From contig NC_089432.1 of NCBI RefSeq assembly GCF_026210795.1, positions 2,356,001 through 2,420,000 of the forward strand: a stretch of 64,000 nucleotides of DNA, in the 5' to 3' direction. The stretch comes from Rhizophagus irregularis. Lineage: Eukaryota; Glomeromycota; Glomeromycetes; Glomerales; Glomeraceae. Shown piece by piece: positions 1 to 64,000 of this stretch (within the stretch, counting starts at the first letter, position 1; the number at the start of each line of letters is the position of its first letter). Under the pieces are notes generated by a model that was given only the letters and a program-made list of their open reading frames with translations, did not search any database and was not told where the DNA came from. The position numbers were made by a program, and so were the translations under genes.

Positions 1-677
1 GATAGAAATGGCTGAGGAGGATATTGAGAAAACAGCTTTTATTTGTTCGGCAGGATTGTATGAATATAATGTCATGCCATTTGGATTGACAAATGCACCT
101 GCAAGCTTTCAAAGATTAATGGATAAAGTACTGAAGGAATACCTGAATGATTTTGTGATAGTATATATTGATGATATAATGATATATTCAGAAAATTTTG
201 AAGACCATCTGAAACACATAAAGTTAGTGTTGGAAAAATTAAAGGAAGTAAGCTTAATATTAAAATTAAAGAAATGTATATTCGGAAAAACAGAAATAGA
301 ATTTTTAGGATATGTAGTTGGTAAAAATGGATTAAAACCGAGTCCAGGAAAGGTTGAAAAGATACAAAAATTAACAGCACCAACAAATATAAAAGGTGTA
401 AGGTCAATATTAGGATTATGTACGTATTATAGAAAATTTATTAAAGATTTTTCAAAAATAGTAAAACCAATAACATCTTTATTGAGAAAAGATGAAAAAT
501 TTGAATGGGGTATCAAACAACATGAAGCATTGGAAATATTAAAAAGGAAATTAACTGAAGAACCAGTGTTAAGACAACCAAATTGGCTAAGGAAATTCAT
601 ATTGATTACAGATGCTTCAGGAATAGGATTAGGGGCAGTACTAGCTCAAAAAAATGATAAAGGTCGAGAATATGTAA
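1..677 (+). pseudogene. Ty3/gypsy reverse transcriptase and start of RNase H (partial)
   Basis: This is the RT part of a retrotransposon Pol polyprotein. It enters from outside the window and is broken at 677/678 by an inserted transposon. The sequence shows the Ty3-type RT block FGLTNAPASFQRLMD, then the catalytic YIDD box (VIVYIDDIMIYS), the thumb and connection region (FLGYVVGKNGLKPSPGKVEKI and LGLCTYYRKFIKDFS), and the first RNase H strand (ILITDASGIGLGAVLAQ). The reading frame continues at 4180, where the rest of RNase H lies; removing the insert plus one TAA copy restores an unbroken frame across the join. The frame is open here, but the element as a whole is dead because later parts carry stops and frameshifts. 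Confidence 0.93.
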
Positions 678-1176
678 GGGCTGTGACATATATTACCTCA
701 TATCATTTTATTATAGGTGTGTACAGGTAAGATATCTGATCACGTGAATGTCAATCATTTTCCTTTTATAGATCTAGAATTATAAAAAGGGCTGAAATTT
801 TTTTTTTAAAAAAAAAAATGTTCGAATTTTGTTTTTTTTTTCATCGGCTTATTAGCACTCACTCCAAACAAAATACACTAAATAAAAATGATAGATAAAA
901 AATTTCATTGTATAGTAGTTTATTTTGTATTCAAAGATATATTTATTGATTCTCGAGCATTAAAAAATTCCATCCAAAAAAATTATGCCAACATTTTTAA
1001 TATGACGATCATGCATATTGCTGCGTATTGCTGCGGGGAGGGAAGATATCTCGCTAGTTGCTACAAAAAAGAAATTTGAATTGCTGCGGAGTTCATGACA
1101 CATTCAACTTTCAAGATTTGATTTTAAAAACTTTTAATATAACAAACGCATCAATAATTTTATTTCCAGTGCTAAA

Positions 1177-1443
1177 ATGAGTCATCAAACCTTCTTTCTT
1201 AGCCCTAAATTTAATAAGAAATCAATCTTTCATTCACCAACAAATAAGTCCCAAGAGTTTGTTAACGCTTATGTATATAGTATTATGGTTAAGAATGGGA
1301 ACGGAATTCCCAACCGTGCTGATATTTGTAGTGAAGCAGCAAAAGAGTGGAACAAAATTAAAATCAAGAGTAGACTGGAAATTGATGACATGATTAGAAT
1401 TATCTGGCCACGCCACATAATCTATGTAATATGCAAACAATAA
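1177..1443 (+). CDS. HMG-box-like small protein in the Harbinger-like element
   Basis: This 88-residue ORF resembles a MATA-HMG/HMG-box DNA-binding domain. After a basic, serine-rich start come NAYVYSIMVKNGNG, then ADICSEAAKEWNKIKIKSRLEID, which has the spacing of box helices 1 and 2 with the conserved tryptophan. HMG-like ORFs are common in this kind of fungal genome, and it could act as the DNA-binding partner of a transposase; that role is inference. It overlaps the next ORF by a few bases and may be the 5' part of one longer decayed gene. It has no internal stop but is short for a stand-alone transcription factor. Confidence 0.5.
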   Translation: MSHQTFFLSPKFNKKSIFHSPTNKSQEFVNAYVYSIMVKNGNGIPNRADICSEAAKEWNKIKIKSRLEIDDMIRIIWPRHIIYVICKQ

Positions 1444-3455
1444 GGCCATTACCTTCTGCACCTAGAGAAGATTCACATCCTCCTCTTCCTACTCTTCCTG
1501 CAATTCGTTCAGCAGATCCTATACTGGAAATTTCTGTCAATGCATCAGCACAAAGAAAAGTGGTAAATGAGATAAAAATAGCCGAAAAAAAGATTAGTGA
1601 ATTCGAGCAGATCTACAATATTTCAACAGATTATCAATTTCGACATGATACATACTTGAAAATAGGAAGTCATCAAGCTGAAATTGAATCTAACAGGAAA
1701 AGAATTATTAAATTAAAAAGGAATGCTGATTATGCTCAAAAATGCAAAGAAAAAAAAAGAAAAATACTTCACGAAGACCAGATGGTAATACTATATGATA
1801 AGCCTGGTCGGCCCCCATTTCTTTTTGAACATCCGAATTTGCATGATCATATCCACGATTTGATCGAGTTTGGAGCAGCTGATAAAAAACGACGAAAGGA
1901 AGTGATTAAAGTGTGAACTATCGAACATTTGCGCAAAAATCTTGAAGAAAATTATGATGTTTATATGGCGAGAACAATATTGAACAATTACCTGCTGCCT
2001 TGCCAATCCAATTCTATAGCCGCAAATAAAAGCACATCATCATCCAGCGTGGGTCTCAGTAGCGGGAGTTTCGCATACTGAAACACGCGACCATTCTGAT
2101 GGTCATTATTGTCTTGCATCTACTAAATATGCAAGGCAATTTGCTACCGCCTTTGCCGATAATTCCGTTGTTATTTCACAAGATGACAAGGTGAAGATAG
2201 GTCTTGGAGTACCTGCTGTAGGTTGAACATTTCATTCGTTGCAGTCAGTTAATGAACCTGTTAGTGTAGCCGACCATGATTTTCCTTTAGGAAATGCGCA
2301 GAAGTTGGTTCTGTCGGTTTACCTTATAACAAAACCAAACGAGTCAAATGATGAATTACAAACAGAACAACTTGCCATTTTTGTACGCCATCAATGGTCT
2401 CTTGGTACGTCTTCACTCACACACATGCAAGATCTTGAAAGCCTTGTCCTGGATCCTCAATATGATGATGTATTGAAAACCGGTGGAGAAATTCGACCGA
2501 TCTGGGTATTACTGGTAGATGAAAGGCCGGACGAGAATCCAAGACATCTAAAGAACATTAAAATATACTGTCAACTTTTTCAAAAGTTTGATTTAGATTA
2601 CTTGACTGTTCGAACACATGCCCCAGGATAATCTAAGTATAATCCTGTTAAAAGAGGCATGGCTACACTATCTGGAAAATTGGCAGATATTATACTACCG
2701 ATTGATCACTTTGGATCGCACCTAAATACACAAGGTAAAGTGATTGTTCCAGAATTGGCCCTGTGAAACTTCTGATATGCTGGAGAAACACTTTGCGATA
2801 TTTGGCGTCGAGATTTGATTTTTGGGAAAAAAGTTAATGCACGGTATGTTGAAGAGCTATCTAATCCATTCGAAAATTTAGAGTTTGAAGGTACAGACAA
2901 AGAAAAAGCAGAAGAACAAAAACAACAAAAAAGAAAACAAAAAAAGGAGATGACTCACCAGAATGTTTTGTGCCATGGTCATGGATCGAAAATCACTGTA
3001 ATTTATGCCAGTATTCTCTTGATATTAAACATTGTACGAATACAAGCTGCTGTGGACCACCTCGTGCAAAAGAAGCCATGGATTTTCTTTTTTCGAATAA
3101 TGGCTTTTTGCCTCCAGTTACGAAAGCTAAAGACGGACATTTCACAAATGCCATACATCTCCTTGAATATTTTGATCTCATGAAAATTCCTGAGTACGAT
3201 TTTCACTGCCCGTCCCTTGATCAGACAGCCTATTCGCGTCTTTGTTGCTCCGCGTGCAATAAGTATTTTCCAACACTTACTTATTTAACGAACAACAAAA
3301 AAACATTGCATCCTATCAGCCGTAGATGACCTAAAGGGAAATCTAGAGAACAAAATTTGAGAGTCCTTGACGATTTCTCTCTTCTTCCATCACAGCAAAA
3401 GCAACCTCTCTTTGACGAAACATATTTAAGGGATTGCATGTCAGATAAAGAATGA
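1431..3455 (+). pseudogene. decayed transposon-borne protein, possible DDE-type transposase
   Basis: A long coding relic can be read across 1431-3455 through several in-frame stops (near 1914, 2224, 2629, 2764, 2773 and 3328) and at least two frameshifts (about 2000-2040 and about 2950). Recognisable blocks include VVISQDDKVKIGLGVPAVG, IWVLLVDERPDENP and IILPIDHFGSHLN, with acidic residues spaced as in RNase-H-fold transposases. A cysteine-rich part (CNLCQYSLDIKHC, then SCC, CCSACNKYF) follows. Almost all stops are TGA where CGA (Arg) fits, or TAA where CAA fits. I did not recognise a named family; the DDE assignment is tentative. Its position between the TIRs suggests that it was the element's transposase. 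Confidence 0.5.
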
Positions 3456-3465
3456 TAGTTGTATA

Positions 3466-4033
3466 TAGGGATGGCAACGGTCGGTCATGGTCGGTCATCG
3501 GTCAGTCATAACCGGTCAAGAACCTTTGACCGACCGACCGACCATTTGACCGACCGTTTGACCGACCGTTTGACCGATCATTTTTTTTATATTTTCTCAG
3601 CGTTTTTATTAAGGAAATTGAAAAAACGTGCGAAAACATTTTTTTTTATTAAATTATTAATAAAAAACATGCGAAAACGTTTTTTTTTATTAAATTATTA
3701 ATAAAAAACGTTTTCGCAACATTTCTATTAAAATAATTAAAAAAACGTTGCGAAAACGTTTTATTTTAATTAAATTACTAATAAAAACGTTTTCGCAACG
3801 TTTTTTGTTAAAATAATTAAAACCGTTTGCGAAAAACGTTTTTTAAAATTAAATTATTAATAAAAAACATTTTCGCGACGTTTTTTATTAAATTTTTCAT
3901 AAAAAAATTTGGTCGGTCAAACGGTCGGTCAAACGGTCAGTCAAACAGTCGGTCAGAAGTCTTGACCGACCGATATCGGTCACGGTCATGACCGGTCATA
4001 ATCGGTTAATGACCGTGACTGTTGCCATCCCTA
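3466..4033. mobile_element. hAT-type MITE, copy 1
   Basis: This 568-bp non-coding element starts TAGGGATGGCAACGGTCGGT and ends with the inverted counterpart GTTGCCATCCCTA. Perfect 8-bp target duplications GTTGTATA lie at 3458-3465 and 4034-4041, as expected for hAT transposition. Beneath the termini are repeated GACCGACCGTTTGACC motifs on the left and GGTCGGTCAAACGGTC motifs on the right. The core repeats AAAACGTTTT/TTATTAAATTATTAATAA palindromes, so the whole unit can fold back on itself. A shorter copy lies at 51779-52163. Confidence 0.9.
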
Positions 4034-4179
4034 GTTGTATATACTGAAAATTTTTTTAATAAAGCATGTATAAAATCTAAGCCACTAATATCACGTGATT
4101 TATAATAAACTGTGTAACCTAAGATTCCCTGCCACCCACCCACCCCCTAAAATATTAGGTAATATATGTCCTGGCCCTA

Positions 4180-4467
4180 ATAGAATACGCTAGTAAAAGT
4201 TTAAACAGAACAGAACAAAGGTGGCCAATAACTGAACAGGAATGTTATGCAATCATATGGGGAATACAACACTTCCATAAATATTTGATTAATAAAAAAT
4301 TTGAAGTGGTAACAGATCATGCAGCCTTGAAAGGATTAATGACTGCAAAGGTACCAAAAGGAAAAAGATCAAGATGGGTCATGGAATTAGAACAGTATGA
4401 TTTTGAAATAACTCACAGACCTGGAAAAGAAAATAAAAATGCAGATGCATTATCAAGGATAATATAA
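4180..4467 (+). pseudogene. Ty3/gypsy RNase H, 3' portion
   Basis: This is the continuation of the RNase H domain interrupted at 677. It reads IEYASKSLNRTEQRW, then EQECYAIIWGIQHFHKYL, the catalytic-site region FEVVTDHAALKGL, and the typical Ty3 end of the domain, FEITHRPGKENKNADALSR. It stops with TAA at 4465-4467. In a normal Ty3 element the integrase zinc finger follows shortly; here about 1.2 kb of extra sequence separates RNase H from integrase and includes a kinase-like module. Confidence 0.9.
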
Positions 4468-4471
4468 ATAG

Positions 4472-4783
4472 ATGAGTAAAAGGACTAGGATTCAAAATAT
4501 ATATATTAATAAAATATATAATAAGAACAACATGATAGAACCACCTATGGATTGGGTCCTTACTGGTCAAATAAAAGTACGTGAAATAACTGAAGTGATG
4601 ATAAAAGAAGGAAAGGATAGGACAATCATCCATTTAGAAGTAGAGGATAGAATAGACAGGATACTCGTAAATGTAGATATCATAATGAGTTATAAGGAGA
4701 GAAAGATAAAATTAATAATGGACGATGGGGAAGACATAGTAATACAAGAAGGACCAATAGAAAAAGGATTAGGATGGATATGA
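4472..4783 (+). CDS. unrecognised 103-aa ORF between RNase H and integrase
   Basis: This is a charged, isoleucine-rich ORF starting four bases after the RNase H stop, in a different frame. Visible features are alternating beta-like stretches (RTIIHLEVEDRIDRILVNVDIIM, read in pieces) and a C-terminal GLGWI. I recognise no domain. It may be a spacer of the original polyprotein, shifted out of frame by an indel, rather than an independent gene. Confidence 0.3.
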   Translation: MSKRTRIQNIYINKIYNKNNMIEPPMDWVLTGQIKVREITEVMIKEGKDRTIIHLEVEDRIDRILVNVDIIMSYKERKIKLIMDDGEDIVIQEGPIEKGLGWI

Positions 4784-4849
4784 TATAAATTAGTTATAGG
4801 AAATGAAATATATATATATAGGTAGAAATACCCCAGATCAAAAATAAAA

Positions 4850-5089
4850 ATGGAACAAGTGGTGAAAAATACAAATTATAAAATAAAGGATATAATCAAA
4901 AATTTAGAAGATATAACAAAAGAATTAAACAGGATAAATTATAACTATAAATATAAAGCTGAAAATTTTGAAGATAGTAAAGAAAGACCATCAATATTAG
5001 AAACCCAAGAGGAAATATTACAAATAGAAGTAATATTGAGCAGGATAAATCGATTAAAACTATCAGAGCTATGTAAAAATGGGACCTAA
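4850..5089 (+). CDS. coiled-coil-like 79-aa ORF in the retrotransposon
   Basis: This is a short ORF rich in Lys, Glu, Ile and Asn with heptad-like spacing (IIKNLEDITKELNRINYN and ILSRINRLKLSELC). Its stop overlaps the ATG of the following kinase-like ORF (ATGGGACCTAA), so the two are read in offset frames. No domain is recognised. It is probably part of the extra segment carried between RNase H and integrase. Confidence 0.3.
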   Translation: MEQVVKNTNYKIKDIIKNLEDITKELNRINYNYKYKAENFEDSKERPSILETQEEILQIEVILSRINRLKLSELCKNGT

Positions 5090-5633
5090 AATAATAATTA
5101 TATGTGGAGTCAATGGTACAGGAGAAACATTTATCGTAAATAAACTCATAAAAGAATTTGAAAAAGCAGGACAAAGTGTAAGATTTAATACCTTTAAAAG
5201 GAGAAGGGAAGATAATGATAAATATAAAATACCAAAAAAGGGTATAGAATGGGAATTTAGGAAGGAAGTGGTTGAACAAATCAACAGGAGAATGGAAGAA
5301 CATGAAAATGAGGATTGGTTAATATTAGATAAAAGTCCCTATAGTGAATACTTTTATCAACAAACACCATCATTTGATAGAGGATATATATCAAAATATG
5401 AGAATCACTTACTAGAAAAGGAGATATTCAGAAACAAAAGGATAATTGATGGATCAATAGTGATATTTCTAGAAAATGACAAATGTTGGGAGAATTACAG
5501 AGGTAGAGAATACTCAAAAAAGGATCAAGGACACAAAACATCATACCCATTATTAAATGAAGAAAGATATATGGAGATGGTGAAATCATTTAAAGAATGT
5601 CAGGATATTTTACGAAGGAGAAAAATATGCTAA
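5079..5633 (+). pseudogene. thymidylate/nucleoside-kinase-like P-loop protein inside Ty3 Pol
   Basis: This 184-residue ORF has the layout of the thymidylate kinase/deoxynucleoside kinase fold. It starts with a P-loop (IIIICGVNGTGETF, where the family has GxxGxGKT/S). The DRSP-like box LDKSPYSEYFYQQ follows near residue 85, then IVIFLEND, and the Arg-rich lid region NYRGRE followed by YPLLNEERYMEM. These enzymes phosphorylate (deoxy)nucleosides or nucleotides. The P-loop lysine is Glu, so this copy should be inactive. The C-terminus reads on, after a frameshift near 5630, into DTDWEKVYNKIIEL and then the integrase zinc finger. This suggests that the kinase was once fused within Pol. It is not a usual Ty3 domain. 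Confidence 0.7.
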
Positions 5634-5639
5634 TATTAA

Positions 5640-6845
5640 GATATCAAATAATGATACTGATTGGGAAAAAGTGTATAATAAAATAATAGAGTTAAACGGT
5701 AATAAATCATCGATAGAAATTAAAAGTGTCGAAATCAAAGAAAATACCAAAGTAATTGATGGTAAAAAGTACATTAAGAAGAATGGTGAAAATGTCAGAA
5801 TAATAGAAAACTTTGAAAAGATGGGAGCATTATATTTGGCTCACAGTCATGAATTATCAGCACATATGGGAATTAAAAGTACTTATGATAATTTAAAAAA
5901 TAAATATTATTGGAAAAATATGTTAAATGACGTCGAAAGATATGTAAGGACATGTGACGAATGTCAAAGAAGAGGAAAACCACAAGGGAAAAATGAATTA
6001 CACCCAATTAAAGTAGTAGAACCATGGTATCAAATTGGGATTGACTTCGTTGGACCATTGAACACGACAACAAATGGTAATAAATATATTATAGTAGCAA
6101 TGGATTACTTTACAAAATGGCCAGAAGCTAAGGCAGTAAAAGAAGCAACTGCTAAGGAAGTATCAAAATTTATTTATGAAGACATTATCTGTAGACATGG
6201 ATGTCTAATGAAGATATTGAGTGATAGGGGGAGTCATTTTAACAATGAAATGATTAAGGAATTAATGGAAAAATTTAAAATTAAATGGAATTTTTTCACA
6301 AGTTATCATCCAGAGACAAATGGATTTGTTGAAAGATTCAACTGAACATTAGGTCAAACATTAGCAAAATTATCAACCAAAGATGATTGGGATCAAAAGA
6401 TAGTACCCATATATACTATTTGCTTATAGAAATAAAAAGCATAGTTCAACAAGAATTTGACCATTTTATTTAACATATGGAAGGAATGTATGGACAATAA
6501 TGGATGAAGATATCAAAGAAATCAACCTAAGTGATAGAATAGTTGGATTATTAGAAGAACTACCAAAAATCTGACATGAAGCTAAAGAACAAATATTAAA
6601 ATCTCAAATAAAACAAAAAGAATATCATGACAGAAAAATAACTAAAGAACATATCTTTGGAATTGGAGATAAGATATTACTTTATGATAAAGCCAAAGCT
6701 CAACAATTATCTGGAAAATTAGAATCAAAATGGTTGGGACCATTTTACATCCATGAAATATTACCAAATGGAGCTTACAAAATTAAAAACATTAAAGGTG
6801 TAATCAAGAAAACACCTGTAAATGGGGAATTATTGAAGACATAAC
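5640..6845 (+). pseudogene. Ty3/gypsy integrase (decayed)
   Basis: This is an integrase with an HHCC zinc finger (H in LAHSHELSAHMG, then CDECQRRG) and a complete catalytic triad context: D in IGIDFVGPL, D in ILSDRGSHF and E in HPETNGFVERFN. The frame is open to 6345 and then hits TGA just after VERFN. The same frame can be followed through two more TGA stops (near 6463 and 6572) to the C-terminal domain (KWLGPFYIHEIL, GAYKIKNIKG), ending near 6843. The stop at 6343 sits where Arg (CGA) is expected. There is no chromodomain. The gene is non-functional as it stands. Confidence 0.88.
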
Positions 6846-7064
6846 ATACACCCATGAGTAGATGATAAATACCATCAAATGATTTTAAAATCACATGAAT
6901 TGAGATCATATGATTTAAAACAATTCTGAGAAAAATAGGAAAAATTAATGAAAATTTCCAAAGAAAGACCTAAGTGAAATCTGGTACAAGAAAACTGTGA
7001 AATTTAAAGAACACATGACAAACCACAGAAACAGCCACAGGACGCAGCTAAGTCAAGTAATGAT

Positions 7065-7130
7065 ACATGCTTGGTTTAGTGGTATAATTCGCATCTACCA
7101 CTTTGAGACACGAGTTTGATTCTTAAAATA
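7065..7130 (+). pseudogene. tRNA-Gly-like relic upstream of the 3' LTR
   Basis: An A-box-like TGGTTTAGTGG (7072-7082) is followed by TATAATTCGC, a loop resembling the Gly anticodon arm (CTACCAC) and a B-box-like GAGTTTGATTC (7112-7122). The order matches eukaryotic tRNA-Gly, but the acceptor ends do not pair and the T-arm is broken. It is therefore a tRNA-derived relic or short SINE fragment. It lies between the integrase and the LTR. Confidence 0.5.
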
Positions 7131-7169
7131 AATTTAATGTGGGCATTAAATTTTCATGCGGGGGATAGT
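7131..7169 (+). promoter_or_regulatory. polypurine tract next to the 3' LTR
   Basis: The purine run GCGGGGGATAG (7159-7169) abuts the TG that opens the LTR, exactly where the plus-strand primer of an LTR retrotransposon lies. The preceding 30 bases hold no other signal. Confidence 0.5.
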
Positions 7170-7945
7170 TGTAATGCCATAATATACATAGTAAATTTAT
7201 TAATTGTGGGCGCAGTATTATATTTAATCTTAGTATATAAAATTTTAATTTATTTTTAGTTGTATTTATAATTGGTCCGAAATGACATTAAACTATTGGT
7301 TACAAAATTAGAGATAATAATTGGACTGAGAAGACATTCAACTATTGATCATTTGATTTAAGGATAAGTATTGATCCGAAAGGTATAGGATTAAGTAGAT
7401 CATTACATAAAAGGTATTACAAATCATAATTAAGGAGTTAATGATGATCCTATGAAAAATAGGAAATCATAAATATTTTGTGGAAATACTTTAAAAACAA
7501 TGGAAACACTTTTAAAGTAATGGGATCACTTTGAAAATCTGAATCCAGAAAGGTGAATTAAGAAATTGGCGAATCATAAACAAGTGTAATTTCTTTTAAA
7601 TAAACGTAATATTTTGGCTTCCTGAAAAAGAGGAAGGATTTCGAACTCTAAGAAATAAAAATGGTTAAGTATTATAAATTTACCTTAATATTGATAATAA
7701 TAATAAAACGAATCTTTTAGCATTTTTCTTATGATGAAAAATTGCCACATTAAGTAAATTAATGGAATTAAAGGTTACTAATATGGGGAAATTATCGCAC
7801 TTTGAAAAGTTAATATAATTAACTTATTTATCATTTAACAGCATTAAACCAAGCATATTATTGTATTTATTTATATTATTAATAAAGAGTTATTTTGTTA
7901 ATACTTATGGTGGCAACGTGATTTATCACGGGCATAGATATTACA
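7170..7945 (+). repeat. 3' LTR of the Ty3/gypsy element
   Basis: This 776-bp non-coding block starts TGTAATGCC and ends ATTACA, giving the usual TG...CA ends within a 6-bp inverted repeat (TGTAAT/ATTACA). It follows the polypurine tract and integrase in the correct order. The 5' LTR lies outside the window, so identity cannot be checked. Only 19 bp separate its end from the virus-like element's left TIR. Confidence 0.65.
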
Positions 7946-7964
7946 ATATAAAGAGATTATTATA

Positions 7965-8416
7965 GCTCAACCCACCTCGGCCGCGGCCTCGCAGTACCTA
8001 CATCCCCCCTCCGTGGGGTAGGGAATCCCCTATATCTGTCACCATCTGTCATTAACATCTGTCATATAATAATATACTAAAAAAGAATGAAATAAGGGAA
8101 AAGAGAGGAAAATACGATAGAATCAGAGGGGTATGACAGATATGACGGATATGACAGATGTTTCAGAAAAATCGGGAGAGGATACTCCCAGAAAAAAGTT
8201 TTGATTTTACCCCCCCAGATCTGTCATTCTGTCATAGATCTGTCATATGATCAGGATTCAGTCTATTCATCTGTCGGAAGCAGTGAGATAGCAAACCGAG
8301 TAAACAGGTAGGTTAATAGCCCCTAGAAGGTCTGTAAAGCCACAGAGAGATAACCGGGTAGAAGCGCGGATCTTTGGAAAAAATATATTCGGCAATTGAA
8401 GATTAGGTAACTATAA
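7965..8416 (+). repeat. left terminal inverted repeat (452 bp)
   Basis: It starts GCTCAACCCACCTCGGCCGC and matches the reverse complement of 30724-31175 with one difference seen by eye (GATAG against GAAAG in the ACGATAGAATC stretch). It holds many copies of ATCTGTCAT and its complement ATGACAGAT. It ends at the promoter-like AATTGAAGATTAGGTAACTA directly before the first gene. Confidence 0.97.
8396..8403 (+). promoter_or_regulatory. TTGAAGAT promoter-like motif (left TIR)
   Basis: TTGAAGAT lies 24 bp before the ATG of the first gene. The same or a close sequence precedes most element genes on their coding strand: 30737-30744, 28101-28108 (TTGAAGAC), 25588-25595 (CTGAAGAT), 25015-25022, 15925-15932 and 15205-15212 (TTAAAGAT). 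Confidence 0.6.
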
Positions 8417-8426
8417 GTAACATACA

Positions 8427-8942
8427 ATGATAAACTTACACGCCGCCACTTCTCTTGCCGAAGATCTTGGTCTCGATCTTGTAGACATCTATGGAATCCG
8501 TAAATGGATCCAAATGCAGGCTTCGCCCTTCAACGACCCGGACATAGTAAGAGAGATGGTCAGAAACCTTCCGATCAAAGAATTCGGAAAACATCTCAAG
8601 ATAAACAGACTCTGGTACAACGGTTGTAAAGCCGAGTTGTGGAAGCGATATAAAGAAGCTGAGGAGGTATACAAACAGGCAGTAGACTACTACAGGGAGG
8701 CCATTGGCAATTTCAATGAAGCCGATCAGAAAAAATACACTAGGTTCGCAGGAATGGTGGCAGTAGAAAGAGCTCTTCTCAGATGTGGCTTTATAACGCA
8801 AGAGTCCGACTGGGAGAAATGGACTCAAATAACGTACAACATCCAATTGCTTAAGGAAGGCCGCACTCTTGATGACTCGGACGATGAATCAGATGATGGA
8901 GAGGTATCTCTCGATGACTCGGATGATGAGGAATACTTTTAG
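8427..8942 (+). CDS. unknown acidic-tailed protein of the virus-like element
   Basis: This 171-residue protein is read out of the left TIR and is the only gene served by that TIR's promoter-like motif. The body is mostly helical in appearance (LAEDLGLDLVDIYGIRKWI, YKEAEEVYKQAVDYYREAIG). The C-terminal 30 residues are an acidic Ser/Asp repeat (DDSDDESDDGE, DDSDDEEYF). I recognise no family. Its terminal position with a TIR promoter suggests an early or regulatory role, which is inference. The start is the first ATG after the motif. It is tail to tail with the next gene (9-bp gap). Confidence 0.8.
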   Translation: MINLHAATSLAEDLGLDLVDIYGIRKWIQMQASPFNDPDIVREMVRNLPIKEFGKHLKINRLWYNGCKAELWKRYKEAEEVYKQAVDYYREAIGNFNEADQKKYTRFAGMVAVERALLRCGFITQESDWEKWTQITYNIQLLKEGRTLDDSDDESDDGEVSLDDSDDEEYF

Positions 8943-8951
8943 AAGGCGGTA

Positions 8952-9272
8952 CTAATCTGTCTTTCTCTTTTTTGCTTCCTTAAGGCATTTATCAATACAC
9001 TGTTTACACGCGTCATCAGACTCTAAAATTTTTTGCCCAAGTTTTTTGCATTGCCTATTATACGCCGTCTGATGTCTTTTAGCCGCGGTTTCTTTTTTCT
9101 TCTCCTTGGTTTTCTTTTTGATAACCCAGTCTATCCCAGTAAAAGTATTCTTATGCATCCCACAAACTACACAGTCACCATGTAAACGATAGCGGCCATT
9201 TGTGGTCATATCTTGTATTTCACTAGCAGTCTCGGTTTCCTTCTTACACTTTAGGCAGTAAAATCGTGTCAT
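8952..9272 (-). CDS. DUF5679-like zinc-ribbon protein
   Basis: This is a small basic cysteine protein. The core FYCLKCKKETETASEI, then NGRYRLHGDCVVCGMHK, matches the pattern of DUF5679 (YCxKC ... NGR ... GxCxVCG), a zinc-ribbon domain seen in adintoviruses, Polinton-like viruses and giant viruses. A lysine-rich segment and a further CKQCIDKC pair follow. The first in-frame ATG is at 9272. The frame remains open upstream on this strand, but that part overlaps the integrase start on the other strand, so I chose 9272. A DNA-binding virion or core protein is plausible but not shown. Confidence 0.7.
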   Translation of the reverse strand: MTRFYCLKCKKETETASEIQDMTTNGRYRLHGDCVVCGMHKNTFTGIDWVIKKKTKEKKKETAAKRHQTAYNRQCKKLGQKILESDDACKQCIDKCLKEAKKRKTD

Positions 9273-9316
9273 CTTAAGATTTGAAGTCCGAAATCTTTCC
9301 TTTAATTTGTCGTAAT

Positions 9317-10407
9317 ATGTCGCATTTAGAGAATTATTACAAATACTACAATCTCTCCGGAGTACCGGCACGAATTCTAAAAGGTGAGGAGCACTACAAC
9401 CTATATAAAAAGCCCTAAAGGAGAAGTCATCAGAGCGTCCACAAGTAGTTGTATGGAAACCAAATGCAACACATCAGGCAGATCTTGCAGAGATGCCAGT
9501 CGACCCCAAAGGATTCCACTATTTCCTCGTAGTGGTGGAAGTCGCGGGTAAACAAGTCGATGCAGAACCCCTAAAGGATAAAACTGCAAATAGGGTTCTA
9601 AACGGGTTTGTCAAAATCTACAGAAGAAATCGTATTAAGCCACCAACACACAGACTGGAGACAGATTCCGGATCAGAATTCACTAACGACCAGGTACGTG
9701 ATTTTTTCCTGAACAGCCTAGGGGTAATGATGAGGTTCGGCGAACCAGGAAGACACAAACAGCAATCATACGCTGAACGAGCCATCCAAGCAATCCAGGA
9801 ACCTCTCCTAAAACGAATGGTGGCACAGGAGTTGAAGACCGGGGTGACATCCGTGGAATGGTCAGAAGATTTCCGTGATGTAGTTAATAAAATAGATGAA
9901 ATCTGGCAGAGAAATCCCCCAGACATTCCGACAGGGTCACCCAAAGTGTCAAAAAAGACAGAACTTCTCTCTGAAGGAACACATGTCCGAGTCAAGTTAG
10001 ACGAACCTATTTCAGTACTCGGGAATAAACTCCATGGAAAATTTCGTACAGGTGACATAAGATGGAATCCCAATATCCGTGTCATCAAAAAAATGATCCT
10101 CTCACCCGAACAGCCTCCTACGTATCTTCTTGATGGACCACACGGGCGTCTAGGTGTATCCAGATGTGCGTACACCCGAAAAGAGTTGCAGATTGTTCCA
10201 GAAAATGAACATCCCCCACCTGACTCCGTGATAAGAGGGCAACCCGAAAGATTTGTACCTGAGCGGATACTCCGGCATCGCATCAGGAAGGGTCAAGACC
10301 AGTATCTAGTCAAGTGGGAACGATACCCAGATACCGAAGCCACTTGGGAACCCGCTGACCGGTTGGAGGAGGATGTCCCTGCCTTAATCCGCAAATTTTG
10401 GGAATAA
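9317..10407 (+). CDS. rve integrase with C-terminal chromodomain (with a -1 shift)
   Basis: This is a retroviral-type integrase of the Polinton kind. Catalytic residues can be read as D in HQADLAEMP, D in ETDSGSEF and E in QQSYAERAIQ, with the Polinton-like DAEPLKDKT stretch. A chromodomain ends the protein (QYLVKWERYPDTEATWEPADRL), which may target chromatin marks. The long ORF has its first ATG at 9493, after the first catalytic D. The true N-terminus appears to start at ATG 9317 in another frame (MSHLENYYKYYNLSGVPAR). It joins by a -1 shift at 9406-9412, where AAAAAG is followed by an in-frame CCC TAA. This may be programmed frameshifting or a one-base deletion. Confidence 0.85.
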
Positions 10408-10421
10408 AAAATAAATATTCC

Positions 10422-11171
10422 CTATTTTTTGTCTCCTCGATTCACATCAGAAACTATCGGGATAAAAACATTCTTCTCATTACAAGTAAGGGCGATATGT
10501 TCACGTGATTCATGGACATCATAATTGTAACGTTTCAGACACGTCCGGCTCAATCCAATCTCCCTATGCTTGTAATCGCTTAAAACCGCGAGATTCTCAG
10601 TGATTACACAATCAGGGGTTAGTTTGATTGACACACCTTTTACCATGCCGAATGTCCTACCAGAACCCGGAGCGCCAGATATGTTATGTGTAATACTCTT
10701 GTCGATATCCAACCCTAATTCTTCAGCGGCTTCCCTCTGAATAAAAGACGCGTTAGCACAAGTGTCTGCTAAACACTGAATTGCTATCCCATTGACCTTC
10801 CCATCCAGCGCTAAAAGATCTTTAGTATTCTCCAAACGAGCTATGTCAATATCCATCGGGTCATCTTCCCTGATATCCTCTTCTTGTTTTTCCTCAACTA
10901 GGTCTTCCGGAATCTCCGTACTTTTACGAGCAGACTTTAATTCTTCCCGAAGAATCTCGCGGAGTAATTTTCTAAAATCTGCAGACCTTAATAAACTTAA
11001 TGAATCATTTTTGGTGACGGCTTTTATAAGTGTGGGCTTACTACTAGTAACCTTCACAGGAATCTTAATAGGAGTCATTTTAACTGATTTTTTTGGAACA
11101 GATTTAAGAAGTTTCGAGATACTTACACCCTTATCCGAGTTTACTTTTTTTTTGTACTTCGAACTGCACAA
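10422..11171 (-). CDS. retropepsin-like aspartic protease, -1 frame relative to Gag
   Basis: The protease core is VNGIAIQCLADTCANASFI, where ADTCANASF corresponds to the DTGA active-site box of retropepsins. It is followed by hydrophobic strands (GVSIKLTPDCVITENLAVL) and a highly basic N-terminal linker (KKVNSDKGVSISK, KSVKMTPIK). There is no ATG start. The frame is entered from the Gag-like ORF through the slippery heptamer A AAA AAG at 11144-11150, giving a Gag-Pro fusion as in retroelements. It could also be decayed. It lies tail to tail with the integrase (14 bp apart). In the element it would be the candidate maturation protease. Confidence 0.72.
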   Translation of the reverse strand: MCSSKYKKKVNSDKGVSISKLLKSVPKKSVKMTPIKIPVKVTSSKPTLIKAVTKNDSLSLLRSADFRKLLREILREELKSARKSTEIPEDLVEEKQEEDIREDDPMDIDIARLENTKDLLALDGKVNGIAIQCLADTCANASFIQREAAEELGLDIDKSITHNISGAPGSGRTFGMVKGVSIKLTPDCVITENLAVLSDYKHREIGLSRTCLKRYNYDVHESREHIALTCNEKNVFIPIVSDVNRGDKK

Positions 11172-12699
11172 ATCCGAAAACCACCTTCCTCATCGGGAAC
11201 AATTTTCAAGTCATCAAAACTCGCGGTATTAGTATCAATATCCATAGCATCATCATTAAGATCGAGGTTTCTCATTGCTCGGGCTAATTCCAGATCATCG
11301 CGTCTATCTTTAGCCTTCTGAAGTCTCTTTGGAAATCTTTTAGACGTCTCATATCCCATAATAAGATCAATAACATGTTGATCATCCTCACTAGTCCACT
11401 CAGGAGCATCAGGGTCACCAGGGTCATCACCAAAATCATGATCTACATAACCATCATCCCAATCAGGATCCTGATGATCCTGAACAACGCGTGGCCGTGG
11501 CTTTGGCCGAACAGGTTTAATCTGTTGTCTATAGACCGGTGGTTTACGAACTGGCTTAGATGCTTGTAATTGTTTAAATTGTGCCTGGAAATTCTTGGTA
11601 AGTTCCTCGGCCTGCGCCTTGAGCAATTCTTGTAATCGTTCTTGAGTAATAACGTCTGTCGACCTTTGTATTACAGCACCTTCGTGTGGAGTCACGGGAT
11701 GAGTATAGCCAGCCAATTCCTCTTTTTTAGCCTTTTCAATACCCTGGCGCCTTTGTAATCCATAGAACATTTCACCCTTTCGTCGCTCAAGATCACTCAA
11801 TCTATCGATTAATATATTAAGAGGCGCCGCCCCGATTCTGGAAGCTTCAATAACGTTTTCCGGCAAAAGTCCTCTATAGAACTGGTCAGTAACCATAATT
11901 CGATTATATCCTACAATATCCCCAGCCCTCTCAACTCGCTTATAGTAAGATCGAACAGGTTCACCTTGTTCCTGGTAAAGATTACTAAATCGTATCTGAA
12001 GTCTTTCTTCCACGACGGTTGGAAAATTTGTACGCATATGCATAAATGCTTGATCCAGGAGAATCCCCTGTAAGACTATTGGTTGATTCTGGACAGCAGC
12101 ATTAAATGGACCTCCATGATTTCCCAACCCATTAACGGGTTGATGAGTAGGACGTCCGCCCGCACGCCTCCACTGCTCTTCAACTTTAAAATTCGTTCTA
12201 ACGATATCAGCGCGTGATGGGAAAAATGCATCTCCAACGGTTACCGCCGCATTACCTGCAACCCTTGAATATACATCAGCATCAGACCCGGGTAAGTAAG
12301 TACCAACATGTAATCCATTAGCAACCTCAGGAACAGCTAAAGCTCTGAACGCTCGGCGAGTAGCACCGGCTCCACCATTTGCAGCAGCCACTAACCGAAT
12401 ATTCGAGAGTTCCCAATTTTTTCCAGTAAGTTCTGCATCAAACCACCTCGCCGCTTCATCTCTCATACAGCTACGAAGAACCCCATCACTCGCACCCGAC
12501 CAGGAGGCGCACCGGCATCGTCCAATGGATCAATACCAACGGTATTAATATACCCTAAAAAGTTATCAATAAAAAGATTAAGATCTTCATCTTCCCGACC
12601 ATGAAATATGGGGGCAGCTATACCAACGGCAGCCATATCGTATTTTGTGGATGGTTGAGAGGAGGTGGAGGAAGGTTCAATTGTCTGATCCGAAACCAT
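11141..12699 (-). CDS. Gag-like protein (two overlapping frames)
   Basis: This resembles Ty3-type Gag. The first part (ATG 12699) has APIFHGREDEDLNLFIDNFL and the second (from 12466) LRSCMRDEAARWFDAELTG. A central capsid-like segment has LQIRFSNLYQEQGEPVRSYY, FYRGLLPENV and ILIDRLSDLERRK. The C-terminal part is Pro/Arg-rich and acidic, and no CCHC knuckle is seen. The two parts are offset by -1 near 12470-12480 (the ATGGGGTTCTTCGTAGC region), so this is either a frameshift signal or a lesion. The end carries the slippery run feeding the protease. In a Polinton-like setting, Gag could replace the missing jelly-roll capsid; that is inference. Confidence 0.65.
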
Positions 12700-13322
12700 T
12701 GTACTTGGATACGCAGAGCGGCTATTTGTTGGAAAAGTCGATTCCTAAGACGTCCCAATGTCCGAATTCCAAAAAGAACCCGATTATTGGCATATACAAG
12801 CCGATTTCGTGCCACATCACGCTCGCCTATAGCTCTATTACGTTCACCTATAGCTCTATTACGTTCTCCTCTCATAAGATTATATTGCTGCTGAAGACGA
12901 CGATTAGTCGTCCGCATACCACCAAACTCACGTTCCAATTCAGCCAAATTAGCTTCTAAACTAGTAATAGTATCTTGTACGTTATTTAGCTCATCTTGTG
13001 TAAGACCTAACAAACCCGTTTGAACCTCGAGTTCATCTTGTAATTCATCACGTTCTTTTCGAGATCGATCGCGTTCCGCTTTTAATATATCGCGTTCTTC
13101 GTATGTTTCTCTACAGCGATGAATTAATAAATTAAGAGCATGTTTAAGACGATGGTTTGCATTTTGTACATCTCGATTAACAACCATGCGATCACTGACA
13201 GTTAAAAAATCTGTTAGATCCTTAATTACCGCAACTAATGGTATATTATTCATATCACGCAAATCCCTAGGAGGCGGTCCAGTAGGCTCTGAAGGAGTAT
13301 AAATTGCAATTGGTGTCGACAT
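12618..13322 (-). CDS. coiled-coil structural-type protein
   Basis: This 234-residue protein is dominated by a long coiled coil (about residues 65-200), with heptads such as RDILKAERDRSRKERDELQD and ITSLEANLAELEREFGG. A tandem GERNRAI repeat follows. The N-terminus is Pro-rich. Its end overlaps the first Gag-like frame by about 80 bp in another frame (again -1), so it might form the N-terminal extension of the Gag protein by a further frameshift, or be separate. It is divergent from the ATPase with only 31 bp between the ATGs, so the two must share a promoter region. No enzymatic motif is seen. Confidence 0.7.
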   Translation of the reverse strand: MSTPIAIYTPSEPTGPPPRDLRDMNNIPLVAVIKDLTDFLTVSDRMVVNRDVQNANHRLKHALNLLIHRCRETYEERDILKAERDRSRKERDELQDELEVQTGLLGLTQDELNNVQDTITSLEANLAELEREFGGMRTTNRRLQQQYNLMRGERNRAIGERNRAIGERDVARNRLVYANNRVLFGIRTLGRLRNRLFQQIAALRIQVQWFRIRQLNLPPPPLNHPQNTIWLPLV

Positions 13323-13353
13323 CGTATTTAAACTAAGATAGAATAAAATTCAA

Positions 13354-14577
13354 ATGGATCTTTATGTATACAATTTGGACGAGTACACGACCGACTCGAG
13401 ACAGGGTAATGAGTTTGCCCCATCATGGCCTTTCCGTCTTGCCGTAGCAGGAAGTTCTGACTCGGGTAAGACAACTATGATTATTAATTTGTTAATGGGA
13501 GACAAGAAGGCAAAGGAGGATGGCGAAAGGTACATATTATGTGATGCGGTAATTCTAGTTGGCAGATACCTCGATGAACCGAAGTGGGCAGTCGTACGTG
13601 ATTTTTTCAAAGAAGAAGAAATTCCGTTTACCGCAGTATCCCATAGTGAGATTCCAAATGTTAAGGACTTCAACTCCACCCAGGCTACTGTGGTAATCTT
13701 CGAGGATTTGATGGATGCGCCTAAAAAAACCCAGGATCTCATCACTGGATTTTTTACACACGGGCGTCACAAAAATATCTCGTGTATCTATGTGGCCCAA
13801 AGATTCTTTACCATTCCCAAGGCTATTCGTGAAAATGTGAATTATATTTCCCTACATGGAGGTCACGGAAGTTTGACCGATACTAAGAGGATCATCCGCC
13901 AGTATACAGAAGAATCGGAGTCACTAGCTCCAGTAATCGATGACCTTACTCTACAACGCGAATTTATAGTATTTGATCTTAGAAGATCCAAGAGCGATCC
14001 GTTATCTATTCGGGTTAGATGGGATACTAGTCTCAGTTCGATCACCGATCAATCTCAGTTCGATCCTAGTTCGATCTCAGTTCAATCCCCGTTCGATCCG
14101 AGTTTGAACCCAGTTCGATCAAAGTTCAATCCGAGTTTGAACCCAGTTCGATCAAAGTTTAGTTCCTATGGCCAGAAAGCCGTAGCTGAAGCAAAAAAGT
14201 CCTCCCAGCTAATCGAGTTTGCTCGGGAATATCCATCGCCTAAAGAGAGAAAACACCTTCTCGTATCTGGTGTTATAGCTAAGAACGCAGATACCTGGAT
14301 TAAGTACGTCTTTCGGGAAGCCTACGGACTATCTGGTAAAACCCTGGGATCAGACTTCCAAAACTTCTTAGCGAAAGTACGGGATAGGACCACGAAGACT
14401 GAAATTCCAAAACCTGAGACCGTAAAGGAGTTATTCTCCCGATATGAAGTCCTGAAGTCTAGTCACCCTTTGGATAATAAAAAATTAATAGAAGGCATCG
14501 GGGTCCTTTTACAGATCTTTTCTAAGGGTCATATGGACCGTCGAGCATTACGAGTAGGGATCAATAGTATTTTGTAA
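13354..14577 (+). CDS. A32/FtsK-HerA-type genome-packaging ATPase
   Basis: This 407-residue P-loop ATPase has Walker A GSSDSGKT at residues 33-40 and Walker B TVVIFEDLMD near residue 115. It also has the viral packaging-ATPase signature IYVAQRFFTIPKAIREN near residue 150. In Polintons and large DNA viruses this enzyme pumps DNA into capsids. After the ATPase core lies a low-complexity linker of FDPS/NPVRSKF repeats (residues about 228-268, with an exact 30-bp direct repeat at DNA level). An extra C-terminal helical domain of about 130 residues follows that I do not recognise. Its presence argues that the element makes, or recently made, particles. Confidence 0.88.
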   Translation: MDLYVYNLDEYTTDSRQGNEFAPSWPFRLAVAGSSDSGKTTMIINLLMGDKKAKEDGERYILCDAVILVGRYLDEPKWAVVRDFFKEEEIPFTAVSHSEIPNVKDFNSTQATVVIFEDLMDAPKKTQDLITGFFTHGRHKNISCIYVAQRFFTIPKAIRENVNYISLHGGHGSLTDTKRIIRQYTEESESLAPVIDDLTLQREFIVFDLRRSKSDPLSIRVRWDTSLSSITDQSQFDPSSISVQSPFDPSLNPVRSKFNPSLNPVRSKFSSYGQKAVAEAKKSSQLIEFAREYPSPKERKHLLVSGVIAKNADTWIKYVFREAYGLSGKTLGSDFQNFLAKVRDRTTKTEIPKPETVKELFSRYEVLKSSHPLDNKKLIEGIGVLLQIFSKGHMDRRALRVGINSIL

Positions 14578-14590
14578 GAATCTGGTTGCT

Positions 14591-15142
14591 TTAGCAACCC
14601 ATCTCGCGAAGTTTTTCCGCAGAAGCCCTAAGAATCATGGCACTTTTTTTACGTCCTTCGAAGTCAATCCGTAGCATCCTAGCTTTTAATCCAATAGCTC
14701 CTAAGGCTCGAGAAGCAAAGTTCTTAGTCATCGGATTTCTTACATGATTTACATAGTTCTCATAGAATGTAGTAAAGGGTTCATCAATACCATCCGGATA
14801 TGTATTCCGTAAGAACTGATATAAGGCAATTTCCCCACTGTCACATCCAATGGCTATAAGCTGTTCAAGAAGCCACTTCCTAGTATCCTCGTATGAATCT
14901 CCGTCCATAATTTTCATATCTAGTCTTTGTGTGAATAATTGCGTAAAATCCGCATTACTTGCCCGACGGATAATCTGGACCAACTTATCCCTGGCAAGTC
15001 CCAAGGCTTGTAAAGGTTCACTCTCGTCACCAATCTTCTTTATAATCTGTCTATACAACACGCTGGATAATCCTCTATATGCCGCTTTTGCAGAGAATAC
15101 TCCACAGTTCTGACACTGGTTTATTACGATTGATGTTGACAT
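14591..15142 (-). CDS. unknown helical protein with N-terminal cysteine pair
   Basis: This 184-residue protein opens MSTSIVINQCQNCGVFS, so it has a CxxC pair near the N-terminus but no second pair. The rest is helical (LQALGLARDKLVQIIRRAS, IALYQFLRNTYPDGID). I recognise no family. The ATG at 15142 is chosen because the longer frame would need a GTG start. The TTAAAGAT-like motif lies about 65 bp upstream. It is convergent with the ATPase gene (13 bp apart). A structural or core role is possible but unsupported. Confidence 0.65.
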   Translation of the reverse strand: MSTSIVINQCQNCGVFSAKAAYRGLSSVLYRQIIKKIGDESEPLQALGLARDKLVQIIRRASNADFTQLFTQRLDMKIMDGDSYEDTRKWLLEQLIAIGCDSGEIALYQFLRNTYPDGIDEPFTTFYENYVNHVRNPMTKNFASRALGAIGLKARMLRIDFEGRKKSAMILRASAEKLREMGC

Positions 15143-15303
15143 GGCTATCTTTCTTTGATTATTCGCTCGCTTAGTATCCTTCACAATCTTTTTTATATAT
15201 TGTTATCTTTAAATACCTGTCATTTGTATAAAAAAAAAATAACTGGCATTAAGGGATCAACCGTTGGAAAGACCGGAAGACCAGAGGACCGGAGGACTCA
15301 CCA

Positions 15304-15888
15304 TTAGGAAGCGCAGTCCTTGCACAACTTGTCCGTTAAGTCACTTGGGCTTACAGGCATGAGACATTCCCTACACAACTCAATATTAAGCTCTGCAAGT
15401 CTCGGGGCATGGTCCTCCAAAGTTCGTGGATGACCGGAAGGACCGGAGGAAGGTGTCCCGTTAGTCGTATTCTGCTGTAAGATAAAATCATCATATTCAT
15501 CTTGGTCAGCTTGAATAGCGGCTCTGATTTGTTGTATATTATTGAAAGTTAACCGCTGGCCATCAAGATTTTCCTCATTATAGCGTGTTTCATTGATGAT
15601 TTCATCTATAAGCTCCTCCTCTTCAGAATGAACAAGGTAGTAGTCCTCAACTACCTCGTAGTCACTCTCAACCAGTCTATGATACGTTCTAGTACCGTGT
15701 TGAATATAGCGTCCTGTATCTGTATTTAAATATACAGGTTGTTCCTGGGGTGGAGGCGGTACGGTTTGTCTACGGACAAGCCTTCCATCGATATAATCAT
15801 GGGATTCCATAACTATTCGATTAAAGGTATCTCCACCAACACGGATTGGACGTCCGGTTATAGGATTAGTTATATAAGGGTATGACAT
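15304..15888 (-). CDS. 2-cysteine-adaptor-like protein with C-terminal zinc ribbon
   Basis: The N-terminus reads NPITGRPIRVGGDTFNRI. This is the NPxTGRxIxxGGxxYxxL signature of the 2-cysteine adaptor domain found in large DNA viruses (iridoviruses, giant viruses), although the flanking cysteines are absent. A second, weaker copy follows at residues about 53-73 (NTDTGRYIQHGTRTYHRLV). The middle is acidic, and the C-terminus has two CxxC pairs (CRECLMPV, CKDC) typical of a zinc ribbon. In large viruses this domain is attached to many proteins and is thought to mediate protein binding. The promoter-like motif (15925-15932) lies between this gene and the inserted LINE. Confidence 0.7.
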   Translation of the reverse strand: MSYPYITNPITGRPIRVGGDTFNRIVMESHDYIDGRLVRRQTVPPPPQEQPVYLNTDTGRYIQHGTRTYHRLVESDYEVVEDYYLVHSEEEELIDEIINETRYNEENLDGQRLTFNNIQQIRAAIQADQDEYDDFILQQNTTNGTPSSGPSGHPRTLEDHAPRLAELNIELCRECLMPVSPSDLTDKLCKDCAS

Positions 15889-16242
15889 GTCTTTTTTCTG
15901 TACGTGTCTACATACCTAATTGTTATCTTCAATTTACAATAACCAAGTGACATCGTCATCAGTCCTTGTCAAGGCAAATATGGCATAGTAGCCTTTATCT
16001 TTATTAAAATTATTTAACGAACTTACAAAAAAATAAAATAAAATTTTCAAAGTACAAAAAAGAAAAATAAAATTAACTAAAAACAAAACTATATAGTCTC
16101 CAAAACAGTAATAAAGCTATAAAATTAATTCAAAAAGGAAAAAATCGCATAACACTAAAACTATCCTGATCCCCCGCCTAGATATATTCCAACCTAAGAA
16201 GAAGCAACTATGCAAGCAAACTAACGAACAATGCGCCCATTA

Positions 16243-16482
16243 TTAAAATCGACACACCACCCTGCTAAAGCTGTTAGTAAGTTGCACCGTTAGACGACCC
16301 ATAAAACCCGAATAGTGATTAAACCAAGGCAAACCATATTTCATCGAGTTCTTTAAATAATCAACGTCGGAGTCACGTGCGGCGTCGGAAAGGGTCGGAG
16401 GAGGTAAAGTTGAGAAAGGTAAGTACGTAGACTTTGGCAAATTTGAAGGCCGAGAAAGTTTAAGTTTTTGAGTGATGTTCAT
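16243..16482 (-). CDS. short ORF downstream of LINE ORF2
   Basis: This 79-residue ORF begins 9 bp after the ORF2 stop. It has no recognised domain (Pro/Ser/Leu-rich start, then LKNSMKYGLPWFNHYSGFMG). It may be just 3' untranslated sequence. Confidence 0.2.
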   Translation of the reverse strand: MNITQKLKLSRPSNLPKSTYLPFSTLPPPTLSDAARDSDVDYLKNSMKYGLPWFNHYSGFMGRLTVQLTNSFSRVVCRF

Positions 16483-16491
16483 CGCATTTTC

Positions 16492-19400
16492 CTATTTAGA
16501 TTTGTCATAGGAACGCGGTAGCCAAATTCGTTTTCTGATCTTTTGGATAAAGTGATTGTGGATGGCAGAGATAACCTTCATCGCAGAATTACGTGGGATA
16601 GAAAGTTCTTCAAAAATTTCAACAAAGGATTTCGGAAGGCAGCCACGGACAAGGCTATATGAAGTCCAATTTGAAGAAGAAAAGGACCAACAAGGAAGAG
16701 ATTTAAATTTGTTAATAAGTAAAGAGGGATCTTTCTTAACGAGATCACCAGCTTCTTGAAGTTTGTTGATAAAATGATGTTGGTAGGAGAGGAGAATCTG
16801 TTCCATAGCAATTCGTCTACATTTGCACATAAAAAGGTGCATGAAATCTTCCTTGGAGTCGAGACATGAACGACATGATAAAATGTCGATATACAAGTCC
16901 GGGCGAATTCTTTTAAGATGTTCCAAAGTAGGCAAATCTTCCAAAAAGAGTTTGAATTTGAAGGTGCGATGAGAGGAAGCATGAGCTCGAGTAAAAGAGG
17001 CATCATGTTGAGGTTCAGAATTGAGCGAAAACCAGGTAAGATCCCAATCAATCACGAAATCTGAAGTAAAAGATAAATCAATGGTGAAATTAAAACGTGA
17101 TAAACGCGTTAGTCTATGCATCCACAGCATTTGCGAATATTGCTTGAATAGGCGTCGTGGGTTGGATTCACATAAAATATCATCATATTTTAATAAGAAA
17201 TCGTGAGGAGATACTTGATCCAAATCAGAAAGAAGAACTGCTGAAGAGGAAGTATGCGCAGAATTGGCCAATGAGTCCGCGTAGTCATTGTAGAAATTAC
17301 CAGAGTGACCTTTCACTTTAACAGCCGTGACAGATAAAGATTTAGAGAAAATGAGACTTTCAATAATAGCCCAAAGTTCAAAATTGGTGGTCTTGTAATA
17401 GAGCCTACTATTGGAATAAGAAAAGGTAGCACATAGACGAAGACCATCTATGGCAGATTGAGAGTCAGTATAAATAGTGACCGTTGAGAAGGGAGGAGTG
17501 ACTGTAAGAGCAGCATGTATAGCGGCAATTTCAGCTCTTGTAGAGGAAGGCCAGTTATGAATAATTCCATGAGCGTAAGCAGCGATAGATTGGAAAAAAC
17601 CAGCGCCATCGAGGACTTGAACCCAAGACCAACCCATAGAAACCTCAGGAGTGCCAAGGTTAATTAAAGAACCATCAGTATAAAAACAATAATGGTTATT
17701 AGGAGGAGTCGCTAACGGTGAGGCAGCAAAAGCAAGAGAAGCAGCCGAGCCCAAAGAGGAAGAAAGAGAAGGAGTAGGGAGAGTAACCATCTCTACTTGT
17801 GAAAAATTAGGTTGAGTGTCCAAACGACCATAATATGATCTTACAGTTTCATCAAGGTCCACCCAAGTGAAAGGAGAAGTAATAGTAGTGGTATCATGTC
17901 TAATACGCTCCTGCGTTGTCGGGAGAATTAAAGATCTAAGAGGAGAAAGTTTTGGGATGATACATAAAGGGGTAACATCTGTAGGATTACTTTTAGTATG
18001 GGTAACCGGTATATGTTTAGAACAACCAGGACAAGGAGTGAGCGTGATAACATCATTAGGTCGAGTCACACAATCAGAAGTCCAATGGACAATCTTGCAA
18101 GAATATTGTTGTTTGCTGAGCTGTTTTCCAAATAAAGGGGAACCATCTTCGTCCAAAGACACGATCCATTTCATGGATTTTCTAGAGGAACCAAAGGCAG
18201 GAACCAAATCAACGCCTGAAGGAACGGCTTCGGAAGAGAATTGATCCAAGAGTAGAGAATTGGAATTTGGAACGGTGACATTTTGATGAATGTCATTGAA
18301 CCACTTATGCGGGAGGACTCGATGACCTTTCCTACTTGATAAGCTGGAAAGATAAACATTCCAAGTGATCATATGGGTTCCTTGAGGCGTGATAAATTGA
18401 GATAGGTAATAGAGTTGCAGACTTCTTAGACGTCGGAAATAAGAGATAAAAATCTTTGGGGTCATTATTTCAAATAAAGGCGTATGACCATCGGATACAG
18501 TAAGGTTAGGCAAAGTTGAAAGTGGAGAACATGACAACTTGAAAGGAGTGGCAGTCAGGAGAGCAATAGTGCAAGCGATATAATCCTGCTTAAAAGCAAA
18601 AAGTTTAGACCATATAGTCCAATCTTTAACTAACAACGGAGAAATAGGAATCAAAAAAGAAAATTGAATTAAACGTAATCTATAGAAAAATAAATTTTTC
18701 ATAAAAGAAGAAGAAGAATTAGCTAATAAAAATAAATTAGTTAAATGTGTTTGTGATTGGTGAAAAAATAAATTAATCAATCCCAAGCCTTGAGATAAAA
18801 ACAAAATAGAATCTGGGAGTACACGTGAAAAATTGGCCTTATGTTTAACCATGGAACGAATACTACTGGTTGCCGAGGCACATTCAGATTCGGAGAGGTG
18901 AGTGACTTGCATGCGATATTCCAATTTTGGGATAAGGACGGTGTTGTGCAAATAGACTACTTGTTTAGCAGATAATTTGGCAGGACGAACGGTAGCAGCG
19001 AAAGAGTTGCATTCTCTAGCAACTTGCTTTTTAACAAAATCGCGAGAACCAGCGACATTGAACCAGACGCCCAGGAAGCGGAAAGAGCTATTCATGGAGA
19101 TGGGCACAATAGAAATGGAAGGAACTTTGTTCAATCCAGATAAATGTAAGTCAAACACGACAGGAGAAGGTGAAGAAACTGAAGTGGAAGGCAACGAATT
19201 AGTAATTAAAACATATTTGTTGTGATTAGCGGAAGTATTATTAATTTGATAAAATTCTTCCGTAATAGAGAGCATCGATTCCATTCCGGATTTGGATGAT
19301 GAAATTAAAGTGGAATCATCCATAAAGACCAAGTTATTGATACGTAATCCATCAGAATTTGTCATAGCCAAGGGATTAGATAATAAAGAAGCATGAAGCG

Positions 19401-21864
19401 TATACGGATCCATCATTTCATTCTTAAGAACAGTTAACAAAGGGTCTATATATATAACCCAAAGTAAGGGAGAGATAACTTCGCCTTGATCTATACCAAT
19501 TCGAACACGGTAAGAAGGAGTAGTTCCATGAGCAGTAAAAACGCGATTGGAGCGATTCATGAAAAGGGATAAAATAAATGTTGTAGCAGAAGCAGGAAGT
19601 TTAATGCGTTCAAGAGCGAAATGCAACATCTTGAGATCAACCGAGTCGAAAGCCTTCGAAATATCTTGCGAAAGGATCCAAAGCGGCGATTTGTTGACAT
19701 GAGCATCATGGATAATAGATTCAAGAACGACAATAGGGTCGCGACAAGAACCACCAGGCAGACCAGCGAAGTTTCCTCCTCTGAGCACTTCATTTGAAGC
19801 CAAAATGGAAGCGAGACGATTGTAAAAAAGTTTAACCAAAGATTTCCTAATTACTTCAAGTAAAGTAATAGGTCTTGTGTTCTTGAGTTGACATTTCCAT
19901 TCGTGAGGTTTAGGGATAGGGAAAACCATAGCTTGACGCCATAAATCAGGAATATCTGCAGTACGAAGACATGATTGGACCAGGATTAAGATCAAAGCGG
20001 AAGTGTTAGGGCCCAGATGCTTAAGCATCTCATAAGTGATCATAGAGGGACCAGGAGCTTTGTCATTAGGCATAGAAGAGACCGTAGACAACCATTCGTC
20101 CAGAGTAGGAGGATCCAATAAAGAATTATAAATGGAGGAATCCACATCGTCCATAGGGCGATAAGCGGAAGACCATCTTTCCGGTAAAGCAGAAATGTTA
20201 ATAGGAGGAGTCGATTTGATAGGTACGGAATTTTGGAAATGGTTGATAACAGCGTTATCAATGTCGAGTGGGTCCGTTAAAAGTTTGGGATGCGTAGGGT
20301 AATCAATAAAGACACGATCCAAAGTGATACAGCGTCGAGTTCTTGAAAGAGCAGAATTAATAAAGGAAGAAATATCAGTTTCAAAATTGTTATCCCGATC
20401 GTCCAATTTGGCACGAATGGAAGAGTCTTGAAAGTCTTTTTCTTTGAGAAGAAGGAAACCATGGAGGGTATTGGAGATAGACTTTAAAGATTCCAATAAA
20501 CATTTAAAATCGTCTTGCCTACATGTGGATAAAGAAGTAGGTAAAATAGGGGGAGAAGGAATAACCTTCTTATAAAGATGAAGAATCTTTTGAAGTCGAA
20601 TGAAATGAGCGGACCAAGTACGTTCATATCTATTATAATATGTGGAAGGATATTTTCGCAATAAACGTATCGAATGCAGAAGACGGCTGAGGAAACGATA
20701 ATGTTGAGTTAAAGCTTCCAAATCCTTAGGCATCGTAGGTGTAAATTGGTTGCCAACCGTGACAGACGGAAGAGAGGCATTAGCAGCTTTCACGATACGG
20801 GAATGTAAATATTCACATTGTTGATTGATGTGCCATGTTGAAAAGGTGGAAGGAGAAACGTTGCATAAGGAGTCAGTACAAGTAGAAAAGGATTCCCATT
20901 GCTGAGTAGTAACGGAATCAAATTTAAAAATGCGACGAGTCTGTCGTTGAAGTTGTTTAGCACGAGCAACCTTGATAGACGCAACCAAGAGTGAATCATC
21001 AAAATACGTGATGATAGGATTGTGGTCCGAAGAGCAGGTGTCTTGGGCGTCAAAGATATAAGAAGTGAGAGCGAAGCCTTTTAGCATTGGGCAAGACCAA
21101 ACATAATCTATACGAGTAACTTGGTCATCACGGTGAAAGGTGCCTAAGGAGTCAGAAGCGTTAACAGGAATAGTTTCTTCATAGCCATGAGATAAAAGAT
21201 GATGTAGCAAACGATATGATCGTTGCGAAGCGGTAGCAGGGCGATTAAAATAAATAGGGTAATAGGTATCTAGGTGCATATTAAAATCACCACAAATGGC
21301 ATGATAAAAATTTTGTTGTTTAGTTTGCACCAAAAGTTGTAAAAGAAGATCAATAGTTTCTGATCGTAATTTAGAATCAGAAATAGGGGGAATATAGATC
21401 ACAAAAATACGAAATTTAACGTTGCCTTTAAAATAAAGGTCAACAGATAAAATTCGTGAGGAATGTGAAACAAAATCTTGTACATGGGAAGCAAGGGATT
21501 TTTCAATGAAAAGGGAAACGCCACCAGTAGAATTGACCTGTTTGGTTTTATCTATATCAGATGAAAAGACAGTATAATTAGGGAGGCGTTTAGATAAGAA
21601 ATGAATTCGTTTAGGGGTTAAATGGGTATCAACGATACCACCAAAGGTAATATGTTTAAGATTAAAAAAGTTTGAGATTTGTTCAAATTTAATTTGACTA
21701 TTATGGCGAAGACCATTAACATTAAAAGATGAAATATTAAAGGAATTAGGGATAGGGGAAGAATTTGGGGTAGTAAATAAAGATTCATGTTCAGAAAAGA
21801 TATAAGTATCTACGGGGTTGGGTGGGTTTCGAACAAATGTATCATAATTAAAATTGTCTGACAT
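16492..21864 (-). CDS. LINE ORF2: APE endonuclease, reverse transcriptase, RNase H
   Basis: This is a 1790-residue ORF2 protein. Endonuclease (residues about 35-290): SSFNVNGLRHNS, CGDFNMHLD, TRIDYVWSC and SSDHNPII, the APE-type catalytic blocks. Reverse transcriptase (about 630-910): LSQDISKAFDSVDLKM, GIDQGEVISPLLWVIYIDPL and the catalytic FMDDS near residue 848. RNase H (about 1395-1520): FYTDGSL, TRAEIAAIHAAL, YTDSQSAIDGL and KGHSGNFYNDYADSLANSA. The C-terminus has a Cys-rich knuckle (CRSCLDSKEDFMHLFMCKC). It nicks the target and reverse transcribes LINE RNA there. The ORF has no stops, so the element may be young and competent. Confidence 0.93.
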   Translation of the reverse strand: MSDNFNYDTFVRNPPNPVDTYIFSEHESLFTTPNSSPIPNSFNISSFNVNGLRHNSQIKFEQISNFFNLKHITFGGIVDTHLTPKRIHFLSKRLPNYTVFSSDIDKTKQVNSTGGVSLFIEKSLASHVQDFVSHSSRILSVDLYFKGNVKFRIFVIYIPPISDSKLRSETIDLLLQLLVQTKQQNFYHAICGDFNMHLDTYYPIYFNRPATASQRSYRLLHHLLSHGYEETIPVNASDSLGTFHRDDQVTRIDYVWSCPMLKGFALTSYIFDAQDTCSSDHNPIITYFDDSLLVASIKVARAKQLQRQTRRIFKFDSVTTQQWESFSTCTDSLCNVSPSTFSTWHINQQCEYLHSRIVKAANASLPSVTVGNQFTPTMPKDLEALTQHYRFLSRLLHSIRLLRKYPSTYYNRYERTWSAHFIRLQKILHLYKKVIPSPPILPTSLSTCRQDDFKCLLESLKSISNTLHGFLLLKEKDFQDSSIRAKLDDRDNNFETDISSFINSALSRTRRCITLDRVFIDYPTHPKLLTDPLDIDNAVINHFQNSVPIKSTPPINISALPERWSSAYRPMDDVDSSIYNSLLDPPTLDEWLSTVSSMPNDKAPGPSMITYEMLKHLGPNTSALILILVQSCLRTADIPDLWRQAMVFPIPKPHEWKCQLKNTRPITLLEVIRKSLVKLFYNRLASILASNEVLRGGNFAGLPGGSCRDPIVVLESIIHDAHVNKSPLWILSQDISKAFDSVDLKMLHFALERIKLPASATTFILSLFMNRSNRVFTAHGTTPSYRVRIGIDQGEVISPLLWVIYIDPLLTVLKNEMMDPYTLHASLLSNPLAMTNSDGLRINNLVFMDDSTLISSSKSGMESMLSITEEFYQINNTSANHNKYVLITNSLPSTSVSSPSPVVFDLHLSGLNKVPSISIVPISMNSSFRFLGVWFNVAGSRDFVKKQVARECNSFAATVRPAKLSAKQVVYLHNTVLIPKLEYRMQVTHLSESECASATSSIRSMVKHKANFSRVLPDSILFLSQGLGLINLFFHQSQTHLTNLFLLANSSSSFMKNLFFYRLRLIQFSFLIPISPLLVKDWTIWSKLFAFKQDYIACTIALLTATPFKLSCSPLSTLPNLTVSDGHTPLFEIMTPKIFISYFRRLRSLQLYYLSQFITPQGTHMITWNVYLSSLSSRKGHRVLPHKWFNDIHQNVTVPNSNSLLLDQFSSEAVPSGVDLVPAFGSSRKSMKWIVSLDEDGSPLFGKQLSKQQYSCKIVHWTSDCVTRPNDVITLTPCPGCSKHIPVTHTKSNPTDVTPLCIIPKLSPLRSLILPTTQERIRHDTTTITSPFTWVDLDETVRSYYGRLDTQPNFSQVEMVTLPTPSLSSSLGSAASLAFAASPLATPPNNHYCFYTDGSLINLGTPEVSMGWSWVQVLDGAGFFQSIAAYAHGIIHNWPSSTRAEIAAIHAALTVTPPFSTVTIYTDSQSAIDGLRLCATFSYSNSRLYYKTTNFELWAIIESLIFSKSLSVTAVKVKGHSGNFYNDYADSLANSAHTSSSAVLLSDLDQVSPHDFLLKYDDILCESNPRRLFKQYSQMLWMHRLTRLSRFNFTIDLSFTSDFVIDWDLTWFSLNSEPQHDASFTRAHASSHRTFKFKLFLEDLPTLEHLKRIRPDLYIDILSCRSCLDSKEDFMHLFMCKCRRIAMEQILLSYQHHFINKLQEAGDLVKKDPSLLINKFKSLPCWSFSSSNWTSYSLVRGCLPKSFVEIFEELSIPRNSAMKVISAIHNHFIQKIRKRIWLPRSYDKSK

Positions 21865-21911
21865 TAGAGCACAATGATAATAAAGTACGGGGAAAAAAGG
21901 TGAGAAGTCAG

Positions 21912-24032
21912 TTATTGCGAAGGAGCTGAAGCTCGATCGGAGGGAGAACCACCAAGAGAAGCAATGAAACCTTGAATGGAACCAGTGAGCGATTGTAAAG
22001 TATCTTTAATCGCTTTTTGATCTTGAATAACTGAGTTCAATTCGTCTTGCGGGGAAGGGTTAGAAGTAGAAGCGGGAGCAGAGTGCAGAGCCTTGTTGGA
22101 AATAGATATAGGGGAAGGGGATTTCATAGAACCAGAAGATGATGAGGGAGCATTGGGATGTTGGATTAAAATGCCAGTGATTTCGGGAGGATCTTCTTCC
22201 ATTCGATCAGGTTCAGAATTAATGATAGGTACAGAGGGAGGACTAATGCCTAAATGAGCTTCTATAGCAGAAAGCCGTTGGTTGTTTAGTTCAAGGGAGG
22301 AAATGCGGGATTCCACACGAGCAACATCTTGTTGAAGGTTCTTTAGAACATTAAGAATGTTAAGAGCGGCCTCAAGGGCACTAGAAGAATTCGAATCAGA
22401 GAGCGGAGCACGAGCATTGGACGAAAAAGAAACAGATCTATCTTTGCCTTTTCGGGTAATCGAAGGTGCGCGTCCATGGGCAGGTGAACCAGAAGAGGGG
22501 GGTTTGTTATTATTATTGTTATTACCATTAGTATTAGAACTATTGGAATTGGAATTAGAACGGTGAGCAGAAGCAGAACGATCCCGAGATTTAGATCGAG
22601 AACGAGAACGTGAATTATTGCGCGGCGTTCTTTGTTGGACGGGCTTTTGGCCAATATTGAAACGTTCTTTAAGAGCAGCCACAGGGTCACGTGTACGTGA
22701 GCGACCACGGCGTTGATTAAGCGGGCAAGAGGTAGGAGCACAACCAAGTTTACCACAACGATGGCAAAGAGCTTTCGAATCATTGGATGAACCCCACCGA
22801 AGAGTACGACCTTGAAAACCAATAGTTTGCTCCATAGCGGCATCCATTGTTTCCTGCGAGTTGAAGGTGACATAAGCCCAAGGTTTAGGTTTATAAGAAT
22901 TCAGGGAAAGGGGAATGTTAATTGCTTTTGCTCCATGTTCTTTAACCAGAGGAGCGAGATGAATATCTTTAGTATTAGCGGGAAGTCCAGAGAGAACAGC
23001 CACGAACGCTCTACGAGCGGCTTTTTGATCTAAGGAGTAGTGGCACGGGGTAACACGCAAGCAGGTAGAAAAGCAGTAAACTGCCCATTGAGTAGTGAAA
23101 CGGGAAATGGCATCGGCATGATCATAGACAATGCGGGCTTGTTGCATCTTAGCACCTTTCCTCGAGTAAAGATGGATGGTAAGGAGGTTGCCAAACTTCT
23201 TGAAATAGGATTGGAGTTGCGGTTTAGTAATGAAGAACGGGATATCTGTTACTTGAATTGCACGGAGGTCTTCATCGGATCGGAGCTGTTTGGGATCGTA
23301 CAGGTGGAATTGAAGGTCCGGAAAGTCGGAATGTGTGCTACCAACACACAAGTCACGAGCTTCCGCAGTATGAAAATGTATGATAAGACGTTTAGCGTCC
23401 CCTGAGCCAGTCATACGTGCACGACCGGTATATGATTCATACGTTTCTAAAAATAAGTTGTTAACGGCTTCTATAATTGCCTTATTGGTTTTAAGTTTCT
23501 CAAGAGTTTGGGGAGCGGAGTTGGGCGCAGCCGCAGCCAGGAAATCTTGACGATTAATGGTAATGGTAGGGGAGGGATCAACAGCCTGATCGGGCGATGT
23601 ACCATCATTAACGTCCATATTAGGGGACGCGTTAGGGGATGGGTTATTTTCTTTGTTTCGAGGTGCATGAATAGACGCGTTAGCTCCAGAAGACGCGTCT
23701 TGGCCAGGCGCAATAGGCGCAGCAGAATTTTTCGGGGTAGAAGCTTGAGTATTTTCTTGGGCAGTGCTGCGGGAATTATTTTGTTGAGGAATAGCGGTCG
23801 AAGTTGAACCAACTAAACCACCGTCAGCCGGCGCGTCGGCAACGAAATCTTCATAGTCTTCATCCATAGAGTCTTTTGTAAGTATACGGGAACGTTTTTG
23901 GGAATTATTATCACTATCGGAACCAGAGTTATCAGAGAGTTGTTTTTTATTATTTTTCTTTTCTTGACGAGCAGCCTTATTACTGTTAGGGTTATAGCTG
24001 CCGCCACCTCTTCTAGCAAGGTTTCTAGACAT
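21912..24032 (-). CDS. LINE ORF1: RRM and zinc-knuckle RNA-binding protein
   Basis: This 706-residue protein has a Ser/Asn-rich, low-complexity N-terminal third. Two RRM-like domains follow (about 250-325 with IQVTDIPFFITKPQLQSYF, and about 335-410 with FVAVLSGLPANTKDIHL and PWAYVTFNSQETMDAAM). Then come a cysteine knuckle CHRCGKLGCAPTSC and an Arg/Ser-rich stretch. A short coiled coil (about 560-600, NLQQDVARVESRISSLE) and a Ser/Pro-rich tail end the protein. It would coat LINE RNA and form the RNP with ORF2. It precedes ORF2 by 47 bp. Confidence 0.85.
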   Translation of the reverse strand: MSRNLARRGGGSYNPNSNKAARQEKKNNKKQLSDNSGSDSDNNSQKRSRILTKDSMDEDYEDFVADAPADGGLVGSTSTAIPQQNNSRSTAQENTQASTPKNSAAPIAPGQDASSGANASIHAPRNKENNPSPNASPNMDVNDGTSPDQAVDPSPTITINRQDFLAAAAPNSAPQTLEKLKTNKAIIEAVNNLFLETYESYTGRARMTGSGDAKRLIIHFHTAEARDLCVGSTHSDFPDLQFHLYDPKQLRSDEDLRAIQVTDIPFFITKPQLQSYFKKFGNLLTIHLYSRKGAKMQQARIVYDHADAISRFTTQWAVYCFSTCLRVTPCHYSLDQKAARRAFVAVLSGLPANTKDIHLAPLVKEHGAKAINIPLSLNSYKPKPWAYVTFNSQETMDAAMEQTIGFQGRTLRWGSSNDSKALCHRCGKLGCAPTSCPLNQRRGRSRTRDPVAALKERFNIGQKPVQQRTPRNNSRSRSRSKSRDRSASAHRSNSNSNSSNTNGNNNNNNKPPSSGSPAHGRAPSITRKGKDRSVSFSSNARAPLSDSNSSSALEAALNILNVLKNLQQDVARVESRISSLELNNQRLSAIEAHLGISPPSVPIINSEPDRMEEDPPEITGILIQHPNAPSSSSGSMKSPSPISISNKALHSAPASTSNPSPQDELNSVIQDQKAIKDTLQSLTGSIQGFIASLGGSPSDRASAPSQ

Positions 24033-24240
24033 GTTAGAAGGTATGAGTTGGGTAAAATATAAGAGTTGTTAGTACGAAGATATAAAATTTTCTTTCCGAA
24101 AATTTTTGGTTAATAGATCAGCGGTAAGAGATCTTATCAGTTCTTTCAGTCCTTGTCAAAAAAATGCGAGGATGCCTGATGATGAGGTTACATGGTCATC
24201 AGTCCTTGTCGCAAAACACGAGGATACCTGATGAATAAGT

Positions 24241-24615
24241 TATTGGATTATTGGCCTAAAAAGCATTCATGGAAAAACTATGGATTATATTACAGAAAAT
24301 GTGAACGGAGTTCATGTCACGTGATACCCTGAACAAATGTGTAGAGTGTCACGTGATTTCATGCGGTACGTAGATCATTTCCTTTTTGGGCGATACCCGT
24401 TCCACAAAAAATCGATTTTGGTAAAAATGCGTTTGGAACCTTGTGTAACATAAATTTCCTTTTTCGGTAATTCGGGATTACGCGGTAATGCCGGCCGGAT
24501 CTAAAAAATATGACTCTGCAGGGTAATTCCTACGAAAGTCAAGTACAAAATGCTTACTCCTGTTGAGTCCATTCATACCACTCCCAGTCCCCAAGGATCG
24601 CCTCCCCATCTTTGT
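24241..24615. other. gap between the LINE 5' end and the F-box-like gene
   Basis: No gene is seen in these 375 bp. There are two TCACGTGAT palindromes (about 24317 and 24352). It may be LINE 5' UTR or element sequence. Confidence 0.4.
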
Positions 24616-24978
24616 TCACTTAATGCATACTCTATGGTTTCCCTCTCTTGGGGGTCCCACGACCATCCCATTCCTAAGCATTTTCTCCATAATATAAAGC
24701 TGATCCTCGGTGAGGCGGTTTATCCATCTTTTATAGAGGTCGTTTACATCTTCAAACGTTATCCAGTCAATTTCCCTCTTTATATAATGCTTTCCGAGAG
24801 CTCGGATTTCACAGTACACATCCCCGATCGTAGTGGCATAATTTTTCCACCTCTTATATGCCTCTCGACGAACTTCCTGCCACCACACTCTATCTACCTT
24901 ACTCGCTGCAATAAGGTCAGTATCCGGGATCTTTGCGACAATGCGTTCGACTATTTCTACTGGTAATCGGTCCAACAT
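24616..24978 (-). CDS. F-box-like small protein of the virus-like element
   Basis: The first 35 residues read LDRLPVEIVERIVAKIPDTDLIAASKVDRVWW, quoted here as the pieces LPVEIVERIVAKI and DLIAASKVDRVWW. This is the LPxE...L...V...W pattern of an F-box. The remaining 85 residues are charged and helical without repeats. F-box proteins bridge Skp1-cullin ubiquitin ligases to targets; viruses use them to redirect host degradation, so a host-interaction role is possible. The TTGAAGAT motif lies 37 bp upstream (25015-25022). It is 120 residues long, short for a cellular F-box protein. Confidence 0.65.
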   Translation of the reverse strand: MLDRLPVEIVERIVAKIPDTDLIAASKVDRVWWQEVRREAYKRWKNYATTIGDVYCEIRALGKHYIKREIDWITFEDVNDLYKRWINRLTEDQLYIMEKMLRNGMVVGPPREGNHRVCIK

Positions 24979-25087
24979 GATGTTATGTTACTTATACTAT
25001 AGCTATCTTCAATTACTGTATGCCTATTACACATGGATAAAAAATATAGACTAAATTCGTACGGGATCGTAGGACCACAGGAGCCGC

Positions 25088-25558
25088 TTATGCAAGAAGT
25101 TCTGTTAAGGTTTTCTCAGCCTCGTTTTTAGTAATAGCTCGCTTTGGGGGACCGGTTGATGAGTCCTTAGTCGCATTATAATACAATTCGAAGAGGGCCT
25201 CAAGCTTATCTAGGAGAGCTTGTTTATTCTTGTATGATTCGCGGATTTTTGCTATTTTAGCAGTATATGCCGCATTATCTGGGAAGAGTTTTCTGGCCAC
25301 GAACTTCACATATGATACAGGAGAATTTGCCGTTTGGATTCGCTTGATATACTTCACGTGGTCCTGGACGAGGTAACTGGTTTTGCTAAACCCAGATACT
25401 AATGCGACTACTATAGTATCTTTTAATGCGCGGATAATCTTGGGGACAGTTTCGTCAGAGACAACATTAGGCTGAATGCGCGATGCCTCGTAAATAACCT
25501 CCTCACTAGTGCTGTCAGTGCTGTTAACAATGCTTGCGAATTCGGTATATGTTGACAT
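25088..25558 (-). CDS. unknown 156-aa helical protein
   Basis: This appears to be an all-helical protein (IPKIIRALKDTIVVALVSG-like and YTAKIAKIRESYKNKQALL segments). It has no cysteines, signal peptide or membrane span. No family is recognised. The promoter-like CTGAAGAT (25588-25595) lies 30 bp upstream. Its N-terminus starts MSTYTEFASIVN, comparable in style to the 14591-15142 gene product (MSTSIVIN), but no clear homology is seen. Confidence 0.65.
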   Translation of the reverse strand: MSTYTEFASIVNSTDSTSEEVIYEASRIQPNVVSDETVPKIIRALKDTIVVALVSGFSKTSYLVQDHVKYIKRIQTANSPVSYVKFVARKLFPDNAAYTAKIAKIRESYKNKQALLDKLEALFELYYNATKDSSTGPPKRAITKNEAEKTLTELLA

Positions 25559-25640
25559 GATTCTTTGTACTTTGTAAAAAATATAAATCTTCAGTTACCT
25601 GTTCATTCGAATGAGAAAAAATAAATATGAACCTCAGGGT

Positions 25641-26165
25641 TTACACTTGGGATACTGCAAGACAGTAGAAGCGTCGCTCGGCCTTTTGCATCAATGGAGA
25701 GCCTGGTCTATATAACCAGGGGATAGCGACTTTCTGGATTATCCTAGCCGCTTTATTGTTCCTTCTTTCTATATATCTCCTAAAGGCATTCTGGATCATT
25801 TCAGCATGATGAGTATAATAGTCGAAATTAAATTGCTTTGGACAACTATATAAATGTAGTCGCACCGCTTGATCCATGAAAGCGTCAGCTCCCCATCCGC
25901 GATCAATAAAAGATTTACAGTAGGTACAGTACCACCTATTTGGTAGTCGTGATACTATTCTCCTAATGTGCACAATATAAGCATATACAGCTTGACGAGA
26001 CCTTGGATAAGGTAGCCGCCTATGAAAACCTATTCTACTACAAGTCTCATAATATTGCACAGCATTCTGAATGCGCTTAGCCCACGCGTGGAAACTTTCG
26101 TCGTCTTGTCTACCTAATCCGTCAGTGTTTTGCATTTGGGTATCTCGTAAGATTACATATCCCAT
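25641..26165 (-). CDS. zinc-finger/IQ-like protein (unknown)
   Basis: This 175-residue protein has a CxxC...HxxxC pattern (WYCTYCKSFIDRG, then RLHLYSCP), suggesting one zinc finger. An IQ-like segment near the C-terminus (AARIIQKVAIPWLYRPGSPL) resembles tails seen in many giant-virus proteins. ATG 26165 is chosen because the extended frame would use TTG. The coding-strand AATTGAATAAACC just upstream is a weak form of the element's promoter-like motif. The function is unknown. Confidence 0.6.
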   Translation of the reverse strand: MGYVILRDTQMQNTDGLGRQDDESFHAWAKRIQNAVQYYETCSRIGFHRRLPYPRSRQAVYAYIVHIRRIVSRLPNRWYCTYCKSFIDRGWGADAFMDQAVRLHLYSCPKQFNFDYYTHHAEMIQNAFRRYIERRNNKAARIIQKVAIPWLYRPGSPLMQKAERRFYCLAVSQV

Positions 26166-26228
26166 AGGTTTATTCAATTATGCCATCACGATATGTCAGT
26201 AAAAAATATACATACCGGTCCCTAGCAA

Positions 26229-28082
26229 TCATGTCCAGATAACCTTGTTCGCATTTTTCACATGGCAGTATCCCGCGGTTTCAAACTTGAAAGTCTTTAG
26301 AGTCGTATCTGCATTCTCTGAACAAGTGAAAAGCGCGGGGCTATCTGGCTGTTCTTCTAAAATAAATCCGTCTGTATGGATACGTCGTACTTTATCCTTG
26401 TATGGTTGAATTGCCTCAGATGTGATTTTGCGACCACGTGCTAATAAGAATGGGGCGATCCTGGGATACTCACCTTTGAAGGGATTACCCGGGTTTGTAA
26501 ACTGGAATCGCCACTGGTCAGATCCTACTGGTATGATAGAGTCAAGTGTATGGCCCTCTGGAAATGTAAATGGGTCTGTTTGATCTGCGGTGAGTGTCTT
26601 GTAATTACGCTTCCTCTGGCATAATGCTCCCCATAATGTGTTGAGGACTCGCTTTGCCACGTGGCCAGCTACGCCACCCTGGTTTTTAATTTTGAAGAGG
26701 AAGTGTACATACTCACCGAATATTACAGTTCCAGGGATTCTCGCTTCTCTATCATATATCAATGCATTTGGCTTCCCATCCTGTATTAACTGTATATTGA
26801 GACCAAGTTTTTTTGCTCGTTGTAAGTCGATGAATGTATAGATTCCCCTTTTATTCTGTCGGAAGAGAATATTATTCCCACTTATTTTGGCACGGAATAA
26901 TCCATACAAGGCATAACCCCTGTGGTCGACAAAGTCATTAAGTGTCTGGAATTTACCCCGTCTGATTGGAAAGTTCACGTTTGATTGTTGGATACTCGGG
27001 TATAAACTTGTTGCGTCATACTGTCTTCCATAGCCCTTCCACTCGTTATCTGCCCAGATTAATCCTCCCATCATTGCATCACTTAACCACTCCGCTTCTA
27101 TCGGGTCAAGAGGATCATTGGCTGGAATTCCTACACTTAATCGTTCGAATAACCAGAGAGCCGTTCTTTTGTAAGACCAGTTATGGTATGATAAGTCGAT
27201 TCCTAAACCGAACTTCTTTGTCTCCTGTAGAAAGGAATTCCGCTCCTCGTGGATTCTCTGATATGCTTCTTCAAGAGTTTCATATACTCCAGTCTTACGG
27301 TTTTTCTCGACGGGGATGAAAGAACTTTTGGAATTCTTAGTTTTTTGAAACTGCGCAATTGTGCAAGACTTAACTGTTTTGCCGTTGTATATTGTGACTA
27401 CATTATTGGTCCCATCTTCATGGTATACAATGGGTAAATTACGCTTTTTATCTATTTTACTGGGGTGGAGTCTTCCAGGATTTAACGTGAGGGAGTAATG
27501 GCCTTCTGATAGGATGAGAGTCGCACGTCTATCGGACTTACTCTTAGAGATTCGGGTAATGTCCCCCACAATATTAATTGCGAGACTTCCTGCGAGTTGT
27601 TCAACCTTGTCCATGCATGAAACTGGGATGGGAGCATCGCGATTGAGACCTAATGCCTTTTTGATATACTCGGGCTTTTCGATTGACTTTGGCATTTTAG
27701 AGAATGTGCCGTAAATATTTTTTAGGCATTCATACAGGCAATCATTTAGCTCCCCATTGCATCCTCCTGCGGCCGGTGGACTATCTCTTGCATAAATTAT
27801 GAATCGTTCAAAATAATCAGGGTCTGCGTCATCCGGTAGTTGTGCTTCATCATAATGGTCTAATAGTGAAAAGAGGCTGGCTGGTTGGTTTCCTGATGTC
27901 CATCCACCGGGTTTCCAGTTTTCATAGGGAAGTAGGATCTGGAACTTTCTATCTGGAAATCGCGTCTGGAGAGTCTGACCGAGTCTGGCGATAGCTCCTC
28001 TGGAAAAGCGAGCACCGGAATACTGAAGTTCCTTGATGTCAGGTCGTGTTGGTAAAGTGCGGGCAATTCTTGAGTATTGCAT
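26229..28082 (-). CDS. family B DNA polymerase with OTU-like N-terminal domain
   Basis: The C-terminal half is a family B polymerase palm. Motif A is YDATSLYPS (about residue 355), motif B KRVLNTLWGALCQRK (about 477) and motif C IHTDGFIL (about 570, HTDG replacing the usual DTD). At 617 residues it is short for a protein-primed Polinton enzyme, and I see none of the Exo I-III proofreading motifs. The N-terminal 250 residues instead contain NDCLYECLKNIYG (about 115) and EGHYSLTLN (about 195). Their spacing recalls the Cys and His of OTU cysteine proteases; that part is inferred. The motif TTGAAGAC is 19 bp upstream. It would replicate the element. Confidence 0.83.
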   Translation of the reverse strand: MQYSRIARTLPTRPDIKELQYSGARFSRGAIARLGQTLQTRFPDRKFQILLPYENWKPGGWTSGNQPASLFSLLDHYDEAQLPDDADPDYFERFIIYARDSPPAAGGCNGELNDCLYECLKNIYGTFSKMPKSIEKPEYIKKALGLNRDAPIPVSCMDKVEQLAGSLAINIVGDITRISKSKSDRRATLILSEGHYSLTLNPGRLHPSKIDKKRNLPIVYHEDGTNNVVTIYNGKTVKSCTIAQFQKTKNSKSSFIPVEKNRKTGVYETLEEAYQRIHEERNSFLQETKKFGLGIDLSYHNWSYKRTALWLFERLSVGIPANDPLDPIEAEWLSDAMMGGLIWADNEWKGYGRQYDATSLYPSIQQSNVNFPIRRGKFQTLNDFVDHRGYALYGLFRAKISGNNILFRQNKRGIYTFIDLQRAKKLGLNIQLIQDGKPNALIYDREARIPGTVIFGEYVHFLFKIKNQGGVAGHVAKRVLNTLWGALCQRKRNYKTLTADQTDPFTFPEGHTLDSIIPVGSDQWRFQFTNPGNPFKGEYPRIAPFLLARGRKITSEAIQPYKDKVRRIHTDGFILEEQPDSPALFTCSENADTTLKTFKFETAGYCHVKNANKVIWT

Positions 28083-28168
28083 TTTTATGTATATGATTTG
28101 TCTTCAACTATAAATAATATCTTTCTATATATATACGAAAAAAAAAAAGAAATAATCTCAAATAGCGC

Positions 28169-30694
28169 TTACAATATGTCGTTGATAGCGCCCTCAGTAT
28201 CCTCTTCGTCCCAGTCATCGATGATTCCATTGGCGGCCTCCCATTCACGTTCCATATCAGTTTTTGGACGTTCCTCGGGGATCTCTCGCGCTTTACCCTT
28301 ATCTGCCCTCATAGTTTCATAACCAGAGGGGGTGGGAATAATCTCGGCATTACGATTCTCCTTGTATATTCTTATTAAATCTGCGAGTTCTTTACGGCTA
28401 GGTATTTTAGGTAAGTATCCATTATATTCAATCCAGTCCTTGAAGCGGTCTACTACCTCCATAAGGTAGTACTGGTACTCGTCCTCAATACGCGTTGTGG
28501 GACATTCCTCTATTTCAAACGCGAGTATTTCCCAGTCATATTCGTCTGACGCGTCTTGGTACTTGGCCCATAATTCCTTACCTGTATTGTAGAGATCATT
28601 GAAGACCTGGTCCTTTAAATTTTTAACCCATGGTTTGCGATCCCATCGGTGTCTTTCTTGCCAAGCCCAGTGCGCTCGAGTGCCTTCCTTTGGTTCAGGA
28701 TCCCGGTCAACTTCTGGTTCTGTGTCGGGTTCTGGGATAAATTGCTCTTCAGAAGCCGGTTCTGGGTCAGGCTTAGTGACAGATGCAGAAGATTCTGCGG
28801 GATACTCGGGTTGTTGTTCAGCAGCTGAGTTCACAGTTGTAAAATCTGAGTCTGATAATAAGTCGTCTAAGACGTCGTAGTTATCTGGCTCGGGGGCAGA
28901 CGGTTTTTCAGGAACTGGGTTTGCAGTTGTAGAATCCGAGTCTGATAACAAGTCATCTAAGACGTCGTAGTCATCTAGCTTGGGGGCAGACGGTTTTTCT
29001 TCCCTTAACTCTTGTAAACGTTCTTTTAAGTGGTCAGGCTTGGGTGGAAGCGGTGGAGGAGTTTTGCGAATTACAGGTGCGGGTTTTTCTTCAACGGGTT
29101 CGGGTTTTTCCTCTGTGGGTTCGGGTTTTTTCTCAGCGGATTTTTCCTCAGCGGGTTCGGATTTTTCTTGTACGTCTTGTGAATTGTTAGCTGGATTATA
29201 TATATTTGCCAAGAACTTATCCAAGGCATTGGGGTCTGATGCGGGTTTCTTAGAAGTCTCTATATCAATTCCTTCTATATCTATCTCGTCTGTTTCGTGG
29301 ATCCAGTTTTTGCCGAGGTATTTATTGTAAAGATCCTCCCTGGATATGCTATATACTCGGGTTAACTTTTTATTTATATAAGTCCGATTACTATTTATAC
29401 TCAACTCATTTGATAGGATTCTAGAAGCGTTTATCTTTGATAAGGGTGTAATGCCACGAGTTTCGCAATATGAAGTATATACCCTATAAAATTCTTGAAC
29501 AGGTAGGTCGGTCATATAATTTTTCACTATGAGGTATGTGTCCTTTATAAATTGGAATAGCGGTGGAAGAGTTGAGATGATATGTTCCTGTTTGGATGTT
29601 GTCATGGGTGGCGGATTTCCATTGAAGTCTGAGTAAGTATTCGCAATGGCTCTCAAATAAGCATAGAATGCCTCACTGGCGCCTGGGTATTTCATAGCGT
29701 CACCGAGTTTTTTGAAGTAGTTGAGGTCTCCCTTGCGGGATGGTGACACATCCAAGAACACTGTGCGCCTATCATCATTATCCACTCTGAGAGCATTTTC
29801 GTTGGTTAGGACGATAGTAGACATAAAGTTTTTATAATGTGTTGGTGTCTTGTATTTTTCATGGATTTCCATTATGTCACTCGTTACCTTATCCTTTAAA
29901 GAGCGATACAGATTATTCCACTGGCTTTTTTCCGTGGGCATTTCCTCGAGAAGAAGAAGAATCTTACCCTGTAATTGCCCATTGAAACTTCCACGAATCG
30001 TCTGAGGATCGCTGGTCTTATAAACGAGTTGAGTGCCTAGGACGCTGCGCTGAATGAAATCTGTTATAATGCCTTTGCCCCAACCCTGTCCAGATTTCAG
30101 GTAAAGGATCGAGTACATCTTCCTTCCAGCAGATACACCGGCCAACCACTTGATGATATACTCAGTGAGATTCCAATCACCCGAACACCAGATATCCTGA
30201 ATGTGAGAGAAGATAAATTTAACCGCGAGGTGAATTGTAGACTCAAAGGTGGATATCGGACGCAAGACGTGGAGGAATCCCGGGAAGATATTTAGATAGA
30301 GTTGGCCGGTTAAGGATCTGAAGATTCGCTGTTTATGGGGATCACAGGTTGCATTACATACATCGGTATTCTCGACCATAAACCATTTGTAGATGTTGAA
30401 CTCGGTCTTTTGAGAGGGTCCTTGTTCAGGTTGTGTGTAGAATACCTTCATAATTGGACGGATAAGTTTACCAATATTTTTGTCAATAACGTGTTTCAAA
30501 CTTTTACTATCCGGGTCCCACCAGAAAACCCCATGAGGATCTGCACAGGGAATGAAATAACTGCAAAGATACCTCTTGGCTTGATCGAGGTCACTCATAC
30601 TCTTTGCAGCGACAATAAGCCGTTTAAGCTCATTGATACTAAAGGCTTTCGTTTGTTCACCGAATTTGGGGATAACTTGAGCTTGAGTGGTCAT
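28169..30694 (-). CDS. D5-like superfamily 3 helicase
   Basis: The N-terminal 450 residues carry the SF3 helicase core: Walker A LKSGQGWGKG (about 203-212), Walker B KILLLLEEMP (about 250) and motif C STIVLTNEN (about 295). This is similar to D5/primase-helicases of NCLDVs and virophages. It would unwind element DNA for the polymerase gene downstream (86 bp apart, same strand). The C-terminal 390 residues are low complexity: Glu/Lys/Pro repeats (EEKPEPVEEKPAP), then two copies of a DDYDVLDDLLSDSD block, then a charged tail. It is transcribed from the right TIR (motif 30737-30744, 43 bp upstream). No primase domain is recognised. Confidence 0.88.
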   Translation of the reverse strand: MTTQAQVIPKFGEQTKAFSINELKRLIVAAKSMSDLDQAKRYLCSYFIPCADPHGVFWWDPDSKSLKHVIDKNIGKLIRPIMKVFYTQPEQGPSQKTEFNIYKWFMVENTDVCNATCDPHKQRIFRSLTGQLYLNIFPGFLHVLRPISTFESTIHLAVKFIFSHIQDIWCSGDWNLTEYIIKWLAGVSAGRKMYSILYLKSGQGWGKGIITDFIQRSVLGTQLVYKTSDPQTIRGSFNGQLQGKILLLLEEMPTEKSQWNNLYRSLKDKVTSDIMEIHEKYKTPTHYKNFMSTIVLTNENALRVDNDDRRTVFLDVSPSRKGDLNYFKKLGDAMKYPGASEAFYAYLRAIANTYSDFNGNPPPMTTSKQEHIISTLPPLFQFIKDTYLIVKNYMTDLPVQEFYRVYTSYCETRGITPLSKINASRILSNELSINSNRTYINKKLTRVYSISREDLYNKYLGKNWIHETDEIDIEGIDIETSKKPASDPNALDKFLANIYNPANNSQDVQEKSEPAEEKSAEKKPEPTEEKPEPVEEKPAPVIRKTPPPLPPKPDHLKERLQELREEKPSAPKLDDYDVLDDLLSDSDSTTANPVPEKPSAPEPDNYDVLDDLLSDSDFTTVNSAAEQQPEYPAESSASVTKPDPEPASEEQFIPEPDTEPEVDRDPEPKEGTRAHWAWQERHRWDRKPWVKNLKDQVFNDLYNTGKELWAKYQDASDEYDWEILAFEIEECPTTRIEDEYQYYLMEVVDRFKDWIEYNGYLPKIPSRKELADLIRIYKENRNAEIIPTPSGYETMRADKGKAREIPEERPKTDMEREWEAANGIIDDWDEEDTEGAINDIL

Positions 30695-30723
30695 TTTTTC
30701 GTTCTATTAAATCGAGTACTAAT

Positions 30724-31175
30724 TTATAGTTACCTAATCTTCAATTGCCGAATATATTTTTTCCAAAGATCCGCGCTTCTACCCGGTTATCTCTCTGTGG
30801 CTTTACAGACCTTCTAGGGGCTATTAACCTACCTGTTTACTCGGTTTGCTATCTCACTGCTTCCGACAGATGAATAGACTGAATCCTGATCATATGACAG
30901 ATCTATGACAGAATGACAGATCTGGGGGGGTAAAATCAAAACTTTTTTCTGGGAGTATCCTCTCCCGATTTTTCTGAAACATCTGTCATATCCGTCATAT
31001 CTGTCATACCCCTCTGATTCTTTCGTATTTTCCTCTCTTTTCCCTTATTTCATTCTTTTTTAGTATATTATTATATGACAGATGTTAATGACAGATGGTG
31101 ACAGATATAGGGGATTCCCTACCCCACGGAGGGGGGATGTAGGTACTGCGAGGCCGCGGCCGAGGTGGGTTGAGC
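30724..31175 (-). repeat. right terminal inverted repeat (452 bp)
   Basis: This is the inverted counterpart of 7965-8416, of the same length and near-identical. It carries the same CTGTCAT iterations and, at its inner edge, the promoter-like motif that precedes the helicase gene. Near-identity implies recent insertion or homogenisation of the ends. Confidence 0.97.
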
Positions 31176-32339
31176 GTAGCGAGACACACTACCAGCCCGA
31201 CGACTTATAGAACCAGTACGGTACGAATGATTATCATAAAAATTGATCAACCGTACCGTACAGGTTTGCAAATTCGTACTGTACTGGATAAATATATATT
31301 CGGTTAAGATTGGCTGGATGAATAAATAAATCACATGCTGATCACTTTGCCAGCCAATCAAATTTGGATTTCAAATATACGAAATTTTGACGTTTTATTT
31401 AGATTAATATTCAAATAAACTTTCATTTAGAGATAACTTTATTAAATGTTACCAAGTACTCTTGGAAGTAAAATTTGCTAAGCGTTCTATGACTTTCAAA
31501 ATTTGCTATAACCTTCTATTACAAATTAATAACCTTAAAGAATTTTCTTGTATTCTAATTGTTCATCCCCAGCTTAGCTGATTAGATAAATATAGATAGA
31601 AATTAGTTAATGGTCCCCATACGAAGGTTTCAGAATCTCGAAATCTGGCAAAACTAGTTTCGTCAGATTTTAGAATCAATTCCTGGTGAAACTCATAGGT
31701 TTCGAATCCAGACAAATATCACCATTGAATAATTCTGTAAAAAATACAATTCATTGACAATTTACTTTTACTTTAATTTACAATCCACTACTAAAGAATT
31801 CATCGTGATAAAAATTTGTTTTGGTTATGAGCAATTGCAAAAAAGATATTATTCGCTTTTATTGTATAAAAACTGACTGAGATAATGAATATTCTTTGAT
31901 TGATATTTTGTAAAGAAATTTTTGTCATAATTAAATATTTAAAACAAATTCGAATATTTTACATTTGTACCTACTACACCAAAAGACTATGTGAAGATTT
32001 ATGTTTAAATGATTATTTTAACTACTTTAATTTTTTTTTTTTTATAGTAAAGTATTTTCCTTTATTGAGTAAATAATAATATAATTTATACAATATGAAA
32101 ATATGAAAATACATTAGACTTAATTAAAGAACGTTTAGTTAAACTATTACTATCATACTCTTTTAAAAGAAAGGGTTAGCTAACTATAAATTAAGATCTA
32201 TCTAATACTAATATCTATTATAGTAATAAACTAAACTAAGTTGGTCTATAGATAACGTGCCATACTATAATAAACCTAAATATGTTGTAACGGTCTAATA
32301 TAGCACTAAAAATCATTCTATTTTGTATTTACTCAATGT
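31176..32339. other. AT-rich spacer right of the virus-like element
   Basis: No gene is supported in this stretch. One small imperfect inverted repeat is seen (arms CCAGTACGGTACGAA at 31213-31227 and TTCGTACTGTACTGG at 31273-31287), with further CCGTACCGTAC in its loop. Confidence 0.6.
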
Positions 32340-33060
32340 CATTATCATCCCTTTCACCCTGAACTATTGCAACTTTCATTAAAAATTGACGTCTCTGTCA
32401 CTATTTCTTTTCCTTTACCTTTAGATCCTTCTGTTTGACCATTAATTTCTTTAACTCTATCGCTAAAAACCTCATTCAGTTTATTAAATCTTCAACTTTG
32501 TCTTTCTCATGAACCGTTGAACTCACTAGAATAGCTGATGCTTCATAAAATTTTTCTTGTTCCGATGCATTGATATTTGTGTTTGCTCTCGATGTTGTCT
32601 TTTGGGTTCATCGTTCATTAAAGTTTCCATTTTTATCTATTAAATTATCATGTTTCTTCACTTGAAATTCTTTTCCTAAATCATCTTTCATTGCTGATTT
32701 ATATATTTCTTTCATCATATCATTTTCATAAATTGGAATGTATTTAATTTCATGAATTCTAATTATTTTTCTGAAAAATCAACCATATTACTCAATGTTT
32801 TCTTTAATAATGGTCATGTTAATCTCGAGTAAAACATTCTGAAAAAATACTAACGCTCATTTTCTTGTAATGGAAATGTTAATGCCACCTCGTTTATATA
32901 CTGTACATCTTTATAAGCTTTGGTGAAATGAAGTGTAGCCGTAATCATAACCCTCTTATATTCATAACATCTTTTGAATCTTAGTTGCTCCACGTATCCT
33001 ACATTTTTGGTCAAATGTTCATATATTACTTCTTTTATTTTTATTTTTATGTTTTAGAAA
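32340..33060 (-). pseudogene. unidentified coding relic
   Basis: The minus strand shows stretches of good coding quality broken by stops and shifts. Examples are YEHLTKNVGYVEQLRF, TATLHFTKAYKDVQYI and NASEQEKFYEASAILVSS. No domain is recognised. It may be the remains of a transposon or host gene. Confidence 0.35.
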
Positions 33061-33315
33061 AACCAAGTTGTAGTACAAATTATAAGGACAACAAATATTT
33101 GAGCCAAAGATAATTCTATCACTATCAACTAAACCGCAAACCTAGCAGACGATGATTTTTGACCTTGAAGAAGAGCGAGAAATGGGAGGGACCCAAGATC
33201 ACACTCAGAACTCACCCGCTGACCTGGAAAGACAACCAAATAAAAGGAAAACTAATTAAATGATCCATATTTTTTTTTTGGCTCTAGGGTCACCACCTGT
33301 AAATACTGTCATACA

Positions 33316-36300
33316 CAGTGTTGTGAAGTGATATTAAATGACACAAATGACATTAGTGACATGTCACGTATCATTATGTCATTTCAGTGAGTAAATGACA
33401 ATATTATGTCATTTGAAATTATGTCATGTGAGCTGTAATGCCGGCCAAAATTATTTAATATAATAAATCTTTATTATAGCGTATTATTTAATAAAAGTAA
33501 AAATTACTTAATCACAAATTCACAATTTATTATTAAAACATATTAACTGGAGCTTCTAAAGTCTCATTAAACAAATCAAGTAACTTCCATTTAGCCAATG
33601 GATTATCTGCTGGATGAATACTTTGTCCACCTATTTCAAATTCATATGTTTCTTCGCCTATAACTTCTGTATTATTTATATTAATTTCTGCATTAACCAT
33701 TTTAATCCAATCTTCAATTATTTTAGTCCATTGTTCAGAATTAATATTATCACTATTATTAGTTTTTTCAAAGGTATCATTAACATTACATTCATCAATA
33801 ACAGAAGTTTCTTCTAGTTCTTCAGTATCACTATCGTTAAAAGCATTAAATGTGAACTCATTATCATTTGTGTCTTCTTCATCTGATTGGTATTCTTGGA
33901 TTGGTTCAGCAATATGTAATCGTTTATATTGTCGTTCAGAAATTTCTATATCATCACGTTTTCTTTTACATAATATATCACTTCGCAATTGAGCCATAGC
34001 CAAAACTTTCTTATGCTACAAAATTAAAAATGTATAATCTTTTGTTAATGTGATTTTGCATAATATAAATTTTGGTAAAATACACTTACATGTAATTTAT
34101 TTCGGCGGGTTGAATGTAAAAAACCCATATTTGACCAAAGACGTTCCACTGAAGCTGCATTAACGCAGATCCCAAAAAGATGTAAAGCTAATTTTGAGAG
34201 TTCAGGTGCCAATCCTTTGGCAGATTCCCAGAAATCAATAATATTTTCTTCAAACTGATTATAAGTTTCAGAATTAAAAGGAAAAAGCTCACGTTGATAT
34301 GATAAATAATCACGAAGGATTCTTTTTGGTGTTTCATTAAACCATGCTTGATAGTAATATATAAGCCATTGTCCAAAATGTGTATAAGAAATATTTTTAG
34401 CAGAAGAATTAAATTTTGAAACTCGATATTTTGGATGAAGAACAATTGAAAGTAATAGTAATGGCTGTTCCCACTGTGCCCAGCGTGATTCTAATCTTGC
34501 TATCATGCAATTACCAAATTCTACGTTTTTGTGAGAAGAAAATATTTTAATTATCCAACCAAAGCAGTGTGCAATTTCATATAGGCGCGCAATATCCTTT
34601 TGTAATTTATTTAATGCGCTGCATATTGGTAATAATAAATTTTGAAGTTCAAATAGTTGGATCCAAAATTCTGGATCATTAATAATTTCAATTATGTCTG
34701 AAGGGAGACATTTGTTTTCATTATTTGAATTAGTTCTATAACGTTGACGAGATACTCCAGCTCGAGAAGTACTTGGAGTTCCAATACGTTCAGGAGAGCA
34801 TTTTGTTATTAAAGTCTAAAAAAATTAATAAAACAGGTATAAAAATTTTATTTATTGATTTATTGAGCAACTTGCCAAAATTATAATTCTCACCTTTAAT
34901 GCTGCTTCTGTTTTTAAAATACTGTGAAAACAAAAGTAGTAACTATTCCAGCGTGTTTCCCCTGGAGTTATCAATGCTATTGTTTGACCATAGCATGAAG
35001 TTTGTTCATTTCTTAACAATCCAGTGAAATAAGGAGAGGAGTGAAAATAACTAACAATACGAACTGCATTTTTTGATACTTGCTTGTATTGAAGTGATTC
35101 TTTAAAAATATCTCCTACAACCAAATTCATCTGATGGGCCATACAAGGTAAAAATACCTTACTTGGATATTCTACTCTTAATTGACGTCTAAAAAAGCAA
35201 AAAATTAAGATTTTATTAATAATATTCTATACCATAAAATATATAATATAAAATTGTACTCACCTTGCTGCAGCATATTCTCCAGCTGAATCAGAAACAA
35301 AACAATTGATTTTTATTTGTTTCAATTCGGCATTATTCATCAAATTTTTAATTAACATTTTAACATCTTCAGTTTTAGATCGTTGATCACTAATATCCTT
35401 AGCTCCCCAAATTAGTGTTTTACCAGATGAAGTAATAAGTACAACCCCAAAAAGATGTTCTTGTTTAACATTTGTCCAGCCGTCAAAAGCTGCAGTAACA
35501 CCAATTGCATCACCTTTTGCCTGCTCTACAATTGATATAGATAGTTGGTTTGCAGATTTAGAAAGAATACGATTACTGATGGCATGACGTCCTGGAAGTT
35601 TCAATGCTGGAGCAATAAATCTAAAAACTTCTTGTGTTTCTTTATTTTCCAGAAATGTAAATGATAAACCATTTGATACCATCATTAGTAATACCAGATT
35701 TTCAAAATGAGGAATGTCTTTCTTAGAAAATGGCCGGGATACATATCCTGATAAGGTTGATTGTTTAATAATTGAATTAGATGGTGCAGCAGTTGTAGAT
35801 TTATCAGTTTCCATCTCACTTTCATTTATTATTGCTTGTGTTTTATTTTTTTTCTCATCTTCAGGTACTTTACGTGATAAAATTTCTTCTCTTTCACTCT
35901 CATGATATTCATGAGCAAAATTTTCACATTTTTTCAGATGATTATGGCATAATAATGCTTTATTAGATACGAAACATTCAGGTTTAGAAATAGCAATAGG
36001 TAAAGTATGTTTTCTTATACAAGAAAAACACACTGCTTTTTTATTTGCTTTAGGATTATCTGGTGTACATAAATAAAAAAATTCACGAAAATTATGCTTT
36101 TCTTTCATTTTAATTTTATACAAACTCGTATATATTGAAATAAGAAATTTGTTATGAAAAATAATGACGAAACGCGAGAATCACAAAAAAGATCGATAAA
36201 TCTTAGATTTAACAAACAAATAATAATAAATTGTTAAATTTCCAGATTAAATAAATATCACACACTTGTCATTCCATTTTTGGATATCATCAATTTTAAG

Positions 36301-36534
36301 TTATGCTTTTTGGAGTTTCGATCAACAAGTTATTATGAAATGTGCCACTAAATAGATTAATCATCATAATGACAATCATAAATGATATTGTCACTTAGAA
36401 ATGACATATGTCATTTTGTCATTTGTCATTTGCAAATGACATTTTTTTTAAATGACATAATTTCTTATATCATTTCAATGTCATTTAAGGTCATTTGAAA
36501 TTTGGTCAAATGACAATGTCATTTAACATCACTG
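33316..36534 (-). mobile_element. hAT transposon, apparently intact
   Basis: This 3,219-bp element has ends CAGTGTTGTGAAG... and ...TTAACATCACTG and perfect 8-bp target duplications GTCATACA (33308-33315 and 36535-36542). Subterminal regions on both sides are packed with AAATGACA/TGTCATTT motifs, likely transposase-binding sites. One four-exon transposase gene fills the middle with no stop or shift. Confidence 0.93.
33533..36108 (-). CDS. hAT transposase (four exons, 782 aa)
   Basis: Exons read on the minus strand: 36108-35264, 35188-34894, 34815-34090 and 34015-33533. All introns are GT-AG, and the exon lengths sum to a whole number of codons. The N-terminus has a BED-like zinc-binding region (CFSCIRKHTLPIA, CHNHLKKC). 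The RNase-H-like core carries DAFDGWTN-type and VSDSAGEYAAAR segments, with MAHQMNLVVGDIFK and TRWNSYYF in exon 2. The hATC dimerisation domain lies in exon 3 (LFGICVNAASVERLWSNMGF). A basic, then acidic tail forms exon 4. ATG 36108 is the first in frame. The transposase should cut and paste the element and could also mobilise MITEs with compatible ends. Confidence 0.88.
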
Positions 36535-37479
36535 GTCATACACAGGTCGAAGGGGCACCATTGTCCAAAATTCAAAAAATGCAAATTCCACATTTTTCTG
36601 GAAAATGGTGGGAAATTGTGGAAAATGCTGCATTACACTGAGCAATTTTTTGGAATAGCATTGTTACAACATTGTCCGATTTAGCAAATTTTATGAAAAT
36701 TTGGGAAAATGCTACATTATATCTCAAATGTAACATTTCGTAACATTTCGCCCTATAAAAAATATGTATATGGTTTTTATACTGTATATACGTATTTTTG
36801 ATACAGTTTGCATTTTTACATACGGCATATCAGTATAATGTATACTGTTCGCAAAATGTGCTTAGTAAAAAATACAATAAAGTATACGGTAAACATACTG
36901 TGTGATACGGTATATTAAATTCATACGTCTATAACGTATATCATTTCTACTGTATATCAGTATTTTGTATACGGTTCACAAAAATATTGTAAATAAAGGA
37001 TATGGTATACGTATTATTCTACAGTATATTAAAATTCAAACATTTATAACGTATTTTCTACAGATATATACAGGTCAAATAAATAAAAATCAGATTTTTG
37101 CCCTTTTTAATATGGCTGTCTGATTTTTTGGCAATTTTAATATAATATTTCCGATTTTAATAAATATTTCTGATTTTAATATAATATTTCTGATTTTTAA
37201 CATGAAATTGCCGATTTTTGGTTATTTGTAATAGGATTTTTCAATTTTAATATATAACATGTGATTATGTATTACGGTTTAATATTTATTTATTAACTTA
37301 GATTTTTTTTTTATTTCAGTTATAATTATTTTTTTGCCTTAAAAACTTTACTAAAATACTTTTTAAATACTTTATAAAATAGAATTAAAATATTTTTTTT
37401 CTTAAATATAAATACATTTAAATTAAATAACTCATAATTTAAAATATAAACAAATATTATATTTTTTTTACATATATTT

Positions 37480-38340
37480 CAAAGTATGGTTTGAGCATTT
37501 TGGCTGAAGTAAATCTTATTCTTTTAATTAAAAGTAGTTTAGTAAGTTTAAAACTGTTAAGATCATAAAAGTACAGTTAATATTTTTGGAATTATTTACA
37601 TTTTTTATATTATACAGTAGTATTAAGTTACAAATTTTTTTACCTTCAGAGCGTATTTTGAGATCTTTAGCCAAAGTAAATCAACTTCTTATATTAATTG
37701 TAAGTTGTTCGGCAGGTTAAAATCTACTTGGATATTAATTTTCACGAAGGTACAGTTAATACTTGATGAGTTATTTACAATTTTCACAACAGTATTCATT
37801 CACGACTTTTATTTTTTTCATTTTGTCACTTCAGAGCGTATTTTGAGCACTTTATCCAAAGTAAACCAACTTCTTATATTAATTGAAAGTTGTTTAGCAT
37901 GTCAAAATCTACTTGATTATTAATTTTCACGAAGGTACAGTTAATACTTGATGAGTTATTCACGATTTTCACAATGGTACTCATTTACGAATTTTATTTT
38001 TTTCCGTTTTGTCACTTCAGAGCGTATTTTGAGCACTTTAGTCAAAGTAAATCGACTTCTTTTATTAATTGAAAGTTGTTTAGCATGTCGAAATCTACTT
38101 GAATATTAATTTTCACGAAGGTACAGTTAATACTTGATGAGTTATTCACGATTTTCACAACGGTACTCATTTACGAATTTTATTTTTTCCATTTTGTTAC
38201 TTCAGAGCGTATTTTAAGCACTTTAGCCAAAGTAAATCGATTTCTTTTATTAATTAAAAATTGTTCAGCAGCTTAGAATCTACTTGAATATTTATTTTAA
38301 TGAAAGCACAGTTAATATTTGTGGAGTTATTAATTTTTTA
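37480..38340. repeat. about 185-bp tandem repeat, about five copies
   Basis: CTTCAGAGCGTATTTTGAG recurs near 37644, 37829, 38014 and 38200, each followed by GCCAAAGTAAATC, AATTGAAAGTTGTT and TTCACGAAGGTACAGTTAAT. A degenerate copy begins near 37480. The middle copies are the most alike. No coding potential is seen. Confidence 0.8.
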
Positions 38341-38744
38341 TAATTGTGCGTATTACATTAAATTACAAGTAAATTTATATTCTTAATGTATTTTGTTTAA
38401 AATTTAATTATTTAAGATTAGTTTTTTATTTAATATTGCTTAATAAAATATTTTTTAAATTTTAATTCAATATTACAATATAATTTTTTATAAAAATATA
38501 TATTTCATAATGTATATACAATTTTTTTGTATAGTGAAAAAACTGAAAAATGTGGTTAAGAATTGGTAATACGGCTGTAAAAAGTCACAAATCGGATAAA
38601 TATAGCTAAAATCAGCCAATTTTTATTTATTTGACGTGTGATAGAGTAAGTTTTTCTACACTTTAAAGCATCAAACAATACTAGTATCTGCTAATATGTA
38701 CTACCCAAAAACTCACTGATGTAAAATCACAATTATTAAAAAAT

Positions 38745-38953
38745 TCACAAGAATTTTTGTTAATACTGTTTAATTTTTAAGTTCAAAGTCCGATTGATAA
38801 TACTAAATTCAAAACTCAATTATAAATCATTTTTATAAATTATAATTTAAAAATTAAGCAGTATTAAGGAAAATTCTCATGAATTTTTCTTAATACTACT
38901 TAATTCTAATTTAACTAATTTAGTATTAAGGTTTTAATTTAAAAATTAAGCAG
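38745..38953. repeat. palindromic satellite, block 1
   Basis: The unit AATTAAGCAGTAT...ATACTGCTTAATT includes the inner palindrome GAAAATTC..GAATTTTTC. It is the same family as 39867-40092 and 41195-41455. The block is cut at its right by the solo-LTR-like insert. Confidence 0.65.
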
Positions 38954-39866
38954 TGTTACCGGTTATGGCGGTAAATAAGAGTCGGATAACTATCAATATT
39001 ATATCGTATAAACACTCAATTATCAACGGGATTCTTACTCAATACTACCTATCTTGGTATTCCGGTATTGTTCGTTAAGAATCGTCAAGATAACAACTAC
39101 AAAATACGATAAAGAATAGTACGCAATAGTTATAACAACAACTGTTATATGACTGTTAGAAACAACATGTAATATTGACCAAAATATAACGATTTTATTA
39201 GTAGATGTAAATTCGGGTCTTTACAACAAGGTGATAAAAGTGACAGAAAGGGATAGGAAATATATCTTAAAGATATTCAGTGACAAGATAACTAAAAAAA
39301 AAATATAGCTATATGGTGACTACTCTATCAAAGAGTTGGCAGAAGGTATATTTATATCTTATTTTATCTAACTGTCATCTCTTTTTCCTGTCATCAAGGC
39401 AAAACCTAATCTATAGATGTCTATTGATGGGCTATTGATTTCCTATTGTCAAAGTTTCATCGTGATATTTCGTAATATATCAATACGATTATACAATACA
39501 ATACAATTATAAGCCACTTTAATAAAGTACAAATGATAATTTTAGACGATTAATTACTATTGAGCTAATTTCCCCACAATAACTTCTAATAAAATCTTAT
39601 ATATATAAACAATACAAATAAAGAAAATAAATAATATAAACAATAATAATATGAATAATATATAATACTACTTATGTAAATATAATAAAATAAAATAAAT
39701 AAAATCAATATTTTCTATTAGGTTAATCCGGTATACACAAACCAACAGTTATATATCGATATAAATCGGCACATAATATCACCAATTGACATGTACACAA
39801 ATGTACCAAATTTCATCGGATCACCATATAATATCGGAAATCACATGTGCAAAAATTCGCGTAACA
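38954..39866. repeat. probable solo LTR inside the palindromic satellite
   Basis: This 913-bp segment starts TGTTACCGG and ends CGCGTAACA (TG...CA with a TGTTAC/GTAACA inverted end). It is flanked by GCAG on both sides and interrupts an otherwise continuous satellite unit. It has no ORF. A 4-bp duplication fits an LTR retrotransposon after LTR-LTR recombination. Confidence 0.6.
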
Positions 39867-40092
39867 GCAGTATCAAGGAAAATTCTTGCGAATTTTTCTT
39901 AATACTGCTTAATTCTAATTTAACTAATTTAGTATTAAGGTTTTAATTTAAAAATTAAGCAGTATCAAGGAAAATTCTTGCGAATTTTTCTTAATACTTC
40001 TTAATTCTAATTTAACTAATTTAGTATTAAGGCTTTAATTTAAAAATTAAGCAGTATCAAGGAAAATTCTTGCGAATTTTTCTTAATACTGC
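39867..40092. repeat. palindromic satellite, block 2 (91-92-bp units)
   Basis: AGCAGTATCAAGGAAAATTC starts near 39867, 39959 and 40051. Each unit can fold as AAGCAGTAT/ATACTGCTT with the inner arms AAAATTC/GAATTTT. Confidence 0.8.
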
Positions 40093-40592
40093 TTATATCT
40101 GCCAATTCGTGAAATTAGCCAAACATAAAGATTTGCACATTTTAACAAGAATTATGTTTCACAAGCTTAAATTGTATGTGTTACATAATCAGATGATCTA
40201 AATCTATCAAAAAATAAAAAAAAATTTTTTAACGTTTATTCAAAAATAACAATGGCAACTACTTTCTTTTTCAATCACTTTTCAATCACTTTTCAATCAG
40301 ATTTTTGTTAGGTGACTTAGAAAAGTTTATAGGCATATATAGCAGGTTTTTTTTAATCAGTAAGTAAGAAAACAAATATTAATAATTTTTATTAATAAGA
40401 AAAATCTTTTTTCATTTATTTTTAACCTTATTTCCTTCTTTTTTTTAGTAAAAATATATACAAAATAAAAATGTGAGTTATGATTTAGAGTTTTTGAGAT
40501 GTTTTTTTTTGTTTTTTACTATACTAATTTTATTCTACTTGTTAATTACTTTTTAAAATTGATTTTATTAATTTATTCAATTTAAAACAGAA

Positions 40593-41077
40593 ATGGCAAA
40601 TAAAAACTTGTTAAGTAAAGTAAAAAGAGCCCAATATACCTGTAAAGATCATCTTTTGGTAAGAATTATAATTTTAAAAATTTTTGTGTCAGAGTTTTAT
40701 TCAATTAACAAAATCGTTAATATCTCGGCGTACATGTATGCTAAACACATATATTTATATTCATATGAAAGCCCAGAATCTACTCTACCTGAACGAAAAA
40801 AGATTATTCAAATCGAATTACTAGATGTGAAGATATTAACGATCAAAGTCAAAGATTAAAAATAAATATATTGAACGTAATTATTCAGCAACTTGTGATC
40901 TAATTCATGTGATATTTGGTTTATGGATAGCTCTTGATTACCTCTTTCTAATGAATATAAAATCATTCGTCTAGCATACATACACGTTAAGTTATTCAAT
41001 ATTTTATCATGACAATTATATTTAAATTTTTTAATTTTAATGATATTATTAAAAAAATCAAAAAATAATATAATCAA
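40593..41077. other. two facing short ORFs with a shared motif
   Basis: A plus-strand ORF (40593-40859, 88 aa) and a minus-strand ORF (40856-41077, 73 aa) overlap by four bases tail to tail. They share a related stretch: SAYMYAKHIYLYSYES and LTCMYARRMILYSLER. The DNA is also alike in inverted orientation (TGTATGCTA...TTTATATTCAT). This looks like an inverted duplication of a small unknown gene or a relic of one. No family is recognised. Confidence 0.35.
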
Positions 41078-41194
41078 ATCAATTTTATTTATATCAGCGG
41101 TGTGAATCTATCATTTTCATGTAAATTGTATTAGCATTTTCTTAATAAAGTTAGTTTTTTGAATATAAAAACTTAATTCCATAAATCAGCCCAT

Positions 41195-41455
41195 ATGTTA
41201 ATTCTAATTTAACTAATTTAGTAGTATTAAGACTTTAATTTAAAAATTAAGCGGTATCAAGGAAAATTCTTGCGAATTTTTCTTAATACTGCTTAATTCT
41301 AATTTAACTAATTTAATATTAAAGCTTTAATTTAAAAATTAAGCAGTATCAAAGAAAATTCTCACAAATTTTTCTTAATTCTAATTTAGCTAATTTAGTA
41401 TTAAGGCTTTAATTTAAAAATTAAGCAGTATTAAGAAAAATTTTTACAAATTTTC
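41195..41455. repeat. palindromic satellite, block 3
   Basis: There are about three units of the 91-bp palindromic family, more diverged than block 2 (TCAAGGAAAATTCTTGCG, then TCAAAGAAAATTCTCAC). Confidence 0.75.
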
Positions 41456-42064
41456 TTATTAAAAAAAAGAACTTTTAAATTACTAATTAAACTTTAAAAA
41501 CAATCTGTATGATTTAAATTTTAAAAAAAATACTTCTGCTTTTTAATTTTCGCATTTCTATATTTAACCAATTAAAATTCAGCTGATCGCCGATCACATG
41601 CATTAATAACACGTTATTGTTTATTTTTTGTTTATTTTTTCTTTTCTCTTCTTTTTTTTTAGAAAAAAAAAGACAATAAAAATGAATACCAAAATTATTT
41701 TAACATATAATAATAAAAATCAAACAAAAAACTTATTTTGATAATATATAATATATATATTTGTATCAAACTACTAATTATACAAAAAGTGATATGCATG
41801 TATATCAATTAACAATTACTTTCACTAATATCTCTCTGGAATTGTAATGGTGAATTTTAACAATATTAATTAAACAACTATATGTACACCGTTTTATGTT
41901 TTTATTTTTATATTAATATTATATGTTAACATATATTAATTATATTTTTTTTACTTTTATGTATTTTATTTAATTTTTTTAATATATTACTAACATTACT
42001 ACTATCGTTTTATTACTTTTTTATATCTAACTAATATATTAATAATATTACTAACTTTTTATTA

Positions 42065-42262
42065 TTTCTTTTTTATATTTAAAATAATGATAATATTACT
42101 AATTAAATTTCTTTTTTTTTACTAACCTTTTATTATTCCTTTTTTATATTTAAAATAATGATAATATTACTAATTAAATTTCTTTTTTTTACTACTAACC
42201 TTTTATTATTCCTTTTTTATATTTAAAATAATGATAATATTACTAATTAAATTTCTTTTTTT
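42065..42262. repeat. 66-76-bp tandem repeat, three copies
   Basis: TTTTTTATATTTAAAATAAT followed by GATAATATTACTAATTAAAT starts near 42072, 42138 and 42214, separated by CTAACCTTTTATTATTCC. Confidence 0.75.
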
Positions 42263-42832
42263 TTTGTTTATATTTTGCTAATATTATTTTTTTTACAAAT
42301 AGTATATTATTTTATACTAGTTTTTTATTTATATTATTTATAAAAAAATATTTGTATATTTAATATTATTTAATAAAAATTTTATTGATTATAAATGCAT
42401 TTTAAATTCTGTTTGCAAATATAAAATATACGATTTAATTGAATAATATATACTATTTATCAGTACAAAATATGCAGTTTAAACTGAAAAAAAGTACTGT
42501 TTATCAGTATAAAATATACGGTTTATCCTGGAAAAGTATACTGTTCGCAATATAAAATATAAAACAATATACTGTTTATTGGTATAAAACATACGGTTTT
42601 TATACTGTTTACAAGTATAAAACATACGGGTGAAACTGGAAAAATATACTGTATGCAAACCGTATATATGATACGGTGTGCAGAATACCGAATATATACA
42701 GTATGTGAAAATACTGTAATTATATGGTAATAATACTATAAATATACTGTTCGCAAAATATGAAAATACAGTATACTAACCATATATATATTTTTTATAG
42801 GGTCGTAACATTGTTATAACATTGTCATTAAA

Positions 42833-43160
42833 ATCAAATTTTGCTTTTTTTTTGTCAAATGTTCCAATTTTCTTGCAAATGGTGCATTTTTATGAAAATT
42901 CCACATTTTACCTCAAATGTAATAACATTTCATAAAATTGTTATAACATTGTCAATTAAAATCAAATTTTGCTTTTTTTTTGTCAAATGTTCCAATTTTC
43001 TTGCAAATGGTGCATTTTTATGAAAATGCCATATTTTATCTCCAATGTGATGTCATTGTAACAACATTTCATAAAATTGTTATAACATTGTCAATTAAAA
43101 TCAAATTTTGTCAAATATTCTGATTTTCTGGCAAATGGTGCATTTTTTATGAAAATTCTA
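42833..43160. repeat. about 130-bp tandem repeat, 2.5 copies
   Basis: The unit contains TCAAATTTTGCTTTTTTTTT, TCTTGCAAATGGTGCATTTT and ATAAAATTGTTATAACATTG. Starts are near 42835, 42963 and 43100. A short ORF at 42841-43023 is a by-product of the repeat. Confidence 0.8.
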
Positions 43161-44070
43161 TATTTTTTTGTCAAATGTTGCATATTTTCAGTAAATTTTA
43201 CATTTTTTTGGTCAAATATTTCATTTTCGTCAGAATGTTAAAATATTACAATTTTTTTTTTGGAAAATGCTCAATAATATAGCATTACACTGGAAAATGT
43301 AGCATTTCACCAAATTACACTAAAAAGTATCACAATTATCACATTTTTTGGAAAATTCCACATTACATTAAATTATACTGAGAAATGTGGCACTATACTA
43401 AATTATGTGGAATTGCACTAAAAAATACCACAATTACACTAGACAATGTAGCATTACACTAAAAAAGTACCACAATTATCATATTTTTTAGAAAATTTCG
43501 CGTTATACTGGAAAATGTAACATTATGCTAGAAAATGCGGAATTGCACTAAAAAATGCGGAATTGCGCTAAAAAACACAAAAAAATACTACAATTACACT
43601 GGATAATGTAGCATTACACTTAATTACATTAAAATTGTTATGATAATTTTTATTTATTTGTAAAATTACGGACATTATTACATTTATAATATTTATATTC
43701 TAACGCATTATTTAACATTAAACACATTGTTAATATTAACAATGTATCAACACGATGCATGTGTTGTGATGTTGTTTAATTTAATACTAAACCTTACTAC
43801 TGAAGACTCCCTCTTTTTGTCACTATAAACAGGCGGAGGGAGCAGCAATGGCTCTCCCCCTATAGGTACTTTATGGCCTCTACCTGTTTATAGATGAGGG
43901 GCTTTTCGTAAAGTTATTAGATAGATATATATATATGTATATATATAAGTATATATATACATCTATCATAATTAAATTAAAATTATAAAAAAAAAATAAT
44001 AATTTCGGGGGAAAAAGCCCCTATTTATATAAAATTATGTATCACGTGTATCACGTGATATTACTTAATA
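43161..44070. other. low-complexity AT-rich stretch with small inverted repeats
   Basis: 43250-43640 repeats 'tagcattacactxxaaaatg' and 'ccacaattacact' phrases in degenerate tandem. At 43823-43893 an 11-bp perfect stem (CTATAAACAGG/CCTGTTTATAG) encloses a GC-richer 49-bp loop. No gene is seen. Confidence 0.6.
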
Positions 44071-44072
44071 AT

Positions 44073-44140
44073 TACCGCAGCTTCAGCTGCGGTATAGCGA
44101 AAAAAAATTAAGCTTTTTTTAGTAAAAAGCTTAATTTTTT
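44073..44140 (+). other. two adjacent strong hairpins upstream of the intron array
   Basis: 44073-44094 has perfect 10-bp arms TACCGCAGCT/AGCTGCGGTA with a two-base loop. 44102-44140 has arms AAAAATTAAGCTTTTT/AAAAAGCTTAATTTTT with a short loop. Together they precede the pyrimidine tract and the exon-intron array. A termination, processing or promoter role cannot be decided. Confidence 0.6.
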
Positions 44141-44157
44141 CTCACGATCTTTCAATT

Positions 44158-44375
44158 TCAACTTCTTTTTCTCCCCTTTCCCATTTCGTTTCCCTCCTTT
44201 CCCTCTTTCGTTCTCCCTTTCCCATTTCGTTCTCCCCTTTCCCATTTCGTTTTCCCCTTTCCCTCTTTCGTTCTCCCCTTTCCCTTTTCTCCCCTTCCCT
44301 TTTCGTTCTCCCTCCGCACTTTTCCCTTCCCTCTTTTTCTCCCTTCCCCCTTCCCTTTCCCCTTCCTGGAATCAT
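44158..44375 (+). repeat. pyrimidine tract of CCCTTTCCCATTTCGTT repeats
   Basis: About twelve degenerate copies of a 15-17-bp pyrimidine unit lie on the plus strand. Two reading frames without stops are a by-product. A purine tract of matching composition lies at 49980-50150, at the other end of the intron array. Confidence 0.85.
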
Positions 44376-44395
44376 CTTTCAGTAAAAACGAAATG

Positions 44396-45008
44396 GTAAG
44401 TTTCGAAGCGAAATGCTTCGAAACTTTTTTAAAATTTTTTTTTGATTTTTTGTTGTAAGGAAACGTTTCTAACATTTCCTTTTTTTTTAGGACTTTTGAC
44501 CTCAGAATTTATAAACGGTTAGTTTCGAAGTTTTTCAAAACTTTTTTTTTTGTTTTTTAGGAAACTTTTCTAACGTTTCCTGTATTTTCTTTTTTTTTGT
44601 AGGTCTTTCGGCTTGTTTCGTTCAATTCGGAATATTGAAATCAGTAAGTTTCGAGGCGTTCACCTCGAAACTTTTTTAAAAAAATTTTTTCTTTTTTTAG
44701 GAAACATTACTAATGTTTCCAATAATTTCTTTTTTTATAGGTCTTTTTGGCGTACTTGACTTAGAAAAATGAAATGGTAAGTTTCGAGACGTTCACCTTG
44801 AAACTTTTTTTTCTAAAATTCTTTTTAGGAAACATACTGACGTTTCCTTTCTTTTTTTTTTGTAGAATTTCAGCGTTTTGACTTTGGAAAACGGGAAACG
44901 AAATGATGGTAAGTTTCGAAGCATTTCACTTTGAAACTTTTAAAATAAATTTTTTTTTTTGCTTGTTATAAGGAATGTTTTTAACGATCCTTTATTTTTT
45001 TTGTGTAG
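44396..45008 (+). other. micro-exon/intron array, block A (five intron-like units)
   Basis: Putative GT-AG introns: 44396-44490, 44518-44602, 44644-44740, 44777-44865 and 44909-45008 (85-100 nt). The exons between them are 27, 41, 36 and 43 nt. Each intron starts within or at a hairpin (GTAAGTTTCGAAG...CTTCGAAAC). A second hairpin follows, carrying a branch-point-like TACTAAC/TTCTAAC inside GGAAACGTT...AACGTTTCC, then a T-rich tract and TAG. Exons often begin GTCTTT. No long reading frame joins them, so a non-coding RNA is more likely than a protein. Confidence 0.65.
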
Positions 45009-45027
45009 GTCTTTCGGTATGCTTCTT

Positions 45028-48000
45028 CATCAAGAAGTTACGGGAAAAATGTTCATTACATGTATATTTTTGCAAATCATTTACATCATAATTTTCATTA
45101 TTTTAAATATACATGTAATATTAAATGTTAATGAACATCATCAATGAGATTTTTATTGTGATGTGCAGCATAAAATAATAAATATTCAATGTACATCACT
45201 TTGCTACAATAAAAATATGATTACTAAATACTAATTCATTTTCTTCTATTTAACTATTATTTTATTTTTACAAAATCTGGGACTACAAGCATACATCAGT
45301 TAGCAGAACAAATTACAAAAATAATACAAAACTAAACTATTGCAAATTCGTCCAACCTCCTAAGCACTGGAAAAGGAGTTGCCCTGGCAATTATTCACAA
45401 AGAACCCTAGGCATGACCAGGCTAACTAACACCAGAAAGAGATATAATGAAAAAAAAAAGTGAATAAAAATATCGTGAAATATTGTGGCTATAAAGGTCC
45501 GTTGTTGTTTTTTATTTGATTTGAGAGTAAGTCATGTCCCAGTATAGGCGGGAAAATGATGGTTGCTATGGATTCAGCAGCTGAAACGTAAGATGTGTTG
45601 CTAACTGTAGTGTTGGATTCGTGATCAGAAGGTGGTGTCCTCTGAAAGAATATATTAAGATCATTTATCCTTGTTTGAGATTACATATTGCATGTCAGCT
45701 TTAAGTTGTTTGGTAACAATGTAACATCTTCCACAATGAAAGTGTGTTTCGCTTTGTAATGTTGATAGAGTTTGAAAGTACAGGTATAACCATAGTTATA
45801 TTGAGGTATGAAGCTGATGTCAAAATAGCGTCTAACTTTATAGTTAAAAAGGTTGATATTGTATGTGATTTAATAATATAATCGTCAGTTACCTTTGAAA
45901 TCAGGAGGTAAAGGTGGTAAAAGTTTTGCGTTTGCAAGTTCTACGTATCCAATTTTTCATTAGTTATTTGAATTTAGCATTAGCGTCCCATAAGTATTTG
46001 TAAATTGAAACCTGGGAGCCTGATAATTAATCTTCTCAGGTAGATGTTGAATTTGTTTAAAATGATAGGATCTGGTATCCTAGCCGATGGTTGTTTAATG
46101 ATAAAAGGTTTAATAAATCGGGATTGTTGTTCTTGACTAATAATGCTTCGTGTCAAGCGATTCCATCTTTCTATTTGTTGAGGTGAACGTATAACGTCAA
46201 AACGTAATGAGGAATATTGTTTGTAGTAAGGTCTGTGTATTGTAGAATGAAGAATCTGGTTTTTCTAGAGTACGATTATATTTTTTAATCAACCCGGTAT
46301 ACCCTATCAGCTGTACCAAGACGACTTGTTTGATGTGTTTTTGTTTTCTTTGACAGCATCAATATTTAACTATTATTAACGTTCAGAGTCAAAATATTGA
46401 TCAGTATCACGTGATCAATTTGCCGATCGATCTTTTTTTTTTTTAATTCGATAAAAAAAAAAGTTTTTTTTAAGGTTCACTCCTCTTCTATAAATAAAAA
46501 AAGAGTTTTTTTTTGTTCGTTCACTGCTATGGCGCTCTCCATTATCCAGGTTGTTCCAACGAAGGGTGGGTCTGCCTGTTAGATTTTAGATCTATATACT
46601 TTATATTTAGTTTTCTATAATGTTTTCGTATTCTTTCTACTGTATCTGCCTTCTGAAGTAAAAATAAAAATAAAAAAAAAAGTTTTTTAAATTTTTCTCT
46701 TTTTGTAGATATCAGTCCTTTGGCTTTGGACTTCAGACATTAACTTCTCAGACTTTAGTTGGATTTCTCGACGTTAGGGTCTTCTTTTGTAGGTCGGCAT
46801 CTTGGGTAAGTTTTGAAAATTTAAATTTATTTTTATTTTTTTATTATTTTGTTTTTTTTTGATTTTTTTGATTTTTTTTGCAGGTATTGAACTTTCCAAA
46901 TTCTGAACGATATGATTGGTAAGTTTCGAAAGTTTAGTTTACTTTTGAAACTTTTTAATTTATTAAACTTTTTTTTTTCGGTCTTCTCCTTATTAGGTCT
47001 CTTAGGCTCCTTTCTTTACGTTTTCCTTTAGGTATGTGGGTTGGGAGTGTGAGTTTGTTTTGTGTGTGGGTAGCCTTTTTTTTGCAGGTATGGTAGATTG
47101 AGCTTCACAGACTTTATTTTTAAAAAAATTGTTTCTTTTTTCTTTCTTTACTTGATTTATCTTTTTTTTATAGGTATCGGTTGGTTTTGGCTTTGGGTCT
47201 TGGATCTGGTAAGTTTTAAGGCGAAAATTATGTATTTTTAAATATTTTTTTTTGTTTTTTTTTAAATTTTTTCTCTTTTTTTTTTGTAGGTATTAGTTAG
47301 TTCGGTTGTAAATCTTTGATCTGGTAGGTTTCGGGGGTGAAGATTTTTTGAAATTTTTTTTCTTTTTGTTTTCTTATTTTAATTTTTTACTCTTTTTTTT
47401 ACAGGTATCGGTTGATCCAGGTTGGAATTGGATGGTGAAGTTTCGAGATAACTTTATTTAATTATTTTTTTTTTAAACTTTTTATTTTTTCTAATTTCTT
47501 TTTTATTTTTTTTTTTTAGAAATCCAGCTCCTTTGGCAGTGTAATTCGGCAAGGTTCACTTCAAACCTTTGATTTTTAAATTTTTTTTGTAGAAATTAAA
47601 AATACAATCATCCTAGAAAATATTAAATCACCTCTTAATGAAAACGAAAAATTTGGAGAATTTAAATGAGGTAAATGAAGTAATTAATTTTCTTTTAAAA
47701 AAATTTTTTTTTTAATTTTATTTTTTTTGTAGAAATTTGGTTCTTTTGGCCTTAGGATTCGAGGTTGAATTTGGTAAGTTTCAAAGCAAATGCTTTGAAG
47801 CTTATATTTTTTATTTTAATATCTTTTTCTTAATTTTAATTTTCTTACTTTTTTGTAAATATCAGTGTATTAGGATCCAGAATTGAATTTAATTTTGGTA
47901 AGTTTATAGGTGTCATTTCAGGTTGTTTTCGTCATTATTTTTTTAAAAGTGAATTTTTTTGATTATTTTTTAGGTCTAGGTTTTTCAAAAATTCAGGCTG

Positions 48001-48852
48001 AACTTTCTGGAGGGTAAGTTTCGAAGTTTATTTCGAAACTTTTTTAAAGTTTTGTTTAATTTTGAAGAAACTAACCATTTCCTTTTTTTCGTTTATTTTG
48101 TAGGAATCGTCTTCAGTTTTTAGGTCAACTTTTTGGGTAAGTTTCAAAATTTTGCTTCGAAACAATTGAATTTTTTTTTAATTAATGTTTCTTGTTTCTT
48201 TTTTTTCAGCTTCAGGCATATTCTTCTCTCAGTGGCATGGTAATTCTAGTGGACTTCTAAGAAAACGAAATACAAGGACTTTCTTTTTTCAAGATTATTC
48301 AACTTTGCGTTCAGGGTTCTTTTGTATTTCGATTTGATTTGACTTGGATTTTTTTTGTAGATACTAATTTCAACTTTGATTTTGCATTTATTTGGACTTT
48401 GATTTATCTTGGTTGGAACACAATACCCTTCGATTTTGTTATTTATTTACCTTTCGTTAGATGATGATGTAATTACCCTTTGATTTTGTTGTTTTTACCT
48501 TTGGATGTAATTATCTTTTTTACCTTTACACTTTGGGCATGATTACACTTTGATTTTATTGTTATTTACCTTTATTTTTTAAATATAATGTTTTATATTA
48601 GTTTACTAAGTAACGAAAAAAAAAAATTAATCATATTGTAAGCAATAAATTAATAGATTATAATAAATTTTGCGTAAATAAATCAATTAAAAAATAATGT
48701 ACATCGTTAATGGACATTGAAATTTGTTGATGCACATCAAATGTTGTGACATCAGTAGTACATTGCAGGGTCCGATGTTCAGCATTTCTTTATGATGTAC
48801 ATCAAGTGACCGATGTACATATGATGAACATTTTTCCTGTGACTTCCTGATG
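45028..48852. mobile_element. 3.8-kb TIR element inserted into a micro-exon
   Basis: The left end CATCAAGAAGTTACGGGAAA and the right end (reverse complement) CATCAGGAAGTCACAGGAAA continue as AAATGTTCAT and differ only by transitions over about 30 bp. Subterminal GATGTACATCA motifs are frequent on both sides. It lies in the exon that should join intron 45008 to donor 48869; without it that exon would be about 35 nt, in line with its neighbours. No transposase is recognised. It carries its own intron-like array (46680-47520 and beyond). Confidence 0.6.
46680..48240 (+). other. micro-exon/intron array inside the 3.8-kb element
   Basis: Several GT-AG units of about 80 nt can be read here. Donor 46806 pairs with acceptor 46883, and further introns run 47209-47289, 47324-47404 and 47435-47519, with T-rich 3' ends (TTTTTTGTAG, TTTTTACAG). 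Exons are about 30-40 nt and often begin GTATCGG, GTATTAG or GTATTGA. Donor hairpins are present but weaker (GTAAGTTTCGAAAGT...ACTTTTGAAAC at 46919). The branch hairpin of blocks A and B is mostly missing. No protein frame is seen. Confidence 0.5.
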
Positions 48853-48868
48853 TTTGGGACTCGAAATG

Positions 48869-50235
48869 GTAAGTTTCGAAGCATATGCTTCAAAACTTTT
48901 AAACAATTTTTTTTAATATTTTAGGAAACGTTAACTAACGTTTCTTTATTTTACTTTTTGTAGGTTCCGGATGTTAGAATGGTAAAAACGACCCGGTAAG
49001 TTTTGCAATGTTGCATTGCGAAACTTATTTTTTTAATTTTTTTTTTAAAGAAATGATACTAACGTACGTTTCTTTTACTTTTTGTAGGTTAAACACTGAA
49101 GCTATGAGGGGAATTTATAAGGAATTATGTAAGAAATGTTTTACGTGTTTCTTCTGACTTATCAGGGCAAGGGAAAACTGAATGGATTAAAGAGAATAGT
49201 TTCAGTAAAGGGAAATTTATACGCAGCTTTTTAATAAGCGATGGTACCGGACGTTTGGATAATGGAAATAAAATGAACCGGTAAGTTTCGCAACATTGTG
49301 TTGCGAAACTTAATTTTTTATTTTTTTTTATTAAAAGAAACGTTAACTAACGTTTCTTTTTTACTTTTTGTAGGTTCCGGACATTAGAATAATGGAAACG
49401 AACCAGTAAGTTTTGCAATGTTACATTGCGAAACTTAATTTATTAAATTTTTTTTTTAAGAAACGTTAGCTAACGTTTCTTTTTTTTTAGGAACGCCGGA
49501 CAAAATTACGACCCAGACTTTGGGTGAAAGGTAAGTTTTTCATTTTTTTTTTGTATTTATTTATTAAATAACTTTTTTTTACGAAACGTTAATTAACGTT
49601 TCAGTTTTTTTTATAGATCACGGCTTCGCCTCCAGGACAAGATTTTGAAGGTATTACCTTCGAAATCAATTTTATTTTTTTTTTGTTTAAAGAAACGTTA
49701 GTAAACGTTTACTAGCGTTTCATTTATCTTTTTTTTTAGTTCATTTTCCGGTCACCTTCTAGAAGAATTTTGAAGGTAAATATAAAAACCTTTGAAATTC
49801 TTTCATTTTTTATTTTTTTTTATTACAATGAAACGTTTACTAACATTTCAGTTTTCACTTTTTAGGTTCCAGGGCACCATTTCAACATTTTGAAGGTATT
49901 AGAACTTCGAAATTATTGGATTTTTGTTATGTAATGAAACGTTATTTAAAGTTTCATTTATTTTTTGTTTTTTTTGTAGGTTAAAAGAATGGAAAAAATG
50001 AAAAGGAACGGGGAAAATGAAAGGGGAAAAGGAAAACGAAAGGTAAAGGTAAAGACAAAAGGGGAAAGAGAAGATGAAAGGGTTTGAAAGAGAAAATGAA
50101 AAGGGAAAGAGAAAGGGAAAAATGAAATGGAGCGGGAACAAAATGAACATTTCGAAGGTATACTTCGAAATGTTTTTTTATTTTGATTTTTTTTAATGAA
50201 ATGTTTCTAACGTTTCTTTTCTTTTTTTTTTGTAG
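48869..50235 (+). other. micro-exon/intron array, block B (nine or more units)
   Basis: Putative introns: 48869-48963, 48996-49087, 49281-49373, 49406-49490, 49531-49616, 49651-49739, 49776-49865, 49896-49979 and 50158-50235 (78-95 nt). Most exons are 30-40 nt; two begin GTTCCGGA and are both exactly 32 nt. A further small intron may lie at 49129-49165. Branch-type hairpins (GAAACGTTAACTAACGTTTC) occur in nearly every unit. From 49617 on, exons end TTTTGAAG or TTTCGAAG, so the donor-side hairpin straddles the splice site (CGAAG|GTATACTTCG at 50158). Confidence 0.65.
49980..50150 (+). repeat. purine tract in the last long exon of the array
   Basis: This holds GAAAAGG/GGGGAAAATGAAAGG repeats, about 90% purine on the plus strand. 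It is compositionally the reverse complement of the pyrimidine tract at 44158-44375, so a transcript covering both could pair end to end. Confidence 0.75.
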
Positions 50236-50339
50236 GTTTTCACTGGCTTCTATTTCGGCACTGGACATTTGATACATAAATAAATTAGAGGTGCGGATTA
50301 TCCATGGATGGAACATCAGATATCTGATGAATATAGACC

Positions 50340-51569
50340 AATATAGATTCTCATCGCTAAATAATAATTGTGTATTTTTTAATAAATAATATAATAAATT
50401 ATAAATTATGTAAAATTATTAAATCAGTGTTTTAAATTGTCACAGTGTTTACACTAAATTGTTTAAAATTATTACTAAATTTCACTCAATTGTCCAAAAT
50501 TATTGCAAAATTGTCTCCGTAAATGTTGCATTTATACCGTTTACACTCAATTGTCCAAAATCGGTAAAAAATTTTTACTCAATTGTCCGAAATTATCCTA
50601 AATTCCACTAAATTATTCAAAAATTTAGCTAATATTTACCGAAAAAATGCAAAATTCACCACAATTTGCATTACATTTGCATAACATTGCCGAAAAAGTC
50701 ACCTAAATTTTCAACAATTTACATAACATTACTAAAAATATATTACAATTTACCACAATTTGCATTACGTTTGCATAAAATTACTAAAAATTTACTTAAA
50801 TTCACCACAATTTGCATTACGTTTACATAACATTACTAAAAATTTAACTAAATTCACCACAATTTGCACTTCATTTACATAACATTACTAAAAATTTACT
50901 TAAATTCACCACAATTTGCATTATGTTTACATAACATTACTAAAAATTTGACTAAATTCACCACAATTTGCACTTCGTTTACATAACATTACTAAAAATT
51001 TAACTAAATTTCACTACAATTTGCATTACGTTTGCATAAAATTACTAAAAATTTAACTAAATTCACCACAATTTGCATTACGTTTACATAACATTACTAA
51101 AAATTTAACTAAATTCACCACAATTTGCACTTCATTTACATAACATTACTAAAAATTTAACTAAATTCACCACAATTTGCATTACGTTTGCATAAAATTA
51201 CTAAAAATTTAACTAAATTCACCACAATTTTCATTACGTTTGCATAAAATTACTAAAAATTTACCTAAAATTCACCTCAATTTACATTACGTTTGCATAA
51301 AATTACTAAAAATTTAACTAAATTCATCACAATTTGCAAAGATTTGCCTAAAATTTTCCACAATTTAATGATAATTTACTGAAAAATTTCTCAACATTTG
51401 AATTAGGAATTCTGTAGGAATTCCGCCATTTTGACAAAATTTGCCAAATTGTAAGACCTCCATTATCCCAAAATTGTAACACAATTTACCCCAATTTACC
51501 GGGATAATTCTCAATTTGCCAGAAAAATTCCAGGCAAATTTTGCGACAATGACATCTGTTCGACCTGTG
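50340..51569. repeat. 52-53-bp tandem array, about 12 copies, with degenerate flanks
   Basis: The unit CACCACAATTTGCATTACG-TTTACATAACATTACTAAAA-ATTTAACTAAATT starts near 50660, 50755, 50806, 50859, 50912, 50965, 51013, 51066, 51118, 51171, 51223 and 51275. 50430-50640 and 51350-51560 are degenerate relatives (TTGTCCAAAATTATTGC). No coding potential is seen. Confidence 0.85.
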
Positions 51570-51607
51570 ATAGGTGGAGTGCTTCACACAAAGTATATCC
51601 TTATTGA

Positions 51608-52664
51608 GTCCGGTCTGATGATCTTTTTGAGTCCAGTCATGTCAGTTTTTAGCACAGTCATGTGAATTTTGATGCAGACCAAATTTTTACTTTGATCAGA
51701 CTTCGCTACCATCGAACTGAGTTAATTATGCCAAGTCCTGTGATGTTGATCAATCGGACTGAACTAAATTTACATGACTAGGGATGGCAACGGTCGGTTA
51801 TGGTTGGTCATCAGTCAGTCATAACCAGTCAAGAACCTTTGACCGACCGACCGACCGTTTGACCGACCGGTCTGACTGACCAGTTAACCAACTGTTTAAC
51901 CGATCCTGAAAACGTTTGCGAAATGTAATTTAATAAAAAAATATTTGAAATACTTAATAAAAAATGTTTTCGCAATGTTTTCTATTAAAATAATTAAAAA
52001 AACGTTTGCGAAACATTTTTTTATTAAATTACGTTTCGCAAACATTTTCAGAATCGGTCAAACGGTCAGTCAAACGGTCGGTCAGAGGTCTTTGACCAAC
52101 CGATATCGGTCACGGTCATGACCAGTCATAACCAGTTAATGACCATGACCGTTGCCATCCCTATACACGACTGATAGTATTTAATATTATTATAAAATAA
52201 CATTAATATTAATATTAACATGAAAATTTTATAACTAACATTTGGTATTACTATTAGTGAATTAGTTGTAATATTATTTTTATTATTTTCAGTAATGTCA
52301 ATTACATCCATGTTTTTCTTTATAAAATCAAATACATGAAAAATTGAAAGAAATACTTTGCAAATTTCATTTGGAAGGCTTACAAATTTGAAATTATTAA
52401 TTAAAATTATTAATTATATAATATTAATGACATTATAATTATTCATTATGGTATAATATTAATATCTTATTAAATTAAAAAAATTTTTTTTTAATGACTC
52501 ATTATAAAGCGAATGGCAAAAAAAAAGCCCAGCTTTATAATTAATCGGTCCCAAGTGATTTTAAGTGGATCATCGGACCGCATGGTCCAAGGGTCTGGAC
52601 CCAAATCCACATGACTGTACTAAAAATTGACATGACTGGACTCAGAAAGATTATCAGACCGGAC
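51608..52664. mobile_element. TIR element (1.06 kb) split by a MITE
   Basis: Left GTCCGGTCTGATGATCTTTT and right (reverse complement) GTCCGGTCTGATAATCTTTC continue as matching arms of about 65 bp (GAGTCCAGTCATGTCA...ACAGTCATGTG). There is no ORF. The nested hAT MITE 51779-52163 accounts for part of its length. The target duplication is unclear (ATTGA/ATTGT). Confidence 0.65.
51779..52163. mobile_element. hAT-type MITE, copy 2
   Basis: This is a 385-bp relative of 3466-4033 with the same TAGGGATGGCAACGGTCGGT start and inverted end. The flanking 8-mers are TACATGAC (51771-51778) and TACACGAC (52164-52171), one transition apart. The AACGTTTTCGCAA core is shorter than in copy 1. Confidence 0.9.
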
Positions 52665-53066
52665 ATTGTAAGGCATAACTGCTTCACACGCACTATTCAA
52701 TATATTGTCTGTTAAACAGGGGTATACTATTGATGTAAACTAAATCGGATTATAAATAGCTACAATTAAAAAGTGATTAGACTCATTACAAAGAGAAATC
52801 TATATAAAAAGTGTTCGATAAATCCAAACAACTGGAAACAATTGTTGGGTGGTAATAGTATCTCCTTTGAGATATCAGATCAAACATTAAAGATTAGTAG
52901 TGTGATGAACTATCACAGTCCATATCAGAACTGGATGTACATCAAAGTTTTTATCTATATGTTTAGACTCAAAAAGGCCTAAATTAAAGGTGTTACTGGC
53001 ATTACACTTGTTCGGGCATAATTCAATAATCGTGTTTTCTACTGAAGTGTTATTGATATTTCGATA

Positions 53067-53867
53067 TCATTTTACAGACAGTAAAGGTTTTACGTAGGTG
53101 AGACTAAAATCTTGATATTCTCGATTGAGCTCAGTGATTTGTGTGGGCATTTCACATTCTTTATGATGGTCGAGAATGGAAGTTAGTGTTTGGATCTGGA
53201 TAAAAACCGTTATCCAGATAAAATAATTACTCAATCCAGATAAAAACTTTAATTTTGTAAAAGGTGGAATTAAATCCAATTATCAACAAATTTGAGTACT
53301 ATGATCGTATTTGTAACACTAAGAGCTTTCAAACAAGCCATAAATCATAAAGTTCTGATCATTAGTTCATGAAATACAACAGTTTATCCAAAATCTGCAA
53401 TCCGGATAAAATCCGACAAAATCCGGATAAAACCGCAGTTTTTACCCGGATAATCGCACTTTATCCGGATTGACCCGAGTCAAACCGGATTCGGATCCAA
53501 ACACTAATGGAAGTAAGTTTTTCATGGTATAAGTTAACGTAATGCATGAGTTTATTAATGGCGTATCTTCATTCATTTTGAGTATTTGTTGCGATCCGGT
53601 TGCCTGGTATTTCATAGTAAAAGAGATACCTTGACGTCTAGAAAATACTTATTTAACTTTATGTTCCTTCCAAGAATTAAAAAGTTGGTTAGCATAGTAA
53701 GACTTGGAAGAAAGTAAAGGAACTAGTGTTTCTATTGGCTTCTTAGTAAAAGTGTATCTTTCAAGATATTTCTGATGGATGATGTAAGCGCATCTGTCAT
53801 TCAACATTATGAAAGGACTAGGAACATTACACGTAAAGTGATGAATTGAGTGAATGTTTTCAGCCAC
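53067..53867 (-). pseudogene. unidentified coding relic split by a MITE
   Basis: The minus strand has two short frames (53649-53867 with HHFTCNVPSPFIMLNDRCAY, and 53067-53175 with ITELNREYQDFSLTYVK). Between them, before the MITE, lies QATGSQQILKMNEDTPLIN. The coding style looks consistent and the MITE insertion cuts it. No domain is recognised. Confidence 0.3.
53184..53506. mobile_element. second hAT-type MITE family (323 bp)
   Basis: It starts TAGTGTTTGGATCTGGATAA and ends with the inverted GGATCCAAACACTA. Perfect 8-bp duplications ATGGAAGT lie at 53176-53183 and 53507-53514. The interior is full of ATCCGGATAAA repeats in both directions. It is non-coding. Confidence 0.88.
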
Positions 53868-55486
53868 CAGGTGATTGCAAAGTAAAATCTATAAAGTTTT
53901 ATAACTAAAGTTGAAAAAGGTTTGCGAAGACGTATTGTGACATTGTAGTTCTTGACCACGTGATAAGATTATATCAATTCTATCCAACAATTTTGAACGA
54001 ATGAGTCAACATTGTGCTTACTTGAAATTTGTCATTAGGAAAGCCACTCGTGGAGTTGTAGCTAATCGGGTAGTTTCATATGGTAATCATTTATGTGTAT
54101 CTTAAGATGAATATCATTGGTGCACTCATTTCGATCAAAAAAAGAAACTTTTGGATCTGCGGATTTCGTTGGAACTAGCCCGATTAGGTCTGGTCACATG
54201 AAATTTGTTAAACGAGACAAGGAATGTTTTCTTAATATTTGATAAGGGTTTTTTTTATGAGAAAAAAAAAAGTTGAGTTTTTAAGCACAACTGTCTTAAT
54301 AGCGGTATTAAAGTTCACCCTCATCTCTCTCAAAGGTGTTACCACCAATTTATGACGTTTGGTAGGTAGTAACAGAAAGAAAAATAAGGATCGGTTTATT
54401 AATGGTAAGGTAATATAACAATATATAACAATCAATCAGGTAAAAGTGTATATAAAAACAATTTATTATGCGATGTATATGAAAATCAATGATGTATAGT
54501 AAAAATCAACAAATATTAATAAATGATAATATTAGTAAACGATATTAGACGATGATAAACAATAACAATATGTGATAAAACGTGTATAAATAATTCGGAA
54601 GCAAATCGACAGGTTTATTCGTTAATAAAAAGAATACGATATTACTGCCTCAACCGGCGCTCTGTAATATCCCGATATCTATCTTATAACAATAAAACTA
54701 AACGAATTCAAACTGAACTATCTATCTTTCAACACTGGTCCTTTATATAACATTAAATTTTTTTGGACGATTCTGTCCTTCGGACATAATCATCTCCCGG
54801 CCAATATCGTTTCCCGGCCAATTGTGGCGATCTGGGCACATTTGTCTATACAGCCACTTGTATTCAGCCACTTTATATCGCTAAGCTTCCGCTTTTTATC
54901 TAATCTATAAACAACCAAAAACAACTACAAGTAATATAACTAAAAATAACAAAAAAAAATAAAAATAGAAATAAATAAAAATAAAAACAATAAAAATAAA
55001 AAAAATAGAAATAAAAAAAATATCCCGTGACAAAGGTTCAAAAGTTAAAGAGGAGGTCTTTCCGTAGAGGCCACCAAGTGGTCCTCTCTCTTCAAGGATA
55101 AAAAGTGTTTGTTGGAAAATTAGTTTTTACTGCGGACTACTAACAAAAAAAACGGAAAGGGAAGAGTTTTTTTTTTCATTTTTAGGATTCTTCATATATT
55201 AACGTTATCTCACGTGACTTGCCGGCAAAATTATTCTCCAGGAATTGCTTATCGGTTGTTGTTTTAACCGGAATTTCGGAAATCTTTCCACTTGGATAAT
55301 TTTGTGACAGTTAACTTTGGCGTTCAGTGACATCATATTATTTATAAATAGTTAAATAGTTAAACAAAAAAAAAAATTATTATTTATAAATAGTTAAACA
55401 TAAATAGTGAGACAAAAAATATTTCTATTTTTTTTCAATTTTTAAATTTAAATTCCGCAGTAATAATTTTTTTTTCGTACCCAACA
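53868..55486. other. AT-rich spacer upstream of the kinase gene
   Basis: No gene is supported. Short ORFs here are chance frames. A poly-A-rich AAATAAAAATAAAAAC run lies at 54940-55020, and GAGGCCACC/TGGTCCTC form a small imperfect stem near 55067. Promoter elements of the kinase gene probably lie in 55300-55486 but cannot be named. Confidence 0.5.
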
Positions 55487-57660
55487 ATGTCTAATAGCGA
55501 TGAACATACTAGTAATTCAAACGATTGGAATGAATGGATTGAAGAAGCGATTTCTAAAAAACATATTAAATATTATGAATATGAAAAATTTTATAATATT
55601 CAAGAAATTGGTTCCGGTGGTTTTGGAAAAGTTTATCGTGCAAATTGGAAGAATTCTCATAAGCGTTATGCAATAAAATCTTTTTTTAATATCAATGATG
55701 CTGCAGTTAAAGCAATAGTTCATGAGGTAATTATAATGTCAAACATTTTTCATTATTATTATAAATATTTAAGTTTTTTGATGTAATAATTTATTTATTG
55801 ACTAGATTCAACTTCAACGTGAAGTTGATTTTCATGATAATGTTATTCGTTTTTATGGTGTCACAGCTTCTATTAAAGGTATGATATATTCTAATATTAT
55901 TTATTTCATAAAATACAATAATTAATTGATTAATAAAAATTTTTTTATTTTTTAAAGAAAACCAAAGAAAAGAATATTCGTTGGTGATGGAATATGCTGA
56001 AAATGGTACCCTCCGAAAATATTTGAAAGAAAATTTTGAAAATCTCACTTGGGACGATAAATTTAATTTTGCACTTCAATTGGTTTATGCAGTATCATGT
56101 TTGCATGATGAAGGGATCATGCACCGTGATTTGGTAAATATTTTACAATTTATTATGTGTTTTATTTTAATTATTCTCTTATTTTAACGTTAATATAATA
56201 TTGATAGCACTCCAATAACGTGTTAGTCCATCAGAATACTGTCAAGCTAGCAGATTTTGGCTTATCAAAAAGAATTGAAGAAACATCCAACTCTCAATCA
56301 AAAACATTTGGATTAATTCCTTACGTTGATCCAAAAAGTTTTAACAGAAGTGCAACAGAATTTTATTTATTAAATAAAAAAAGTGATGTTTACAGCGTTG
56401 GTGTATTATTGTGGGAAATATCCAGTTGTCAGCCTCCTTTTCACGGTCAACCATATGATGTTGGTTTGGCTATAAGTATTCTACAAGGCCTTAGAGAGAC
56501 ACCCATTCATGACACGCCTGAAGAATATATAAAAATTTATACTGGTAAATACAATTTAGACTATAACTTATATATTATATTATTTTAATTAATTAAAAAC
56601 GTTCTTTTTTTTTGTAGATTGTTGGAATATTGAACCTGATGATCGTCCAACTATTAATCAAGTAGTTGATGAATTAAAAGTGCTCATAACAAAAGAAAAC
56701 ATAATTATAAAAGATTTTCACTTACATAATGATACTAATAATGTCCAATCATCAAATAACCATCAACTGCCTGATTTAAATATTTCTGAAAGTATTAATT
56801 TATCACATGGAGAATTTTCTCAATTTATTCAAAATTTTGATATGATGAATACAAAAGAAATAGAATCTTCAGTATCATCGATTAACCAATTTGAGGATAA
56901 CTTTAATATAATAGTTAATAATATGTTCAATTTTTTTGATGATGATGATGTAGTTGGAAAACAAAAGGTTTTAAGTTATCTTAATGAACAAAATATAACT
57001 TTGCAAGAGATTAATAATTTATTATTAAATAATCAAAACAACTCAAATTCTATTTACTTACTTGGAAAATTTAATGACTTAGGAATTGGAATTGATGTTG
57101 ATAATGAAAAAGCATTGGAGTTATATCAAAAAGCAGCAGATTTAGGAAATGCATTAGGAATGAAAGATTTAGGATATTGTTATGCATATGAAACTGGAGC
57201 AGGTGTTATTGACAAGAAAAAAGCATTTGAATTGTGTCAAAAGGCAGCAGATTTAGGAAATTCATCTGGTATAAATAATTTAGGAGGTTTTTATTATAAT
57301 GGAATTGGAACTGATATTGATGTGAAGAAAGCATTTGAATTATATCAAAAGGCTGCAGATTTAGGGAATTCACTTGGAATAAATAATTTAGGATATTGTT
57401 ATCAATATGGAATTGGAACTGATATTGATGAGGAGAAAGCATCTGAATTATATCAAAGAGCTGCAGATTTAGGAAATAGTTCAGCTCAATATAATCTTGC
57501 TATTATGTATGAGAATGGAAATGGAATTATTAAAAGTATTGATGTTGCAATTTATTGGTACAAAAAATCGGCTGAGCAAGGAGATCAATTTGCTCAAAAT
57601 AAATTATGTATACTACTTGATAATGAGAAAATAAAGAAAAATTCATGTAAAGTAAATTAA
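55487..57660 (+). CDS. TKL-type protein kinase with C-terminal Sel1 repeats (five exons)
   Basis: Exons 55487-55726, 55806-55878, 55958-56133, 56208-56544 and 56618-57660 join in frame to 622 codons, all introns GT-AG. The kinase domain has the Gly loop GSGGFGKVY, the lysine in RYAIKSF, the catalytic HRDL|HSNNVLV (split by intron 3), DFG in LADFGLSK, and DVYSVGVLLWEIS. It is followed by NIEPDDRPTINQVV. After a linker come at least four Sel1-like repeats (KAFELYQKAADLGN...GIGTDIDVKK), a TPR-related scaffold for protein contacts. Such kinases are greatly expanded in Glomeromycotina and are presumed to act in signalling. All catalytic residues are present. Confidence 0.92.
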
Positions 57661-60600
57661 AAATGTTTTATTTAAAATATTTATTTTATTATTACTATTA
57701 TAGCTATTTTTTCTTACATTTTTAGATTGTTATTACTACTTGCTAATTATTTTATAATAAAATAAATTCATCCTAATAAATTTGTTATTTTTCATTATAA
57801 TTAAATTTTAAAATTGTAAATTGTATTTATTGATCTTTTTTGTATAAAATACTCGCTTGGTAAAAAATTTTTTTTAGTTAATCTTTGAGTTACTTGTACT
57901 TGTTATTAACTAAAATGTCATAGTGGCTGAGTGGCTGGCGGTGAGAATATTACGTTTAATTTATACTATTTAATTATTAGGAAGTAAAAATAAATAGAAA
58001 AATTATATAATAGTAGATAGATATTTTTGTAAAGAATTTTTTAGTTTTTTTTTCCAAAAACTATTTCGAAATAAGTAATAATAAAATTTTAAAAAATAAA
58101 CGACTTTAAAATTGAGCACCATCACGTTATTTTTTTTTTTATAAGTTTAATTTTGATAAATTTAATAAAATAAGTATAAATTTTATTTTATGTAGTTTTT
58201 AGTAATATCTCAAACATAAATTACTTTTGAAAATAAAAATTTCCAGTTTGTGGCTTATTTTACGGGTATGCGCATATTTTATTTTACAGATATAAAAATT
58301 TGCAAAAAAGACAAGTATCGTACTACGTAGTATAGAATATTTGTACGACAATATTGAACTTGAAAAAAAGTTTAACATTAACAATATTTTCTAATATTTA
58401 TTTCTATTTTACATTGAGAGTATATTCCAATAATGTATATGCAAAACTCAAATCTATAAAATATACTGCAAACTTGCTAATCTTTTAACCGTGATACTGT
58501 TATCAGTTATACTGACACTATCAATATCGATATTATAATACTAAAGTAAGTTAAATCACTTTAATTATACAATAAAAAGAAAAAAAAAGAAGTAAATGTT
58601 TTAACCAATATAAGAATTAATCACGCACAATGATTTCAAGAAAATTGCACCTCTTGACTATGGTCGTCTATATTTGCACATTATAAAATTAACTCAAACC
58701 GCTCTATTGAATAAGCGTAAAATAGCTGGAGATTCGTATGGTATGCGGTAAGCTTTACCTGGCAGTAAAATGGGCAGAACATCAACGATTATAAAATCTA
58801 GATTACCGTATACAGTAAATTTCAATAAGTATATTTTTTGGTAATAACTTTATAATTAAATTTTGTGAACATTAATTAATGGAATTTAAAACAAAGAAAA
58901 ATATTCTTTCGTCCTATTTAAAATATTACGTGAGTGTTCTTTCTTAATATGTCGTAATTTTTAGTTTTCTACAAAAAAAACATTTTTTTAATCAAAATAA
59001 GAAAATTATCTTTTTCATGCTTTTGAAAAATACATTAGATTAACGTCAAATAATGTGTCACGACTGTCATGACATGTAATCTTATGTAAAACACTGTTAT
59101 CTATTAAAATATAATACATACATTTGCGTTCAATAAATGTTACATAAATTTGGAATGTCCGTTTAATTATACCTTTATTTTAAATTTAGTCATGTAATTA
59201 ACTATTTTCTAGTAAAATAAAACGCTAGAAGGAAAATTAGCAAAGCACATAGAATTAATTGTTCTAGTTTATAGAAATTTATGATTATAAGCATATTACA
59301 GTATTATTCAAATATCTAATACATTATATGATTATAAAATTTTAATATTTCAATTATTTCATGCATTTAATCCTAAAAATTATTTTAGTTTGTTAAGAAT
59401 TGTCTAGCATTGTAATCATTTATCGTTCAAAATGTCGTCAACCAGCAGTAAAGTTACTAAATTTGGAAAGGCTACTAGATTAATAAAAATAGATAAAATT
59501 TGACAGGAGCAACAAAAGGCATTACAACTTCGACATCAATGATAATTTCGTAAGCCCATCACGTGTCAATGATATACCAAAAATGAGAAGAGAACGAGAC
59601 TAAAGTTTCATTTAGATAAATTTGGCTACGTGACAAAATTGCGTATAAAAAATAATTTCAATACCAATCGGAATGGCTGACATTAGACTAACTCCGACAG
59701 TTTCGTTTATTGGTTTTCTGACTCGATGAAACTTTTACAAGTCCGGAAAAGATATGCTTGGCAACTTACCAACGAAATAAAGAAATTAATTTTATTATTG
59801 TATATGTTAAAAAAATATAAAAGTTTTTTGGCAAAATTATTAGGATTTAATAATAAGGATAAACAAATTTTAATTATATATTTTAAAAATGATGTATCCA
59901 TTGGAAAAGAATGAAAGAATTTTTGATGGCCTACAAGTAAAATCTCCAGATGAACTTTTTTTGATAAGGAAGGTATTATAATTTTTTTAAAAAAAATCAA
60001 ATTTCAAGGTTTCACTAACAAACGTACTATCTTTCAAGTTCTAAGGACAGTAGGGTTATTTCATCAAAAAAGGATATAGATACAAGTCTGAACCAAGGTA
60101 TGAGGGAAGACATTTTTGTTAATAATACTGGGAGTTGTTTCAGCGTCTTTGGACATGGGCACGAAGGAATGTGAGAAGAAAGGGAAATAGGTTTGAAGAT
60201 GCTTTTGCGTGTTTAAAAAGGATATAATGATGGAATAATTAAAATAGCAATACTATTTTTAGTTATATGAATCATTAGGGTGTACCATCAAATAATTAAA
60301 CCAAAATATACGAAATTATTTTTTCTAGAAAAATACTCGTCAAATAATAGGTCTGCTGCTCTAACTCGCTCTGCATCAAATTGTCTGGCATCTTGTGAAA
60401 TTATATTTGTATTATTTTTCAAATCTAACCCCTACAATGGTTGTTTTCTTAGTTTTGATTGTTGTAATTTCTTGATTCATATTTGGAATGCATTTTCCCA
60501 TGAAAAAATCAGAAATCTCGGAAACTCGATAAATCATGTATTATTGATTTTTATGCAATACCAAAAGACTAAAAAAATACACAATAACTTAAAGAATAAC

Positions 60601-62246
60601 GCAATACCTCGATTTGTTTTAAAAAACAAGTAAAGAAAAAAGTTTTATTATTAAGGATTAACTAAGAAGGCTGGTTCTGAGCGCGGATGACCTTCTTTGA
60701 AAAAAACAAAGATGTTACACAAAAAAGACAGCTATTTTGGATATTCTTGGAGAATTTGAAACGTAAATAGTGGGAATCCCTATAAAAAAATCGGATACGT
60801 TTTTTATAAAGTTTTTATACGATTTTTTTTCCTTAGAAATAACGTATCATGAAAGGATACGGGAAAATGCACAATTCCGTATCACAATAAATATGGTTTG
60901 GATACGGAATTTACACGGGATTCGTATGGAATTTACATGATTTGATCACTGAGTTTATCATGAAATTTATACGATTTGTTACTGAATTTACCATTATATT
61001 ACAGTTTATTATAGTTGTATTTACATAAATTTAATTCTACTTTATTAAATTAAATATAAATTAAAAATTAAACAAATACAAATATATTAAATACATTATT
61101 AAAATTCCCTTCCTTATCAAAACCACCTATTGCAACCCAAATTATCTATAATATGTTCAGGTTCATTCAGAGTCAAAAAACCTAAAAAGAAAAAAGAAAC
61201 ATGAGAATGTTTAACTTAACCGGAAACCAAAACACCCTCATATAGTATCTGCAATCGTCCAAGTCACCAAGGGTTAGTATTCCTACAAAAAAGAAAAAGA
61301 ACTCCAAAATGTCTGACCTACATAAAAGAAAAGAATCATAAAACGTCTGATGAAAAGAAACCAAAACAACTTACAAGAAAAAAATCCAGAATCTGAACCA
61401 AACTTACAAAGAAAAAAGAAAATTTGAACTGACCTAAAAAAGAAAAAAAAATCCTGTACCATCCTACAAAAAGAAAAGGACTCCCAAACTAATTTACAAA
61501 AAAAGAAAAAAAGAAACTTTCAAAAAAAATCTGTTGGCCTATGAAAAAAAAGAGATAATATAAATAAAAAAGAAAGGGTAGTGAGTAGGGAATAAAAGAA
61601 CAAATCAAAAAAATATTTTTCTTTAAAAAGAGGGGTGACGAAGTTAGGAAAGTTAAAAAAAGGGAGGATGTCAAAGTTAGAAAAATAAAAAATTTTTTAT
61701 AAAGAATAGAAAGAAAATTTTTTTTTTTAAAAAAAAAGGAAAGAGTGGTGAGTGGGGAATAAAAAATAAAGTCAAAAAAAAAATTTTTTTAAAGGAGTGA
61801 CGAAAAAAAATTTTTTTTTTAAAGGAGAGTGATGAAAAAAAATTTTTTAAAGGAGTTGATGAAAAAAAAAATCTCTTTTTAAAGGGAGGTGACGAAGAAA
61901 GAAGAAAGAAAAATTTTTTAAAATAAAAAAAAAAAAAACAAAATAACAAAAGACAAAAGAAAGGAAAGACAAAAAGGAAGATCAAAGTAATTGTTAAGGG
62001 TTTATATAAAAAACAAAAAAACGTATTATAACAAAACAATAAACAATCACGTGATCACGTGTTATGATACGGGATGATTGTAAAATTATTTTCTAAAATA
62101 TTATCGCCATTTTCAAAATTATGCGATTTTCAAAATAATCAAAAAAAAAAATTCGAATTTGAATTTTGTGTAACATTGTGATCTTATGCATCAAATTTAA
62201 AGATTAAAAATATATCGCGTAAAAAATTTTATAGCGTCACGTAAAA
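57661..62246. other. gene-poor AT-rich stretch
   Basis: No gene is supported in this 4.6 kb. A fragment resembling the 5' half of tRNA-Ser lies at 57917-57947 (A box TGGCTGAGTGG, no B box). 60780-60960 repeats ATACGGAATTTACA-type phrases. 61170-61600 has degenerate 'CTTACAAAGAAAAAAG' phrases spaced irregularly. Short ORFs at 59726 and 60280 look like chance frames. Confidence 0.5.
61690..61925. repeat. A/T-run tandem repeat
   Basis: Units of A-run, T-run and AAAGGAG(T)GACGAA repeat every 25-45 bp at about 61780-61915. They have low complexity and no coding value. Confidence 0.6.
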
Positions 62247-63860
62247 ATGTCTTCTATTTCACCAAGAAACTACCAAATTGGAGTTTGTTTTACATGCCAA
62301 TTGTGTATGTATTGTGGTTTAGACTTAACATCAAATAACTGTAATTGTGATAAATCCATCAAACCAACCAAAAAAAATCGTACTAAAGAAGTAGCAAATT
62401 TTCGAAACTTAACTTACAAGCCAGCCATAGTACATGAAAAAATAAAAAACACTTTATCAAATAGCAATCAAAAATATGGATATAAGCTGGATATAGAACT
62501 GCCGTATAACTGTACACTTTGTTCAGCATGTAATAGTCAAATTAACAGAAATGTTAAAGCAGCTGACAAAGAAAAAAAAAATATTATAGTTATTCCTTCT
62601 TCACCAACGGATGGTACTTCTCTACCTTCTACACCATTACAAATGGAATTTAAATTGCGCATGTCTATCAAACAAAATAAACAAGTGTTGCCTTTCGTAA
62701 TAATTAGTTTTACTTTAGATAATCCAAATTTTATTAATTTTAGAGACAAACTTGAATCATATATTTGTGAACAAGTTGGACTAGTTTATAGAAATGAATA
62801 TACTTTAGCATATAAATCACATTCAGAAAGTGGAGCTGGAACACTTTTAGGTAATGAAGAAGCATTTGATGAATTTCTAAAGGATTATCAAAGTATAGTA
62901 GCGGGAAATAAGAAAGTAGTAATTATTGTTATACTTAGAGAATTATCAAAAAAACGTTCACATGAGGTATTTATTTTGAAAATAATTATTTGTATATATT
63001 AATTATTCAATTAAATTTTTAATAATATTATAGAATGAAGTTTCAGAACAGGAATCTAATGATGAATCAGAAAATGAAGCTTATCAAAATACCAAATCTA
63101 AAAAACAATTAAAAAAACATATCAAAAAACGTATACCTAAAGAAGCTACTTTAAATGAAAATGAAGCATTAGTTGGATCATATGTGATGAAATTAAATGA
63201 TAAGTATATTTGTGAGATTCAGAATCACAAACGTTGTTTTATTAAAGAAGATCGTCATTTATCTTTAACAAATTTTGCAATTAGTTTATGGGCCAAAGAA
63301 ATTGTGTGTATTTAGTATTGGAATTATCATTATAAATACATTTTTAATAACATTAAATTCGTTTATTATAGGTAAACAAAAATGCAGATTTGGATACTCC
63401 TCCTAATCATGCTATATTTAGTATGATGCATTCAGTAAAGGTAACTAGAAAAGATTCTTCTAATATTGATAATTATCCTCAATCAATGACAGCATATCCT
63501 CAATATTCTCAACAAATGTATTTTCTGTCGCCATTTTCATATAATTATCCTGATTGTGATTATAATATTCAAAGCAGAACTTCAATTTCGCAAATATCAG
63601 ATCATAGCACATCAGTTAATTCACAAATATCAGATCATAGTTCAATAAAAAAAATAGTGCCGAATATGGAAGATTTTCTACAAAATTTGGATCAAGAATT
63701 TGGTGATGGTAAATTTACTTGTTATCTATCTATTTTTGAAGAACAAGAAATTCTTGTTAATCAACTTGCAAGATTATCAGATTCTGAATATATTTTAATG
63801 GATGTAACAATTATTGGACGTAGGCAAATTTTACGTGATGAAGCAAAAAAATATGAATGA
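62247..63860 (+). CDS. cysteine-rich protein with C-terminal SAM-like domain (three exons)
   Basis: Exons 62247-62966, 63034-63303 and 63372-63860 join in phase to 493 codons (donors GAG|GTATTT and ATT|GTGTGT, both acceptors TATAG). The N-terminus is cysteine-rich (CFTCQLCMYCGLDL, CNCDKS, CTLCSACNSQ), suggesting zinc binding. The middle has a PB1-like or unknown alpha/beta segment (LPFVIISFTLDNPNFINF). The C-terminal 65 residues resemble a SAM domain (MEDFLQNLDQEFGDG, YLSIFEEQEI, GRRQILRDEAKKY). The ATG is preceded by an AT-rich leader. No enzymatic motif is seen; it may be a DNA- or RNA-associated adaptor. It resembles the large unknown families of Glomeromycotina. Confidence 0.78.
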
Positions 63861-64000
63861 TTTTTTGTATATATTTTGTTATAAACTTATAATATAATTT
63901 GATTAATTTCTAATAAATAAAGTTAGCAATATTATAAATAATATATTCTTAATATTTTAATTTGTAATTCTAATAATTATAAACATTATTTACAAAAAAT

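Follow-up and report, generated by a model that had tools for sequence, protein, structure and literature searches.

Polintons are held to lie near the root from which many DNA viruses of eukaryotes descend, and their hallmark is a packaging ATPase together with a jelly-roll capsid. A stretch of 64,000 nucleotides from Rhizophagus irregularis (NC_089432.1, positions 2,356,001 to 2,420,000; hereafter the window) contains a Polinton-like element in which a Gag-like protein and a retropepsin lie between the integrase and the packaging ATPase. The host fungus lives with plant roots. We asked what this block is doing in a DNA transposon, and whether it stands where a jelly-roll capsid would be expected.

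Limits and genes of the element

The preliminary description had placed the element at 7965..31175, between 452-bp terminal inverted repeats (TIRs). The repeats are there (7965-8416 and 30724-31175, with 100% complementarity), but the limits had to be moved: the target duplication TTATAG sets the element at 7966-31204, and its left end is 29 bp short (Table 1). A clear 6-bp duplication was seen in three of the four copies examined (TTATAG in the window, GATAAG in C11 and ATAGGG in C7) and was unclear in C17. TIRs and a 6-bp target duplication, by which Polintons/Mavericks are recognized, are therefore both present. No long terminal direct repeats were found; the element ends in inverted repeats, and the sole direct repeat family found was a 90-bp pair.

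Table 1 Features of the element, with positions in the window
Feature	Position	Strand	Remarks
Target site duplication TTATAG, left copy	7960..7965	.	Same six bases after right end
Left TIR	7966..8416	+	Without outer 29 bp present in other copies
Small ORF, 171 aa	8427..8942	+	No assigned function
rve integrase with C-terminal chromodomain	9493..10407	+	Pfam rve and Chromo; frame shortened in window copy
Retropepsin (Pro), -1 frame of Gag	10422..11171	-	Pfam Asp_protease_2 E 3e-8, gag-asp_proteas E 2e-6
Gag-like protein, open part of broken frame	11141..12466	-	AF2 model resembles retroviral CA C-terminal domains (Foldseek/VIA)
A9G run, presumed slippage / -1 frameshift site	11144..11153	-	Directly before Gag stop; conserved in lineage II
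Coiled-coil protein	12618..13322	-	End overlaps Gag start
A32-type genome-packaging ATPase	13354..14577	+	Pox_A32 E 1.3e-10
Helical protein, winged-helix-like C-terminus, 183 aa	14591..15142	-	AF2 mean pLDDT 83; weak RFX-like match
2-cysteine-adaptor-like protein	15304..15888	-	2C_adapt E 9.5e-4, below gathering score
Nested LINE: EN-RT-RNase H ORF2 and RRM ORF1	16671..24145	-	~7.5 kb
F-box-like small protein	24616..24978	-	F-box E 0.006, below cut-off
156-aa protein	25088..25558	-	No Pfam family; dN/dS 0.15 between subfamilies
178-aa protein	25641..26177	-	No Pfam family above cut-off
PolB, organellar/viral type, 617 aa	26229..28082	-	DNA_pol_B_2 E 3.4e-6
SF3/D5-type primase-helicase	28169..30694	-	DUF5906 E 1.4e-17, Pox_D5 E 1e-5
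Right TIR	30724..31204	-	Includes outer 29 bp
Target site duplication TTATAG, right copy	31205..31210	.	

As had been claimed, PolB, an SF3 helicase, an A32-type ATPase and an rve integrase share one TIR-bounded unit, each with its own Pfam match. The ATPase, scoring 41.6 bits with Pox_A32 against a cut-off of 22.8, is of the kind found in Polintons/Mavericks and is under strong selection (dN/dS 0.10). The integrase likewise has the rve and chromodomain combination of that group; in the window copy, where the frame is shortened to 304 aa (363 aa are open in some other copies), rve alone falls below the Pfam cut-off (E 4e-6) and the chromodomain is matched at E 7e-18. For the candidate protein-primed PolB, the DNA_pol_B_2 match is only just above cut-off.

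Among the small proteins, that at 8427-8942 is 94-100% identical in two A-type copies; B-type copies have a shorter frame with 33-39% identity to it. The proposed 2-cysteine-adaptor-like protein did match 2C_adapt, but under the Pfam cut-off, and Pfam gave no DUF5679 match for a protein once likened to that family.

The element also carries a LINE that the preliminary description had missed. It is a later insertion: the copy on contig C11 is without it, and we rejected it as a part of the element. We found no reverse transcriptase-RNase H belonging to the element itself; the sole reverse transcriptase found sits in the nested LINE.

Gag, retropepsin and the search for a jelly-roll capsid

The block between integrase and ATPase comprises a coiled-coil protein, the Gag-like protein and the retropepsin. 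It belongs to the element and is under selection. The reading frames agree with the earlier statement that the retropepsin is encoded in the -1 frame relative to Gag. The protease is of the LTR-retrotransposon type, with Asp_protease_2 above cut-off. Two pairs of other copies gave it a dN/dS of 0.05-0.09, which indicates purifying selection. Its motif is DTCA; retropepsins usually have DTGA or DSGA. We searched for RNA structure 3' of the slippage site and found none.

Gag had been taken for a single open frame, 11141-12699. In the window it is broken near 12467; frames of 476-498 aa are open in some other copies (498 aa in copy C7). A sequence search of the PDB with Gag returned no capsid protein, and Retrotrans_gag matched weakly in 17 of the 37 members of the Gag alignment. 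The AF2 model is mostly helical, and its one well-modelled part has the fold of the retroviral capsid C-terminal domain. Foldseek and VIA recognized this C-terminal CA domain only, with moderate scores, the highest Foldseek probability going to the CA C-terminal domain of PEG10. The protein is very probably a genuine Gag that includes a CA domain, and the predicted fold speaks against a jelly roll here, in keeping with the original reading of this frame.

The reported lack of a jelly-roll major capsid protein (MCP) was borne out in three other copies, where all frames of at least 250 aa within the element were assigned to other proteins, which leaves no frame of sufficient length for an MCP. 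Pfam gave no capsid match among the element's ORFs, no adenoviral-type cysteine protease in 16 ORFs, a set that includes two from the LINE, and no recognizable envelope or penton gene, and PHROGs gave no capsid match in 9 proteins. Models of NCLDV capsid and adenoviral protease matched nothing in the whole genome, and the same models matched no control genome either. Fold prediction for a jelly roll covered Gag and the 14591-15142 protein; a small penton-like protein may lie among the rest. For the 14591-15142 protein we rejected a jelly roll, since its AF2 fold consists of helices with a winged-helix-like end; the best PDB match of this model was an RFX5 complex (E 0.17), and none passed 0.001.

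Copies and lineages in the genome

The Gag-Pro pairing recurs in other copies, as its original assignment to the element implied: Pro lies within 3 kb at 90 of 101 ATPase places, on the same side and strand, and Gag lies within 3 kb at 81 of the 101. These counts led us to reject the idea that a fragment of an LTR retroelement was inserted by chance into one copy. The genome does hold many Ty3-type elements (at least 150 matches), but purifying selection on the block and the recurrence of its slippage site in another lineage also argue against such an accident, to which we assign a negligible probability. It is close to certain that this set of genes is genuine and has been retained. R. clarus has an ATPase relative at 62%.

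Two lineages of elements, I and II, were distinguished; they share 42% identity in the ATPase and 26% in the integrase. The block lies between integrase and ATPase in lineage I and before the integrase in lineage II. Gag of lineage II gave no match to Gag of lineage I, and the A9G junction is identical in both. We rejected lineage-II PolB as a canonical Polinton polymerase; the closest relative with a solved structure is a DNA polymerase of 1206 aa, which we take to be the African swine fever virus enzyme, and lineage II is for this reason not classed as a Polinton. Judged by spacing, the lineage-II block is probably in the same element as this PolB. Among a further 55 places with the ATPase, 15 make up a distant third group (for instance C9 near 53861 and C22 near 634406), with 33-42% identity to the lineage-II ATPase; no retropepsin was found near the ATPase at these 15 places.

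The two lineages may have taken up a retropepsin-bearing block separately from related retroelements, the arrangement then being the donor's. We regard this as a serious possibility, though somewhat against the odds. Pro of lineage II stands at much the same distance from Pro copies with no ATPase found nearby (mostly 36-39% identity) and from Pro of lineage I (28-35%), and the order of block and integrase differs. Against separate uptake stand the shared ATPase and integrase and the identical A9G junction. Separate uptake concerns origin only and is compatible with the explanation that we prefer. The block has been kept in two far-diverged lineages of one fungus, and Gag-Pro-bearing elements may therefore represent a persistent group of DNA viruses or transposons in fungi.

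Proposed working and relation to known systems

On the available evidence the element is probably a Polinton-type self-synthesizing DNA transposon with a retroelement-type particle block. PolB, together with the D5-type helicase, would copy its linear double-stranded DNA, and insertion would fall to the chromodomain integrase. Slippage at A9G would yield Gag plus a smaller amount of Gag-Pro; Gag would assemble into a shell or core, the retropepsin would mature the shell, and the A32-type ATPase would load element DNA into it. We think it likely that Gag-Pro forms a particle or core used by the element. That the ATPase packages DNA into a Gag shell we hold to be somewhat less likely than not, and we put forward with the same reserve the full picture of a dsDNA virus-like element in which an A32-type ATPase fills a retropepsin-matured Gag shell, the packaging motor of one viral realm thus driving the particle machinery of another. 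Because Gag-Pro is kept in most of about 100 copies and a standard capsid gene was not found, the data suggest an exchange of particle machinery between two virus types that are not related to each other.

Other roles for the block can be imagined. The element could be intracellular only, with Gag-Pro forming a nucleoprotein core that serves in returning to the nucleus or in choosing a target, and the ATPase in another DNA-handling task. Such a life would suit the chromodomain of the integrase and the want of a recognized envelope or penton gene, and integrated copies were the only ones seen; among viral contigs, 0 of 3 stretches (single query) and 0 of 55 (alignment query) were confirmed as ATPase relatives. 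We nevertheless consider it unlikely, as the ATPase is of a packaging family and strongly selected, and nine Polintons without a capsid gene described in PMC4028283 are also without a packaging ATPase. Still less probable is a satellite that borrows its capsid from a different element or virus of this fungus, with Gag-Pro serving, for example, in interference with retroelements or the helper. Possible helpers are at hand, given that the third ATPase group may hold jelly-roll capsid genes and that PMC10640383 reports a 1.5-Mb giant-virus insertion in R. irregularis. Gag and Pro, however, hold their place in most copies, and the genome-wide search for NCLDV capsid and adenoviral protease came back empty, a weak point in view of the silent control genomes.

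An element line that retains the ATPase alongside a Gag and protease of retrovirus type would amount to a natural exchange of capsids across viral realms. This would explain why a capsid gene is undetectable in Polintons of R. irregularis, and it makes testable the question whether a motor that packages DNA can operate on a shell made of Gag.

Polintons of Glomus intraradices (= R. irregularis) without a detectable MCP are described in PMC7805220. The species is the same and the MCP is undetected as here, so these elements probably belong to the group described here or to one related to it; the passage on them there mentions neither Gag nor retropepsin, and the word "Gag" is absent from the main text. 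In the open-access literature, outside which most subscription journals lie, we found no report of a Gag-bearing Polinton. With Polintons/Mavericks at large, the element shares TIRs, the 6-bp target duplication, PolB, the chromodomain rve integrase and the A32-type packaging ATPase. Unlike them, it has no detected jelly-roll MCP or adenoviral-type protease, its PolB is short (617 aa), and it carries the Gag-retropepsin block. Ty3/gypsy elements (Metaviridae) are marked by a CA-fold Gag, a retropepsin after Gag in another frame and a chromodomain integrase. The element has all of these in common with them, but in place of LTRs and a reverse transcriptase of its own it has DNA replication genes. 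The likeness of its Gag to PEG10 recalls the tamed Gags; PEG10 and its kind, however, are host genes, whereas the Gag described here is encoded by a DNA transposon present in many copies.

The Gag–retropepsin block in other copies

The preliminary description held that the particle module had been exchanged for a retroelement Gag–protease, a proposal that absence of this block from all other copies would have overturned; the block recurs throughout the genome. Searching 146.7 Mb in 32 contigs (the window lies on contig C4), we found at least 108 matches to the ATPase, 98 to Gag, 153 to the retropepsin (Pro) and 71 to PolB. The co-location count used every ATPase row (108) and every Gag row (98), together with 115 of the 153 Pro matches listed, omitting short second pieces and distant matches of Pro. 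After merging, 101 ATPase places remained. Among the matches listed, Pro lay within 3 kb of 90 of these, Gag of 81, either of 93 and neither of 8; the control arrangement gave 0, and the chance value for Pro was 0.12. Upstream and on the opposite strand, Pro was present within 25 kb at 99/101 places (among matches listed) and Gag within 20 kb at 86/101. Gag remnants were seen in all five places examined out of the 15 lacking a Gag match, and six Gag places had no nearby ATPase. One A-type copy (L017), cut off behind its coiled-coil gene, scored Gag-positive in the 20-kb count only through a neighbouring element. The Gag–Pro block is part of the element.

In the window the element is damaged: Gag has a frame break and the integrase is shortened. 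Where this Gag is still open, 99% of it aligns without a mismatch to a predicted protein of Rhizophagus irregularis DAOM 197198, which makes R. irregularis or a close relative the host. Other copies have longer frames: Gag of 498 aa (C7, C13) or 476 aa (C24, C17, C2), integrase of 363 aa, PolB of 617 aa and helicase of up to 850 aa. Every frame of at least 250 aa inside the C11, C7 and C17 copies encodes helicase, PolB, ATPase, Gag, Pro, integrase or coiled coil. In the window, the part of the helicase gene that encodes its acidic, proline-rich C-terminus holds a 90-bp unit twice in tandem, the two units being 86% identical.

The element (GC 0.38–0.45) stands out from its surroundings (mostly 0.20–0.37). 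Its terminal inverted repeats have the 452 bp described earlier and are perfect, but comparison with other copies places the true start about 30 bp farther out, an outer part that those copies have and the left end in the window lacks. Target duplications of 6 bp, a known Polinton trait, flank the window copy (TTATAG on both sides) and the C11 (GATAAG) and C7 (ATAGGG) copies; inspection of the C17 flanks showed no clear duplication. The C11 copy lacks the LINE, and both sides of the LINE site are 99.4–99.6% identical to the window. Relatives of this LINE occur near or within other element copies (L012, L014, L024).

Positions of the features discussed
Feature	Position	Strand	Remark
Element	window 7966–31204
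Integrase	window 9493–10407	+
Pro	window 10422–11171	-
Gag	window 11141–12466	-	compared with L011:3394–4824
Coiled coil	window 12618–13322	-
A32-type ATPase	window 13354–14577	+
LINE	window 16671–24145		~7.5 kb, interrupts element; ORF1 with RRM, ORF2 EN-RT-RNase H
PolB	window 26229–28082	-
Helicase	window 28169–30694	-
Tandem duplication	window 28813–28992
Lineage II integrase with zinc-finger and endonuclease-like region	L034:779–1444, L043:1–1422
Lineage II PolB	L031:428–2368		34 further places
Third ATPase group	G000 C9:53861, C9:2848792, C22:634406, C2:3488056, C6:2239560		10 more

Divergence, selection and the Gag-to-Pro junction

The family of the window's element, lineage I, comprises subfamilies A (ATPase identity ~93–100%) and B (~82–89%). 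Most genes differ little between them, but Gag (54% identity, aligned codons) and the coiled coil (55%) differ strongly. Both proteins are mosaic between subfamilies, with a diverged front and a well-kept C-terminal part. From single pairs and a simple method, dS along Gag was 1.2–1.8 in the first two thirds (one stretch saturated) and 0.07–0.67 in the last third, compared with 0.74 for the ATPase; such a pattern would fit either an exchange of the capsid part or a much greater age of it.

By the same method, dN/dS between A and B was 0.06 for integrase, 0.07 for PolB, 0.09 for Pro, 0.10 for ATPase, 0.40 for Gag and 0.56 for the coiled coil; within A it was 0.05 for Pro, 0.13 for ATPase, 0.33 for Gag and 0.92 for the coiled coil (very few changes). 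Because its ratio is 0.05–0.09, Pro looks like a working protein. Gag and the coiled coil, the presumed structural proteins, change fastest among the genes compared, which would fit shell proteins, as these often evolve rapidly. The usual retropepsin motif is DTGA or DSGA; lineage I proteins examined have DTCA, despite which their Pro is under strong purifying selection, and lineage II has DPGA.

Pro lies in the -1 frame relative to Gag, and the coiled-coil frame overlaps the Gag start, again in a different frame. A pattern search located 12 junctions of lineage I; the run before the Gag stop is A9G in ten of them and A8G in two. Since a search downstream of the A run found no RNA structure, the likely route from Gag to Pro is that either the ribosome or the polymerase slips on the run itself, which would yield a Gag–Pro protein.

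A second lineage and other relatives

Weak Pro matches led to lineage II, a far-diverged element group in the same genome. Identity to lineage I is 42% for ATPase, 33% for Pro and 26% for integrase; Gag, coiled coil, PolB and helicase gave no match in the stretches compared. Both Pro junctions examined carry A9G before the stop and a decayed Gag-like stretch upstream, which, judging from its letters, we read as a putative Gag; sequence searches with it returned no Gag match. The block is followed by integrase, an endonuclease-like region and ATPase. The integrase precedes, or is fused to, a zinc finger and this region, which presumably resembles Vsr and whose only Pfam match, a weak one, is DUF4379.

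With lineage I removed by position, 58 further ATPase rows merged to 55 places, of which 27 had a convergent Pro within 25 kb and 25 within 8 kb. All 27 fell among the 40 places with ATPase identity of at least 43%, and none among the 15 below. In a spacing count of 50 of 54 PolB rows and 31 nearer Pro places, lineage II PolB had a convergent Pro at 1.5–7.7 kb in 27 of 35 merged places. Because this PolB matches, as its closest relative in the PDB, a 1206-aa DNA polymerase (E 1e-93), which we take to be that of African swine fever virus, we do not file lineage II as a Polinton. Some of the asfarvirus-like polymerase genes reported in R. irregularis may derive from lineage II mobile elements rather than from inserted giant viruses.

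A tree of 25 ATPases puts the 11 usable lineage II rows together on one side of a fully supported branch; relatives from metagenomes are interspersed with lineage I and surround it. Relatives of the ATPase and of the element's 183-aa protein (P0180 and P0266) both come from 9,937-base metagenome contigs, possibly one contig. A third group of A32-type ATPases (15 places) is 33–42% identical to the lineage II ATPase; none of the 15 had a retropepsin within 25 kb among the Pro matches listed.

Comparison with known Polintons

PMC8647823 reports that Mavericks have recently expanded in R. irregularis and that many copies show low methylation, which would agree with activity. Polintons of this fungus are named in PMC7805220 as having no detectable MCP. 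Our search of open-access literature found no description of a Polinton with Gag and retropepsin. The nine Polintons without a capsid gene in Krupovic et al. 2014 (PMC4028283) also lack protease and ATPase; unlike those, the R. irregularis element keeps an ATPase under selection, beside Gag and a protease of a different class. The simplest reading is that the shell module has been functionally replaced, in which case a particle would probably exist and DNA might enter it. The element resembles the Polinton family in predicted replication and integration, and differs from it in capsid and protease features.
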